A stretch of DNA of 64,000 bases from Utricularia gibba. Taxonomy: Eukaryota; Streptophyta; Magnoliopsida; Lamiales; Lentibulariaceae. The translations under genes and the position numbers were made by a program. The stretch is taken from positions 744,001 to 808,000 of the forward strand of contig NEEC01000015.1 of assembly GCA_002189035.1 (NCBI GenBank), read 5' to 3'. Positions 1-64,000 of this stretch are shown piece after piece. Position 1 is the stretch's first letter; each line of letters begins with the position of its first letter. The notes under the pieces were generated by a model. The model searched no databases, was not told the DNA's origin, and was given only the letters and a program-made list of their open reading frames with translations.

Positions 1-203
1 CAAAACATATCTTACAAATAGATTGCGCTTTGTTTTCTAGGTATATTTTCCATAAAAAATCATTTATTGGCTGCGCTGGCATCACGGAATTTTTTTATTA
101 AGAATATTTTAAAGGACTTCATTTTATGACATTTTTCTTGTTTTCTAAGGAAATTATTTTGCCAAAAACAAAGGAGAAGTGAAGCTTCAAGTCAACCGAA
201 CAG

Positions 204-1871
204 ATGAGCTCGGCCGCTTCAATGTCCCAGCGACTTCAACGGCTCTCCCCTGTATGGAATTACCAAAAAGCCCTTGTCACTCCCCGTAGGTTTCCCCGTA
301 TCTTACCCATCGACGGCGTCCTCGGCCTAGGGTTTCTCGCCGCCTCGTCGCCCCCGCCTCAGCGGTCTACGTGTTCGAGAAAGGTTTGTGGCGGAAAGCC
401 GTTTCAGTTTTCGATGATGTCGAGCAGCAGGAGCAATGAAAGGCCGGTGGTGGAGTTTCGAATTTCAGATTCGAGTGTTTTAAAGATTCAGAAGGGGGAC
501 ATAACCCGGTGGTCCGTCGATGGTTCCTCCGACGCCATTGTAATACTCTTTGCGCTATTTCATCCTTGTTGCTGTTTTAAAATATGTAGAGAAGAAATAT
601 GGGAATTCTCGGATGCGTCGGTGTTGTTTCGGTTATTCGTGCTCCTTTTGATCGCATAATCTAGATTGAGGTCTTAAGCGAATCAAAATTAGATTTTTCA
701 GGTGTTGGCAAAGTTGATTGTTTCCTTATCATTCTTATCAATTGAATTTAAGGTAGGATATCATGTGTGACTGGTATCACTCCACCGTATTTTTCTGAAG
801 GAATTAATGCCTGGAAAATGATTTTTATCGTGTTTTCCCCATGAACATACACCCTTTACAATGGCGTCTAAATATGTTTCATTTGAGACATGCATAGGTG
901 AATCCAGCTAATAACCGGATGCTTGGTGGTGGTGGTGCTGATGGAGGTAGACCTAACTGCTGTGATAGTTTTTACTTCGGATTTTGCATCATCTTTTGTA
1001 AGATTTTAGAATGTTATGTATGCATCCTGCTGATTTCATTCTTTTTTCCGATTTATCGTGTGAAGCTATACATGATGCTGCTGGACCAGAACTAAAGGCT
1101 GCTTGCTTTGAGATCCCAGAAGTTAAGATTGGAGTTCGCTGCCCCACCGGAGAAGCAAGAATTACACCGTATGCACATTCTATGTTGATCATGGGATTCA
1201 ATTCTGTTCCTTTTTTTTAATCTAATGATCAAATCTGTAAGTTTATAGAGGCTTTGGATTGCCGGCTTCTCATGTTATTCATACTGTTGGGCCCATCTAC
1301 GACAGTGATAAGAACCCTGAAGCCTCTTTGAGGAATGCATACAGGTAACCATCTGCATCCACTGTATGTTTTTAAGGACTGTTGTTGGTGAAGATGCTGA
1401 TGTTATCTTCTTTTTCTTTCGTGGTATATATTACAGGAACAGCTTACTCGTTGCTAAAGACAATGGTATCCAGTACATTGCATTTACTGCCATATCATGC
1501 GGAGCATTTGGGTATGCTGATTGCCTACAGCTTATGGAATGATCATTTTCCATTTTCGAGGGTGCTTTGTTAGCGTAACACCCTGAATGCAGATATCCGT
1601 GCGACGAAGCTGCATCTGTGGCAATCTCAACAGTGCTGGAATTTTCGGCTGAAATATCTGAGGTACATTCTACAATCATATTCATACCTGGAACTACCTT
1701 TTGTGTATCATAAAGGTTGTGTTTCTTCGCCTTACTGGGACTTGTGCTATTTTAAACTCAGATTAGGCCCTGAAAGCTTCTTGTGATGTGCTGCAGGTTC
1801 ACTTTGTTTTGTTTAGTGATGCCATTTACGATGCGTGGGTGGAGAAAGCCAGTGAGCTCCTGCAAAATTGA
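204..1871 (+). CDS. Macro-domain (ADP-ribose-binding) protein
   Basis: Seven exons join in phase: 204-539, 898-946, 1066-1168, 1249-1344, 1437-1511, 1593-1662 and 1797-1871, giving 267 aa. The macro domain covers about residues 90-250. Visible marks are NPANNRMLGGGGADGAIHDA (from residue 114), the ligand-loop signature of Appr-1''-p/O-acetyl-ADP-ribose-binding macro domains, then HVIHTVGP and ISCGAFGYP. Family members bind ADP-ribose and often remove it from proteins or process Appr-1''-p; which reaction applies here is not visible. Residues 1-70 are basic and Ser-rich with no acidic stretch, so an organelle transit peptide is possible; a second Met pair near residue 70 could start a cytosolic form. 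It is convergent with the alpha-galactosidase gene, with only 252 bp between stops. The matching Arabidopsis gene is At2g40600 (from memory). Confidence 0.93.
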
Positions 1872-2123
1872 TGCATCTTCCTATGCTGAACCTGCCACTG
1901 TCCTAACTTCAAGGGAAGCAGTACGTAGCTTGACAAGCATACTATCAATAATGTGTGGGATCTTCTACTGTTGTGTTTGAAACAGGTGCAAGTGGCTTCA
2001 CATATCGATAATGAGGAACAACGCCGTTTATTCGGCCAACAGCAACACGGCAAACGTCTTAAAAAGCACCTGACACAGCAACCTAAACACAATCATGTCG
2101 CATGGTCTTCCGCAGGTTCATTC

Positions 2124-5003
2124 TCATGTGGAAGCTAGATTCTGTCGAGAGCCATGATACTTCAAGGTCGGAGTCAAAACGTACATTTCACAGCCATGAC
2201 CCTCGACATGGGCAGTGAAGGAATCCACAGCATTGAGTGAAACGTATTGATGCTGCAATCGAGAAGATGCAGTCATAAAAAATGTAGAGGATGAAATGGT
2301 GAAGTTTTACTCTGAGAACGAGAAATCAACCTTCCACAGGTCTTTGACGGAGACACTGGTCTGAGATTGAAGTCCTAGAACACTCCACCGAGCGGTTATG
2401 TTCGCAGTTTCGGTGCACCTGTTCCACAGAACAACAGCAACCCGGTTCCCCGTGATGGGACCAGCCCAGACCTGAAAGTCAGCACCTTTTTGGCTAAATG
2501 GATAGCACAGGGGGGAAGAAGAGGAAGAGGGATGCCAGGAAAGATCAAGCAAACGAACTTGATAACAGCCACCCGGCCCGGATGTCGACACTTTCCTTCC
2601 TTGGACCCCAAGAGCATCTGCAATCAAAGAGTTGGCGTTTAGCAGTAAAATTGAGCAACTCCCAAGCAGAGAAGAAGTCAATTAGCCTTCCTTCCACCTT
2701 GGTTTACTGCAATAACCTCCTCATTGCTTATGATCTCGAACGTCTCTGCAGTCATGTTCCGGATGTCGCATCCAATGAGGAGGGGTGCCTGCAAGTTCTT
2801 GCACAAAGTGTCTCGTGCCTGTGGTGATTTAAGAACAAAAGAATAGCTGATGAAGGAAGCCAACTTCCACCTTCATCAATGCCCAGATGCTGAAATGTGA
2901 TCTATACTCCTGGTATGTCATGCCTCCGTTGCCGACTTCCAGCATATCAGGATCTGCAGTAATCAAACAAAGATTGCAGCAGATCCCAAACCAGGCCAAA
3001 GATGAGCGTTTCACTACAATGAAACTGCTACTCTTCTTACCATTCCACCCACCAGGGCCTGCGTAGGCCGCCCATTCATTGTTCATGTCTGCTATAGCAG
3101 TCATGCTACACACACAGATGTTCAGTCAGTTGTTCCTTAATACAGCACAGCTTGGATGAAAACGCACCTTTCCCAGTTATCCTTAATGTCATCCGTCGTC
3201 CGCCAACTGTTTCCGACGCTACCTGCCCATAATGCTGGATCATCCCTTCCCCTGCAAAGGCATATATCATGTCACAATGTGTTCCAAATGTGTTTCGAGA
3301 CGAAAAACAGAAGAGGCTGACCATTCGCAGAGAGAGAAAAATATTGTACGGCCAGTGGCATTCAGGGCATCACGCATTGGTGGATATCTGTAAAACTGGT
3401 TTCATGATCAGACAAGAGATCTTAACAGTTCAGAATCAAACTAACACGAGCAGCACAGAACATGCCTTTCTCGTGGGTCGATGCCCAGATTGAAGCAATT
3501 GTCGTACTTCAAGTAATCAATGCCCTGTAAGAGAGAAAAACAGGCAATGTAAGATTGCAAAAGGGGTCAACTCAAAACCATCAATGAAGCAGAAACCGAA
3601 GTTATGTTACCCAAGATGCAAAGATTTTGGCATCATTGGCCTCGTAGAAGAGTGATCCGGGCCGCACTTGGCACGTAAACGCCCTGCAATGTCGCTCGTG
3701 CAAATGGAAACTTTATTCATTCTACTCCAAGTAGTGTCTAGATCACAGTAACTCATCTCACCCTGCGTCTCCATAGATTCCCAGCTTCAGGCCTTTGGAG
3801 TGTACATAATCAGCAAGGGCCTTGATCCCAGATGGAAATGTTTTCGAATCAGGAACCAGGTGATCCTGAAAAAAAAATAGAAATGACCCGCCTGCCACGC
3901 TTTGATAAGCAGAAATGCCACATCTCAGATAAGATCACAGAAAGAAGAACCTTTGGATTCCGGTACAGCTCCGACCAGCAGTCATCTGCAACTCCACCAT
4001 ACATGAAAAATGAGATCATGGAAGCTCACAGTATGATATCGGAGTAGGTTGCTTGCTTACCAATGTTCACATAGTTATACCCTAGCTTTGCCAAGCCGGT
4101 GGAAACCAGAGCATCAGCTGATCACAAAATGAAATGGACTTCATTTTTTTATAGTATACTCAAGTATTCTTTCTTCAGCCAGGAAAACTTACACGAGACC
4201 AGGAACTCTCTTCCGTAATGCAGTTATATAATACGTCTCAGATAATTTAAGCAAGAGAGGGTTACAATAAACCAAACAAAGAGAAAGAACAAGCATGGCC
4301 TCCTATTGCATTGAGACTGTCTCAATGACATTAACAAAGATGATGAAGCCATACCAGTTTCGCGGATAACCGTTTCATTGATGCCGCACGCAAAAAAGTT
4401 CCAGCTATTCCATCTGCACCACCACACATCAAAAAGCTCAACCATGCAAAATGTAATGAACGATGCGTTTGTTTGCTTTTTCGTGCAACTTTTCATGGCA
4501 AATTTAGCGTTCAAAACCAAGTAAATCTCTTTCAGAGCGAGCTCAAACGCTTTCCATAATATTATATTCAACCATGAATCTTACGCTTGAATTGGTAGAT
4601 ATTAAAACCAACATTACAAATCTAAAACAAGGGTAACATAATACAAAGATATCCGTCTGATCGATAGTAGTTACGAACACAATGCCGAGGTTATTAGCTG
4701 GAAAAGAAGCAATAGCAACGAAAGGGGACAAAATGTGAAATTCAAATTGAGCTATGAAACGACATATTCACAGTACCCCATCTGAGGAGTCGCAGCCAAC
4801 CCATTGCTTAGCTGAAAAATCCCATACTTGGAAGTATCAAAGATATCGTTGAGAGGCTGCTCTGCGCCGCTCAAATAGGGGTGCAGAGGCAGCTCTCCAG
4901 CGCGCACTCCGGCTGAAAGGAGTTGTGCACAAACAAATGCTGCTACAAACAAGCATCCAATAGCATATCCTTCACTAATTTCCGCCATTGATGAACTCAA
5001 CAC
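2124..5003 (-). CDS. Alpha-galactosidase (GH27), secreted
   Basis: Fifteen exons read right to left: 4777-5003, 4355-4413, 4061-4117, 3951-3985, 3762-3865, 3611-3683, 3466-3524, 3322-3387, 3168-3251, 3041-3105, 2871-2953, 2698-2788, 2559-2617, 2331-2471 and 2124-2252. They give 443 aa with all phases consistent. The enzyme removes terminal alpha-1,6-galactose from raffinose-family sugars, galactomannan or glycolipids, in the cell wall or vacuole. Residues 1-40 form a hydrophobic signal region. [14 protein letters not shown] opens the catalytic barrel. YLKYDNC carries the nucleophile (about D193) and NSWRTTDDI the acid/base (about D248). The C-terminal beta domain ([18 protein letters not shown]) is intact. 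The start could also be the Met at 4988; either precedes the same signal segment. Intron 3388-3465 uses a GC donor. Confidence 0.95.
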
Positions 5004-7133
5004 TCAAATTTGGTTCCTTTCTTCCCCGCCGTGAAGTGTATCATTAGGGCACTTGATTTATCGATACCCTTTTGGACGAACAATCGACAAAAGTTTGCAA
5101 CCCAGTTCGGACCCACTTGTTTGCTGGTCAGTGAGCAATTTTTGACCGGTGATCTTGGACGTCGTGGCGAACCAGCCGTCCGTCCGTTCGTTCGCGTCCC
5201 ACTAAGAAGTCCCACTGTTAACACAAAATCCGTGATCCCAGAACTGTCCCGCGGTCCGAAAGTTGATTCAAAACCCTAACAATCCCCCAAGTCTTCACTT
5301 TTAGGAGCTTTACGCAGCACAAATATTGAAATTCAAACAACGCAAGATTCAGTGAAAGCGAATAACCGCTGCGTCATGGCGGTTTGCCCTAAGGGGTTCA
5401 ATAATACTCAATAATACACTGAAATTACCCTCACAAAAGAGGTATATTAAATTAGTTTTGAAAATTGATAAATTGGGTTAAAATATTAAAATTAATATTA
5501 ATTAAAAAGTGGGCTGGCCCACTTAAGATAAGGATCTTGAATGCTGCCGAAAGCTCACTGGGGGCTTCGCTAGCTGGCATTTTGGAACGTGTAATAAGCA
5601 TCTTACCCTTTCTTTTCAATTTTGCTTCAAAAAAATAAAATAAATATAATTGACACAATAATTTCATGTAAAAAAAATATATTATTTCTATTTTTGAGAG
5701 GGGTTGGTTCCCCGTCATCATTCTTCTCGTGCACCATTTATGAAGAACCGCCTTTTCATGATTCTATTACATGTTCTAGAAAACTTGCCATTTTTTCACA
5801 TGCATGTGATAATATTGATTGATTTTGGATTTTATTACATGTTCATATTGGATTTTATTTTCAAATTTTTATCATTTAGAATTAGAAATATGATCATCCG
5901 TACATTTTATGCCACAAATTAAGATAAAAAAATACACGATGAATGACCATATTTTTCACATATATGAATTATATTTCTAAATGGCCCGCATCCACCATCG
6001 CCTAAACACATGTATTAGAAATGTGGTCATCCTCTTTAATTATGTGATAAAATTAGTCACATTTAATTAAAAAAATTATCTAAGTACGTGAAATATAATG
6101 AGATGATAATCACATTTGTAAATGACACATAACAACACAGTCAGTTTGTTGACCATGGTCAAAACCCAGTGGTGCTGATTGGACAATTCCCAGAAACCAT
6201 CGGACCACGGTCACCCGGTTGTCCTAAAATTGAAATTGATGGACGGCATGAGATAAAAGGGTCTAATTTTAAAAAAGCGCTTGAAAATCACAATAATGAC
6301 ATGAAATAAAAGCACCTAAAACGGAAAATGCCACCCAATATCGGGATTTAATATTTATTATAAAATCAGGCATTGAAAATCTAGTATGAAAAAGCTTTAG
6401 GGTCTAAAGGGAATTTTATATTAATATGGGAAAACTAGGATATTGATAATATATAGTACCCAAGCTATTAATTTTTTTTATTGTGGGAAAAAAAAATAAT
6501 GCGTGTCTTGTAGCTGTGCCGGAAAAGCATAGGCTATACTACAGGAAATGGATGTAGGGTTTTAATTTCGTGGGCTCAAAAGTTGGTGGAAATTGATCAT
6601 GCTCACAATTGTGCCCAAATCTAAGGATCCAAACCCTAGCGCGGGGCCGAAATATAATTATAAATAAATTTTGTGGGGGTATTTTGAAAAAAGAGGATTG
6701 TTTTTAAAATATGTCTCTACCATAGCAAAATGTGTAATTAATGTGAAACATGGAAAGAAGATGTCCATGTACCAAGTTCCTGTCTTGTTCCCTGAAATAT
6801 AATAAAAAAATAATTGTGGTGTATTAGGGATTTAAATGCCATGAATAAGAGAATTCAAAACAAAAAAATAATGTAAAATTAAATTCCTAAAATCCAATGC
6901 ATGTGGCTTTGAGAAATTTAGTGAATGAGGTAAGTGAAAGATGTGTGTGTTTTTTTTGTTATTGTTTCTTTATTTATAGGCTCAATATTTTATTGCACCA
7001 TGAGATATAATTGTCAGTCTAGTAAATGCTAAAAAAATCATGATGTCTCCACAAGGAAGAGGCTGGAGCTGCTTCACTCGTGCTGCTAGTCTTAGCTGCT
7101 TGCTTGCTTGATTTCTTGCTCCTCTTTTAAGGT
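5004..7133. other. Intergenic, AT-rich; divergent promoter region
   Basis: The starts of the alpha-galactosidase (-) and potassium transporter (+) genes face away from each other here, so this must hold both promoters. The 5010-5280 part is GC-richer and probably leader or promoter of the galactosidase. From 5400 to 7000 the sequence is AT-rich with no convincing ORF, RNA gene or repeat. A pyrimidine-rich leader (7080-7130) precedes the transporter ATG. Confidence 0.6.
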
Positions 7134-10100
7134 ATGGATCTTGGGCAAGGCAAATGCTGGAAGAATAACACGAAGGTTGGGCGGTTTCAATTGTTGGGAT
7201 TTTGTGGGTTTCTTGAATTCTTGAATCATGTGTTTCTGGGTTTCTGTGTCTGTAATTTCAGAAGGACTCTTGGAGAGTTACGTTGGCTTTGGCTTACCAG
7301 AGCCTTGGAGTGGTGTATGGAGACCTCGGCATTTCGCCTCTTTATGTTTACAGATCTACATTTGCAGAAGATATTCATCATTCCGAAACCAATGAAGAGA
7401 TATTTGGAGTCCTTTCCTTTGTGTTTTGGACACTCACACTTGTGCCTCTGTTCAAGTACGTCTTCATTGTTCTTCGAGCAGATGATAATGGGGAAGGTGA
7501 TGAATCAAATGACCAGTTGTTGTTCTTTGAGGTTTCGTGGAGAATTCCCAATAAGAATTGATGTTTTGTTAAGACTCTTGCATAATAGGCTCATTTCTTT
7601 AGTCTGAGCACTCGTTTCTTGCAGGTGGGACATTTGCTCTCTATTCCCTCATTTGCAGACATGCCAAAGTTAGTCTTCTTCCCAGTACTCAAGTTGCCGA
7701 TGAGGCGCTTTCGACGTATAAACTAGAGCCCTTGCCTGGGATGAAGAGCAACTCCAAGGTGAAGATGGTGCTGGAGAATCACAAGTTTTTGCATACTGCG
7801 TTGTTGCTGTTGGTTCTCTTAGGAACTTGTATGGTCATTGGAGACGGACTGCTAACTCCTGCAATATCTGGTAACTAATCTCTTTACCTCTTACTATATA
7901 TTGCCTTACAGTTTTTACTCTACAAAAATGGAGTTGCACATGATGCATTCTTGCAGTCTTCTCTGCTGTCTCTGGGCTTGAGTTATCAATGTCAAAGGAT
8001 CACCACCAATGTAAGATCATATACACCCAAAGCTTCACGGTATAACCTTGATTTGAGCCATTCTTACAACCAATATTTGGATTTTAGATGCTGTGGTTCC
8101 AATCACTTGCTTCATACTAGTCTGCCTATTCGCCTTACAACACTATGGTACACACCGGATCGGCTCTTGCTTCGCACCTATAGTGTTCACATGGTTGTTG
8201 ACAATCAGTGGTCTGGGACTGTACAACGTTTTCAAATGGAACCCCCACATTTACAGAGCTCTCTCCCCTGCTTACATGTTCACCTTCCTGAAGAAAACCA
8301 GGAAGGGTGGCTGGATGTCTCTGGGTGGCATCCTTCTGTGCATAACTGGTAAAGAAGCTCCTGAGTTAGATTCAAGGAAATTTTCCAAAAGCACGATTGC
8401 AAATTGACTCTGTTCTTGTATCTCAGGCTCTGAGGCGATGTTTGCTGATCTTGGTCATTTTTCCTATGCTGCAATTCAGGTTACAATGCAATTTTCGTTG
8501 TGTTGTTTATGAAGAAGGCGAAGTTGAACTTTTCTTCATTCTGCTGCAGATTGCTTTCACTTTTATGGTCTATCCTGCACTGATATTAGCATACATGGGA
8601 CAAGCTGCTTACTTATCACAGCATCATGACATGATCCAGAGCATTGGGTTCTATGTTTCAGTCCCAGGCAAGTTTTCATTCATGAAACAACTTAGTTGTT
8701 CATGCATTTTTAATGCCGATTCTTCGACAGAATCCGTAAGATGGCCGGTCCTCGTGGTTGCCATACTTGCTTCAGTTGTTGGGAGCCAAGCAATCATAAG
8801 TGGTACTTTCTCAATTATCAACCAGAGCCAGTCCCTAGGCTGCTTCCCAAGAGTGAAGGTGATTCACACTAATGAAAAGATCCATGGCCAGATATACATT
8901 CCAGAGATCAACTGGCTGCTGATGATCCTCTGCATCGCCGTAACGATCGGATTCCGAGATGTTAAGCACCTGGGAAATGCATCTGGTAAGATTTCTATCA
9001 AAAGCTACAAACAGCAGCTGTCTAGTGATAAGAAAATGTTGAATTTCTGTGATTGTTCCTGAGAAAACTATGAATTTAGGTGATTCCATTGATATGCACT
9101 GCAGGGTTGGCTGTAATGGCAGTGATGATGGTGACAACATGTCTAACTTCACTGGTGATCATCCTCTGTTGGCACAAACCGCCATTGCTGGCATTGTGCT
9201 TCTTCCTCTTCTTTGGTTCGATTGAGCTGCTCTACTTCTCGGCTTCTGTGACCAAGTTCAGGGATGGAGCATGGCTTCCGATCCTCCTCGCCCTCTTCCT
9301 GGTCACCGTGATGTTCACATGGCACTATGCCACCATCAAGAAGTACGAATACGACCTCCACAACAAGCTCTCTCTGGAATGGCTCCTGGCCTTGGGCCCA
9401 AGTCTGGGAATTGCTCGAGTCCCGGGATAGGCCTTGTCTTCACTGAACTTACCTCTGGTATTCCGGCGAACTTTTCCCGGTTTGTTACCAATCTTCCGGC
9501 CTTCCACCGCGTCCTCGTCTTCGTCTGCATCAAATACGTCCCCGTTCCGTTCGTTCCTCCGGCAGAGAGGTACCTCGTCGGCCGCGTCGGACCGGCGTCT
9601 CATCGATCGTACAGATGCATCGTGAGATACGGTTACAGAGATGTTCACCAGGATGTGGATTCGTTTGAAAACGAGCTGGTCACCAAGTTGGTGGATTTTA
9701 TTCACTACGACTGGAGTAGTAAAACTCCGAACGAGGATACCGACGGTGACCACAACGGATCCCGATCACGTTCCGGCGAATGCAGGCTTGCCGTGATCGG
9801 AACGGTGACCTTCTCCGGTAGCAACTTGGAGCCATCGAGCGTGTCTGACGGCGTTTCTTCCGTGGTAAGCCTAAACGACGTCGTGGAAAGTGATCGGAGG
9901 AACCGATTCTCCGTGGATGAGGAGCAAGAAGAGCTCCGGGATCTGCTCGAGGCTCGGCAGGCGGGAACGGCGTTCGTCGTCGGGCACTCGCAAATGCGCG
10001 CCAAGTGCGGGTCCTCCTTTCTGAAGAGAACCGCAATTGATTTCGGGTACAATTTTCTCAGGCGGAACTGCCGCGGTGCCGATGTGGCACTTAAAGTGCC

Positions 10101-10143
10101 GCCGGCGTCGCTGCTTGAAGTCGGAATGGTTTATGTTGTCTGA
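7134..10143 (+). CDS. KT2/KUP2-type potassium transporter (HAK/KUP/KT), one-base frame break
   Basis: Nine exons: 7134-7175, 7262-7496, 7625-7870, 7957-8010, 8088-8348, 8427-8479, 8550-8667, 8731-8985 and 9105-10143. The family moves K+ (with H+) across plasma or vacuolar membranes and controls cell expansion. The start MDLGQGKCW, the [19 protein letters not shown] motif in the first membrane segment, [36 protein letters not shown] and the C-terminal end [15 protein letters not shown] all match the KUP2 (At2g40540) subgroup, about 12 membrane segments plus a long cytosolic tail. The last exon is not open: after ARVPG a TAG at 9428-9430 stops the frame, and perfect family homology resumes one frame over from 9427 ([15 protein letters not shown]). 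One missing base at about 9426 explains it. As written the product stops at 529 aa; with the frame intact it would be 767 aa. Intron 8668-8730 has a GC donor. Confidence 0.93.
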
Positions 10144-10459
10144 ACAAAAAGTAAAATCCAAACGCCATTGTTTATTATTAATTCCCACGCCGTCTGCATC
10201 TTAATTATCATTATTACATTGCAATGCAAAAAACACGTGGCAATTAAACTAATTGAACCCCTTGAAAAACCATTTAATTACATTTTGTCGGCTTTCGCCA
10301 GGTGGCAGTAGCGGGACCCACGAGGAGCGTTTATAGACTTGTGAATGGGATTTCACAGTCCGTCTCCTTATCCTATCTCTGTACTTCTTTCGATTCCTTC
10401 GTTGTGTAATTTTGATCGGAGTATTGCTCTTTCGGCGGTGAACGTCCTCCTACGTGGAG
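10144..10459. other. Intergenic between KT2-type gene and UROD
   Basis: About 316 bases hold the 3' end of the transporter transcript and the promoter and leader of the UROD gene. The pyrimidine-rich, GC-neutral stretch at 10350-10455 looks like leader. No other feature seen. Confidence 0.5.
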
Positions 10460-12387
10460 ATGGCTTGCATTAACTTCAGTTCGGCTTCTAGCATTTCTAC
10501 GAGCATCAACCTCCCCATCTTCGCCCAAATCAAAGACCTAAATTCCTCTGCTCTCTTGCAGGTACTGCTCTTTCTTTACTAATGGACCCAAAAAAAATTA
10601 GTCTTGGGTGGATGGGAGAAGAAATGTTGAGACCCAAGAAGTTGTTAATCTGGGTGAACAGCATTTTTTAGGATCGGTCTTCAGTGAGCGCATAATGTGG
10701 GTTTCCGAGATTCAGCTCTGTTGCTTTTTTCGGATCACGGATTCTTTTTTTTTAATGATTTGTGTCTTTTGCCAAATGGGGTGGGATGTCTAAAAAATCT
10801 AGTTTAATTGGACCAAAGAATCAGGGCCTTTGTCGATTAGAGAACTCACCTCCTGTATAATTTTCCTACCTTGTTTTAGGGGCTGTTGCAGAGCCAACAA
10901 AGAGTTTAAATGTTACAGAGCCTCTGCTACTGAATGCTGCAAGAGGAAAAGAAGTAGATAGGCCTCCTGTTTGGCTTATGAGACAAGCCGGGAGGTACAT
11001 GAAGGCAGGTTTATATTTGCTTCATTTAAACAGCCTCATTCCAACTTACTTCTATTGGGATTGTTGTATGGGATCCTGAACCTGCACTAGTTTAACTTTT
11101 CTCAATAGAGTTACCAAAATCTATGCGAGAAGTATCCGTCATTCCGAGAAAGATCTGAAAATGTGGATCTTGTGGTAGAAATCTCTCTTCAACCATGGAA
11201 AGTGTTCAAACCTGATGGCGTAAGATATTTGCTTCCTCTGTGACACTACCTTTGAATGATCATCAGACACAAATCTTGGTTCTGTTTCTGGCATTTCAGG
11301 TTATTTTGTTTTCAGATATTCTTACCCCACTCCCTGGTATGAACATACCTTTTGACATTGTAAAAGGAAAGGGTCCTATTATTTTTGATCCGATCAGCTC
11401 ATTTGCTGATGTTGAGGATGTGAGAGAGTTCAGCCCCGACACTTCGGTTCCATATGTCGGGGAAGCGTTAACAATACTGCGGAAGGAGGTGTGCATTAGT
11501 CTCTCACGTTTCTCATTTTTCTTTCTATCTGATTTCTTAGATGACCAACGACCTTGCAGGTTAACAATGAAGCCGCAGTGCTAGGCTTCGTTGGAGCTCC
11601 ATTTACATTGGCCTCCTATGTAGTAGAAGGAGGCTCCTCAAAGCACTTCACGAAAATCAAAAGAATGGCTTTCTCTGAACCAAAGGTAAGTTGTTTGTCT
11701 CGTAGCAATGCAAGAATCAGACTTTTTTTTTAAGGTTCTTGCTTTTCCAATAAGGCTTCACAGCAGTGACTGTTTCTCTTTTGATCGTGCCTTTTTCCGT
11801 TGCGAATGTCGTCTTGTGAACCAAACTAGAGTCGACAATGAATCCTTCCCCTTGCCCCTTCTCTCTTCCAGGTCCTCCATGCACTCCTTGGCAAGTTCGC
11901 AACATCCATGGCGAGATACATTCAGTACCAAGCAGATAAGGGAGCTCAAGCCGTTCAGATTTTCGACTCATGGGCGACCGAGCTCAGCCCCATTGACTTC
12001 GAAGAGTTCAGTCTCCCCTACCTGAAACAAATAGTCGACACAGTGAAACAGACGCACCCATTTCTCCCACTGATCCTCTACGCCAGCGGCTCCGGCGGCC
12101 TGATCGAGAGGCTACCATTAACCGGAGTCGACGTCATCAGTCTGGATTGGACCGTAGACATGGCCGAGGGAAGACGTCGCCTCGGGCCGGAGGTAGCGGT
12201 CCAAGGCAACATCGACCCCGGCGTGCTCTTCGGCTCAAAAGAGTTCATCACCGAGAGAATACATGACACTGTCAAAAAAGCAGGGAAAGGGAAGCACATT
12301 CTGAATCTCGGCCATGGGATAGTCGTAGGCACCCCAGAAGAGAACGTTGCTCATTTCTTCGAGGTTGCTAAAGGAATCAGGTACTGA
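10460..12387 (+). CDS. Uroporphyrinogen decarboxylase, chloroplast; apparent one-base break in transit peptide
   Basis: Exons: 10460-10561, 10880-11004, 11109-11219, 11300-11488, 11560-11685 and 11872-12387. The enzyme converts uroporphyrinogen III to coproporphyrinogen III in the plastid, for chlorophyll and heme. Family motifs are clear: [83 protein letters not shown] and NLGHGI near the C-terminus. Exons 2-6 join cleanly. Exon 1 begins [10 protein letters not shown], a Ser-rich plastid transit peptide, but ends in the wrong phase for exon 2. Reading its second half one frame back gives [10 protein letters not shown] running into AVAEP, as in relatives, so one base seems missing between about 10505 and 10540. 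Frame intact, it would be 389 aa. Intron 11005-11108 has a GC donor. Arabidopsis match: HEME2, At2g40490. Confidence 0.92.
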
Positions 12388-13812
12388 TCACTGAGATCCT
12401 CTTCATTTTTCTGCATATTACTGCTTCATACGCAAACCTGATGCATTGCGACTCACTGATTCATTACAGTTTGTGTCCAGTTCTTTTTCTTTTTCTTGTT
12501 TTTTTTTTTCTAATTATTGCAACTATTTATTGTCGTTAATAAAATTATTTATTTTTTCCATCTTAATTAAATTCAGTTTTGAATTATAATAAGGGATTTT
12601 TATTACAATAATTACCAAATAAGATTTATTAAAATCATCCTTGCACTTTTAGACTATGTTTTGACTTTTGCATACACTTGCAAAATAAAATTTCCAAAAT
12701 GAGAATAAAAACGAAAATTGAGTTTGATGTCAAATGAAAAAACATGTTTTGCTAAAAAATAAAAAAATAAGTTATAATAATATTAGATTTTTACATATTT
12801 TGTATATTTAAATAAAAAAACAGAATTTAAACGAATAAAAATTTTAAATTAATATAAAATATCAACTTTAATTTTAGTAACATATTAAAATATATACATC
12901 TAATAAAAGATAGCTATACATTTTGTATTTAAATTTTCAACTTGTTTCATATCATAACATCATCATGTCTCTACAAATCTTATTTTGAAACATCTTTATA
13001 AAAATGTCAGTTATCATTTTCAAACCTGCAATAAAAATAAAATGTTTCATTTATTCTCATTTTATGCAATATATAATATGGATAATTATAATTCTAATTA
13101 TTCATAATTAATTTTGAAATGTTGATACACAAAAATGAGGATGTTAGACTCATTCTCCATTCTATTTTATTTGCAGATTTATTAACCTCCAGAGAAAAAA
13201 TGTAAATGAAATAAAATAAATAAAAAATGAGCGAACATTGATGAGGCGGGGACCAGCCTTGTGAAAAGATTAATGGAGGGCTGAAGGCGACACTTGCTTC
13301 TTCCCTGCGATGTCCATTTCATTTTTTCAAGGAGCCAGCGGTCACCACCCACCCGTGGTAAAAACTGTCGGTTAAATCTTCTTCAGTGGGCTGTTAATTC
13401 TCTGGAGAGGCACATCGGACGCCTCTCTCAGGGAACATATTGCCGAAAGCTACGGTTTATGACATACGAGGATGGTACCACGGCTGTTTGGGGTAAGAAT
13501 CCGACCGACCAACTTCCACTCGCCTTCTGAAACACACTGTTTTTTTAATAATGTCTCTCGTGGTTATCCTCGTTTCATGCTTATCTCAGGAGACCATGAA
13601 GGTAATAAAAAGCTTCTGCGAAATGGGGTTCACTGATAATACTACTACTACTGCCAGAAGGGTTTTTTATTGACCTTTTAATGTTCTGTGCATTAGTTGC
13701 CAGCATCGCCAACCACACTAATAAATATTCACTGCAGTTCCCACAGGGAGACTCATCCAGACAGCAGCAGAGGTACGCATGGATGACGCCCCCCTGCCCC
13801 GCACATATCCTT
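12388..13812. other. Intergenic, AT-rich
   Basis: This is the 3' region shared by convergent UROD (+) and WEB (-) genes. 12480-13200 is very AT-rich. 13250-13800 has more balanced composition and probably includes 3' untranslated sequence of the WEB gene. A 78-codon ORF at 13294-13530 has no recognisable domain and is not called. Confidence 0.5.
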
Positions 13813-15142
13813 TCATGGCCTACCCTTGGAAGAGGATGACGCCCTTTTGATGCTTCCCTCTGAGTAAAGAGGATTTGAGAATAATCCAGAGTGGCTCCTA
13901 GGAACCACCACTTGCTTCTCGACGCTTGCCCTTGAGAGGTTGAGGATGAGTTTACATGGCTCCTTCAGTCTCTGGCTGAGAGAAAGGTGCTGATGTTCCT
14001 CTTTGGGGTATTTCAGCAAACGCTTCTTCATCACCTGATCATCATCCTGCGACGTGTGGCTGAGCTTTCTGGTGAGTATGGCTCCGATGGAAACCGCCCG
14101 GCTCTCCTTTTTCAACTCCGAACCGGTGTTCTGTCGACGCCCAGACCGGGAATTCCTGTATTGCTTGTGTTTATTGGGTTGGTGGTTTTCAGCTCGTGGA
14201 CCATTCTCCCCATGTGTCCTTCTGCGATAGTAAATGCCCCTGTCTGGCTCTTGCAACCCTGGTTTTGCCTCGTGGCCTTTCACATATCCATTCCCATGAA
14301 CTTCTTGAGTTCGCCCAATGATGGTTTTGTCAATGAACTTGATTACCCCATCCGGGTTCTGAAGTGGGTCACTTGTGTTGTCAGGGGCGAACGCACATTT
14401 TCTCTCCGCTACAGCTATGGCTTCAACAGCTTTTGCGGCTTCTTCCATCTTCTTAGCTGCATTCAGTCTCATCTCTGCTATAATGATGCTGTTTTTGGTC
14501 CTTTCGATCTCTCTAATCGCCTTGCTCACTTCATATCTGGAAGCATCTTTCATCTTCTTCAACTGCTCTGAATCCACATTCGTAACCACCAGTTCTCTGT
14601 CTTCCACTTGCTGCTGCTGCTGCTGAAGCTCATCTATTCTCATTTTCTTGTTCAGCGATTCTAATGACGATTGAATTATCGAAAGAGCAAGTGAAGCCCT
14701 ATTGAAACTGGACTGCGTACGCATCAGTTCTGCAAGCATGGCTCCAGTGCAAAATGCAGGATGATGATCCACCAGAGAAGATGATGAGGCCGCCATGAAA
14801 TCAGCTTTCAATCCTTGAACAAATTTCTTTGTTGCCTCAAGTTGGTTCAAGACATTCATTGTCTCCTGTTCTTTTCTTACGAGATCTCTCTCCAACTGCT
14901 CCACTTGCTCCAGCATTTTCCCCACATCAAAGCTCTCCCTTTCGCGCTGCAAAAATGTTTCTCTCAATGCAGAAAAACCAGAGAAATGCAGTAGCATGAA
15001 AGAAAAAACTCACATGCCGTAAATGCATCATGTTGCTGCCTAATTGATCCATGGGCTTCTCTGATACAATTTCCAGTCCATAATCCAGCAGTGTCTTGGT
15101 TTCTGTAACTGTTGAGAAAGAATCCGTAGGTTCATCAGCCAT
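13813..15142 (-). CDS. WEB-family coiled-coil protein
   Basis: Two exons, 15014-15142 and 13813-14946, give 420 aa. The start MADEPTDSFSTVTETKTLLDYG and the heptad-rich region from about residue 44 to 220 (KMLEQVEQLERDLVRKEQET, ...QLKKMKDASRYEVSKAIRE) are typical of the plant WEB (weak chloroplast movement under blue light) family, DUF827. Some members act on chloroplast photorelocation; the role of this short member is unknown. A Gln run (QQQQQQ) sits mid-coil, and the C-terminal 180 residues are basic, Ser/Arg-rich and probably disordered. The relative in Arabidopsis is At2g40480, next to HEME2 there as here. It is convergent with UROD. Confidence 0.85.
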
Positions 15143-17560
15143 GAAAGGCTATGCTGATCTCAAAGCTTGCACAGGTGAAAGATGGGATTCCGAAAACAGA
15201 ATGTGGGATGATGATATAGTAACAAAGATAAGAAATCAGACTCATAGGGACCCTAGGGACTGGACCAAAGTGAAAGGCACACTATAGAGTATCCTCCTAG
15301 CATCAGAATCAAAACAATAAATAATAACAGTAAACAAATGTCAAGCAAATGAGATGGAATCTGCTCAACGGTTAGTTGAAGTAGCAATCAGTCTGCTGGA
15401 GAAGGAAAAGGAGACTCGCGGAACCCAGAGACATTGAGATCTTGCAATCAAACCAACCCCTTATACCGTAACATGCAAAGGGTCCCCCCTCATTTATTTT
15501 AGTCCCCATCGCAGGTTGGCATACAGACCATGGTAAATTTTAAACCCAAAGATACGGAGAAGAAGTTATTCAAGAAAAAGCAAATTGAGACAGTGAATCT
15601 TTTGCATTTTTACCACGTTGGGGAATATCATATCACCTCAAAAAAGCCATGCTGCAATGCTCTAGGTGTTGAAACACACCAGAGTCCATTATTCGTCTCA
15701 AGAGAGCTGCAATGTACATGCGTAGATGGTAATGTACCGGCCATGGAGCTAGACAGAGTATCAGTTGAAAACCGTATAGTTGAATCACAGTTGAATCCCC
15801 ATGGACTTGGAATAGAAGGCCAATCTGGTCCCTATTTCATAAAGAGTGAGATATTTGAATGAAAAGTACCAACGAACTCAGCCACATTCTGATCTTTAAT
15901 CTTCGTTCAAATATGCACTGTTTCTGCTGTTGAACAAAATCTCAAGGCAATCAATGGTGCTTTCCATTTTGGCGTAACTCTTCTGCAAAAGTTACCACTA
16001 TGTTCATAGTATCACACAAGAAAATCAAAAGGTTGGATGTTTAAGACTCCGTTGCTTGTAGTGTTTTTTGCTTGAACTTCCATCATTCACTAAAAAAACT
16101 GGTAAATAAATCAGAAAGCACTTGCAGTTTGCAGACACCATGTGCATCACCAGCTACCAGTATATAATGAAAACAAATCCAAGTTGGAATACCACATTCA
16201 TGTGAGATGCACACAATAAAAACCAACACTTTCGAATGTATTATCTTATTCGTACCTCTCCTTGATTATCGAGAAAAAACTAGAAAAACACCAAATAAAC
16301 GACAGAAAGCACTCCTACACCCACAGTTCTTGAAGTACATAGAGCATGCTGGCTTTTGAACTTGTAGAATTTTATGGAAGATTTAATTGCAGATCAACTT
16401 CATCATTCATGAAGGACAAGAAGCATTAAATGAATATAAACACAAATCAAGACTAGTTGCAAACGAACAGGGGACATTACGGTGGCTTATGCTATAAGAA
16501 TGTTGGTGCTATTTCTGAAAGATAAACTAGAAGCCAATGGAATATTAGTAAATGTGAGAGCTACTTGCGGAGGAAAAAAAAGGAATATGGCACCACACAT
16601 TGGCTCATGAGAATATTTTGAAACTGGACCAACATTTATGAACACTAACTCTGAGACATCTGTAAAAGAATTATTCAACTACACTTGAATTCTTGGTCCT
16701 CATCACAGTGCGACCATTTCAAGATCCAATGGCGCCGTTCCTCTTCTTCCTATAATAATTGCTTTTCTTGCAGATCTGGGCCATGCATAAACTCCTAGGA
16801 ATTCGAAAAGAATTTAAAGGGAAGCACAAGTAACGAGAGAAAAAACGGTTCTTTTCAAGAGCAATCAAGAACAGCCCAAGTAATAGCCAAAGCATTGAAT
16901 GAAGATCAGAAATAACTCCAGACCATCCGGTGCCCCGCATGCTGATCGATCAAAGCGGCTCATCCGATATGGTAACGCGTGGAGCCGCAGAAGGGAGTAA
17001 ACAATGGAAGTATGGGAGCACAAACAATTAAGTTATCAGATGAATGATACAGAAGCGGTTGCCTGAAATTATTAGTCACATCTGGCGAGACTTTCCGCAT
17101 ATCCATGTCATCAAAATCATGTCTAATCAACCTCGATTCCAGCACCCGACCTTGGACTCGATCTGAGACATAGGCAACGAAAAATATACACAATCCTGAC
17201 CGGCCACCAAATATCCCAAGATTATTGCCCACTGTACACCCTCCATAAGAACATGCACTGAAACGCCTAAATACTGAACGAAGAGAAATGAAGAAACAAT
17301 GTAGATGACACTCATTTCATAAATCAGAACACAACTTCCATTATCGGGAACGACGACGGCCGTCTCGTAGATTCAAATTATTCATCATCACATCTGGCAA
17401 GGGGTTTCCACATTGCATTGCATCCTCTCAACAAATCCAGGTCTAATCAACCTAGATTCCAGGATCGGATCCTCAACTCGATCCCAGACTCACGCTTAGT
17501 TCCAAGTTACCTCCATATTCGCAACAAATGTAGGTCTAGTTTGGTAGCCAGCCGTACTTA
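15143..17560. other. Upstream region of WEB gene, no gene recognised
   Basis: About 2.4 kb of moderate GC content with only short unsupported ORFs. A GT-rich leader with possible introns is likely near 15150-15500. A diverged direct repeat of about 90 bp is seen between 17080-17170 and 17385-17490 (shared core TCTAATCAACCT.GATTCCAG). I see no conserved protein or structural RNA. Confidence 0.4.
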
Positions 17561-17889
17561 AGTAGTGTTTAAATGTATTTGTTATTAAATAAAAGCATAT
17601 AATAATAATATGTGATATAGGAACATGTGTTTGGTGGAAAGGTATTTTTGTTTAACAAAAAACATGTGTTAAAATTTTATAAATAAATAACATAAAATAT
17701 CAATTTGATTTACAAATCTTGAATTTTTTTTATTTTTAATTTGAAGCACCACAAAGATAGATTTGTAGTAAGTAATCTTTTTATTTTTAATTTCAAGCAC
17801 TGGAAAAATGTAGATATATGGTATCTTGAATTTTGAAATTTTTTCTCCCTAGCATTTCTTCTAAAAACTATGGATTTTATTCTATAAAT

Positions 17890-18905
17890 CAGTTAGCAAA
17901 CACGAAACACCTATGTTGAATATAAATCTAATTCAAGTTAGATCAACTCGGCCCACTTTAAGGCCCACTGTGCCAAACGAAAATCGAAATGCAAAGGCCC
18001 AACTCACACTACGTCTTAACAAATGGGCCACATCAGGTGAGAGCCCATATTTCAACGCCAGGCGGCAGCCCATGCGCAACTTGGTCGTGAGGAATTATGT
18101 AAGAATTAAGACGAAATATTATTTTAACAATTATATTTGCGTTTGACTCTTGTACATATAAAATATTATAAGTGTTTTTCATATATTAATTATTACATGT
18201 ATAATTTATGAAGTATATTTAAAAATGAAAACAAAGCGAAGTAAAAATTCAAACGGGTATTTATGAGTATATGCTATTTTTCGATGATTTAGAAAATCTG
18301 ATTATTTGTATTTTCGCTCTCACACATTAATACAAAAAAATTGTACTAAAATCATCATTTTCTCACATATATTTAACAGATGGTCAGATTTATAAATTAC
18401 TCATTCTTTTATTATTATATTCTTTCTCATATATTATATCAATAATTATTATTTTTGTCTTTTGCTTTTAGTATTTATATTTAGCAATCTTGTATTCTCT
18501 CAATTATTTGTCATTAATTAAAATTAAAAGAAAATCAATTTACCAAATTCTGATAATAATATTATCGAAAGCAACATTCATCCACTTATTTAAGCGACTT
18601 GACTCAAAGAATGATTAAAATTACCAATGCTCCAAAGCATATTGGAACTAATCGAATTACTCTGTTCCTCTTGTAGTAGCAATACAAGTGTAGATTATTC
18701 TCAAGTCCTTTGGACTCGGATGGAAGCATCAAAAAGGCATCATCATCCTCTTCTTAGGATGGATGATGGTCGACCTTCACATCATCTACAATTAGTTTAT
18801 CAAATTCGATATTATTATGACGAAATAATTTCAATTATCTCAATTTTTTTCAGGTATCCAGGAAACATTATTTGAGAATTGTTGTATATATTGTGCTTGT
18901 TGGGC
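17890..18905 (+). repeat. Segmental repeat, copy 1 (upstream flank of a RING pair)
   Basis: This block is repeated in the same orientation at 21430-22400 and, shorter and more diverged, at 23330-24000. Shared marks in order: CCCAACTCACACTA, AACAAATGGGC, GAGCCCATATTTCAACGC, CATATAAAATATTATAAGT, TTATTTAAGnGACTT and AAAGCAnATTGGAACTAAT. Each copy is followed by an inverted RING pair, so the duplicated unit is larger than the flank alone. Confidence 0.75.
18585..18600 (+). promoter_or_regulatory. TTATTTAAG-type TATA element, copy 1
   Basis: Sequence CTTATTTAAGCGACTT, preceded by ATTCATCCA. The same block recurs left of five other RING loci, always on the + strand. The spacing and conservation suggest a core promoter reading toward the antisense arm of the pair at 18.88-20.17 kb. 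No transcript evidence is available. Confidence 0.45.
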
Positions 18906-19127
18906 TCTTGTTGGTCTTTATGAGGTGCTGGTGGTAGCTGTTTCAACATAATATTTTGTCTGAGCAATCCTCACAAATATTTTCAAAAAAGAATTTTCTT
19001 AAATGCAAAACAAAACAAAATTATAGTACCGAAATTATTGGAGCCCTATGGGGCAATTGAACACCTCCATATTCACCCATTTGTATTCAGTCATTTTTAT
19101 GATGTAAGTTTTTTATTTCATCATCCA
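18880..19127 (-). pseudogene. SINA-like RING minigene, decayed (left member of pair)
   Basis: Read on the minus strand, the start MTEYKWVNMEVFNCPI matches the + copy at 19884 (MPEYKWVNMDVFSCPI), then a stop and loss of the second zinc pair follow. The TATA at 19131-19141 (CTATATAAGA on the minus strand) and the GCTCCTCCAA block upstream are those of the other copies. The second exon is not recognisable. It stands head to head with the next copy, with about 750 bp between start codons. Confidence 0.65.
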
Positions 19128-19883
19128 TCTTCTTATATAGCGTTGGAGGAGCAGAATCTATGTGTTTTTAATGTTATGGATAAATATTATATTTTAGATT
19201 TATATTTTATGATAATATTTGTGTAGAATTTTGGTATTCTAAAAAAAATCATTAAAGTTCATGGTCCAAGTCCCAAAATGAGTGAAACCCATTTTCCAAA
19301 TATAGATCTTACGTAATTTGTATCTCTTTTGTGTGTGTGTGTTTTTTTTTTTTGTTAAATTCCCTTCTTTGGGGTGAGGAAGATTAAAATTCAAATATGG
19401 GATATCTAGGGATGAAAACTAAGCCCAAGTTCATGGGCCGGTCCGAGCCGGTTCTAGGAAGTATTGGGCTTAGACCTGATCCAAATTTCATTGGGCTTTT
19501 GGCCGAGACCGGCCCAAATTCCATCCATAGTGATATCATTCCGTACCCATCCCTTCACTGCCTTCCTTGCCCTTGAATATTCAAAATTGATATTGCAATA
19601 TTTTTCTAAATTTTTGTGCTATGTGGCAGTAAATTTTGTAATGTACACAATATTGATATTCATTTTTCAAAAATTGTTAGCACATCATAGTGAATTTTGT
19701 AATATGCCTGTTTAAAGTGTAATTACATGAATTTTTATAGAATTATTATCATATGACGGTGCATTTTGTATGTGCTGGAATTAAAGTGTAGCGTTGTTTG
19801 CAAATCACACCTTTTGGTAGTATAGATTTTGCTCCTCCACCACTATATAAGTTGGTGATGAAATCAAAACTTACATATTAAAA

Positions 19884-20168
19884 ATGCCCGAATACAAGTG
19901 GGTGAATATGGATGTCTTCAGCTGCCCTATCTGCCGAAGTGGCCCAATGAGGGCTCCTATCTTTACGGTAGTATTCTTTTTTTTTTTTTTTTTTGAAAAA
20001 TTCTTATTAAAAAACATGGATACTCATGCCCAGTGCAGCGAAGGCCACGTCGTCTGCAACGTGTGCGCATCAAAACTACATCGAAGACCACATCAAATCC
20101 AATTTCGGGTCAGGCTGGCCCATGCCACCTCCCGGATGCCACGTCAGATGAAACGAATGTTCAGTTAA
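19884..20168 (+). pseudogene. SINA-like RING minigene, partial RING
   Basis: TATA CACTATATAAG at 19841-19851, ATG at 19884. Exon 1 is 19884-19967 (28 codons: FSCPICRSGPMRAPIF) and exon 2 is 20034-20168, starting CSEGHVVCNVC, after a T-rich intron. The first Cys pair, the GH and the third Cys pair are present, but the final CxxC is replaced by HRRPHQIQF. The RING cannot be complete. The 72-codon frame itself is open, so it could still be expressed. No SINA/TRAF domain follows. Confidence 0.65.
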
Positions 20169-20419
20169 ATGCAAAGGCCCAGCCCGGTTCATAGAGATCG
20201 TAACAAATGGGCCAGGCCGTACGCACACCCAAATTCCAAAGCCAGATCCAATTCCATATTGCAGTCAACCAATAGGGATGAAAGTTGGGTCCTTACTCGC
20301 CACTTTGACCCTAATTCAAAAGACTTTCGCCAAGTTTCGGGTTTGGATCCGGCTGAAACCGAATTATATATAATAATGATTAATATGTTCTTAATTTGAT
20401 TATACAATGAGTTGGACTG

Positions 20420-21290
20420 GCCCAACGACATAAATTAATAAAACATTTTATAAAATTATTAAAACTAATATACAAATTAATATTATTTAAATAATTTATA
20501 GAAACTAATTTAACATTATTATATGATTCATTAATACGGTGCAAAACACTAACCAAATTTGGCCACACAAATCATTAGTGTTTCACGTATCTTAATTATT
20601 ACATGATATTACATGTATTATTTCACCTATATATTTAAATTCTTAAATAAAGAAGAGTAAAATTGCAAACAAGGGAATGCATCATTACTACGACACAATA
20701 TCTCTTATGTTACTTTCATCACAAATTAAATAGTTGGAGTTTGACGATGACATCTCAAGTTATAATCAACATAAAAAATTTAATTTTCAAGTTTCAAAAT
20801 TGCATTACACTTACTTTAACTCTTTTTTTTTTCAAACAGTTTGTCCATGAACATATAAAATTACGTATTTGACCTTCCATATTTCCAAAAGTTTGACCTC
20901 TAATATTATTATAACGGTATATCATTATAAATAATATCTACAAATATCATGATTATTACCCTTATGCTTTTACTCTTGTCAAACTTAAAAAATGACAATA
21001 CGCGAATGTGATATAATCCTAACAATGGATTTTTATTTGTCGAATTTCATATGTGAAAAACCTTATTATGAATTTTTTTAGATGTAAATCAAAAGGGGCT
21101 CATGCTTGGGTATTCTCTGAATTATTTTGAAAAATTAAAGTGTGTTTTTCGAAATTGTGAAACTTGGGGATTCCAATATTTATATTGATTGAAATTTAAA
21201 GTGTTGCTTTTGCACTTTTCACTAAATTTAAAATAAAGAAGATTATATGCTTTTGCTTATGTTATATGCATGACTCTATAACAGTGAAAT
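20420..21290. other. Intergenic, very AT-rich
   Basis: No ORF with recognisable content, no inverted pair seen. It links copy 1 and copy 2 of the segmental repeat. Confidence 0.5.
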
Positions 21291-21429
21291 CCCAAATTGC
21301 AATGCTAGATCCAGTTCCAACTCGGCCCAGCTCATGCCCAACTCAATCGTGAGATGAAAATCATAGTACCAAATACTATTGTAACCATTCTAGAATTTAT
21401 GCAACACAATAACGCCATCCTTTAAATCA

Positions 21430-22400
21430 GTTAATAAACACGGAACACCTTAGTCGAATACAAATCCAATTCAAGTTTGATCAACCCAGCCCAATTTAAA
21501 CTCTATAACACGTTGCCCCTGCTTTGTATCAAATGAGACCCAAATACAATGGCCCAACTCACACTATACATCTTAAAAATGGGCTAACTCAGTTGCGAGC
21601 CCATATTTCAACGCAAGATCCAGTTCCAACTCGGCCCAGCTCATGCCCAACTCAGTCGTGAGGAATTACATAAGACCAAATATTATTTTAACGATTTTAT
21701 TTTCGTTTGACTGCTTTACATATAAAATATTATAAGTATTTCTCATATGTTAATTATTACATGTATAATTTATGAAATATATTTAAAAATTTAAAACAAA
21801 GCAGAGTAAAAATTCCAACGAGTATTTTATGATTACACATTATTTTTTCGGTGTTTTAGAAATATGATTATTTGGATTTTATTTCTCACACATGAATAAA
21901 AAAAAATTACATTAAATGTCCAATTTTCGCACACATATTATAGTTGGTCAGATTTATAAACATCTCATTCTTTTAATATTATATTTGTAATTCTTTTTTT
22001 TTTTTGTACTTTTGCTTCTGGTAGTTATATTTCGCAATCATATATTCTCTCAAGTATATTTCATTAATTAAAATTAAAAAAAAATCAATTTACAAACTTC
22101 TAATAATAATATTATCGAAAGAAACATTCATCCGCTTATTTAAGGGACTTGAGTGATAGGATGATTAAAATCACTCATGTTCCAAAGCACATTGGAACTA
22201 ATTGAATTACTTTGTTACTCTTGTAGTAGCAATGCAACGTCCTTTGGACCCAGAGGGAAGCAGAAAAATGCATCATCTATAATCAATTTATATTGATATT
22301 ATTATGATGAATTAATTTCAATTATCTCAATTTATGTGAGAAATGAATTTTCAGGTATATTATTATTATGCAATCCTGGAACAATCAATGTTATGGATAA
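21430..22400 (+). repeat. Segmental repeat, copy 2
   Basis: Direct copy of 17890-18905 at a distance of about 3.5 kb, with many substitutions and small indels by eye. It carries its own GAGCCCATATTTCAACGC, CATATAAAATATTATAAGT and TTATTTAAGGGACTT blocks and runs into the inverted RING pair at 22468-22856. Confidence 0.75.
22135..22150 (+). promoter_or_regulatory. TTATTTAAG-type TATA element, copy 2
   Basis: CTTATTTAAGGGACTT, about 320 bp left of the inverted pair at 22468-22856. That pair has a 23-nt loop with no room for an internal promoter, so this is the only promoter-like site seen for it. Confidence 0.45.
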
Positions 22401-22652
22401 ATATTCATAGTTTACGGTTTCAGTCACATGCTCCAGGTTCCGGGTCGCACCAGAGTCGTGTCGACAAAGTGGGCACCTCAGAAATTTGTGTGAGCATACA
22501 ACGTGTCCTTCGTACACTGGGCACGAGTATCCATATTTTTAAATAAGAATTGGTGTTTAATACAAAACAAAACAAAAATATAGTAGCGAAATTAATTCTT
22601 GTACTTCTTGTGAGGCCCTGGCAGCAGCATAGGGGACAGTTGAATACCTTTG
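22332..22652 (-). pseudogene. SINA-like RING minigene, broken (left arm)
   Basis: On the minus strand exon 1 reads VFNCPLCCCQGLTRST and exon 2 YEGHVVCSHKFLRCPLC. The third Cys pair is reduced (CSHK instead of CxxC) and no start codon or TATA remains inside the 23-nt loop. It is a relic kept mainly as one arm of the hairpin. Confidence 0.7.
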
Positions 22653-22856
22653 TATCGCAACAGAGATTGATGAATACAGAGGTGTTCAACTGCCCTATTT
22701 GCTGCTGCCAGGGCCTTACAAGAAGTACAAGAATTGATTTCGCAACTGTATAGTTTATTTTGGGTTTAACAAAATTCTTATTTAAAAATACGGATACTTG
22801 TGTCCACTGTACGGAGGATCACGTTGTCTGTACACAAAAATTATTGAGATGCCAAC
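22468..22856. repeat. RING-derived inverted repeat (hairpin), arms about 185 bp, loop 23 nt
   Basis: Left arm 22468-22652 and right arm 22676-22856 are reverse complements with scattered mismatches and small indels. The right arm encodes MNTEVFNCPICCCQGLTRST (RING exon 1), then intron-like sequence, then a broken exon 2. The left arm, read on the minus strand, encodes the same FNCPLCCCQGLTRST, and further left YEGHVVCSHKFLRCPLCRHD (exon 2, to 22332). Both protein readings are broken. A + transcript would fold into a hairpin of about 390 nt. Confidence 0.85.
22676..22856 (+). pseudogene. SINA-like RING minigene, broken (right arm)
   Basis: MNTEVFNCPICCCQGL opens exon 1. The exon 2 part is degraded (TVYGGSRCLYTK-like) and lacks a readable second half. 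No own promoter. Confidence 0.65.
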
Positions 22857-22904
22857 ACAAATTAAATTAGATTAATATCTGTTGTTTATTCAAAAAAATG
22901 AATG

Positions 22905-23310
22905 CTACATATTATATATATCTTTATCACCTCCCCCACTCTCTCTCTTACTTTTATCAAATATTGATAAAAATATATTAATTAAATAATATGTAAAAAA
23001 GTAATACCTTCATATCAAGTTCAAATAAATTAAATTTATTTTATCATAATCTCATTAGCTAAAAACTCTTGGAACTTAAATATGTATTGTAAGTGTGGGA
23101 TTGGCCAGGCCAGCCTGACCTGAAATTGGATTTGAATCCAAGAGTTTTTAGTTAATGACATTGAACTTAAATAAAATTAATGTGAAGGTATTAATTGTTT
23201 ACGTATTCTTTAATTAATAGAATTTTTATCAATATTTGATGAAGTAAGAGAGAGAGATAGAGAGAGTAGGGGAGATGATAAAAATATATATAATATTTAG
23301 TATTCAATTT
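22905..23310. mobile_element. Palindromic MITE-like element, about 400 bp
   Basis: Two arms of about 170 bp are inverted around 23100. Left: ATGCTACATATTATATATATC... CTCTCTCTCTTACTT.TATCAAATATTGATAAAAAT. Right: the reverse complement, ending near ATATATATAATATTTAGTATTC. The shared AAACTCTTGGAA / TTnnAAGAGTTTTTAG lies near the middle. The centre (GGCCAGCCTGACCTGAAATTGGATTTGA) resembles sequence just after the RING copy at 20090-20130. No coding capacity. I infer a non-autonomous element from its shape; target duplications were not established. Confidence 0.6.
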
Positions 23311-23329
23311 TGTAATAAAAGACCAGTTG

Positions 23330-24000
23330 GGCTTTAAACTCTACAACGCCATCCCCCTGGACTGTGCCCAATGAAAATAATCCCCGTTATATATGAAGAC
23401 CGGACTCAACACATAAGCATCTTGACAAACGGGGCGGGTCAGTGCAAACCCAAATTGCAGCGCCAGATCCAGTTAACTCGGCCCAGCCCATGCCCGAGTT
23501 CGACTGTTGCACAAATAAAATACCTTTAGAATTTATGCAAAATAATTACATCCATAATGCTGATATATTATAAATATTTTTCATATATTAATTAATTATG
23601 AAATATATTTACGGATTTATAAAAAATAAAAATAAAAAGTCAACTGGATATTTACGATTAGCTATGCTTTTGCATTTAGTGATTACAATTCGTAACTCTA
23701 TATTCTTTCTATTACATATGTTTTTTGTCATTAATTGAAATTAAAAGAAAATCAATTACCAAATTTGATAATAATATTATTGAAAGAGATATTCATCCAT
23801 TTATTTAAATGAATTTGTTCCTCTTGTAAATTCACAATCCTTTTGTACTCGGTGGGCAGCACCAAGGGCATCATCATCGTTTCTACCATGGCATCATCTG
23901 CAGTCACTTTACAGAGTTTGATATTATTATGGTGAAGTAATTTCAATTATCTCAATTTATAATAGAAATGAATTTCCAGGTATATTATTATCATCATTTG
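23330..24000 (+). repeat. Segmental repeat, copy 3 (shortened)
   Basis: It shares with copies 1 and 2 the CGGCCCAGCCCATGCCC block, TTCATATATTAATTA, GATAATAATATTATTGAAAG and TTTCAATTATCTCAATTTAT. It leads into the inverted pair at 24031-24275. Confidence 0.65.
23800..23812 (+). promoter_or_regulatory. TTATTTAAA-type TATA element, copy 3
   Basis: TTTATTTAAATGA after ATTCATCCA. This is the most diverged of the six copies, since the GACTT part is changed. About 220 bp left of the 24031-24275 inverted pair. Confidence 0.35.
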
Positions 24001-24030
24001 AACATTATGAGTGTTAATCAGGTGAATACT

Positions 24031-24275
24031 TTTTGTGAGCACTGCATACAGACTACCCGTCCTTCGATACACGTCCACGAGTATAGATATTTCTCAATGA
24101 GAATCTTAATTAATACGAAACAAAATAAATGATACTTTTTACGGAAATGATGGTGGCCAACCATTTGTGTAATATATTTTTGTTTTGTATATAATAAATT
24201 CTCATATAAAAATATCAATACTTGTTGGGGTGTATCGTGGGACGCGTAGTATGTATGCAATGCTTGCTCACAAAA
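24031..24275. repeat. RING-derived inverted repeat (hairpin), arms about 98 bp, loop about 49 nt
   Basis: Left arm 24031-24128 pairs with right arm 24178-24275. The left arm on the minus strand reads SWTCIEGRVVCMQCSQK, the start of RING exon 2 (H changed to R). The right arm has the equivalent frame (CIVGRVVCMQCLLTK). Exon 1 is absent from both, so neither can encode a RING. The TTTTGTATATAATAAATTCT block is repeated once more directly at about 24285-24335. Confidence 0.8.
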
Positions 24276-24339
24276 GGTAATTTAATTTTGTTTTGTATAT
24301 AATAAATTCTTATATAAAAATATTAATACATACTGTTTT

Positions 24340-25430
24340 TTGTTTAATATACAAACAAATTAAAATATTTAGTGTTATAAATGATCAAATGACAATGTAG
24401 TATTTGGGGTGTGAAAAATTGATTTAATGTGCAAGATAGAAAAATACGATTATCTGATATGTAAATGATTTGATTTATCTTAATTTTATTTTTTCATTTA
24501 AATAAATTGAATAGATTCTTTACATCAAATTAAATTGTTAATATTTTTACATATTATCTAAAAACTATTTTCATTAATTAATAAAATTCAGAATATGATA
24601 TTTGATTTTAATTAAATCTTTATCCTATCTACATATATATTATTTAGACTATCATATCTAAAATATGCCCCCAATATGGTTTTAGTTCAATAAATGTGAT
24701 ATATATTACTTATTCTAGAGTTTGTATTATCACAAAGAAAGTCCACTCTTGGCCTCCTGAATAACAATTCAATTCTATCCGATAACATTGAAAGAGATGA
24801 AGCCATGTTTGTATATGGGGTACAAAAAGGGGGTCATGGTCTGTGAGATCTGTTCGCTCAAATTATCAAGATCCCCAACCTAATTGTCTATCATTATTGA
24901 TACTAAGATCGGACGTGTATTGCCCATTATACCCTTTATTGCATCAAAACCCTAAGGCAATTTTATTTATTTAATCGAAGTAGAAGGATTTTTTTGTCTT
25001 ATTATTATAAACAGAGATTAATGTTACATTATCTTAGTGGGGTTCTTCTTCCAGTGTAGATTGAGGGCATAGTGGGCATCTTCTGTGTAAATTAATATCT
25101 TTATTCTAAATATATAAGTTTAGATAATTATTTTACTTTTTATAAATAGGTTCAACCCAAAACAAAATTGAATCAAACAACCAACTGAGCCGGTTTTAAA
25201 GACACCGCCGTAGGTCTACTTTAAAATTGCATAGAGTCGTTCCCCATAGCACACGCAAAGCCCACATTAATACCCATCTTAAAATTCAAATGCAGAATGG
25301 TATCTCCTAATATGTTAGATTTTTATAATCAACGAACAACTCTTTTTATTTACTGTCATAAAGTTGCACATATAAAATAAAGTATAAATTACATCAATAA
25401 TGTATATATATTATCATTGTTTGTAATGCA
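24340..25430. other. Intergenic, AT-rich
   Basis: No recognisable gene or structured repeat apart from simple AT-rich sequence. 25140-25300 carries another piece of the CCCACATTAATACCCATC-type flank found near other RING copies. Confidence 0.45.
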
Positions 25431-25439
25431 TAATAATTA

Positions 25440-26231
25440 TTATGCTGAATTAAAGTAAAATTACAAAGTACGTATTACAATTTTTTCTAGAATTATTAGC
25501 ACAACATTATGAGTTCTGTAATATGAATGATTAAATTGTAATGTTGTTCAAAAAGCATTAACTTTTCATAATATAGATTTTGCAACTCCAACACTATATA
25601 AGAAGCTAGGGTGATGCGAATTGCAATTAAACCTTGTATCATAAATGGCGGAAAATGAAAGCTATATTATGACGGGAGAATTATTCAACTGCCCGATTTG
25701 ATGCGAGGGCCCCATGAGGGAGGCCATCTTCTCGTTAAGAGATTTATATTTTTTATTTAGCACAATTATGAACTAATAATTTTTATTTTGAAAGTGTGGC
25801 GAGAGCTACATACTATGTGATGCCTCCTCACTCTCGCAGTTAGACCTCAAAGTAATAATGTATGGATATTATTGAAATCTTAGAGAACAAAATCACGGAA
25901 TTCAAGACAACGGCAGTGATGAGGTGGCCCTAGGACAACAACATGGTACAATGGAAACCTATTTTAAAGTGATGCAGGGTAGAACTAACTTAGCTGGAGA
26001 GTATTCTGTAGGCTACGGAACACAACCACTTGGAAGGTCCAAGCATCCGAATCAATACCAGGTAAGGCGGCGTTTTGAGGACCTTCCAGGTGCTCGTATT
26101 CCGTACCCTACAGAATACTCTCCAGCTCAGTTTGTTCGACCTCACATAACTTCAAAATAGGTTTCCATTGTACTAGGTTGTTGTTGCTATGGCCACCTCA
26201 CCAGTGCCGTCGTCTTGAATTCCATGATTCT
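25440..26231. repeat. RING-derived inverted repeat, right arm interrupted by a retrotransposon
   Basis: Left arm 25440-26041 and right arm 26075-26231 face each other across a loop of about 33 nt. The pairing is plain (left CAATGGAAACCTATTTTAAAG, right reverse complement CAATGGAAACCTATTTTGAAG; left GGAGAGTATTCTGTAGG, right the same). At 26231 the right arm meets the 5' LTR. Beyond the 3' LTR, 32588-32800 continues the same arm, pairing with about 25640 down to 25440. Some 245 bp of arm, the RING coding part, is missing at the 3' junction. Confidence 0.8.
25645..25872 (+). pseudogene. SINA-like RING minigene with nonsense codon
   Basis: Family TATA (ACACTATATAAGAAGCTAGGGTGATG) at 25591-25616, ATG at 25645. 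Exon 1 reads MAENESYIMTGELFNCPI, then TGA where the second zinc-binding Cys should be, then CEGPMREAIFS. Exon 2 from about 25797 reads CGESYILCDASSLSQ, with the GH and the last Cys pairs gone. It cannot make a RING. It is the sense arm of a larger inverted repeat. Confidence 0.7.
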
Positions 26232-26802
26232 TGATGAGATCATGGATGCTACTGATTATTCCAATGAAGACAAAGGACACAAGATCAATAATTTTCCATT
26301 GATTTCAGTTGGGCCAATCAATAGATCAAGAGCAAGAAGGAATCAAGAAGTGCTTAAGACCTTATGGGCCAATCACCCAAGCTATGAGATTTTTGGGATG
26401 GAATTCAACATTATCAAAGTGGATCAACTTGATTAGAGAAGGCCTATTACGACCAAATACATTATTATGACTACTTTGCCTCCAATAAGGCCCAATCCTT
26501 CAACTATATAAGAAGGGCCTTACTCTTGTTTTGGACAACTTTAATTGTAATCACTTTTGAGAGCAAATTCTCCTTCCTTGAGTTCTTGTACAACTTAGAC
26601 TTATCAAGCCTTGCTTGTGGTGTCTAGTGTGTGGTTTATCACTCCCAATTTCTTCCTTAATTCTGTGAGTGTGGTACAATTTCATAGTTTGGGTTGCAAG
26701 GATCTTTCAATCCTTGAGGGCCAACTTCTTTTTCTTGACGGATTGTTTCTTTTCAACCAAGATCTGGTTTGCCAATCACTTGTTGATTGGAGGGTCGTAT
26801 CA
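26232..26802 (+). repeat. 5' LTR, 571 bp
   Basis: It begins TGATGAGATC and ends GGGTCGTATCA, so has TG...CA ends. It has a TATA box (CAACTATATAAGAAGG near 26500). Its first 205 bases include a copy of the last 68 codons of the pol frame (to 26436), because pol runs into the 3' LTR. Confidence 0.9.
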
Positions 26803-26804
26803 GG

Positions 26805-26817
26805 TGGTATCAGAGCC
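26805..26817 (+). other. Primer-binding site, initiator Met tRNA
   Basis: TGGTATCAGAGCC, two bases after the LTR end, is complementary to the 3' end of plant initiator tRNA-Met, the usual primer for such elements. Confidence 0.9.
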
Positions 26818-27513
26818 AATCTTTCTCTTCTTCATCTCTTATTTATCTTGTTTTTGTTTCGTTCTTAGAAAGAAAAAAAAAACCAGAAACTAGTCCAGAT
26901 CTATATTGATTTGGTTATCTTGTCTTTTGCTCATCTCTTCTTCTGAAAAGAAGAACCAAGGGGGGTTTCTTATCTTTGTTTCTTCCATCCTTTTCTTCTG
27001 GATTGCTGCAAAAAAAAAAAAAAACGTGTTGAAGGGAGAAAGAAAGTTAGTAGCTGAATTTTCAACTTTTCACACATAAGAAAAGTCAAAAAAAGAAGTT
27101 AGTCATTTGAATCCATTGAATCTTCTCTTTACCAAAAAAAAAGAAAAGTCAATATTGTACAACTTTGTCTATTGTCCTACTTCTATTTCATTTTAACTCT
27201 TTTCAATTGTCTACCTACCTCTTTTGGTGTTAATCACAAAAAGTTACACTCTATCTTTCCATTCCTACTCTTACTTAACCATTATTACTATTACCATCAC
27301 CAAGTCTTATATTGTTCGCTTTCTTTATCCCATTCATTACTCTAGCCACCCTTATCTCTTTAAACCACACTTAGATGGATTTTTTAAGGTTTATTGAGTC
27401 TTAAAGTTCAAGAGGACTTGAGGTTTGGAAATTCTTTCTTTCTTCATTTACTTCTATCTTTCTGTCGTTGTACTCTTTCCTTCTTTTTGTCTACACTTTT
27501 CTCTTGTAGTAGG

Positions 27514-29658
27514 ATGTCGAGCTCTAATAACCCTGCAGAAGAATCAAATGTTATGGATGTTCGTTTCGTACTTAATGCAATGCAAAGTGAGTTCAGGAGA
27601 TTACAAAGATGCATGGAACAAATCCACGTCAAACTAGAGTACCATGATGAATCTCTCAAGAACATCAAAAAGCAAGAAGAGGACAGTGTCTTCCATGGAA
27701 GAACAAGAGTTCCAACACACCATAGCAGAAGGAATTCTCAACAAGAAAAAGATTTGGAATCTGAGGCTGAAGAGGCAAAGCATGGTGAACAAAGGAGAAA
27801 CAATGACAACATCCCTGATGAGTATGATTCATCTAGTGGTGATGATACAGAACGAAGATCTCAAAGAAATTGGAGGCCAAATCGTGGTGTGAGATATGAT
27901 GAAAGACCCAGGGGTAGACACACACGTGAATACAAGGAATTTGATAACATCAAGATGAAAATCCCTTCTTTTCAAGGGAAAAACGATCCAAATGCCTACT
28001 TGGAATGGGAGACTCGTGTGGAGCATGTGTTTGATTGTCACAACTATTCTGCAGTCAAGAAGATCAAGCTTGCTGTTGTTGAGTTTACAGATTATGCCAT
28101 AACTTGGTGGGATAAAGTAGTACTCAACAGAAGACGAAATGATGAAGAACCAATTCGCACTTGGGCTGAAATGAAGAGGATCATGAGAAAAAGGTTCATT
28201 CCCAGCCATTACCAAAGAGATCAACACCAAAACTTGCAGAAGCTCACCCAAGGGAGCAAAACCGTGGAAGAATATTGGAAAAAAATGGAGGTGTTAATGA
28301 TTCGAGCCAATATAATAGAGGATAGGGAAGCTACAATAGCAAGATTCCTCTATGGTTTAAACAAGAAAATCTCTCAAGTGGTCCAGTTGCAACACTATGT
28401 GGAGATTGAAGACATGTTGCATGTTGCAATAAAGATTGAGAAGCAACTAAAGTCTAAGGGACAACATAGAGACCATCCAAAACCTTCTACCTCGTGGAAT
28501 GTTGCTGGAAGTAAGGAGAAGAAACCAAATTATCTTTCATTTGGGAAATCAACCAAGTTTGGACCGATGAAAGAGGGCACTTCAGATACTCGAAACCAGG
28601 AAAGAGTATTTAAGTCTTCTGGACCAACACGAAATATCAAGTGTTTCAAATGTCTTGGCCATGGTCATATTGCTTCGGAATGCCCAAACAAGAGGACCAT
28701 GATTCTAAGGGACTCTGGAGACGTTGAATCTGATGTTGAGTGTGAAAGTAGAAGTGAAGTACAGGAGATAGATGATGGGGAACAACAACCTGTCATTGGT
28801 GAAAGTTTGGTAACAAGAAGGACTTTAGCCATGGATGCTAAGCCAATGGAGGAGGAACGAGAAAACTTATTCCATACACGTTGCTTTGTGAATGGGAAAG
28901 TTTGTAGCCTAATAATCGATGGAGGCAGTTGCGCAAGCGTTGCTAGTGTTCTCATGGTGGATAAACTTCATCTTCCTACTCTTAAACATCCAAATCCCTA
29001 CAGGCTTCAATGGTTGAACGAAGGGAGCGAAATAAAGATCACTAAACAAGTTCTTGTTGCTTTTCAAATTGGAAAGTATCAGGATGAGGTTCTTTGTGAT
29101 GTAGTGCCCATGCATGCTGGACACATACTCTTGGGAAGGCCGTGGCAATACGATAGGAAGGTGATCCATGATGGCTATACTAACAAGTATTCCTTTTCTA
29201 TGAAAGGAAAACAAATCACATTGGTGCCTTTATCTCCAAAAGAGGCACACGAGGATCAAGTTAAGATTGCTACTGCTATCAAATCCTTTGGTGATTCGAG
29301 GAATGAGAGCTTGGGAGAGAAAAAAGAGATATCACGAGAAAGAAAAAGAACACCTAAAAAAGAGAGTGAAAAGAAAGACGTGAATGAAGGAGTTGTGAGG
29401 AAAAAAGAAGTGGAATGCCTTGTTGCAAGAATGAGTGATGTGAAAAGAGTGTTACATGCCAGAAATCCCTTTCTTTTGCTCTTGTTTAAAGAGACTTTGT
29501 CACACAACTCTAACTCACAAGAGGATCTTCCTACTTGCATTAAACTTGTTTTGCAGGAATTCAATGATGTTTTTCCTGAAGAATTGTCTGGATTACCACC
29601 ATACCGAGGAATAGAACATCAAATTGATTTCGTTCCTGGTGCTCAAATCCCAAACTGA
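27514..29658 (+). CDS. Retrotransposon gag and protease part of gag-pol
   Basis: The frame from the ATG at 27514 (MSSSNNPAEES) holds the capsid-type gag domain (about 27930-28450, ITWWDKVV...TWAEMKRIMRKRF), a zinc knuckle CFKCLGHGHIASEC at 28642-28683 and a retropepsin-like site at 28918 (DGGS). The frame is open upstream to 27394 but the earlier Met lies in leader sequence. It ends at a single TGA (29656-29658) just before reverse transcriptase, and the frame continues unchanged beyond it. This could be a mutation or, less likely, a programmed stop. Confidence 0.9.
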   Translation: MSSSNNPAEESNVMDVRFVLNAMQSEFRRLQRCMEQIHVKLEYHDESLKNIKKQEEDSVFHGRTRVPTHHSRRNSQQEKDLESEAEEAKHGEQRRNNDNIPDEYDSSSGDDTERRSQRNWRPNRGVRYDERPRGRHTREYKEFDNIKMKIPSFQGKNDPNAYLEWETRVEHVFDCHNYSAVKKIKLAVVEFTDYAITWWDKVVLNRRRNDEEPIRTWAEMKRIMRKRFIPSHYQRDQHQNLQKLTQGSKTVEEYWKKMEVLMIRANIIEDREATIARFLYGLNKKISQVVQLQHYVEIEDMLHVAIKIEKQLKSKGQHRDHPKPSTSWNVAGSKEKKPNYLSFGKSTKFGPMKEGTSDTRNQERVFKSSGPTRNIKCFKCLGHGHIASECPNKRTMILRDSGDVESDVECESRSEVQEIDDGEQQPVIGESLVTRRTLAMDAKPMEEERENLFHTRCFVNGKVCSLIIDGGSCASVASVLMVDKLHLPTLKHPNPYRLQWLNEGSEIKITKQVLVAFQIGKYQDEVLCDVVPMHAGHILLGRPWQYDRKVIHDGYTNKYSFSMKGKQITLVPLSPKEAHEDQVKIATAIKSFGDSRNESLGEKKEISRERKRTPKKESEKKDVNEGVVRKKEVECLVARMSDVKRVLHARNPFLLLLFKETLSHNSNSQEDLPTCIKLVLQEFNDVFPEELSGLPPYRGIEHQIDFVPGAQIPN

Positions 29659-32370
29659 GCTGCATATAGAGCTAACCCTGAAGAAACCAAAGAAATCCAA
29701 CGCCAAGTAGAGGAACTCATGGCTAAGGGGTTGGTGAGGGAAAGTGTGAGTCCATGCTCAGTTCCATTATTATTGGTGCCAAAACATGATGTAACATGGA
29801 GAATGTGCACTGATTGTCGAGCCATCAACCAAATAACGGTTAAGTACAGTCATCCTATACCTAGACTTGATGATATGTTAGATGAATTACATGGATCATG
29901 CATTTTCTCTAAGATCGATTTGCGTAGTGGATATCATCAAATTAGGATGAGAAAGGGGGATGAATGGAAATCTGCTTTCAAAACTAAGTTTGGTTTATAT
30001 GAATGGTTGGTTATGTCTTTTGGATTGACTAACGCACCTAGTACTTTTATGAGGTTAATGAATCATGTATTGCGTCCCTTTCTTGGTAGATTTGTTGTTG
30101 TTTACTTTGATGATATTCTTGTGTATAGTAAGACACTGGATGAACATACATGTCATTTACGTGAGGTGTTGTTCGTCTTGAGAAAAGAGTGTTTATATGC
30201 TAATATCAAAAAATGCGACTTTTGCACAAACAAAATCTCTTTTCTTGGCTATATTGTAAGTGATTTAGGAATTTTAGTAGATGAAGACAAGGTGAAAGCA
30301 ATTAGAGAATGGCCAACCCCTACCACAGTTGGAGAAGTGCGCAGTTTCCATGGATTGGCTAGCTTCTACCGTCGTTTTGTCAAGGATTTCAGCACAATTG
30401 CTGCACCATTGAACGAGGTTGTGAAGAAAAATGTTCAATTTTGGTGGGGAGAATCACAAGAACATGCTTTCAAGACACGTAAGGATAAGCTTAGCTCAGC
30501 TACTTTACTTACATTATCTGATTTCTCTAACACGTTTGAAATTGAATGTGATGCTTTTGGAGTTGGAATAGGTGCTGTTCTCATGCAAGGAGGTCGACCT
30601 ATTGCCTATTTCAGTGAAAAGTTGGGTGGAGCTACACTCAATTACCCAACTTATGATAAAGAGTTGTATTCATTGATAAGAGCACTTGAAACTTGGAAAC
30701 ACTATCTTTGGCACAAAGAGTTTGTTATCCATACAGACCATGAAAGTTTGAAGCATGTCAAGAGTCAAAAAAATCTCAATAGAAGACATGCAAGATGGGT
30801 GGAGTTCATTGATACCTTTCCTTATGTTATCAAATACAAGAAAGGTAAGGAGAACATTGTTGCAGATGCATTGTCACGAAGGTACATACTTTTAGCTACT
30901 CTTGATGCTCAAATTCTTGGATTGTCAACGATAAAAGAATTTTACAGTCTTGATCATGATTTTAAAGATATTTATCTTTCATGTGAACATAAACCTCTTG
31001 AAAACTTTCATAGGCAAGATGATTTTCTTTTCAAAAAGAACAGATTATGTATTCCTGAATGTTCAATTCGTGAGTTTTTAGTGAAAAAAGCTCATGGTGG
31101 TGGTCTAATGGGGCATTTTGGGGTCACCAAGACGTTGGACATGCTTCAACAACACTTCTATTGGCCACACATGAGAAAAGATGTAGAAAAAATATGTGGA
31201 AGATGTTTGGTGTGCAAGAAAGCCAAATCAAAATCAACTTCTCAAGGATTGTACACTCCTCTTCCTACTCCTCTTTATCCTTGGATTGACCTTTCTATGG
31301 ATTTTGTTTTAGGATTACTGAGGACTCAAAAGGGAAAGGATTCAATATTTGTAGTCGTGGACCGGTTCTCCAAGATGGCACATTTCATTGCTTGTCACAA
31401 GACTGATGATGCTTCGCATGTTGCTGATTTATTCTTCAGGGAGATTGTTAGGCTTCATGGTATGCCACTTACCATTGTAAGTGATCGTGACACGAAGTTT
31501 CTTAGCCACTTTTGGCGTACACTTTGTAGTAAGTTGGGAACAAAGCTTCTTTTCTCTACCACTTGTCATCCTCAAACTGATGTACAAACCGAGGTAACAA
31601 ACCGAACCCTAGCTACCCTACTTCGTGCCGTCATCAAAAATAACATTAGAACATGGGAAGATTGCTTACCTCATGTTGAGTTTGCATACAATAGAGCAGT
31701 ACACTCTTCTACTCATTGTTCTCCTTTTGAAATTGTGTATGGTTTTAATCCTCGTGCTCCTATAGATTTGTTGCCCTTGCCATCTGATGAATTTTGTAGG
31801 TTTGATGGTGCTAAGAGAGCAGAAGCCATCAGAACACTACATGAGAAGGTTCGAAATCAATTGGAAGCCAAAAACAAGGAGTATGCAGCTAAAGCAAATA
31901 AACATAGGAAGAAAGTTACTCTACAACCAGGAGATTGGGTTTGGGTACATTTTCGAAAGGAAAGATTTCCAAGCAAGAGACATTCAAAGCTTTTGCCCAG
32001 AGGAGATGGACCCTTTCAAGTCATTGAGAAAATCAATGATAATACATATAAGATTGATCTTCCAGGTGAGTTTTCGGTGCATTCCACGTTCAATATTGCT
32101 GACTTGGTTTCTTGTGATGTAGATAGTGACGATTCAAGGATGAATCTGCTAAAAGAAGGGGGGGATGATGAGATCATGGATGCTACTGATTATTCCAATG
32201 AAGACAAAGGACACAAGATCAATAATTTTCCATTGATTTCAGTTGGGCCAATCACTAGATCAAGAGCAAGAATAAATCAAGAAGTGCTTAAGACCTTATG
32301 GGCCAATCACCCAAGCTATGAGGTGTTTGGGATGGAATTCAACATTATCAAAGTGGATCAACTTGATTAG
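29659..32370 (+). pseudogene. Retrotransposon pol (RT, RNase H, integrase), cut off by one stop
   Basis: Same frame as gag, with no further stop to 32370. Reverse transcriptase has YFDD at 30103-30114. RNase H starts near IECDAFG (30541). Integrase has an HHCC finger ([20 protein letters not shown], then CGRCLVCK, about 31110-31220) and the D-D-E core from about 31300 to 31740. The C-terminus HSTFNIADL is typical. The last 68 codons lie inside the 3' LTR, so the polypurine tract is also coding. Products are needed for reverse transcription and integration; this copy can make them only if the TGA is bypassed. Confidence 0.9.
32150..32165 (+). other. Polypurine tract
   Basis: Purine run AAAAGAAGGGGGGGA directly before the 3' LTR start (TGATGAG). 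It primes plus-strand DNA synthesis. It sits within the pol reading frame. Confidence 0.85.
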
Positions 32371-32574
32371 AGAAGGCCTATTACGACCAAATACATTATT
32401 ATGACTACTTTGCCTCCAATAAGGCCCAATCCTTCAACTATATAAGAAGGGTCTTACTCTTGTTTTGGACAACTTTAATTGTAATCACTTTTGAGAACAA
32501 ATTCTCCTTCCTTGAGTTCTTGTACAACTTAGACTTATCAAGCCTTGCTTGTGGTGTCTAGTGTATGGTTTATC
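32166..32574 (+). repeat. 3' LTR, truncated (about 409 of 571 bp)
   Basis: It matches the 5' LTR from TGATGAGATC to GTTTATC and then stops; the last 162 bp are missing. Sequence from 32588 on is host DNA belonging to the interrupted RING inverted repeat. A deletion spanning the LTR end and adjoining host DNA explains both losses. Confidence 0.85.
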
Positions 32575-32587
32575 TTACACCATTTTG

Positions 32588-32800
32588 TGATACAAGGTTT
32601 AATTTCATCACCCTAGCTTCTTATATGGTGTTAGAAGAGCAAAATCTATATTATGAAAAGTTTTAACTAGGGACATTACAAAACTCATAACGTTGTGCTA
32701 ATAATTCTAGAAAAAATTGTAATACGTACTTTACAATTTCACTTAAATAATTCTAGACAAAGTACACAATTAGTTGCGTGCTAAAGTAGAATTAGATTAG
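32588..32800 (-). repeat. Distal part of interrupted RING inverted repeat (promoter block)
   Basis: On the minus strand this carries the family 5' region: CATAATATAGATTTTGCTC, then a TATA (CACCATATAAGAAGCTAGGG, 32617-32636 region) and TTAAACCTTGTATCA. It equals 25440-25640 in reverse. The coding part it should drive has been lost at the retrotransposon junction. Confidence 0.8.
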
Positions 32801-34040
32801 TAATTTGCATGTGAATTATATATTTTTTTATTAGTAAAATTTATTACTAAATATTATATCCGTTTACAAAATCTAAGTATATGAAATATATATATATATA
32901 TATATATTGTATAACAATAAATATGAATATGACTCTCTGATATATTCCTAATCATCCATCATTATTCTTTTAGCTAGGAAATATATATTTTATAAATATA
33001 AACATTATTACGAGTGATAAAAAGATATTATACGAGGAACAAAATAAGAAATATAAATAAAATTAATTCACTGTTGAGAGTTGTAACCTCATACGACTGA
33101 GTATTTGATTATATGTCCATGCACATTTATGTAAGCTAACAATATCTTTTTTAGAGCCATTTTTGGGTTTAAAATAAAATTAGTTTTATATAAAACTCTT
33201 TACTAAACAAAAACTTATTAAAGTCATTTAAAACTTCTATGAAACATACCCTAATGTCAATTCTTTTAAATCAAATTGATTTTTAGTTTTTTTCCAAGCA
33301 CCCGAAAAAAGGACAGAAACATCGCAAATTATTGGCACACATAAACCCACCGTTCCTCTGACACCACGCGTAAATAATCTTGATGAATGTTTACAAATTC
33401 ACGTATTTAAGAAAACGTGTGGATCAAATATCTATTCTTTTTAAAGTTGGGGATTTAACCTTTTAAGTGCAGCTACTAAGCCCAGACCAGGTAACGCAAG
33501 CCCAACCCACCTAAACACCCACTTTGAATTAGTGTTCTGATCGGTTTGAAATAAATACTTCATAAACCACAGTTCGATTTTAAATTCAATTTTGATTTTA
33601 ATTTGAAACTGAAATTATAAATCTTGAATCGAACCCAAAGCAAAATCGCAACCGAAACGCATGTTTTCGTTTCGAACCCCAATTTTAAATATTAATAATT
33701 AATTTAAAAATAAAAGTTATATTTTTCATAAATTTTTTTATGGATGTCTAGAAACATTTCCAAAAATATCAAATTTTTTTTCAATGATTATTATGAATGC
33801 TTGAAAACACTATATTTTTTTAAAAAAATTTCAATCACCCATAATGACTTGTTTTGATGTCTGTAAATATCTCAAAAATATCTACTATGTTTCATGTATC
33901 CATAATATGTGGGTGTCTAAAAAACAATATTTTTTTATCCTTTTTTTCAGGCATCCATAGCTGTTCATAGGGTGACTTAAACCTTTATTGCTTCCAAAAA
34001 TGATGAGCCGACATGAAACGGACAATTCTGATTTGTACAA
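32801..34040. other. Intergenic, AT-rich, TA repeat
   Basis: Contains a short (TA)n tract at about 32887-32908 and otherwise AT-rich sequence without recognisable genes. Confidence 0.5.
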
Positions 34041-34099
34041 AAAAAGTCAAAAAAGTCAGAATGCTTGAAAGATGCCCTAATTGCCATCTTTGGCCATTG

Positions 34100-34380
34100 C
34101 ACTGATACAAGGTTTAATTTCATCACCCCAGCTTCTTATATAGTGTTGGAGGAGCAAAATATATATTATGAAAAGTTAATATCTTTTGAACAACATTACA
34201 AAATTCACTATGATATGTTAATAATCTTGTAATATATACTTTGCAATTACAATTTAACTAGGTACGTTACAAAACTCATATTGTTGTGCTAATAATTCTA
34301 GAAAAAGTTGTAATCTGTGTTTTGCAATTATAATTTAATTCAACGTATCACACAATTTCCATGATTGTTTAAAAATTACT
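34100..34380 (-). promoter_or_regulatory. Orphan RING-family promoter block
   Basis: On the minus strand: TCTAGAATTATTAGCACAA, CATAATATATATTTTGCTCC, then ACACTATATAAGAAGCTGGGG and TTAAACCTTGTATCA. These match the 5' regions at 25440-25640 and 32588-32800. Downstream (below 34100) no RING sequence is present, only unrelated AT-rich DNA, so the promoter has become separated from its gene. Confidence 0.6.
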
Positions 34381-34917
34381 ATTTAATTCGTTTTACATGA
34401 GGAATTGTTCATGGTAAAAGTTATATTAAATTTTATTACTACAACATAAAATCATTAGATACAATTTATTTGTTCTTCATTTTCTCATACAGTAAGTACT
34501 AAATAATATGGTTGGTTAACGTAAAATGAACCAAAATCATCTGAAACATAGCTAGCATTGAGATGTAAATATAAAGTATTAACTATAATTTATAATAATA
34601 TACAGCATACATTATGTCTGAAATGTACAAAAGTTCGTCATATATTAACTATTACATGAAATGATTTATTGTATATAATTACAAATTTTAAATCAATGAT
34701 GATTGAAAATTCAAACACGTATGTACGCAATATTATGCACTGCTTTTTTCTTATATTATGTCCTTTAGTGTTATCAAAATAATTTTTGGATATTTTTACT
34801 GATATCAGTTATTATTTATAGTCAAATATTCTCTATATTTTCCCCCATGAATTGATTGCAAAAAATGATTCATTGAAAGAATTTTGAGAATATTATTTTA
34901 GAAAGAATAATTCATCT

Positions 34918-34933
34918 ACTTATTTAAGAGACT
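34918..34933 (+). promoter_or_regulatory. TTATTTAAG-type TATA element, copy 4
   Basis: TACTTATTTAAGAGACTC after GAATAATTCATC. About 180 bp left of the hairpin at 35101-35534. The flank 34700-35100 is also a diverged copy of 36900-37320. Confidence 0.45.
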
Positions 34934-35100
34934 CGTTACATAACACAAGCCAATATATTAAATCTCTTTGCTTCTCCAGGGTATATCATTATTATACATG
35001 ATGTTGCCATATACTTTACATTTTATTATGATAAATTCTTGGTTTAACTAAATGATTCTTATAACATAATAAAATACATAGAGTAATTAATCTAATGATA

Positions 35101-35534
35101 TGTTATTCAACACGCCTGGAGGAGGAGGACGACGAAGAGGGTCTTCCTCGAAAGTGGGCGACTGGATGAGCTGCCGAGACCTACAGCAAATCGGGCCTCC
35201 GCAGAAGGGACATAGTGACAATCGTTTTTTTTTTCAAATACAATTCATGCAAGTAAAAAAAACAAAAAACTACTGAATAAATTAGACCCGTCATGGACCC
35301 ATTGTAGATGATAATAGTGCCCTTGTATGCTACTATGGGTCTCGAATTTATTCAGAAAGTATTTTTTTTTTTACGTAATATGAATTTTATTTGGAAAGTC
35401 CTGTGTACTGTCACTATGCCCGGTTCTGGCGAGGCCGCCCGATTTACTTGGACACGGAGCGGGTCATCCAACGTCAACCGCTTTGGAGGAAGACCTCCTC
35501 GTCGTTCCCCTCCTCCAGACGTGTTGAATAAACA
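35101..35534. repeat. RING-derived inverted repeat (hairpin), arms about 200 bp, loop about 32 nt
   Basis: Left arm 35101-35302 and right arm 35335-35534 pair over their whole length, including a T/A-rich middle. Outer ends: TTATTCAACACGCCTGGAGG and, reversed, TTATTCAACACGTCTGGAGG. The left arm on the minus strand reads LCPFCGGPICCRSRQLIQSP, then FEEDPLRRPPPP, the end of a RING exon 2; the right arm frame is broken. Only the 3' half of the RING is present, so its value as protein is nil, while the fold is well kept. Confidence 0.88.
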
Positions 35535-35705
35535 ATTAGATTAATTCTTGTATGATTACTATATGTATTTTATCTGACCGCGTAAGTTAAACACAATAAT
35601 TTTCAATTTCTTTTTCTTTCATCAATTAGTATTATAAAATTATAATAATTTCCATGTAATAATTATTAATCTTGTTTTTGTTTATTAGGACGGCCCCGAG
35701 GCGCC

Positions 35706-35950
35706 TTTGTCTGTCCTCTATGATGTGCTCCATGTCACGGCACCTACAAGACAGTGGCCCACAACATTGTGGGCATCTTTCAAGTTTGTGGCCTTCCGCA
35801 CACTTCCACAAACATACATATTCTTTCTGGAAGTGTCCGGAAGCCCACATTGTGTGTGACGCCACAAACTGGAAAGATACCCACACTGTTGTGGGCTACT
35901 GTACTGCACGTGCCGCCACGTAGAGCACCTCATACAGGACAGGCAGACGG
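35706..35950. repeat. RING-derived inverted repeat (hairpin), arms about 105-120 bp, loop about 19 nt
   Basis: Left arm 35706-35808 and right arm 35828-35950. The right arm has an extra 17 nt (about 35844-35860). The left arm on the minus strand reads LWKCAEGHKLERCPQCCGPL, then SCRCRDMEH, a RING exon 2 lacking its middle Cys pair. The right arm on + reads FWKCPEAHIVCDATNWKD, which keeps the piece the left arm has lost. The size and tiny loop resemble young plant MIRNA precursors. Confidence 0.85.
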
Positions 35951-35959
35951 GTCATTTAG

Positions 35960-37070
35960 AAAAATGGACATCTTTCCCACCTATATTATAACATTTTTGA
36001 AATCTATTTTTATTTTTCAAAATTACTTTTAAAAAGTAGAAATAAAAAGTAAAATTAACTAACTCCTTACTTTTCCAAAAATAATTTTTGTAGTTATAAT
36101 TTTAAAAGTGTTTTTGATAAAATTACTTTTCGAATTAAAAGTTATTCTAGAACAAAAATATTTTTATTTTTGAAAAATATAAATAAATTTTAAAAATTTT
36201 ACAGAACACTGTTTAATTCAAAATTTTTACACATAAGTTTACCACTTTTCTACAGTGACTACTTTTCTAAATCACTCCACGACAGACACGCTGCGGCAAA
36301 ATGCGCCTCGCGACCCTCCTAATAAACAAAAACAAGACTGATAGTTTTATATTTATTATATTAAATTAATATATTTTGCAAGGCACCCCCGGCCCATCGA
36401 CCTAGTGTTTGTTTAAAAGAATATTTTATAAAATAAATTATTTAATTTTTAAATATTGATTTTAATCAACTAATTAATATAAATAAATAAATTAGTATAA
36501 TTCTCATTGTCTATAAAACATGTAATGTGATTAATCAAAAATTAATTAAAATCATCCAAAGACAAAAAGTATAAAAAATATTTATAGATAAATATTTAAT
36601 TTTTTATTTAAAAAATATGAAAACAAGACTGGTCAATTTTCTACATTGCATTTTATGGTCCTAAGCCCAATCAATACTGAGCATATGGGTGTCGGGCCGA
36701 AAAGCCCTATAGATTCTAGAATCGGGCCAGATCAGCCCATAGATTCGACCTAAACTTTCATTTATACTAGCCATCCATCGTATTTGAAATCAGATGTATT
36801 GACCGTTGTACTCTTTATCAAAACCCTAGTGCAATCCTTATCTCAGTTGAAGGATTTTTTTGTCCATCCTCAACAGGTATTTAAACCGACCTAATCAGTA
36901 AAATTAATGTTTATGATTATTTATATACTACCTTTTCTGATATTGTTCCTTTTGTATTATAAAAATATTTTTTTGATATTTTTACAGTCAAATATTCTCT
37001 GGATTTTCAATTGAATGCAAAAGATGATTCATTTACCTAACTTTGAGAATAGTATTTTAGAAAGAAGAAT
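35960..37070. other. Intergenic, AT-rich
   Basis: No gene recognised. 36650-36900 holds GGGCCGAAAAGCCC-type and AAAACCCTAGTGCAATC blocks that recur near other RING loci (for example 24945, 37760 and 43905), part of the duplicated flank. Confidence 0.45.
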
Positions 37071-37076
37071 TCATCT

Positions 37077-37093
37077 ACTTATTTAAGATATTC
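37077..37093 (+). promoter_or_regulatory. TTATTTAAG-type TATA element, copy 5
   Basis: CTACTTATTTAAGATATTC after AGAATTCATC. It lies left of the degenerate palindrome (37330-37560) and of the intact minus-strand RING gene (37895-38278). Confidence 0.4.
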
Positions 37094-37329
37094 GTTTCAT
37101 AATATAATGCATGTCAATCTATCAAATGTCCTTGCGGATCATCCTCTTTCAAGGGTTGGCATCATCTTCTTTCAATTAGCTGAATTTCTGGTGGAGATTA
37201 ACGGTTATTATGCAAGAATGTGCCATTATTGTGCATTTTATTATGATAATTTCTTGATTCAACTAAATGACTCTAATAACATGATAAAATGCAAACAGTA
37301 ATTAATCTAATAAATAGGTTATTCAAATC

Positions 37330-37560
37330 GGGCGGGCCCGGGAGAAGGGGCATGGAGCGGGGTTTTTTTTAAAAAAAATATCCACTATGTTTTGATTATA
37401 TTAGAAATTTAACTATTCTACGTGTATTTTTTTGTGCTTAATGTATGAAAGAAATGAACAGTGAGTATTTTTTAAAAACACCCATGGAGCGGGTCATCCC
37501 AGTCAACCCCTTCCCAGGAAGACTTTTCTCATATTCCTCCTCCTCCATCAGATTAATTTT
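37330..37560. repeat. Degenerate small palindrome in RING flank
   Basis: CATGGAGCGGGGTTTTTTTT...ATATCCACT at 37358-37386 is inverted at about 37455-37495 (CAGTGAGTATTTTTTAAAAA...CCATGGAGCGGG). Sequence around 37500-37550 (GGAAGACTTTTCTCATATTC, then CTCCTCCTCC) resembles the end of the hairpin right arm at 35480-35520. A decayed relative of that hairpin. Confidence 0.55.
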
Positions 37561-37894
37561 TGCATAATTAATTACTCAATTAGTATAAAAAATGATCACA
37601 CAAATATTAACCTTACCGCCTAAGTTAAAACATAATTTTCAATTTCTTTTTCTTTCTTCAATTAGTATTTTAAAATTATAAGAATTTCCATAATCCCTCA
37701 CACAATCCAATCAAAAATGATACTTTATACCATCCTATTTGTTGCCCATTCTACCCTCCATGAAAACCCTATTGCATCATATCTGAATGGGTATCATTCT
37801 CATCCGGTTTATACGGATTTATGTTATGATAATTAACTAATTTTATTTACCACTGAAAATTAAATTCTCAGGTATATTATTTTACAAATACGAC

Positions 37895-38278
37895 TTAATC
37901 ATTCTTTTGTTTGTCGGTGTCGGGGACTGGGGGAGGAGCCGGATCTCCATCTCCATCTCCCTCGAGAATAGACCGAAATATCTTTTCCAGGTCTGAACAC
38001 CTGCAACAGATTGGTCCCTTACAGATTGGGCATTCCGCCAATTTGTGGAAGCATGGCTCACACACAATAATCTCTCCTTCTCCGCACTGCATTCAATTTA
38101 TTTTTTTTCTTAAAAATAAATATTGGTAATTAAAACAACAAATAAAATAAAACCAAAAAAAGGTTACCGAGAAGATGGGCCCTCTGATGGGGCCGACACC
38201 GCACGCCGAGCAATTAAAGAGGTGGGCAGGGACATAACATAGCTTCTTTTTCTCCATCTTGTTCATACGAGTTTTCAT
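37895..38278 (-). CDS. SINA-like RING-only minigene, intact frame (100 aa)
   Basis: Two exons, 38168-38278 and 37895-38086, with GT-AG intron, 100 aa. Exon 1 ends GPIRGPIFS; exon 2 starts CGEGEIIVCEPC and continues HKLAECPICKGPICCRCSDL. Spacing matches the RING of plant SINA-like ubiquitin ligases (CPxC...IF.C..GH..C..C...L..CP.C...CR), but there is no second zinc finger or TRAF-like domain; the tail is acidic and Pro-rich (GDGDGDPAPPPVPD). The usual zinc-binding His is Glu here (GEGE), so one zinc site is probably weakened. The family TATA lies at 38291-38302. I cannot say whether it is translated. Confidence 0.7.
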
Positions 38279-38459
38279 TTCACCAACAACTTATTATATA
38301 TCGATGGAGGACCAAAATCTATGTTACGAAAATATGTGATTTACGGACAGGATTACGCTTTAATTAAGAACGCGCTATCATATTATAATAATTCTCGAAA
38401 ATGACATTGCGATATTAACGGTGCGTATTGTAAAGTCAGGGGTCTGATTATGATATACT

Positions 38460-39702
38460 ACATTAATTACAGATGAAGGAATTGATGTGGTTAAATAGAG
38501 AGATATTTTGAATCTTTTACTAAGGACTTTTTCTTAAAAAATAATAACGTACAACTATAAAGATTTGATTTTTGAATTAAATAATATCATATAAAATAAG
38601 TATGAATCATTATGTTGATATCAGACTAAAATCTGGGTGTGTATCAATAGTGGGACAACAGAGAGAATTAAGTCTATGAGTATATTTCAATTATCACACA
38701 TTGATTATAGATCGGTACGTGATTAATGAGTAAAAATTTTACTAATCTTATATGAGACATTTTCTAAAAAAGATAAAAAAAAACGTAAAATCATGAGGGT
38801 TGAATGGTCAATACACATAATATTGTGAAAAGTAATTGTAGTTGGTGACATGCATGGTGCAATATGTATCAATTTTGATTATTGGAGGGCAAAGACCCCC
38901 ACCCCCTATTCCTTACCTCGGGCGAAGGCCCATAAAGAGGAGCCGGTCCAGGAAACGTATGGGCTTGTTCCATGGTGAACCCATTCCCCGGCCCAAAGCT
39001 TGAGATGAGACACCTCTTTGTAGAATAGAATGCATGATAATTTTTTTTATAATTTTTTAGAAATGTATTTAAAATTATAACATGGAAAGAGAATTAATGC
39101 AGCTCATGTCCCGATTATGCAATTTAAACAACAACCATTTTTATGTATTAAAAAATAATCATTATTGATTTTTCAGAATTGTACAAAAGGTAGTCCTAAC
39201 TGCCACGAACAAATCCGTACGGGTAAAAACCTAAAACAGCGGCCTGTCGCCCCCCGGATTCGCATTCTGGGGATGGACGAAGATGCCACCCCACCCACCC
39301 AAGAAACGACACCGTTTCTGGAAGCATCGATGGCGGAGGACGACGACACTGTTGGTTACAGTTCATTTACCCATGATATGATGATTCTTCGGCAAATGGT
39401 TTGGCGTATTTGTGTAATTAAGAAGATGTTGGGAGGGTAATTCCTTGAGGAAGTTCCGAATTCCCCTGCAACTTGCGCACCCCACTTGCTCGAAACCGCC
39501 TGACAATGGAAAAGCGAGGGCGAGAAACGCAGAAAAATCTTCATGATGTTTGCTCTGCAACTATTCGGAGATATTTTCTCTTCTGCCGGTTCGTATACTT
39601 TGTCTGTTCTTCGTGAATCGCTCATAGGATTCATCGACTGTTTTCTTGTAGACGCTTTTCCCCAGGTTCCTCGGCCACAAATAAAGAAGAAGAAGCATAA
39701 GA
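38460..39702. other. Intergenic, upstream of the PYL gene
   Basis: AT-rich to about 39150, then balanced composition. The 39650-39702 part is leader of the PYL gene. A 91-codon ORF at 39165-39440 has no recognisable domain. Confidence 0.5.
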
Positions 39703-40376
39703 ATGCCGTCTTCTCTGCAGATTCAGAGGATTAGCTCCAGGAGCCCTCGCTTCACGGACCGCCTGGATCTCATGTGGGTTTCTCCGATTTCCCCTGAAAT
39801 TCCCCTGCCGGATGATGTTCGCCGCCGTCACACTCACCTGGTACTGTCTGATTTCGTTTTGATTGATTTCCGCCTCATACGGGTAACCCTTTCTTAATCA
39901 TGTGCCGTTTCTAGGTAATGGAAAACCAGTGCTGCTCCGCGGTGGTGCAGGCGATCGATGCCCCTATCGAGATCGTGTGGTCCTTGGTGCGACGATTCGA
40001 CAACCCACAAGCGTACAAGCATTTTCTCAAAAGTTGCCGAGTGGTTCACGGCGGCGGGGAGGTGGGTACTGTAAGGGAGGTGACGGTCGTCTCCGGGTTG
40101 CCGGCGGGGAGGAGCACGGAGAAGCTGGAGATTCTGGATGATGAGAAGCATGTGATGAGTTTCAGAGTCGTCGGCGGCGATCACCGTCTCCGGAACTACC
40201 GGTCCATCACGACACTCCATGCGGCGGGAGCGGCCGCGACGGTGGTGGTGGAGTCGTATGAGGTGGATGTGCCGGAAGGGAATACGGTAGAGGAGACTCG
40301 TGCCTTTGCGGATACGATCGTGAGATGCAATTTGCAGTCGCTTGCTCAGATCTCTAGAAGTTTGCTCACAAATTGA
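39703..40376 (+). CDS. Abscisic acid receptor, PYL4/5/6 type
   Basis: Exons 39703-39840 and 39915-40376 give 199 aa. Members bind ABA in a START-fold pocket and then inhibit clade A PP2C phosphatases, in cytosol and nucleus. The start MPSSLQIQR and the HTH motif before CCSAVVQ are those of the PYL4-6 group. AYKHF carries the ABA-binding Lys (about K81), SGLPA (106-110) is the gate and HRL (136-138) the latch. [22 protein letters not shown] is the C-terminal helix. The 74-bp intron (39841-39914) lies between HTHL and V; without it the frame runs into a stop, and the joined sequence matches the family. This clade is mostly intronless as I recall. Arabidopsis match: PYL6, At2g40330. Confidence 0.93.
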
Positions 40377-41278
40377 ATTTTCAATATATATATATTTTTT
40401 TGCCAGGCTGTTTAATCCTCATTATCGCATTAAATAGCCGCTTAATACTTCAAAAACAAAAAAAACTAAAAGCATTTTCCTTTCTAATTAAAGGCATTAT
40501 GTTAATAAAAAAAATTTTATTATCTAAATTCTTTCTTCAAAATGAGAAGTATTTTTGTTGAGGAGGCAAATGCCCAACAGTCATCATAAAGCCTTCCATC
40601 AAAATGGACCAGGTCGCAAATTAGGGTAAAGCCCAGTTCGAACAAGTACGAATATTTATACGTTTTTTATATTATATATAAAATAACCATTATCAGATCA
40701 AAATGGGCTGGGCCACCGATGAAAAAGAGTGATCAGCGTGGCCCAATACGCAAATTTTCAATTTCTGTTTTTTCGGTAAATTATTATTATAATTTGATAT
40801 CAATTTGGATCGATTCCGGCAACAATACAATGAAAAAAGCATTAGTGCAACTTGTTTTAGTATGATTTTCTTGGTTAAATTCATGAATTTTTTTATAATG
40901 AATTAAAAAAATATAAATCTTATATTTAATTAATTTTTTTATAATGAAATACAATTTGCTTCTCAACAATAAAAATGAAATAATGTTTGAGAAGAAACTT
41001 GTAGTAATGAGTTTCTGGTTTTCTTTAAAAAAAAAACTAAAATATTAATTATAATAATTCAAAAATAAAGAATAAATTGTGGTTTTTATTTATTTTGTAG
41101 GCAACCCTTGTGCTGGGCACAGAAAACACAACCTACCATCAATGTTTTTTAAAGCAACTATGTAAATGGGGCCGTGAGAATCAAAAAATGCACCAAGTAT
41201 TAACTATTGCCAATACCTAGCTGCCACTAACACGTACGTACGGGTAAAACACAGGTTCGGGTCGGGTCGGCCGACATC
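40377..41278. other. Intergenic, AT-rich
   Basis: No recognisable gene. The GTGCTGGGCACAG patch near 41110 and the rest look like decayed non-coding DNA. Confidence 0.45.
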
Positions 41279-41662
41279 TCAGGTTCCGCCGCCGTGCGTT
41301 CTCGCAGGAGTGAGCAACCAGTCATGAGAATAAGCTCTAGAACAAGGCGTCACCTTAAAAAAAAACATCGCTACCATAAATCTCATCAGGCAAAGATATA
41401 TCAGGAGGATATTCTTTCTTCTTGCGTATTGCCATCTCTTTTCCTAGTTCCTCCTCCAATTCGAAATCTCCGGCGACCCCGTTCAACAGCATCTCCAACT
41501 TTCTCCTGCTCAACGATTGAGAAGACCAAGGAGCCATCAAATCTCCAGCTCTTTTCCCCTTCGAATACAAAACATCATCATTACCGACGATGACCATGAA
41601 CCGCCGCCGTCGACGCAGTGAAGGGGGGTGGCGCCGCCGGAGCCGGAAGCTCTGTTGACATC
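41279..41662 (-). pseudogene. Truncated copy of the CCCH/ankyrin zinc-finger gene
   Basis: It aligns, same orientation, with 46362-46822 inside the intact CCCH gene 5 kb away. Shared runs include CCATCTCCAACTTTCTCCTGC-like text, GGAGCCATCAAATCTCCAGC and GAGCCGGAAGCTCT. Translated on the minus strand it keeps [22 protein letters not shown] and KKKEYPPDISLPDEIYG from the ankyrin-to-zinc-finger linker. It has an internal deletion near 41585, deletions at 41305 and 41375, and both ends missing. Nothing functional is encoded. The break ends at GTTGACATCAA, followed directly by AT-rich RING-family flank. Confidence 0.88.
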
Positions 41663-42107
41663 AATAATATATATTAATTATTATTTATTTGTCATGTGTG
41701 GTTACAAATTCTGACTCAAAGTAGGTTGAAAATTCAAATGTGTATTCATGACTACATATTATTATTATTTTTTACTTGTAGTCTATGAATTTGGAGACAG
41801 CAAAGTGGAAGCGATGTAACGTTCATTATAATTGATTCGATATTCGAAAACGTAAAAAAAAATTAATATAATGATATGTATATTATTAGAATTAAATAAA
41901 AAAATTCATATTAGATTCAGGAAAAGAAATATATTATTTAATAGATAATATCACGCTTAGAAGCATTTTAAAGGAGACCAAAAGTGGAGACCATTATGGA
42001 TTAAGAAGATTTGTAACATCATAATTATTTATTGCATGTATTTTCCATGCAAAAGAATCGATTTTATTGAAATTTGGATAATAATATTGTGGTGAGAAGG
42101 ATTCATC

Positions 42108-42125
42108 CCCTTATTTAAGTGACTT
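42108..42125 (+). promoter_or_regulatory. TTATTTAAG-type TATA element, copy 6
   Basis: CCCTTATTTAAGTGACTT after AAGGATTCATC. About 340 bp left of the 381-bp palindrome. A + transcript from here would pass through the antisense arm, spacer and sense arm. Confidence 0.45.
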
Positions 42126-42461
42126 AGCGCAAGGCATTATGGGAATTAAGAATGCACTAGAATACCATCCAGTTTGTGTCTTCTTGGGATTATTCTCAAT
42201 TCTTCTTAACACCATCCTCCTTCCAAAGGCAGGCAAGTAGATGGAGGTTCATGACGGATGATCAATTTTCTAAATGACGCTATATCATTCTCACTCAATT
42301 TTACAAAGTAGTACTATTCATTCATTCATTTTTTCTTTATTGATAAAAATATTAATTTTTTGTTGGTTTGGTGTTATTTGAAAAGCATAGGTTGGGTGTA
42401 GAAGCAATATTTGGTTCTTGTATATATTATCAAGTACACACAAATATTTGTACAATTTTTA

Positions 42462-42813
42462 CTAATCTTGTTTCTCTTTGTGGGCAGCTGGAGGACGAGA
42501 CCGCGACGTCGCCTTGGGTTCGAAGCGCGTCGTTTGGAAAAGCGCTTCGAAATGCCTGCATCTACAGCAGACGTCCTCTCCGCAGAAGGGGCATCTCCCT
42601 AACTTCTGCGAACACGGCCCACACAGAATGTGGCCGTTCATGCACTGCCAAAAAAAAAAAAAAATTAAGAACACATACACTTGATTTAATAGAAACACAG
42701 CAAAACAAACCCAAAAAACTTACGGAAAAGATGGCCCCTCTGATGGGGCCGTCACAGCAGATCGGGCAGTTGTACATCTTCATGTCAGCCTCGATTAATT
42801 TGTATTCAGCCAT
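42462..42813 (-). CDS. SINA-like RING-only minigene (90 aa), left palindrome copy
   Basis: Exons 42724-42813 and 42462-42644; the protein is identical to that of the right copy except for the stop codon (TAG). RING: YNCPICCDGPIRGAIFS | CMNGHILCGPCSQKLGRCPFC, then CRCRHFEALF, all eight zinc ligands present. No family TATA lies upstream: identity with the right copy ends at TTAAATTTCATCA, about where transcription should start. It may therefore be silent as a gene and matter only as antisense sequence. Confidence 0.6.
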
Positions 42814-42950
42814 TTACTCTCTGGTACAGTGTTAAATTTCATCAATTACTTCATTTAATATTATTATACTTTAAATTGTTTCAAGTATGAAGAATTAGGC
42901 TACATGAAAATTAACGTGATTTGGAGGGAATATGTATGTATGTATGTATA

Positions 42951-42986
<36 letters not shown>

Positions 42987-43667
42987 TGTATGTATGTATG
43001 TATGTACATGCACTTCTACACCCATCACATCACCTCATTCATGATCCTCGAATAATCAAATCGCAAATTGCATGTTACATATTTTTCTTGAATTATTATC
43101 AGAATTTTGAAATTTCCAGAAAATTGATTTTGCAAATATTTCTAAGTCATTATCAATTTTTCTAGAATTATTATAATCTCAGGTGAATTTTGTAATATGT
43201 GTAATTAAAGTGCAATGTTGTTAAAAAGCACGACTTTTTCATACTATAGATCTTACTTCTACAACTCTATATAATAAACAAGCTGGTGATGAAATTTAAC
43301 ACTGTACCAGAGAGTAAATGGCTGAATACAAATTAATCGAGGCTGACATGAAGATGTACAACTGCCCGATCTGCTGTGACGGCCCCATCAGAGGGGCCAT
43401 CTTTTCCGTAAGTTTTTTGGGTTTGTTTTGCTGTGTTTCTATTAAATCAAGTGTATGTGTTCTTAATTTTTTTTTTTTTTTGGCAGTGCATGAACGGCCA
43501 CATTCTGTGTGGGCCGTGTTCGCAGAAGTTAGGGAGATGCCCCTTCTGCGGAGAGGACGTCTGCTGTAGATGCAGGCATTTCGAAGCGCTTTTCCAAACG
43601 ACGCGCTTCGAACCCAAGGCGACGTCGCGGTCTCGTCCTCCAGCTGCCCACAAAGAGAAGCAAGATT
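42464..43667. repeat. Near-perfect palindrome, 381-bp arms, 442-bp spacer
   Basis: Left arm 42464-42844 and right arm 43287-43667 are reverse complements without net indels (paired coordinates always sum to 86131). I noticed one mismatch, near the outer end (42471). Each arm is one whole RING minigene from the predicted transcript start to the stop codon, intron included. Outside the arms similarity falls off at once: the right gene keeps the family TATA (CTATATAATA, 43267), the left does not. The spacer holds a (TATG)n microsatellite. Confidence 0.95.
42931..43010 (+). repeat. (TATG)n microsatellite
   Basis: About 80 bp of TATG repeats with a short TATATA interruption, in the spacer between the two palindrome arms. 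Confidence 0.95.
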
Positions 43668-43669
43668 AA
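43318..43669 (+). CDS. SINA-like RING-only minigene (90 aa), right palindrome copy
   Basis: Exons 43318-43407 and 43487-43669 (GT-AG, phase 0), 90 aa, start MAEYKLIEADMKMYNCPICC. It has a complete SINA-type RING at residues 15-62: CPIC, then CMNGH, CGPC, CPFC and CRCR. The second exon ends in a basic tail (ATSRSRPPAAHKEKQD). SINA-like ligases ubiquitinate proteins through a TRAF-like substrate domain, which is absent here, so substrate binding is unknown; a decoy or RNA role is equally possible. Promoter: family block GAATTTTGTAATATG...TATAGATC, TATA at 43267, ATG about 50 bp on. The exon organisation agrees with the intact copy at 37895-38278. Confidence 0.75.
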
Positions 43670-45413
43670 ATATTGTATAATTATACAAAATAATTTATTA
43701 TACTTTATTGTAAAGAAGGTGAATTAGCGATGGTGTTAAGAATTAAGGAGCCCCAGCCCATCACAATTTTCAATTTCTGTTTTATCGGGAAATTAATATT
43801 ATAAATTGATATCAATTAAATCAATCCAACGAAAACCAGAAAGATGAATAACACAATCCACTCAATCCTGGCCCTCCATTACCGCGAGATGTTTCCCTCA
43901 ATGAAAATCCTAGTGCAACTATACCTACTTCATGTGAGTCCAAGGCCTCGACGAGTGTTTTAAAATAATGGGTTTTTTTTTATGAATTCAATTTAACAAT
44001 TTTTATATAAATCGAAAAATTATTTAAAAAAATTAAAAATATTACATTTAATTAATCTTATAATTTGCTTCACCACAATTATTTCGTCTTGTTATGAAAA
44101 TATGAAATATGAATAAAAGGAAATAGTTGGCGAAAAGAAAATTGTTCTAATCAGATTCTGTGAGCAATATTTTAAAAACGTGTTCAATTCATGATTTGAA
44201 TTAGTGATCCCTACGGTTAAATTGGATTCCTTAATTTTTTATTATATACAATAAAAATAATTGTTTAGACAAACCGTTATTTTAAAATATGGACGGCTGT
44301 AGTCGTTAACTTTCTAGTCATAGAATGGTAGTGGATCATTGATACGAACCCAATTTCACGTTCGGCCCGATCCACCTAAAGAAGGCCCACCGTAAAATCC
44401 ATAGAGCCGTTGGATGACGTAATTATGGGATGAGCCCTTCCTTTGCATAAACCCCGTCTGCCACTTGAATACGGATTGATGTACGTGCATAGTCGATACT
44501 TGTGATTAGAACACGCAAAAACAAATTCAAAAATTTTGGTGAACTGAAAATCCCAAGGAAAATTGAGAATACTCAGATATGCCAAATAAATTGATCTAAT
44601 TAAAAATGAATGAACAAATGTAACAAACATCAATATAACAATATTATTCATTTTAGATATTTAATTTTCATTGTTTTATATTTGGTATTTTCAATTTTCA
44701 TCCTCAAATTACTCTAGATTAAATATATTTAATTTTGAAATTCCTATCAATAACTTTTCACCATACTCAGAAAATAGATCTCTGCATAGTCATTTTATTC
44801 AATTTTATCATTTCTCATACATGAATTCACTTAGACCATCCTTTCTCGTGCAGGGCATCGGATTCGAAGCATGAATGATTGAGGCCTAGTTCGATATTTC
44901 TATAAATAAGTTTAAACAATGTAGAACCAAAATTAGTTTTTTTATTAAATAATAAATCTCACATTCTAATAAATCATGGAGAGGAGGAAGCTTCCAACTG
45001 CCAATTCATGGGATAACCCTAATAATGTACACGTGTTTAGTATTAGGATGGCAGGCTGGACCCCACCTAAGTAAACATGTCGACACATTAGATGACATTA
45101 AAATCTAATTAAAAAGTGAGAATTAATTAGTATTTAAGTGTAATTATTATAGATGAGAAGATAATAGTGAGAAAATAAGGAATATGAATAAATGGAATAA
45201 TTTTTTAAAAGAAGATTTTAGTAATCGAATTTATATCGTGGCTGCTTTCTAAAAACAATAATTCAATGAGAAAAAATAAATCAGCTTGGAGGTGGCGCGG
45301 CCGGTTAGTTCCCGGGATGACGGCGGAGGCCATGATGATCTGCTTACGCGGCTGCTTCCGCCGCTCTATTTACATTTCTCGACGTGCCACCATGTTATCA
45401 AGGGGGGTCTCCT
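43670..45413. other. Intergenic, AT-rich
   Basis: 43740-43930 again carries flank text seen at other RING loci (CAATTTCTGTTTTATCGG, as at 40755; AAAATCCTAGTGCAA). 45260-45413 is GC-richer and includes the 3' end of the CCCH gene. No gene recognised. Confidence 0.45.
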
Positions 45414-47126
45414 TCACCAGTAGACTTCTGGGTCATCCATGTTCGGAGTCAGCATTGTGTTTCTGGCGTGAAATCCATTCTCGCTACGGATTCCGAAAGA
45501 TGGAGATTTCTTGAGCTTAGTCGCATCGTCGCCATTGAATCGCCAGTCCAGCTTCCCATCCGGAGATCCCCACTCGGATGGAATTGAGTGCACGGGGGAA
45601 TTGGCTGAGCATGAGAGGGAATAGCGGCCGGGATCGATGAAGCTCTGACTTCGTTTGGACAGAGCTGAAGATCTTGAATTCAAGATGGCGGCCGCCATTG
45701 CTGAGGAAGAGTCGAAAGCATAGTTTCTTGGTTGTGCAGATGAGATGCTTGAGGGAAAGCTCGATCGGAGGTGGTTCATGTTCTGCCGGTATGCTGGAGA
45801 TTGCACCTGAGGGGACGAGTTGGAGCTGAATTTTGGAGATAATCCCTGCATCTGTGAGATCAGAGACTGGTCATACGAACCAAAAAGTTCATCAAGATTG
45901 CCTTGCTTCAGCTCTCCCCCAGCTCCCATTCTGCTGTATGGAGAAGAGATGTTCCCCATTTCCTCGAATCCCAGAACTTTCATATCTAAATCCGCATCCC
46001 TTGCACTCAGGGTCGCCTTCAATCGGCTCCCCGGAAGCTGCAGAGCCGGAGGAGTGGTATTGATCTTGCTCTGCCAGAGCGAACCCCCTACGATCGGAGA
46101 CGAACCTGGTGAACCAAGAGGCAGTTGACTCAAATCCAAACCAGTAGAGGCGTACGACTGCCGGAGCTCTTCGGGCTTGTGAGCGAAGAAGCAAACTTTC
46201 CTCGAGCAACCAGTTTCATCCTTACAGAGACGTGTTCTGTATTGAGCGGGATGAAGCCATGATTCGAAAACACCATGAGCATATTCACAGTTGTCTCCTT
46301 TCACGCAAGTTCCCTTCTTGAATTCAGGACAAGGAACACAACTATAATGATACTTCCTCAGATCCCGGCGCCGTGCGTTCTCGCCGGGGTGAACAAACGG
46401 ACACTCCGTCCAGTCATGAGAATAAGCTCTAGAACAAGGCTTCACCTTAAAACTGTACATTCTGAACTCATCAGTGCCATAAATCCCATCGTTTATATCA
46501 GGCAAGGATATGTCAAAAGGATATTCTTTCTTCTTCTGTATTGCTATTTCTTCTTCTGCTTCCTCCTCCTCGTCCAATTCGCAATCGCCGGCGACCCCAT
46601 TCAACAGCATCTCCAACTTTTTCCTGCTCAACAATTGAGAAGACCTTTTCACACAAGGAGCCATCAAATCTCCAGCTCTTTTCCCCTTCAAATCCAAAGC
46701 GTCAACATCACCCGCGGCGTTGATCAGAATATTAACGACCTCCAAGGATGACCACGAACCGCCTGCGGCGGCGCAATGAAGGGCGGTGGCGCCGTCGGAG
46801 CCGGAAGCTCTATTGACATCAACTTTGCCTGATTCAACTAAATATTTGAGAATCGATAAGCTCCCATATAAAGACGCAACCATGAGAGGGGTTCTTTCTT
46901 CAAACCCCATCCTGTTTGAACCTAACCTTCTACAGTACCAAAATCCCATTTCATCTAAAGAAGAACCCATCTCGATTTCATGGAGAAACCCTGACAGATC
47001 ATCAAACGCAGCTAATTCAAGCAAAACAGTGCAATATTTCCGAGCTTCTCCCCCTTGTTCAACTTGAAATTCAGCCTCCATCTCCGAATTATAACCGTTG
47101 CTTTCACTCTTCCCACCTCCACACAT
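45414..47126 (-). CDS. CCCH tandem zinc-finger protein with ankyrin repeats (RR-TZF type)
   Basis: Single coding exon, 570 aa from [10 protein letters not shown]. The Met 7 codons upstream (47147) is preceded by nothing family-like, and a splice acceptor (CGTTCCAG) lies between the two, so a leader intron probably ends at 47134 and MCGGG is the start. Ankyrin repeats cover about residues 75-170 ([27 protein letters not shown]). Then the arginine-rich and tandem zinc-finger region: [58 protein letters not shown]. Such proteins bind AU-rich mRNA, shuttle between nucleus and cytoplasm and act in salt, pathogen and ABA responses. The frame ends DDPEVYW-stop, where relatives continue with WV; a G missing from TGG(G)TGAAG is possible. 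Arabidopsis match: At2g40140 (CZF1). Confidence 0.9.
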
Positions 47127-47134
47127 GAGAATCT

Positions 47135-48576
47135 GGAACGGAAACAAGGAATCGAAAACTAATCACCGCCATATCTACAGCAAAACAAAAAAATCGAAAA
47201 TTTCCATACAAAAGAAAATCCCAGTTGCCCAAAAAGGTCTACAGGATCAAAAATAAAAACCCAGATCACAAAAACAAGAATTGACGACAAGTCGCCGAGA
47301 AACAAACAGGGAAAACAAAACCCACCTCAACTACCAACCAAACAACTACGCACAAAAAAACGGAATCTGAGAAACCAAAAGCTTCGCCCTTCTCACCTCT
47401 CACCAACGAAGACTAAAAGCTCTGAATCTACCACGAAAAAAGCTTTGAACAGAGAATAAATGCCCCGATGTTCACACCTTCACAGTGCAGCCCAAGTTTG
47501 AGAAAAAAAAAAAGCGAAGACTTTAGAGGTACGCGTGAGAGGGGAAGGGCGACTTTTCCTCTCCATTTCTTTATTTTAATGCCGGTTTCCTCCTTTTTTT
47601 TTAAATAATATTTTTAATACCTTTCTATCCTAGAAAATTTTGAAAAGTCTTTCCTTCCTAGGAGTAAAATTTTATTTTATTTCATATGGCCCTTTGGATA
47701 TTAATAAAAATTCAAAAACACTTCCTTTTCCATTCCACAAAGTACACGAGTTCCATTAATCCTTATCATTAATTACTAAATAAGATACTTTCTATAAAAA
47801 TCTTGCACAAGATTCGGATAAACTTTTTGCATGTATTGTTGATTCTGACGTCAGCATCATGTTTCTGTCCAAACTTGGCAAAGGGATAAGAATTGAACAA
47901 TGGACCGACCATGTAGAGTTTGTAATTTTGGCTGTCGTGGCATTTTATTTCGTATTTTGAGAAGCAATAAATAAAGAAAATGATTTATTTAATTAAATTA
48001 AACACCTCCCAAAATGGGGTATAAATGATTATAGATAAGATTTTCTAAAAATGAAATATTGGTTAAATGTAGTTATTAGAAAATGAAGTGCGTCGAAAAT
48101 TACTAGACAAACACCATTTGGGTTTGACAACTTTAGTCAAAAATGGACGGCGAGGGAGACCACGAAATGGACGGCTGCAGATCGGGTCACTTTTGCTTAA
48201 CGGATTCCATCGCACGCATGCATCTTCCATCATAATAAAATTATTATCATCATGACCCCTCATCTCCCCCGACTTTTACTTTTCCTCCACACACGTTTTT
48301 AAATTTTATAATATAATTTACGTTACTTATTATTAGTAATTAAAAAATGATAAAAATGGAAGACATGGTGATTCGAAGAATGAATGATCAATAATTAGGT
48401 TGTAATAAGTTTTAAGTTTATATTAAAATTGTATAACTAATTCCATAGGATTTGAATGAGAATGATTGTAATTTTAAAATAATAATAGAAATGGCTTTTA
48501 ATTTTTTTAAATATAAACAATTTTTGTAAATTCCGGGTTCTAGAATGTACGCTCATCTCTTTGGTTAACAAGGAGG
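47135..48576. other. CCCH gene leader/promoter and intergenic
   Basis: 47135-47540 probably holds the leader intron and first exon of the CCCH gene (balanced composition, pyrimidine-rich on the minus strand). 47570-48540 is AT-rich intergenic DNA up to the 3' end of the kinase gene. Nothing else recognised. Confidence 0.5.
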
Positions 48577-51176
48577 TTACTTTTCCTCAAAACTGGCATC
48601 GTATCGGGTCTCAAACCAGGGGTGGCGCAGCGCTTCCTCCGCCGTCGGCCTTTTCCGTGGATTGACCTCCAGCAAGCACCGCAGGAAATCAAGGAAACCG
48701 GCGTCTGAGATCTGGAGATGCTTCTCCAGAGACGATGCCTCAGGGACGACGTATTCGAGCTCGTCTGTTTCCTGAGGGCATGATTAATTCTTTCAATCAG
48801 GAAGCTCTCACGAATGAAAGAGTTAAGGTTAGGTTTCGAAGATGTCACCTCGCTTAGGAAATAGAGATCGTAGTCATCTGTGAAGTACTTGTGTGTATAT
48901 TGGCCGTTCTGCAGCATGTCTGGTTCCATAGGACCAAGAATTCCGATCATCTGTGCGAGGATAACCGCAACCGCCTCGTTTGCGAAGAGCACCTGGAAGG
49001 CATACTAGTATTAATGATGAACCATATGGATTTCCCATATGAATGTGGATGTAGTAGCTACCTCGCCGGAATACAGCTCTGCTAAAATGCAGCCGATGGA
49101 CCAAAGGTCGATCTTTTGGTCATAGGGGAGGCCTAAAATAATCTCTGGTGCTCTGTAAGAGCGGGATTGTATGTACATTGAAGGACTGTCTGTGAGAAAA
49201 CAACTGCTTCCAAGATCAATAATTTTTATCTCACATCTCCGGTAACTTTTGATGAGAATGTTTTCAGGCTTCAGATCACAATGGATGATGCCCAGACCAT
49301 GAAGGTAGGTCAGTGCTTCTAGACATTGCCTGGTAATTGCCTGTACACAAGCACACGATAAACTCAAATTTTCTGACATTTGTATGGGATGTGATAAGTG
49401 AATTACCTGAAGCCTCTGCATGGTGAAATATGGCTCTCCACCTGATTCCTTGTTGAACTTCTGAAATTCGTATAGGTTTTCTCCCAGAAGCTCGGTGACA
49501 ATAAACAGGTGTTCCTGCAAAAAGTAAAAGGAAATTGAGAGGCTTTCGTACATGTCACTGATGTCTTGACTGAAATCCAGCAGTTTTCGCTACCTGAAAG
49601 TAGAAGTAATCGTAAAGACGCAGAACATGGTATGCGTCATACGGATCATTCTTATTCACGAACTTGAGTAGTTTGATTTCATCCAAGCTCTGATCGAAGA
49701 AGTCCTTGTTATTTTTTATGATTTTCAGGCAAACATCTAGCCCCAGATGAAGATCATGAGCTTGGACCACTTTGCTGAATGCTGCGGCGCCAAGGAATTC
49801 CATGACAAAATATCTACATGCTATAATGCTATTGATCACGATGGGGAAATCCTTGTTCTCCTCGAACCCGGTCCTGTGAATGAACAGCTCAAGTAACTAA
49901 AACATCACATACAGCCAACATGAGAGCATGAGCAGTGCCTTGCTTACCTATTTTTTCTGTGTATGATTCTTAAGTCAAATTCCTCATAATCATCATCATC
50001 ATCATCATCATTTTTATTGTATATCAGAAGCTCGTCAGAAGAACAAACTCCCTCATCTTTTGGCTCTGTGTCAGGCTCATGCCGCTCTCTTCCATTCACC
50101 TCACTTGGTGGAGAGTCGGAGCCCTCATTCACACTGGACCGCATCTCATTTAAACTTGCATCGACTACAAGAGAATTGACAACATTTCTGTTCGAATTAC
50201 ATCTATACAGATTCCCAGCTTCATGTTCTTCGGAATTACTCTGATAAACCAGTATCCCATCATTACAACAAGCACAAAGAGGGGATGAACACCTGTAGTC
50301 ATCCAGATGTTCACCAAGCATCTCATCATTTTCTTGGAGCAGAAAATGTTCTTCCAAGTCAAAGTAATCAGTGAAAGCATGCTCCTTCAACTCCTTTCTC
50401 AAGTTTAATGGCAACGGATCTTGTACATCCTCTCTGGTTCTTTCGGGAAAGACAGTATTCCACAATGGGTCCTCACTCCCCTCCACTTTCATTGTCATAA
50501 CAGACTTATCCTCACTTAGATCACCACCGATTTCTCTACCTACAAAGAGAGTTGGCATAGCATAGTCTTCATCCCTCTCTTTATACCAGAGATGATCATT
50601 TTGCATATCAAAATCAGGAATATCCCTTGCTGTTCCGAACTGAGACATCCCATCGGACGAAGCTTGAGACGGTTGGCAAGTATCATGAACCCCATATGGA
50701 TTTATGAATTCTGGAAATTGCAGAGATGCAAGGGCAATTAGGATTTGGTAAAACTGGCAGAGAAACATCTCTTAAGTGGCTGTGTGAGATAAGCAGTTTC
50801 TATCATAAGGAATGGATCTCCAAAAAAACAGCTGGCGAATTAAAAACTAACAAACGAGAGTTATAGTGAAGGAAAACAAAATGAGTACCGGAAGAGCATA
50901 AACCAGTAGCCGAAGAGCCCAAACTCAGAAACTCTTCCTCTGACGAACCATCTAAGTTCGAATTAAGTTCCCCGGCGGCTGACCTCTCCGTGACAATGGA
51001 ATCCGGAGCGGTGGAGGCGGTTTCGCTACAGGAAAACTGAATCTCTCGGAAAAAGAAGCACTCGGATCAGATTTCTCCAAGACATCCACCATAAGCGCTG
51101 ATTCGCTCTCAGATAAGCGATTCCTCCGCAAGAACTCCAATACCGCCTCCAACTCAATCTCGGCCGCTTGAGCCAT
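48577..51176 (-). CDS. DYRK-like dual-specificity protein kinase; apparent one-base break in exon 1
   Basis: Seven exons: 50889-51176, 49948-50710, 49594-49873, 49407-49514, 49062-49340, 48849-48992 and 48577-48771. The kinase domain begins near FVMEFLGAAAFSKVV. It has the ATP-site VCLKII, the catalytic loop HCDLKPENILI, DLGSS in place of DFG, and the activation-loop YIQSRSYRAPE typical of DYRKs, which autophosphorylate on that Tyr and then act on Ser/Thr. The long N-terminal half is acidic (DDDDDDDYEEFD). In exon 1 the frame opens MAQAAEIELEAVLEFL but runs to a stop at RT. Family text (EEEFLSLGSSATGLCSSG) reads one frame back from about 50990, so one base appears missing, possibly in the GCCGCCGGGG run. 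With frame kept: 685 aa. Arabidopsis match: At2g40120. Confidence 0.9.
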
Positions 51177-51853
51177 GAGGAAAAGGCCTTCCTTCACCAC
51201 AAAACAGACTCAAGTGAACGCCGCGATTTCATGGGTACTTCGGGGCACCCTCTCTGGAGCTTCAAATCGGTGATCGGCAATTTGCATCCGCATATTTGAT
51301 CGCCGCTGTCTCTCTCGCTAGAAAGGTGTGTATTGCATTTCAAGCTTCTTTGCTCGTGGAGACTGGAGAGCGGAGGCGACGGAAAGAGAGAGGACTCGAT
51401 CTACACAGCGACACATCGTTTCTCTTTTTTCTTTTATTTTAATTACTTTACGTATTTAAAATGATTGAATTTTGAAAATAGATCGACAGTTGAAATTTTC
51501 CGGCGGCTAAAATATGGAGATACACGTGGCACAAAACAAGGCCGATCGCTATTGAGGCCCATAAAATTCCCAAGCTCAATTATGTGGAGCCGGCCCATAT
51601 TAAAAAACGATTTAATAAAAATCCTGGATAAATTGGATAATGGTTCAATCCAAAGCATTACAGAGGCCATTCGAGGCTCGGAGCGTGCGTCTCACGCAAG
51701 TTCCATGACCGCTGACTGGTTCTCGTTCTTTTCGTCCAATCGGGTGGACGCTGAATCATTCTTTGACTGTTTCGATTGACTCAATTCCGACACAGGAGCG
51801 ACAAACTTCTACCCCCATCGCGGCGGCATTCTTCGACGGAAGTTGGTGTTGAG
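51177..51853. other. Divergent promoter region
   Basis: It lies between the kinase start (-) and the decayed phosphatase start (+). 51200-51400 is leader-like and pyrimidine-rich on the minus strand. A 104-codon + ORF at 51465-51779 has no recognisable domain. Confidence 0.45.
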
Positions 51854-53214
51854 ATGGCGGCGACGGAGGAATACGAGCCGCTGATGATACATTTGTGGAA
51901 GGTTGGATGGGATGCTTCTCCCAGCTCAGTGGCGCGCCTGTCGTTTACTTGAGTTTGAACTTTAAACCGGACTCCGCGTGACTCTTTGTTTTTTTTTTTT
52001 CCCTCTCTTCAGGGACGTGACAGTTTCAGTTTAATCCCGTGCCGGTGACTGAACTCCATGATATCAGCAATGGAGGGCTGCATTCGCCGGCGGAGTGACA
52101 GATAGGGAATCTTGATGAAACTCCTTTGGAGAGGTTAATGACTAGTTGATTTAGTTTGCTATTAAATAGACTTCGATTTTGGAGAAGGCTGTGAACATTG
52201 TTAGGGTTATTAATCAGTGCTGAGTTAAGTTTCTTGCTATATTATGCAGTGAGTGATCATGAATTTAACGAGTTTTGGAATGTGATGTCTCTTAATTCCT
52301 GCTGATAACGAGATTTTACATGGATTTGGATGATGTTTCTGTTTATGGTCATACCCTTTTTCCATACTCAGGTGGTTCTTGATTTGGATGAAACTTTAGT
52401 ATGCGCTTACGAGCCTTCAAGGTTGCTGGTTAATCTTCGTGATCAAAACACTAAAGGTGGAATCAACTAGTTTGAAATAGGGTGTTTCTCTGCCGAAAAA
52501 AGTGAGTGAAAAGCCTTTTCTGGTGGAGATGAATGACTAGGGAGATTACCCATGCTATCGTTCTTCGTTTTATGACTGGAAAATTCCATATGCACCCACC
52601 CATTCCATGGTTTATTCATCTAAAGTTTTTTGTTTCTTTTGTTGTATTCTTTGATGGATGCTAAAAGATATTGATGGCAAACCATGTGACTGTGTTTGAA
52701 CGTCCTGGTTTGAAGGAATTTTTGAAGCATCTCAACGAATTTGCTGATCTAGTGCTGTTCTTGAAGTTACTTGTTTCTCAACTAGCTCCTGCTCTTGGTT
52801 TGATGCCACTCTTTTTCAACTCATTCAACTCCTGTTCTTGGTAGATAGAATCGATATCAACAATGTGTTCATCCGTAGATCCAACTTGAGCAACTCTATC
52901 AGGTGGTGCTTAATTTTGCAGTCAGTACCGTGATCACTTGCTTGTTGCAGGATCTCCGGCGAGTGGTCATTGAAGACAACAACCCGTTTAGTTTTCCGAT
53001 GCAGCCATCGAATGAAGTCCCCGAGTGCACCATTTTCTCCTGCTCACCCTCAAGACCATCAGGTGCTCCACATTTCCTCCAACAAAGATGATCCCACCAT
53101 TGCTGAAGCACCTGTCTCTGCAGAAAGATACGCCCATTTCTCCGTACCAAGTTCCATATGCCGGAGTGGTTCAAGAAACAGGGAATCCCAGTCGATCAGA
53201 TCGGACAAGACTAA
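51854..53214 (+). pseudogene. HAD/NIF-type (FCP1-like) phosphatase pseudogene
   Basis: Start-like MAATEEYEPLMIHLWK at 51854. The catalytic motif VVLDLDETLVCAYEPSR from 52373, followed by an in-frame TAG at 52468 where relatives have Trp. Then EIDGKP, a frame change, VTVFERPGLKEFLKHLNEFA (52690-52760), a gap, YRDHLLV, RVVIEDNNPFSF (52965) and the family C-terminus MPEWFKKQGIP ending at 53214. Exon order matches At3g55960-type TFIIF-interacting CTD phosphatase-like proteins. The FTAGLEGYARP segment is missing and several frame breaks occur, so this is a true relic, unlike the single-base breaks in neighbouring genes. Confidence 0.85.
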
Positions 53215-53855
53215 CCGTATCTCCCTGGAGGAGCCCAGCCCAGCCCACTGCCAGATTTCAGAGCAGGTATTTTCATATTCAAAGATTGTTAGTTTCTGTA
53301 ACATACCAAATCTCTGACTTTACTATTTTGTATATTCAATTCTTACTTTACATTTTTCATCTCTTACTCTCAACTTCTATATTTAATAATGCCTCATTCC
53401 CACTTTCCTAATTAGCATCAGTTTTCATTGACATGAATTTGTATTCAATCTAATTTCACATCAATTCTTTGGATTTAGATAACCATGAGAAGAAAGTGTA
53501 ATATTTTGACCGAGTCAATGGTACTCGTTCTTCGCCACGACATACTAATAAAATAATATTTTACTTATTACTTAAACAGTGGTTTTAGGAAATAAAAACT
53601 CTACTTTAATCGAGAAATATAAAATTAATTTCCCAGTAAATTACAAAATAATAAAAGAAATAGAAAATAAATTACATTTAATATAATAACATATTTTCCG
53701 TTAGGTTTGTGTTCAGTATGCCAAATTGCATTTATTCGTGCACAATTTTCTCCCTCTATTTTCACACCCGTTCTTTCTCTCTCTCTCGCTCTCGCTCTCG
53801 CCGATGGGATGATTTCATTTTGCATAGCCTTGCTGTTAAGGGTAACATCCTTCCG
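53215..53855. other. Intergenic and promoter of receptor kinase
   Basis: AT-rich at 53300-53700. 53760-53800 has a CT repeat (TTCTTTCTCTCTCTC), common in plant leaders. No gene recognised. Confidence 0.5.
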
Positions 53856-56149
53856 ATGAAGACGCCCAGTTCCGCCTTCGTCGCGGCCGCGGTCTTAATC
53901 CTTTCTGCGTTTGCCCTTCCCCAAACGTCTCCGGATTGGGCGGCTCCGGCGCCACCCTCGCCGTCGTGTTCGGCTCCGCCACCACCGTCTGCACTATAAT
54001 TGCCGGTCACGTTGTCCATAGTATTCAATGCTGGAGCAACGGACGATTGCTGTCGCCGTTACTTCCTGGTGTGTCCTTCGAAGCTATCGCCGGCGGCAGG
54101 GATATTCTTTGCGGCGTCCGCGCCGGCGGATTCGCTATGCTTTGCTGGGACAGGAATTTTTCCCCTAAGAGAATTTACATTAACGATGCTGTAACTTTGA
54201 CTACGCTTGTGGTGGGAGGGAGTCAAATTTGTGGTCTTCGGAATGCAACTGAGAGAAATGTCGTGTGCTGGCGGGGAAATTCCTTGAACTCTTCCCGTCC
54301 ACTACGCGTGGTCTCTTCTGGTTTGCGGTTTTCTTGCGGAGTAACGTTCGATAATCGGGTCTTGTGTTGGGGAGATGAATATGATGGGCTTCCACGGTAT
54401 TTGCAGTCTCAATTTGAGAACTCATCCATGGTGGATATTCAAGTTGGTGGCAGGCATGCCTGCGGATTCAATACTTCTGGATTCGTCGTATGCAGAGGGC
54501 ATAACAACCATGAGCAGATAAATGTGCCTGAAAATTTCCCTTTTCGATACAGAAGCCTATCCCTGGGAGAGAATCATTCCTGCGCCATCACACGATTGAA
54601 TCACACAGTGGTTTGTTGGGGTGCAGATGGTGAATTTTCAAGAATTACTGATGGGGTTTCGTTTGTATCCATTGTTTCTGGTTTAGATTTCACTTGTGGG
54701 CTGACGACGAGTAATTTTTCAGTGATCTGCTGGGGTCTCGGTTGGCCTACAAGGTATGGATTTCATCTTCCCCTGAACCCAACTCTCCCTGCTCCTTGTG
54801 TTGATACACCTTGTGAGTGCAATGTTTACCCTCAATCTCAAAATCTCTGCTCTGGAAATGGTCGCGTTTGCGGTCCCTGTGAGAATGAACCAGTTCCTAT
54901 TTCTCCTGCTCCTTCTCCTCCTCCTCCATCTAGAGGATTAAGGAGAGGGTTGTTGGCATTCGCCATTGTTGGATCTGTTGGTTGTGTAGTAGGTATATGT
55001 TCATTGATCTACTGTTTGTGGAGTAGCAAGAAGAAGATACACAACACTGTGCAGCCCACAATTGCTGGTTCTACTGTTGTAGGACACCATCAATCCAGAG
55101 CCAATCCCTTGTCGCGTTCATCTACCATTAGGAGCCAGGGGTCAATTTTGACGAGGAGACAGCGAAGTGGAACTTCTTCGAAACACGCAGAAAGAGCGGA
55201 GGAGTTCTCTTTCACTCATCTTTCGATGGCGACGGACGATTTCTCCGCCGGGAACAAGATCGGAGCAGGGAGTTATGGAGTTGTCTATTTTGGGAAACTG
55301 ACTGATGGGCGCCAAGTTGCCATCAAACGAAGCGAACTGGGGAAGAGTGGAAAGTTTCAGGAAAAGGAAGCTGCATTTGAATCGGAATTGGAGTTCATGT
55401 CTCGTGTTCATCATAAGAATCTGGTTAGGCTCGTGGGTTTTTGTGATGAAGGGGATGAGAAGATGTTGGTCTATGAATACATGAAAAATGGAGCTCTTTA
55501 TGATCACCTACACGACGAGAAGAAGAGTAGCAGAATGTTGAGTTCATGGAAGACGAGGATCAAGATTTGTTTAGACGCAGCTCGGGGGATCGAGTATCTG
55601 CATAGCTACGCAGTTCCACCGATAATTCATCGAGATATAAAGTCTTCAAACATCCTGATCGATGACACTTGGACCGGAAAAGTATCCGATTTCGGGTTAT
55701 CATTGATGGGTCCGGAGAAAGACGGCGTTTTCAGGTCGATGAAAGCTGCCGGCACGGTGGGGTACATGGATCCGGAGTATTACACGCTGAATCTGTTGAC
55801 GACGAAGAGCGACGTGTACGGTTTCGGTGTCGTGCTGCTTGAAGTGTTGACGGGGAAAAGAGCGATGTTTAGAAATGGGGCGGACGGTTCGCCGATTAGT
55901 GTGGTGGACTTTGCCATCCCGCTGATAATGGCCGGAGAAGTGAAGAGGATTGTGGATCGGCGGGTGGGTATGCCGGAGGCGGAGGCAGAAGCGGTGGAGC
56001 TGCTGGCGTACACGGCAATCCACTGCGTGAATTTGGAAGGCAAAAATCGACCGACGATGGCGGACGTCGTCGGGAACCTGGAACGCGCTTTGGCTCTAAC
56101 TTCCGACATCCGCACCAGCGGCTCCGACAACGACAGTTCTTCAGAATGA
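53856..56149 (+). CDS. CRINKLY4-related receptor-like kinase; apparent one-base break at signal peptide
   Basis: Intronless. MKTPSSAFVAAAVLILSAFA is a signal peptide. The extracellular part has RCC1-like crinkly repeats (about 25-285; IQCWSNG, VVCWRGN, VLCWGDE, VVCWGADG) and a Cys-rich TNFR-like stretch (CVDTPCECNVYPQSQNLCSG). A membrane segment (LLAFAIVGSVGCVVGICSLI) precedes a Ser/Thr kinase with the Lys of QVAIKRSE, HRDIKSSNILID, DFGLSLMGP and GTVGYMDPEYY. Members such as ACR4 act in epidermal and root patterning; the CCR1/2 subgroup fits best here (764 aa if in frame). The signal peptide and the ectodomain (GLGGSGATLAVVF) are one frame apart; a C missing from the run at 53919-53922 would join them as LP.NVSGLGG. 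From the internal Met at 53936 the remaining frame is open. Confidence 0.9.
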
Positions 56150-56718
56150 ATTTAGAAAAACAAATTGAAAAGATATTACATCAAATACCAATCCTTTGAC
56201 TAGGGCTTTCCAATTTAATATTCTGAAAATCTGCGTAAATAATTTTGTAGGGTATAAAATAATAAATATATTTAAAAAATAAGGATATTCTATAAACTGC
56301 ATAAATAAAAAGTATTTTGTTCAACGTGATTCATGAATGCAGGAGTGGGGTGGCCGCCGCGCGGCGGCATGAATGCGGACGCCTCCCCGCCGCCGTGTCC
56401 AATTTCTTCTGTTTCACGTGTCCGTTCGTGTCTACATTGATTATCACATTTTTTTTATTATCTGCCGTTATTTATTACCAGAGGTATGAGTTCAAAACCC
56501 TTTGTCCCTAACACACAATAAATTATTTTAATATGAATGTAATTTTGTAAAAAAATTGGACTAATCTACCCTCGGAAAAAGTTCGTACGTAGTAGCGAGT
56601 TGTCTAAGAAAAGGGGGTGAGTACGATGAGGACATAAGGGTAATACAACACAATTAGATACATGCTACAAAAGGGGGGGGTGAGCGAGGGGGTGATATTA
56701 CAAATTTAACCTTCTTCA
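56150..56718. other. Intergenic between convergent genes
   Basis: 3' regions of the receptor kinase (+) and ELF4 (-). A GC-rich island at 56340-56400 contains CCGCCGCGCGGCGGC, a short perfect inverted repeat, but no gene. The rest is AT-rich. Confidence 0.45.
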
Positions 56719-57039
56719 TCAGCGGCTGTTGCTGTCTCTGCGCGGACACCTACCGGAGATGTCGTCGGAGAGATTGGAGTAAAGCGACATAACTTTGGAC
56801 ATATTCCCGTTGATCTCTTGGATCAAGGCGACGTTCTTGACCATATTCCCTTTGATCTTGGACTGCTGATTCTGGTTCACTTGATGGATCAGCGTTCGAT
56901 TCCGATCTAGCACCGACTGAACCTCGCCGAAGACGTTGGTGAAGGCTGCCCAGGCGGCGGGATCTCCGTCGAGATCTTCACCGTCTTCCACGCTGACGGC
57001 GGGGTAGGAGCGTTGGTTGCCGGAATTCTTGTTCGCCAT
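56719..57039 (-). CDS. ELF4: EARLY FLOWERING 4 (ELF4)
   Basis: Single exon, 106 aa, start MANKNSGNQRSYPAVSVEDG. The DUF1313/ELF4 domain covers about residues 25-90: WAAFTNVFGEVQSVLDRNR, LIHQVNQNQQSK, NMVKNVALIQEINGNMSKV, SLYSNLSDDIS. ELF4 joins ELF3 and LUX in the evening complex, which represses PRR9, PIF and other genes and keeps the circadian clock running; it acts in the nucleus. The open frame extends 39 codons upstream to 57156, but that part has no family similarity, so the later Met is chosen. Length matches the family (about 110 aa). Arabidopsis match: At2g40080. Confidence 0.95.
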   Translation of the reverse strand: MANKNSGNQRSYPAVSVEDGEDLDGDPAAWAAFTNVFGEVQSVLDRNRTLIHQVNQNQQSKIKGNMVKNVALIQEINGNMSKVMSLYSNLSDDISGRCPRRDSNSR

Positions 57040-57159
57040 CGCGGACTGTGTTCGATTTGAGGAGGGGACGAGGAATGGAGGGATTTGAAGAGGAGTTGAT
57101 TTTCCCGGAGTACGTGTTTCCCACCAATTACAGATAAGGTTGCGTATGAATCTCATGCT

Positions 57160-57918
57160 TTCGCCACGCTCTCATGTAGAGCGTCCGCCTCACGCGGCTG
57201 CCCTGTCAGATCATTCTATTTAAAATAATAACATTATTTAATTAATTTCAAGTGTCTTATATTTGAAATATTTCTTCTCTTTTCTGTGAAAAATATCTTT
57301 GACCTAAGGGGGAGAGTGAAGAGAACGCGTTGACGGTGCAAGTGCAATTATGTTCTAGTCATAAATATCTCAGAATCTTTTTTTTATAAAAATAGAAAAG
57401 TGCAGAACTTTTGGGCCCATGCAGGACAGCCCATGACTTTTTAGATATAAAAATCCTATTCCTAACTCAGTTCAATTAAATTTGCAGTTTGACCCCAAAA
57501 CTTTTGCAAATTTCTTCTATGACGACCTTTGTCTGTTCCACCGAAGCACTCGGGATTCCTTTTTTATCTAAAGGGTTGCATGGAAATATCCTGCAATGCT
57601 ACAAGGAAAGTGGAACCTCAAAATATCATTCATCTCCTGCTTTTCTATAGATTCTGCTGCTAAACCTACACACTGGACTTCAAATCCGAATCCATTTACT
57701 TGCAAAAGAGCAGCAAACATGAGAGCCAACATTATTCAGTGGAATGGCTTTCTTTCATTGAAAAGCTCAAGGCTTTAAGATCCAGAGAAAAACACAGGTA
57801 TAGAGCGAACTTTGCATGATAAGGGAAATCGTTCGGACAAGGGGAGAACATATGTGGTCGCCTAAGCTGAGATCAGAGTGAATGTGATCACAGCTGAGGA
57901 GAAGCATAGATATTGTAC
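57160..57918. other. Intergenic: ELF4 promoter and 3' end of esterase gene
   Basis: 57160-57480 is probable ELF4 upstream region (AT-rich, with a TGGGCCCATG block at 57413-57422). 57570-57918 is probably 3' untranslated sequence of the esterase transcript. No gene recognised. Confidence 0.45.
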
Positions 57919-59451
57919 CTAGTCCCATTGAATTTGTCTGTGGAATGTCCACTCGGAGGCGTTTACGGTTCTCGTTCCATCGGCCACCACCAGATCATAT
58001 GGTGAGTCCTCGGAGAACTCAGTTGGCATGGATTTCCAGTGTAAACTTGGCTTCCAATCAGCTTCTTTCAGCACCTTGAGTACTTCCTCCACCACCACCT
58101 TGCTGCCTTCCTCAGACAAGTGAATTCCATCCCTGATGAGTGGGAAAAAAAAGTAAATGGAATGGAAATTCTTGAAAGTGTGGTTAGAAAACAAGTCCAT
58201 GGCTGTTTTAAGTACTGTGTGGTGCGTGCGTACTCACGTAAAGCAAGCGTTCATCCAGTCATCACGTTTCTGTATTGCTGTCCAAAGATCAACCACCTTG
58301 ATGTTCAGCTCTCTGCACAACTCAATGCATGCGTCTGAATACGCTTTGCAGAGCTCGTTTGTTCGAACGAGTTCACTCAAATATGGACTGTTGAAGAGAA
58401 GAAGTTAAGAGACGCACCCTGGGTACAACAGGAAGGGAACTAGAGTAAACAACCAGGGCACTATACCTTTGATTTTCATGAATTTTAACTTCATTAACAG
58501 GAGGGCAACTTAGAAATATCAAGCGAATTTCCTTTGAGAGATTCTGAAATCCAGAGATGGGCAAACAGCTGAGTTCAAGACATGAGGATTGATTCTAAGC
58601 CATGCACAATACCTGCAAATGAACCGCTATTTTTCTCATGTTCTCCACGTATTCTTGAAGTGGTACATGAGGACCAAGACCGGAGGGATGAGGGCCCATC
58701 GAATCATTCCCACCAAAATACACAATCACCAACGAAGGTTGATTACTGTCATCCTGCAACAGAAAGAACAAACATTTCACCAGGATCATGGAAAAGCTAA
58801 ACACAAGTGTCTGAGGAAGCTATCTCTATCACAAGCTATTGAGAATTCATGATACATTCAGCGTAAAGTCAAACCAAATCTCAATTGTAATGGTGCAAGC
58901 CAACCAAAAAAACCAAGCAGAACAGACAGATCGGAGTTAATGCCAAACATCAAAAGAAGTTCGACAATGAAAACGAAGATGGATTTTCTGGTTCGATTCC
59001 CTACAATAATCGAATGCGACTGATACTGTTGTGTTGCCAAATCAAGAAAAAAAAAAAGGAAGGCATGATTACCTTTGGGAAGACTTGATCAAGGATTTGC
59101 ACAGCACGTCTAGAGTTCCATCCGTAATACCCTCTAGTTATTATATCAGCCTACAAGAAAAAACAAAGCATAATACGCAATACCCAAATCCAGAATAGCT
59201 CAGAAGAGAAAAATCTGGGCGAAAATCCACAATCCACATTGCCGAATCCATGTCTCCCCTAAAACAACCCACAACCCTTCCTAGACCCAACAACAGTTTC
59301 ACATAAAAAGCAAAAAAAAAAAGGGTGGCAAAACCAATACCTTTCTGGCATAGATATCAGAAAGAATCGCCCCCCAACCGCCATTACTGTAGCTTAACTG
59401 AACGATTGAAGAGCCAAACAAGACGAACGAAGGCCTCGAAGGACCCACCAT
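57919..59451 (-). CDS. GDSL esterase/lipase, CPRD49 (isoamyl acetate-hydrolysing) type
   Basis: Six exons: 59341-59451, 59073-59150, 58613-58753, 58467-58543, 58238-58387 and 57919-58132, all in phase, 256 aa. Catalytic blocks of SGNH hydrolases: FGSSIVQLSYSNGGWG (nucleophile Ser; GSS instead of GDS as in this subgroup), GYYGWNSRRA, VYFGGNDSMG (oxyanion Asn) and DGIHLSEEG (Asp and His). Ends TFHRQIQWD. No signal peptide, so probably cytosolic. It hydrolyses short esters; physiological substrates are not known. The start at 59451 gives MVGPSRPSFVLFG, identical in form to relatives. Confidence 0.93.
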
Positions 59452-60451
59452 CTCCCCGCTCCGAGAACTGAATGAAAAACAAAAAGATGAATGACGATGG
59501 GGAGAGAACAAGGCACCAGCATCCACAACGGCAGCCCCAAATGCCCGTAAATGCCGGAGTTGGTTTCGTTTTGTAGGAAAATGGACCAACTCAAACCTCT
59601 ACCAAGCTGCTACCTACTACAAATACGTAGTCAAAAAAAGACATAATAATAATAAACTTTTAGTTCATATTTTTTGCCTGCTCTTACAAGTCCTTGATGT
59701 TAGAAAGCAAATGGGGGCATGATTTGTTTGATGATTTGTAAACAAGATTAGAAGGCAGACACATACGACCTAATCATGGTGATTAATTCGAGTTTTAGGG
59801 TAATTAAGAAGGGGCGGAATCTGTGCGTTGTGGGGGGCAGATCAATAATGGTGGGGAATTGCAGCTGGGGTGGGTGCTGCCTGCTGCCTGCGTCACATTT
59901 CTTGTCCTGTGCCTCTTCCTACTTTTTCCGGTGCAATAATTAATTCTTTTTTAAAAAAACAAAATAATAATTATACTATTAAATGTAATATCATTATTAT
60001 TATAAAGTACAGACACACCACTTTTCATTTCTAACAACATTCTTGGATCCAAATGCGCAATTATTAATTGTCATTTTTTACATTATATTTAATAATAAAT
60101 ATAAGAAATTTGTTGTAAAAAAGCTGCTCCAAAACACAATACATTACAAATTCAAGTGGTTATTTACAAATCGAGCTCTCACACACACATTACCTTAAAA
60201 AAAATATGCTAAGGATGATCAAGTTTATCATACAGAGGGTGACCAGATTTCTAATACGCCCAAATTCAACTCCTTTGATTGCATGGTGCGGAAAACGCTG
60301 TTCCATATGATTCGAAACAATTCATTTGTGAAGGGAAACACAGCAAAAAAGAAGTGGGTGCGGGTGCGGTGCCATCAATGTGATGCTCAAGTTTAGAGAG
60401 TCAATGCTTGGGTAAAGAATGATGCTCATGGCAGAAAAGAATGGTCACAGC
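59452..60451. other. Intergenic
   Basis: 59452-59600 is leader and promoter of the esterase gene. 59640-60240 is AT-rich. 60250-60451 is probable 3' untranslated sequence of the ABC1 kinase. No other gene recognised. Confidence 0.45.
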
Positions 60452-63400
60452 TCAAAGGATTTCTGCCCTTCGAAGATTCAGAAGCCACAGAGAGATTCGC
60501 ATCCCGAGGAGACGGGCTTCAATCAGAAGCTCCTCCACACGTACGATGATACGCGAGAGGAAAGACTTGCTTTGCAGAAGCTTGGACTCTATCACTGCTT
60601 CGGAAGAAACTCTTCCAATGATGAGGAATTCCTCGAGGGAAGATCCCTGCTTCTGCAGGAGGCAATAGTGAAACTGTATCAGGGAAAATGGAGAGCACAA
60701 ACAAGTATGCTTGAAAATTCAATTCCTAGTGATGTGGTAGAGAGGGTGTGGTGGTGGTGTCTAGGCATTCTCATATGAATGCATTTGATTGAGGGAAAAC
60801 TACTTTACCAGAGCTTTGTTAACTGCACGCAGGCAGTCGTTTGTTTTTAGCATCAGAAGAATAACACGGGGGAGTCTTCTCAGGAGCTCCGAGATTTGTG
60901 GGAAGTACTGGGAAGCGTACATCTGAGGTCCAAACAACAAAAGGAAAGTACAGGGAGTCAGACGTAGATTCATAATGAGTTCACAATATGTGTTGTAGCA
61001 ATGAGGTAGTTTAGCAAGTGAGAACCTGCAGTTCGGAACGATCATCATCAGTGCCTTGGATCACAAGATGGTCGACTGATGTATCTATGACCTTTTTCCA
61101 AGGCCTCATTGTAAGAATGCCGGCAAACAGAATATACAGATCCTCGCCAGCACCTAGCTTCACGCTATTTTCTTTGATTGCATTAACATCGGAAAATACC
61201 AAGCCCTGTAATTGGTTCAGGTACAAGAGCAAATTCAGATAAAAGAGTATCTACACCAAAGGGGCATGTTCGCTGTTGTAGAAAACCACTCACCTGCCAT
61301 AGGGAAGCATAACTTATTCGCATAGAGGGGTCCAGCTCTTTGTATAAACCATGGTCCAAAAGCACCAACTGAGGCTTTTTCTTTCCTGAAAATGCAACCG
61401 AACGAGATAAAAACAAACACAGCGCCATCTGAACCGTGAGACTTCTTGTAATTCAAAAATTTAAATGTAAATGAGTTGTAAAAAATAAGGAAAATCGTCA
61501 ATTTTCAGTGGATACTTTTTATGTAATTAGAAGAGATGCAGTTTTCAGAACTGCATAATCTAGAAAGCAACTCACCAAAAATACTTGTGCTTCCCGAAGG
61601 GAGGGCGCGTACAAGCACATTTGCAGCATGCGGGTCGCAATGAACAAAACCATGTTTAAACATCATCTCAGCAAAGGCTCCACTCAGCTGCCAAAACACT
61701 AAGTAATCAAATTTTTTATCACACATAATCAAGTAAAGGACAACAAATAATTACCAGTTTTGAAACGTCACTAAGCTTAATTCCCAGTTTTTGTATGGCT
61801 CTATAATCATTAACTTGAGCACCATCAATATATTCCATCACCAGCAATCTAGAGGTACTCAAGCTCCAGTATATTGTTGGAGCATAAACATATTCTGCAA
61901 TATGTGGAGAGAACTTCTGAAAGTTATCCATACATTTTATGCTGTTCTTGGCTTCATTCAAGAAATCTAGCTCCTGGGATGTTTATTGCAAAAGGCAAAA
62001 GCAGTAAGAAGAAGTAAAATTTCTGAACTCGAAGTTTGAAAGCTGGCTACCGAAAAAAGCATAATATTCATACACTTACAAAAAATGCTACATAATGTGG
62101 TACTTGCATTCAAATTTCACAAGCTCCAAAACCAAAGTAAAACAAAAAAATGAACATAAAAATCACTTTGCAAACGTGAATAAACCCAACGAAACATGCT
62201 CCAAAGAAATGACAGAGAAAACTAATATGAAAATGTTATAAATACAACTCAAGAGGTGTCCGTGAACAAACCTTGGGTAAACTTTCCCTTACTTCATCAA
62301 CCAACCACCTGCAGAAATCATTTGCCACTGAGCATGGGCCATATAAGTATAATTAAATCAGATTACTGAAGGCTATGGGAATTCAATGTGCACCTGTAAT
62401 CGAAAGAAGGAAAAACCGATGCAATGTGTTCAATACTAACTCTACACTAGCATAATCTGCAGCAACAGTGTCTGTCATGTGAGCATGTTGAACCTGGAAT
62501 CAATCCAACAATTGGGGAAAAAAGTGCTTTGAAAGCTATTAAACACACCATAACTAGCATGAAGAAATTGAACAAGGGTAAGCTACGTACCTTAACAGCA
62601 ACTTTCTGTCCATCAGGTGTAAGACCAACGTGAACTTGTGCTAATGATGCACTAGCAATCGGAACAGGATCAAATTCATCAAAGAACTGGTGCAAAATTT
62701 TCATTAGATTTATGACAAGATAAGGAAGCAACATCAACAAAAGTTCTTTACAAACATGTCGTGGACTTCATGGCTCAAAGAAAAGAGAAAAACTTGATTT
62801 GAACGTGACAGAGTTGTGCAAAGCCAATTACTTTATCAGGTGTCCCTCCAAGCTCCTTCTTGAAAACTTCACACACTTGTTCATAAGACGATACGGGACA
62901 TCTATTTAACATTGATTGCCTCATAACTTGTACATACTCGTCAGGAACCAAGTATTCCTGAATCGTGGCAGTTAATTCAGACTGAAAACATTCAAATCTA
63001 AAAACAAGAAGTAACAAGATAAACATCATGATAGCGCCGCACCAGTTGGCTTATATGTTGCCCTAGTTTAATGTAGATGCCACCATTCTTAAAACAGAGA
63101 TCACGAAGCCTTGCGGCACTCCTCGTGTGTACTTCACGCTTTATTTTTTCTCTCTCGGCACTATCCTCGGGCAACCCAAAGAGAGAGTACTTGTAGTCTA
63201 GAACGAAACTCGGACACCGGTCATCATTATGACATATAAATCAGCCCCAAATGGAACTCTAAGAAAAGAAACAACTTGCAGGAAGTGTTCAACCCCAATC
63301 CACATTCAAGAACGAATCACTCCCAGTACAGCTATTCAAAAAATTAAAACAAAAACCTTCATGTTTCAACCTTTATAAACGTCCCCTTGATAGGAGCAAT

Positions 63401-63665
63401 GGCTCGTCGTTGCAATAAACAATAAAAACCCAATAGGCGGAAAAATGGGAGCGATTGAGATGAGCATACCAAACGCAATAGAGGCCGCGGTTACGGCATC
63501 GCGAAAAAGGCGTACAGGAACAGCGGAACAGAGCTTGAGTGCCGTAGCCGGATCGTCGGAGTTGGCTAGAGCCACCGCCCCCGCCGTCACTCCCCCCGCC
63601 GCCCCAACTGAAGTAACAGCCAATAATAGCTTCTTGGCGCCTCCTAGAAGCGCTTTCCCCGCCAT
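60452..63665 (-). CDS. ABC1/ADCK (UbiB) atypical kinase; apparent one-base break
   Basis: Twelve exons: 63470-63665, 63043-63197, 62832-62957, 62591-62686, 62394-62493, 62272-62308, 61755-61973, 61576-61687, 61294-61385, 61026-61205, 60809-60922 and 60452-60652. Total 542 aa if the frame is kept. Motifs in order: IYIKLGQHIS (KxGQ, family-specific), PIASASLAQVH (Ala-rich loop), VAVKVQ (ATP Lys), LLVMEYIDG, FVHCDPHAANVLV (catalytic loop) and LLDHGLY (metal Asp). Such proteins are ATPases or kinases linked to quinone and lipid metabolism in mitochondria or plastids. The N-terminus MAGKALLGGAKKLLLAVTSV fits a mitochondrial presequence. Exon 62394-62493 ends one base short of phase: HRFF is followed by family text PSFDYR one frame over, so one T (A run 62411-62415 on +) seems missing. 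Arabidopsis match: At2g40090. Confidence 0.92.
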
Positions 63666-64000
63666 TCCTCCCTGCTGCTGTCTCCTTTCTTCTTCTTCAC
63701 GCAATTGTGTAAAACCTCATTTCTTGAGTCAACAAAAGGGTTTTTGTTTTTCATATTTACTTCCATAGAAGGACGAAATTAGGGTTTTAATATTATATTT
63801 AATTATTAATAGAAAGACTCGTCTCCAGAATATTCATTTTAAATAGAATAAAATAATTAAATAAATAATAATATTTTCGTCTATAAAATAAAACATCCCT
63901 CTAGAAGCATACTTTTACAAGCCCCTTAAAATACAGAGTCAACGGCAATAATTACCAGGTCTCACGATGTCTGAAAAATCTCCACCGTGGAAAAAAAGCT
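63666..64000. other. Upstream region of ABC1 kinase
   Basis: 63666-63760 is GC-balanced leader sequence. 63780-63900 is AT-rich. No further gene begins before the window ends. Confidence 0.5.

Follow-up and report, generated by a model that had tools for sequence, protein, structure and literature searches.

Does a cluster of inverted, RING-derived minigene pairs in Utricularia gibba act as a source of hairpin RNA, or is it the residue of some other process? The stretch analysed here (the window) comprises 64,000 nt of assembly GCA_002189035.1 (contig NEEC01000015.1, positions 744,001–808,000, forward strand). A sequence-only reading had described the pairs and suggested that they might be hairpin-RNA loci regulating RING/SINA-like genes, or a foldback transposon that had captured a RING gene. 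Judged from its anatomy, the cluster may consist of tandem, promoter-driven long-hairpin RNA loci, candidate siRNA sources similar to the soybean I locus; we regard this as just short of an even call.

Inverted repeats and the RING minigene family

Inverted repeats were detected by self-BLAST and a restricted scan (E ≤ 1e-9, arms less than 2 kb apart). The pairs described earlier are real: all eight inverted repeats found in the window at this threshold fall within 18.98–43.68 kb, inside the interval first reported, and the restricted scan returned an identical set of eight in the second haplotype, C87. The same scan gave none in six 8-kb SINA-gene regions or in C412:734–744 kb. In the sampled sequence, inverted repeats coincide with the RING minigene family, which we count in favour of the hairpin-RNA explanation. 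Six of the eight are RING-derived, the one at 24.0 kb being a weakly supported member. The stems comprise 88–250 aligned nt (398 at 42 kb) and are 78–99% paired, and the window holds near-contiguous inverted gene copies capable of forming a long dsRNA stem. Folding gave −243 kcal/mol and a z of −25 for the 22.5-kb hairpin (100 shuffles) and a z of −15 for the 35.0-kb hairpin (20 shuffles).

The minigene is SINA-type and RING-only, with two exons, about 90 aa and its own TATA promoter. At 42 kb, exon 2 searched by exon matches PF21362 (Sina_RING) at 32.9 bits against a cut-off of 29.3, identifying a SINA-type RING; the joined 42-kb protein, typed with one extra residue, scored 26.6 bits, under the cut-off. 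PF21361 (Sina_ZnF) has nine matches in the genome, located in six SINA genes and three other places, and none in the cluster. A search for protein relatives returned one candidate and none at E ≤ 0.01. In DNA-profile searches, for which several of the confirmed RING copies doubled as profile seeds, the RING content previously proposed was borne out at 18.9, 35.0, 35.7 and 42 kb; non-seed matches were the 18.9-kb left arm (E 4.9e-20) and the 35.7-kb arms (E 9e-9 and 5e-8). The matches are weak at 22.5 kb (E 0.003–0.16), where the sense arm reads ...FNCPICC..., and at 24.0 kb, where one arm matched at E 0.64 and the RING assignment comes from alignment to the 22.5- and 18.9-kb arms. The RING pair placed at 25.44–26.23 plus 32.6–32.8 kb has to be redrawn, as the palindrome at 25.89–26.23 kb is cystatin-derived, not RING.

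Reading frames had been described as broken in the more decayed loci. This is the case for the 25-kb copy, with a stop in exon 1, and for both 35.0-kb arms, in which all frames contain stops, but not for the sense copies at 18.9 kb (unit 1) and 22.5 kb (unit 2), whose exon 1 and exon 2 stretches are open and lack only the last zinc-ligand pair. Since these two sense arms are open, pairing is not clearly separable from coding there, a point against the hairpin-RNA explanation.

Further RING inverted pairs, additional to those described before, were found at two other loci: C317:614 kb and, tail-to-tail, C412:844 kb/C316. What C317:606–622 kb shares with the window is limited to fragments of the minigene plus four further segments, each some 56–315 nt long. 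Synteny of the two regions was considered and rejected, the C317 open frames matching in the minigene part only; by its sequence, C317 looks like a dispersed copy.

The D1 block and the layout of the units

D1 is a TATA-containing, promoter-like block of ~60 nt, present in six copies that were detected without any motif and that all lie on the + strand. Across the 15 unit pairs, identity over the 60 nt averages 0.74; in ten adjacent windows of 60 nt it lies at 0.42–0.56, and randomly drawn pairs give 0.42 (sd 0.06). Where conservation peaks, no variation is seen in 22 of the 40 aligned columns. Units 1 and 2 form the closest D1 pair, with flanks that are partly alignable (0.48–0.88), and the island is clearest in the other 14 pairs. 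A 22-nt core pattern gave 77 genome matches at ≤2 mismatches (43 for a backwards control) and 12 at ≤1 mismatch, these being the six sites in each of the two haplotypes, with none elsewhere in the genome. Seven of the eight hairpins lie 106–781 nt 3′ of a same-strand D1 core; the eighth (25.89–26.23 kb) lies about 0.3 kb 3′ of a minigene TATA. Polymorphism within D1 amounts to 1 SNP in 516 nt, a count too small to judge.

In unit 1, D1 (18,538–18,597, +; TATA-like TTATTTAAG) is followed by an antisense arm with intron, exon 1 and minigene promoter (18,977–19,163, −) and a sense arm with minigene promoter, exon 1 (19,884–19,967) and exon 2 (from 20,034) (19,655–20,165, +); the restricted scan places the inverted repeat at 18,977–19,161/19,822–20,017. 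Unit 2 has D1 at 22,088–22,147 (+) and a RING-derived hairpin, antisense arm then sense arm, at 22,469–22,856 (+). A second palindrome 3′ of the same D1 (22,885–23,319, +) has no RING match; a genome search gave weak matches of 70–105 nt in four other places, and a MITE origin was considered. Unit 3 pairs D1 (23,753–23,812, +) with a decayed hairpin of intron/exon 2 part and weak RING assignment (24,027–24,279, +).

Beyond unit 3, a minigene promoter, an exon 1 with its stop codon inside the RING and an exon 2 remnant (25,444–25,829, +) precede the cystatin-derived hairpin (25,864–26,231, +; inverted repeat 25,891–26,229), whose right arm terminates at a retroelement. An antisense minigene promoter at 32,563–32,750 (−) is truncated just past the start codon by the retroelement 3′ end repeat, leaving a copy reduced to promoter and start codon; 25.44–25.83 kb (+) and 32.56–32.75 kb (−) are a separate convergent pair, interrupted by the retroelement. 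A second antisense copy of the minigene promoter lies at 34,083–34,345 (−).

Unit 4 carries two RING exon 2 hairpins (35,033–35,602 and 35,708–35,945, both +) 3′ of its D1 (34,872–34,931, +). In unit 5, D1 (37,031–37,090, +) is followed by remnants of both arms, at about 37.31–37.37 kb (by eye) and 37.48–37.69 kb, that have lost their pairing, and by a two-exon RING minigene with a 93-aa open frame (37,904–38,408, −). Unit 6 comprises D1 (42,063–42,122, +), an antisense arm that is a complete two-exon RING minigene of 90 aa (42,444–42,845, −) and a sense arm with promoter encoding the identical 90-aa protein (43,138–43,684, +); the arms are near-identical, with the inverted repeat at 42,444–42,844/43,287–43,684 in the restricted scan. 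The 22.885–23.319 palindrome, the promoter copy at 34.08–34.35 kb, the unit at 37.04–38.41 kb and D1 itself are all new relative to the sequence-only reading.

Targets, stems and competing explanations

For duplication order, transcription from D1, dicing and silencing, we infer the following course. A small SINA-type RING gene would have been duplicated head to head beside the unrelated D1, and D1 with its inverted minigene unit would then have been copied in tandem to give six units. Transcription, starting 25–35 nt after TTATTTAA within D1, would cross the antisense copy and then the sense copy to give a long hairpin RNA, which Dicer-like enzymes would process into siRNAs directed at the mRNAs of RING minigenes. 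The idea of hairpin RNA is strengthened because a conserved promoter-like block, with a core not found elsewhere in the genome, precedes seven of the eight hairpins and because one hairpin derives from a different, identifiable gene. That palindrome is an inverted fragment of a cystatin gene 627 kb distant, situated behind a RING-minigene promoter; 47 of 177 and 67 of 153 21-mers of its arms match the parent with no more than 3 mismatches (minimum 1). From the minigene's own promoter, the hairpin is predicted to yield siRNAs targeting the two cystatin genes, located at C412:1.397 and 1.400 Mb. Our search of the open-licence literature found nothing on cystatin in U. gibba.

Homologous targets with siRNA-grade matches (minimum 1 mismatch per 21-mer) exist for the 25.9- and 42-kb hairpins, namely the cystatin gene and the 38-kb minigene. 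Of the 362 21-mers in the 42-kb arm, 21 have at most 3 mismatches to the 38-kb gene (minimum 1) and 24 to the C412:844-kb copy (minimum 2). For the arms of units 1–4, only 0–5 21-mers per arm–gene pair come this close to surviving minigenes, which counts against the hairpin-RNA explanation. SINA genes, proposed earlier as sources of 21-nt matches to the arms, were rejected as targets of the 42-kb arm: its best matches across six 8-kb loci had 3–5 mismatches, against shuffles (20 per locus) with minima of 3–4 and means of about 4.9–5.2, the test leaving out SINA-like genes on C496 and C4. A scan of the window at Rfam gathering thresholds gave no matches, although a young MIRNA gene need not match a known family.

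While D1 and the cystatin hairpin favour the proposal of hairpin RNA, the sequence tests on the stems do not, and they suit an account in which a fast-rearranging tandem RING family generates inverted copies as neutral wreckage, the two arms of a palindrome remaining similar through arm-to-arm conversion or because they arose recently, and D1 being a promoter or regulatory remnant retained for another reason. We rate this somewhat below an even chance. The stems show no G:U excess (69 G:U versus 59 A:C, p = 0.43, summed over 11 of 12 stems, omitting the near-identical 42-kb stem); the units at 22.5 and 24.0 kb alone, selected after the fact, have 16 versus 3, and the counts are 4 versus 8 at 25.9 kb and 7 versus 10 at 35.0 kb. 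Lower polymorphism was not seen in the RING arms, with 6 SNPs in 2,596 nt between haplotypes (2.3/kb) against 72 in 34,344 nt overall (2.1/kb, a rate computed with some retroelement sequence and a badly aligned segment near 24.3 kb included). Unit 5 has kept a well-conserved D1 despite losing its hairpin, which also counts against the hairpin-RNA explanation; copy number at C316/C412:84x kb differs between haplotypes, and inverted copies occur in several orientations. Decay without selection fits less well with the survival of a 60-nt D1 island in every one of the six units, when most of the flanking sequence has fallen to background similarity, or with D1 lying invariably on the same strand, 5′ of the arms.

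It is improbable that the locus is simply protein-coding, with the 42-kb pair as two divergent intact RING-only genes, some other copies as shortened proteins, the rest as pseudogenes and D1 as the promoter of an unrelated transcript. Both 42-kb arms do encode an identical, intact 90-aa RING protein, the right arm in C87 as well, and exons in the unit 1 and unit 2 sense copies are still open. The minigenes at 42, 38 and C412:840 kb have pS of 0.77–0.81 and pN of 0.37–0.44; therefore, the minigene family was under coding constraint. Yet coding leaves D1 and the persistent self-complementarity unexplained, no frame of either 35.0-kb arm is free of stops, and the 38-kb gene carries a stop codon in haplotype C87. 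The palindromic anatomy with long arms that would suit a foldback or MITE-like transposon with a captured RING gene makes a very poor case for one: no direct repeat above chance was found at the ends of any of the eight inverted repeats by a crude shared-word test (longest shared words 4–6 nt, null P 0.12–0.83), no common termini were apparent by eye, and the units sit in a tandem cluster. Outside that cluster and its haplotig, genome searches with unit and D1 gave only gene pieces, these counts being lower bounds. The two checks named for that alternative, target-site duplications and genome copies, thus lend it no support.

A bolder form of the hairpin-RNA explanation would make D1 a reusable cassette, in which selection retains promoter and self-complementarity while the stem sequence turns over fast, supplying new silencing RNAs, initially directed at the cluster's own RING paralogues as they diverge and then, via the minigene promoter, against a foreign cystatin-type protease inhibitor gene. 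We consider this unlikely.

Comparison with known systems

The soybean I locus is an inverted CHS1-3-4 cluster whose siRNAs silence CHS7/8, and a foreign neighbouring subtilisin promoter is reported to read into anti-CHS1 (PMC6418295, PMC3804491). Both loci have inverted gene-family copies, with an adjoining foreign promoter there and the promoter-like D1 here; the present locus differs in having a promoter-linked unit repeated six times in tandem, in a tiny RING-only family with predicted siRNAs. The Allen-type inverted-duplication model, which the sequence-only reading named, derives young plant MIRNA genes in a comparable way (PMC3237417): the hairpins here are inverted protein-gene fragments of identifiable source (cystatin, RING minigene), but their stems are long (88–398 aligned nt, 78–99% paired).

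With SINA/SIAH RING E3 ligases, the cluster shares the SINA-type RING of the 42-kb exon 2, above the Pfam cut-off, but not the SINA zinc finger after the RING. Among the open-licence literature matches listed, there were no SINA-like hairpin loci and, by title, no inverted-repeat, siRNA or RING locus of this kind in U. gibba. Long hairpin precursors also come from the Arabidopsis inverted repeats IR71 and IR2039, and several Dicer-like enzymes would be expected to process them; we know of no shared D1-like promoter family and no repeated derivation from one gene family for them. To our knowledge, inverted-repeat silencing loci are mostly single cases. The region described here brings together, in two haplotypes, six promoter-linked units that have decayed to different degrees and a hairpin derived from a second gene, and the family has inverted copies at two further loci. 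With ordinary small-RNA and transcript reads, this makes promoter gain by hairpins, upkeep of pairing and change of target directly testable.

Inverted repeats in the window and in related regions

The genome searched was a 100-Mb assembly of 516 contigs, in which the window is C412:744001–808000. Inverted repeats were scored throughout by one method, a minus-strand self-BLAST scan with E ≤ 1e-9 and arms less than 2 kb apart. The inverted pairs claimed in the sequence-only reading proved to be real and concentrated: the window contains eight, every one within 18.98–43.68 kb. The same eight were present on contig C87, which aligns with 13017–29241 and 33100–51218 at 98.7–99.7% and is read from its sequence as the other haplotype of the cluster. 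All eight folded better than their own shuffles (10 each; 100 for 22.5 kb and 20 for 35.0 kb). The palindrome at 22885–23319, 3′ of the unit 2 hairpin, matches the rest of the genome only weakly and over short stretches.

The regions scanned were picked around the RING family and SINA genes, so the following counts are a comparison and not a genome-wide rate: none in six 8-kb stretches surrounding true SINA genes or in C412:734–744 kb; one, RING-derived, in the 50 kb of C412:808–858 kb; one, RING-derived, in 16 kb of contig C317; and three in 20 kb of contig C316, two of them RING-derived. The third on C316 (19295–19579/20651–20961) flanks on both sides a unit of the RING minigene, the small two-exon gene of SINA type from which the RING stems derive.

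Window positions 29242–33099 are absent from C87, including the 3′ repeat of a retroelement (26232–32574) with 409-nt direct end repeats, 98% alike, and two long open frames; judged by eye from these frames, it is probably Gypsy-type. At 24280–24345, C87 has ∼98 extra nucleotides that by eye resemble a further copy of the 24.0-kb hairpin's right arm.

Sources of the hairpin arms

The minigene layout comes from profiles built on 13 copies of promoter plus exon 1 and 10 of exon 2: a TATA promoter (about CACTATATAAG) is followed by exons 1 and 2, which a short intron separates. Since many of the hits had also served as profile seeds, independent support comes from the non-seed hits only; these were strong for the left arm at 18.9 kb and both arms at 35.7 kb, and weak for the 22.5-kb arms and at 24.0 kb (E 0.64).

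The 42-kb minigene encodes 90 amino acids in both arms, the right arm being identical in C87. Its RING matches Pfam Sina_RING above cut-off, with no SINA zinc finger after it. Among the minigenes at 42 kb, 38 kb and C412:840 kb, pS was 0.77–0.81 compared with a pN of 0.37–0.44, indicating that the family evolved under coding constraint; synonymous change was saturated. The 38-kb minigene of C87 has a stop codon produced by three adjacent haplotype SNPs (38036–38038). The earlier claim of broken reading frames is true of some loci only: exon 1 of the 25-kb copy contains a stop and no frame is free of stops in either 35.0-kb arm, whereas units 1 and 2 have sense copies with open exons, without the last zinc-ligand pair. 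A mainly protein-coding reading of the cluster is improbable.

At C412:844 kb (one unit) and on C316 (two units), the minigene, behind its own promoter, has its sense exon 2 followed tail to tail by an antisense exon 2, and C317:614 kb has two minigene halves in facing orientation. Inverted duplication of the RING family thus arose on more than one occasion or underwent repeated rearrangement.

Both arms of the palindrome at 25.89–26.23 kb match C412:1.397 and 1.400 Mb. At 1.397 Mb, a 111-aa stretch from the first methionine contains a cystatin-type domain (SQAPI 7.4e-19, Cystatin 7.8e-13), and the arms span the C-terminal codons and 3′ flank of this gene. They are mutually 86% alike, and 47 of 177 and 67 of 153 of their 21-mers match the gene at ≤3 mismatches (minimum 1). 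The cystatin part begins 35 nt 3′ of a promoter-bearing RING minigene remnant (25444–25829), and the right arm stops at the retroelement start.

A shared block upstream of most hairpins

A ∼60-nt block, D1, which the sequence-only reading overlooked, has the 3′ end TTATTTAAG or a near variant. Its six copies (units 1–6) all lie on the + strand, with ATTCATC at 18576, 22126, 23791, 34910, 37069 and 42101; a motif-free repeat search recovered the same six. The mean best ungapped identity over all 15 unit pairs was 0.74, compared with averages of 0.42–0.56 for ten adjacent 60-nt windows and 0.42 for random pairs; units 1 and 2 are closely related, with some flanks also common to both. Searching the whole genome for a 22-nt core pattern at ≤2 mismatches yielded 77 matches, of which the 12 at ≤1 mismatch are the six sites in two haplotypes; the remaining 65 had 2 mismatches, compared with 43 hits for a backwards control.

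D1 is distinct from the minigene's own promoter. We read it, from its TATA-like element, as a putative core promoter at which transcription would start. The hairpins at 18.9, 22.5, 22.9, 24.0, 35.0, 35.7 and 42 kb lie 3′ of D1 on the same strand; in unit 5 (37 kb), D1 is present, pairing is lost and scraps of both arms are left. GGCCCA-rich repeated segments (e.g. AACTCGGCCCAGCTCATGCCC) 5′ of units 1–3, at 18040–18095, 21291–21353, 21600–21662 and 23440–23495, are possibly tandem duplication borders.

Arm behaviour and comparison with known loci

In the six RING stems, each of the 12 arms scored highest against its opposite arm at that locus, by a small margin in unit 1 (91 versus 87). The flanks of units 1 and 2 are 77% alike, and their arms 61–70% alike between units and 74–81% within units, pointing either to within-unit homogenisation after duplication or to separately arisen inversions. 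Selection on pairing was not detected from G:U versus A:C in the stems (69 versus 59, p = 0.43) or from the density of SNPs (2.3 per kb within arms, 2.1 per kb overall). There is close to an even chance that the cluster consists of hairpin-RNA loci; neutral wreckage with gene conversion is less likely but quite possible. The foldback transposon proposed earlier as an alternative found no support, and a transposon is very unlikely.

As candidate hairpin-RNA loci, the cluster is less like a MIRNA gene, given its long stems, the lack of any Rfam family match and the lack of a single definable duplex. Its anatomy, with D1 before inverted copies, would work like that of the soybean I locus, a likeness rather than a demonstrated membership; that locus is described as an inverted gene cluster read into by a foreign promoter (PMC6418295; PMC3804491).
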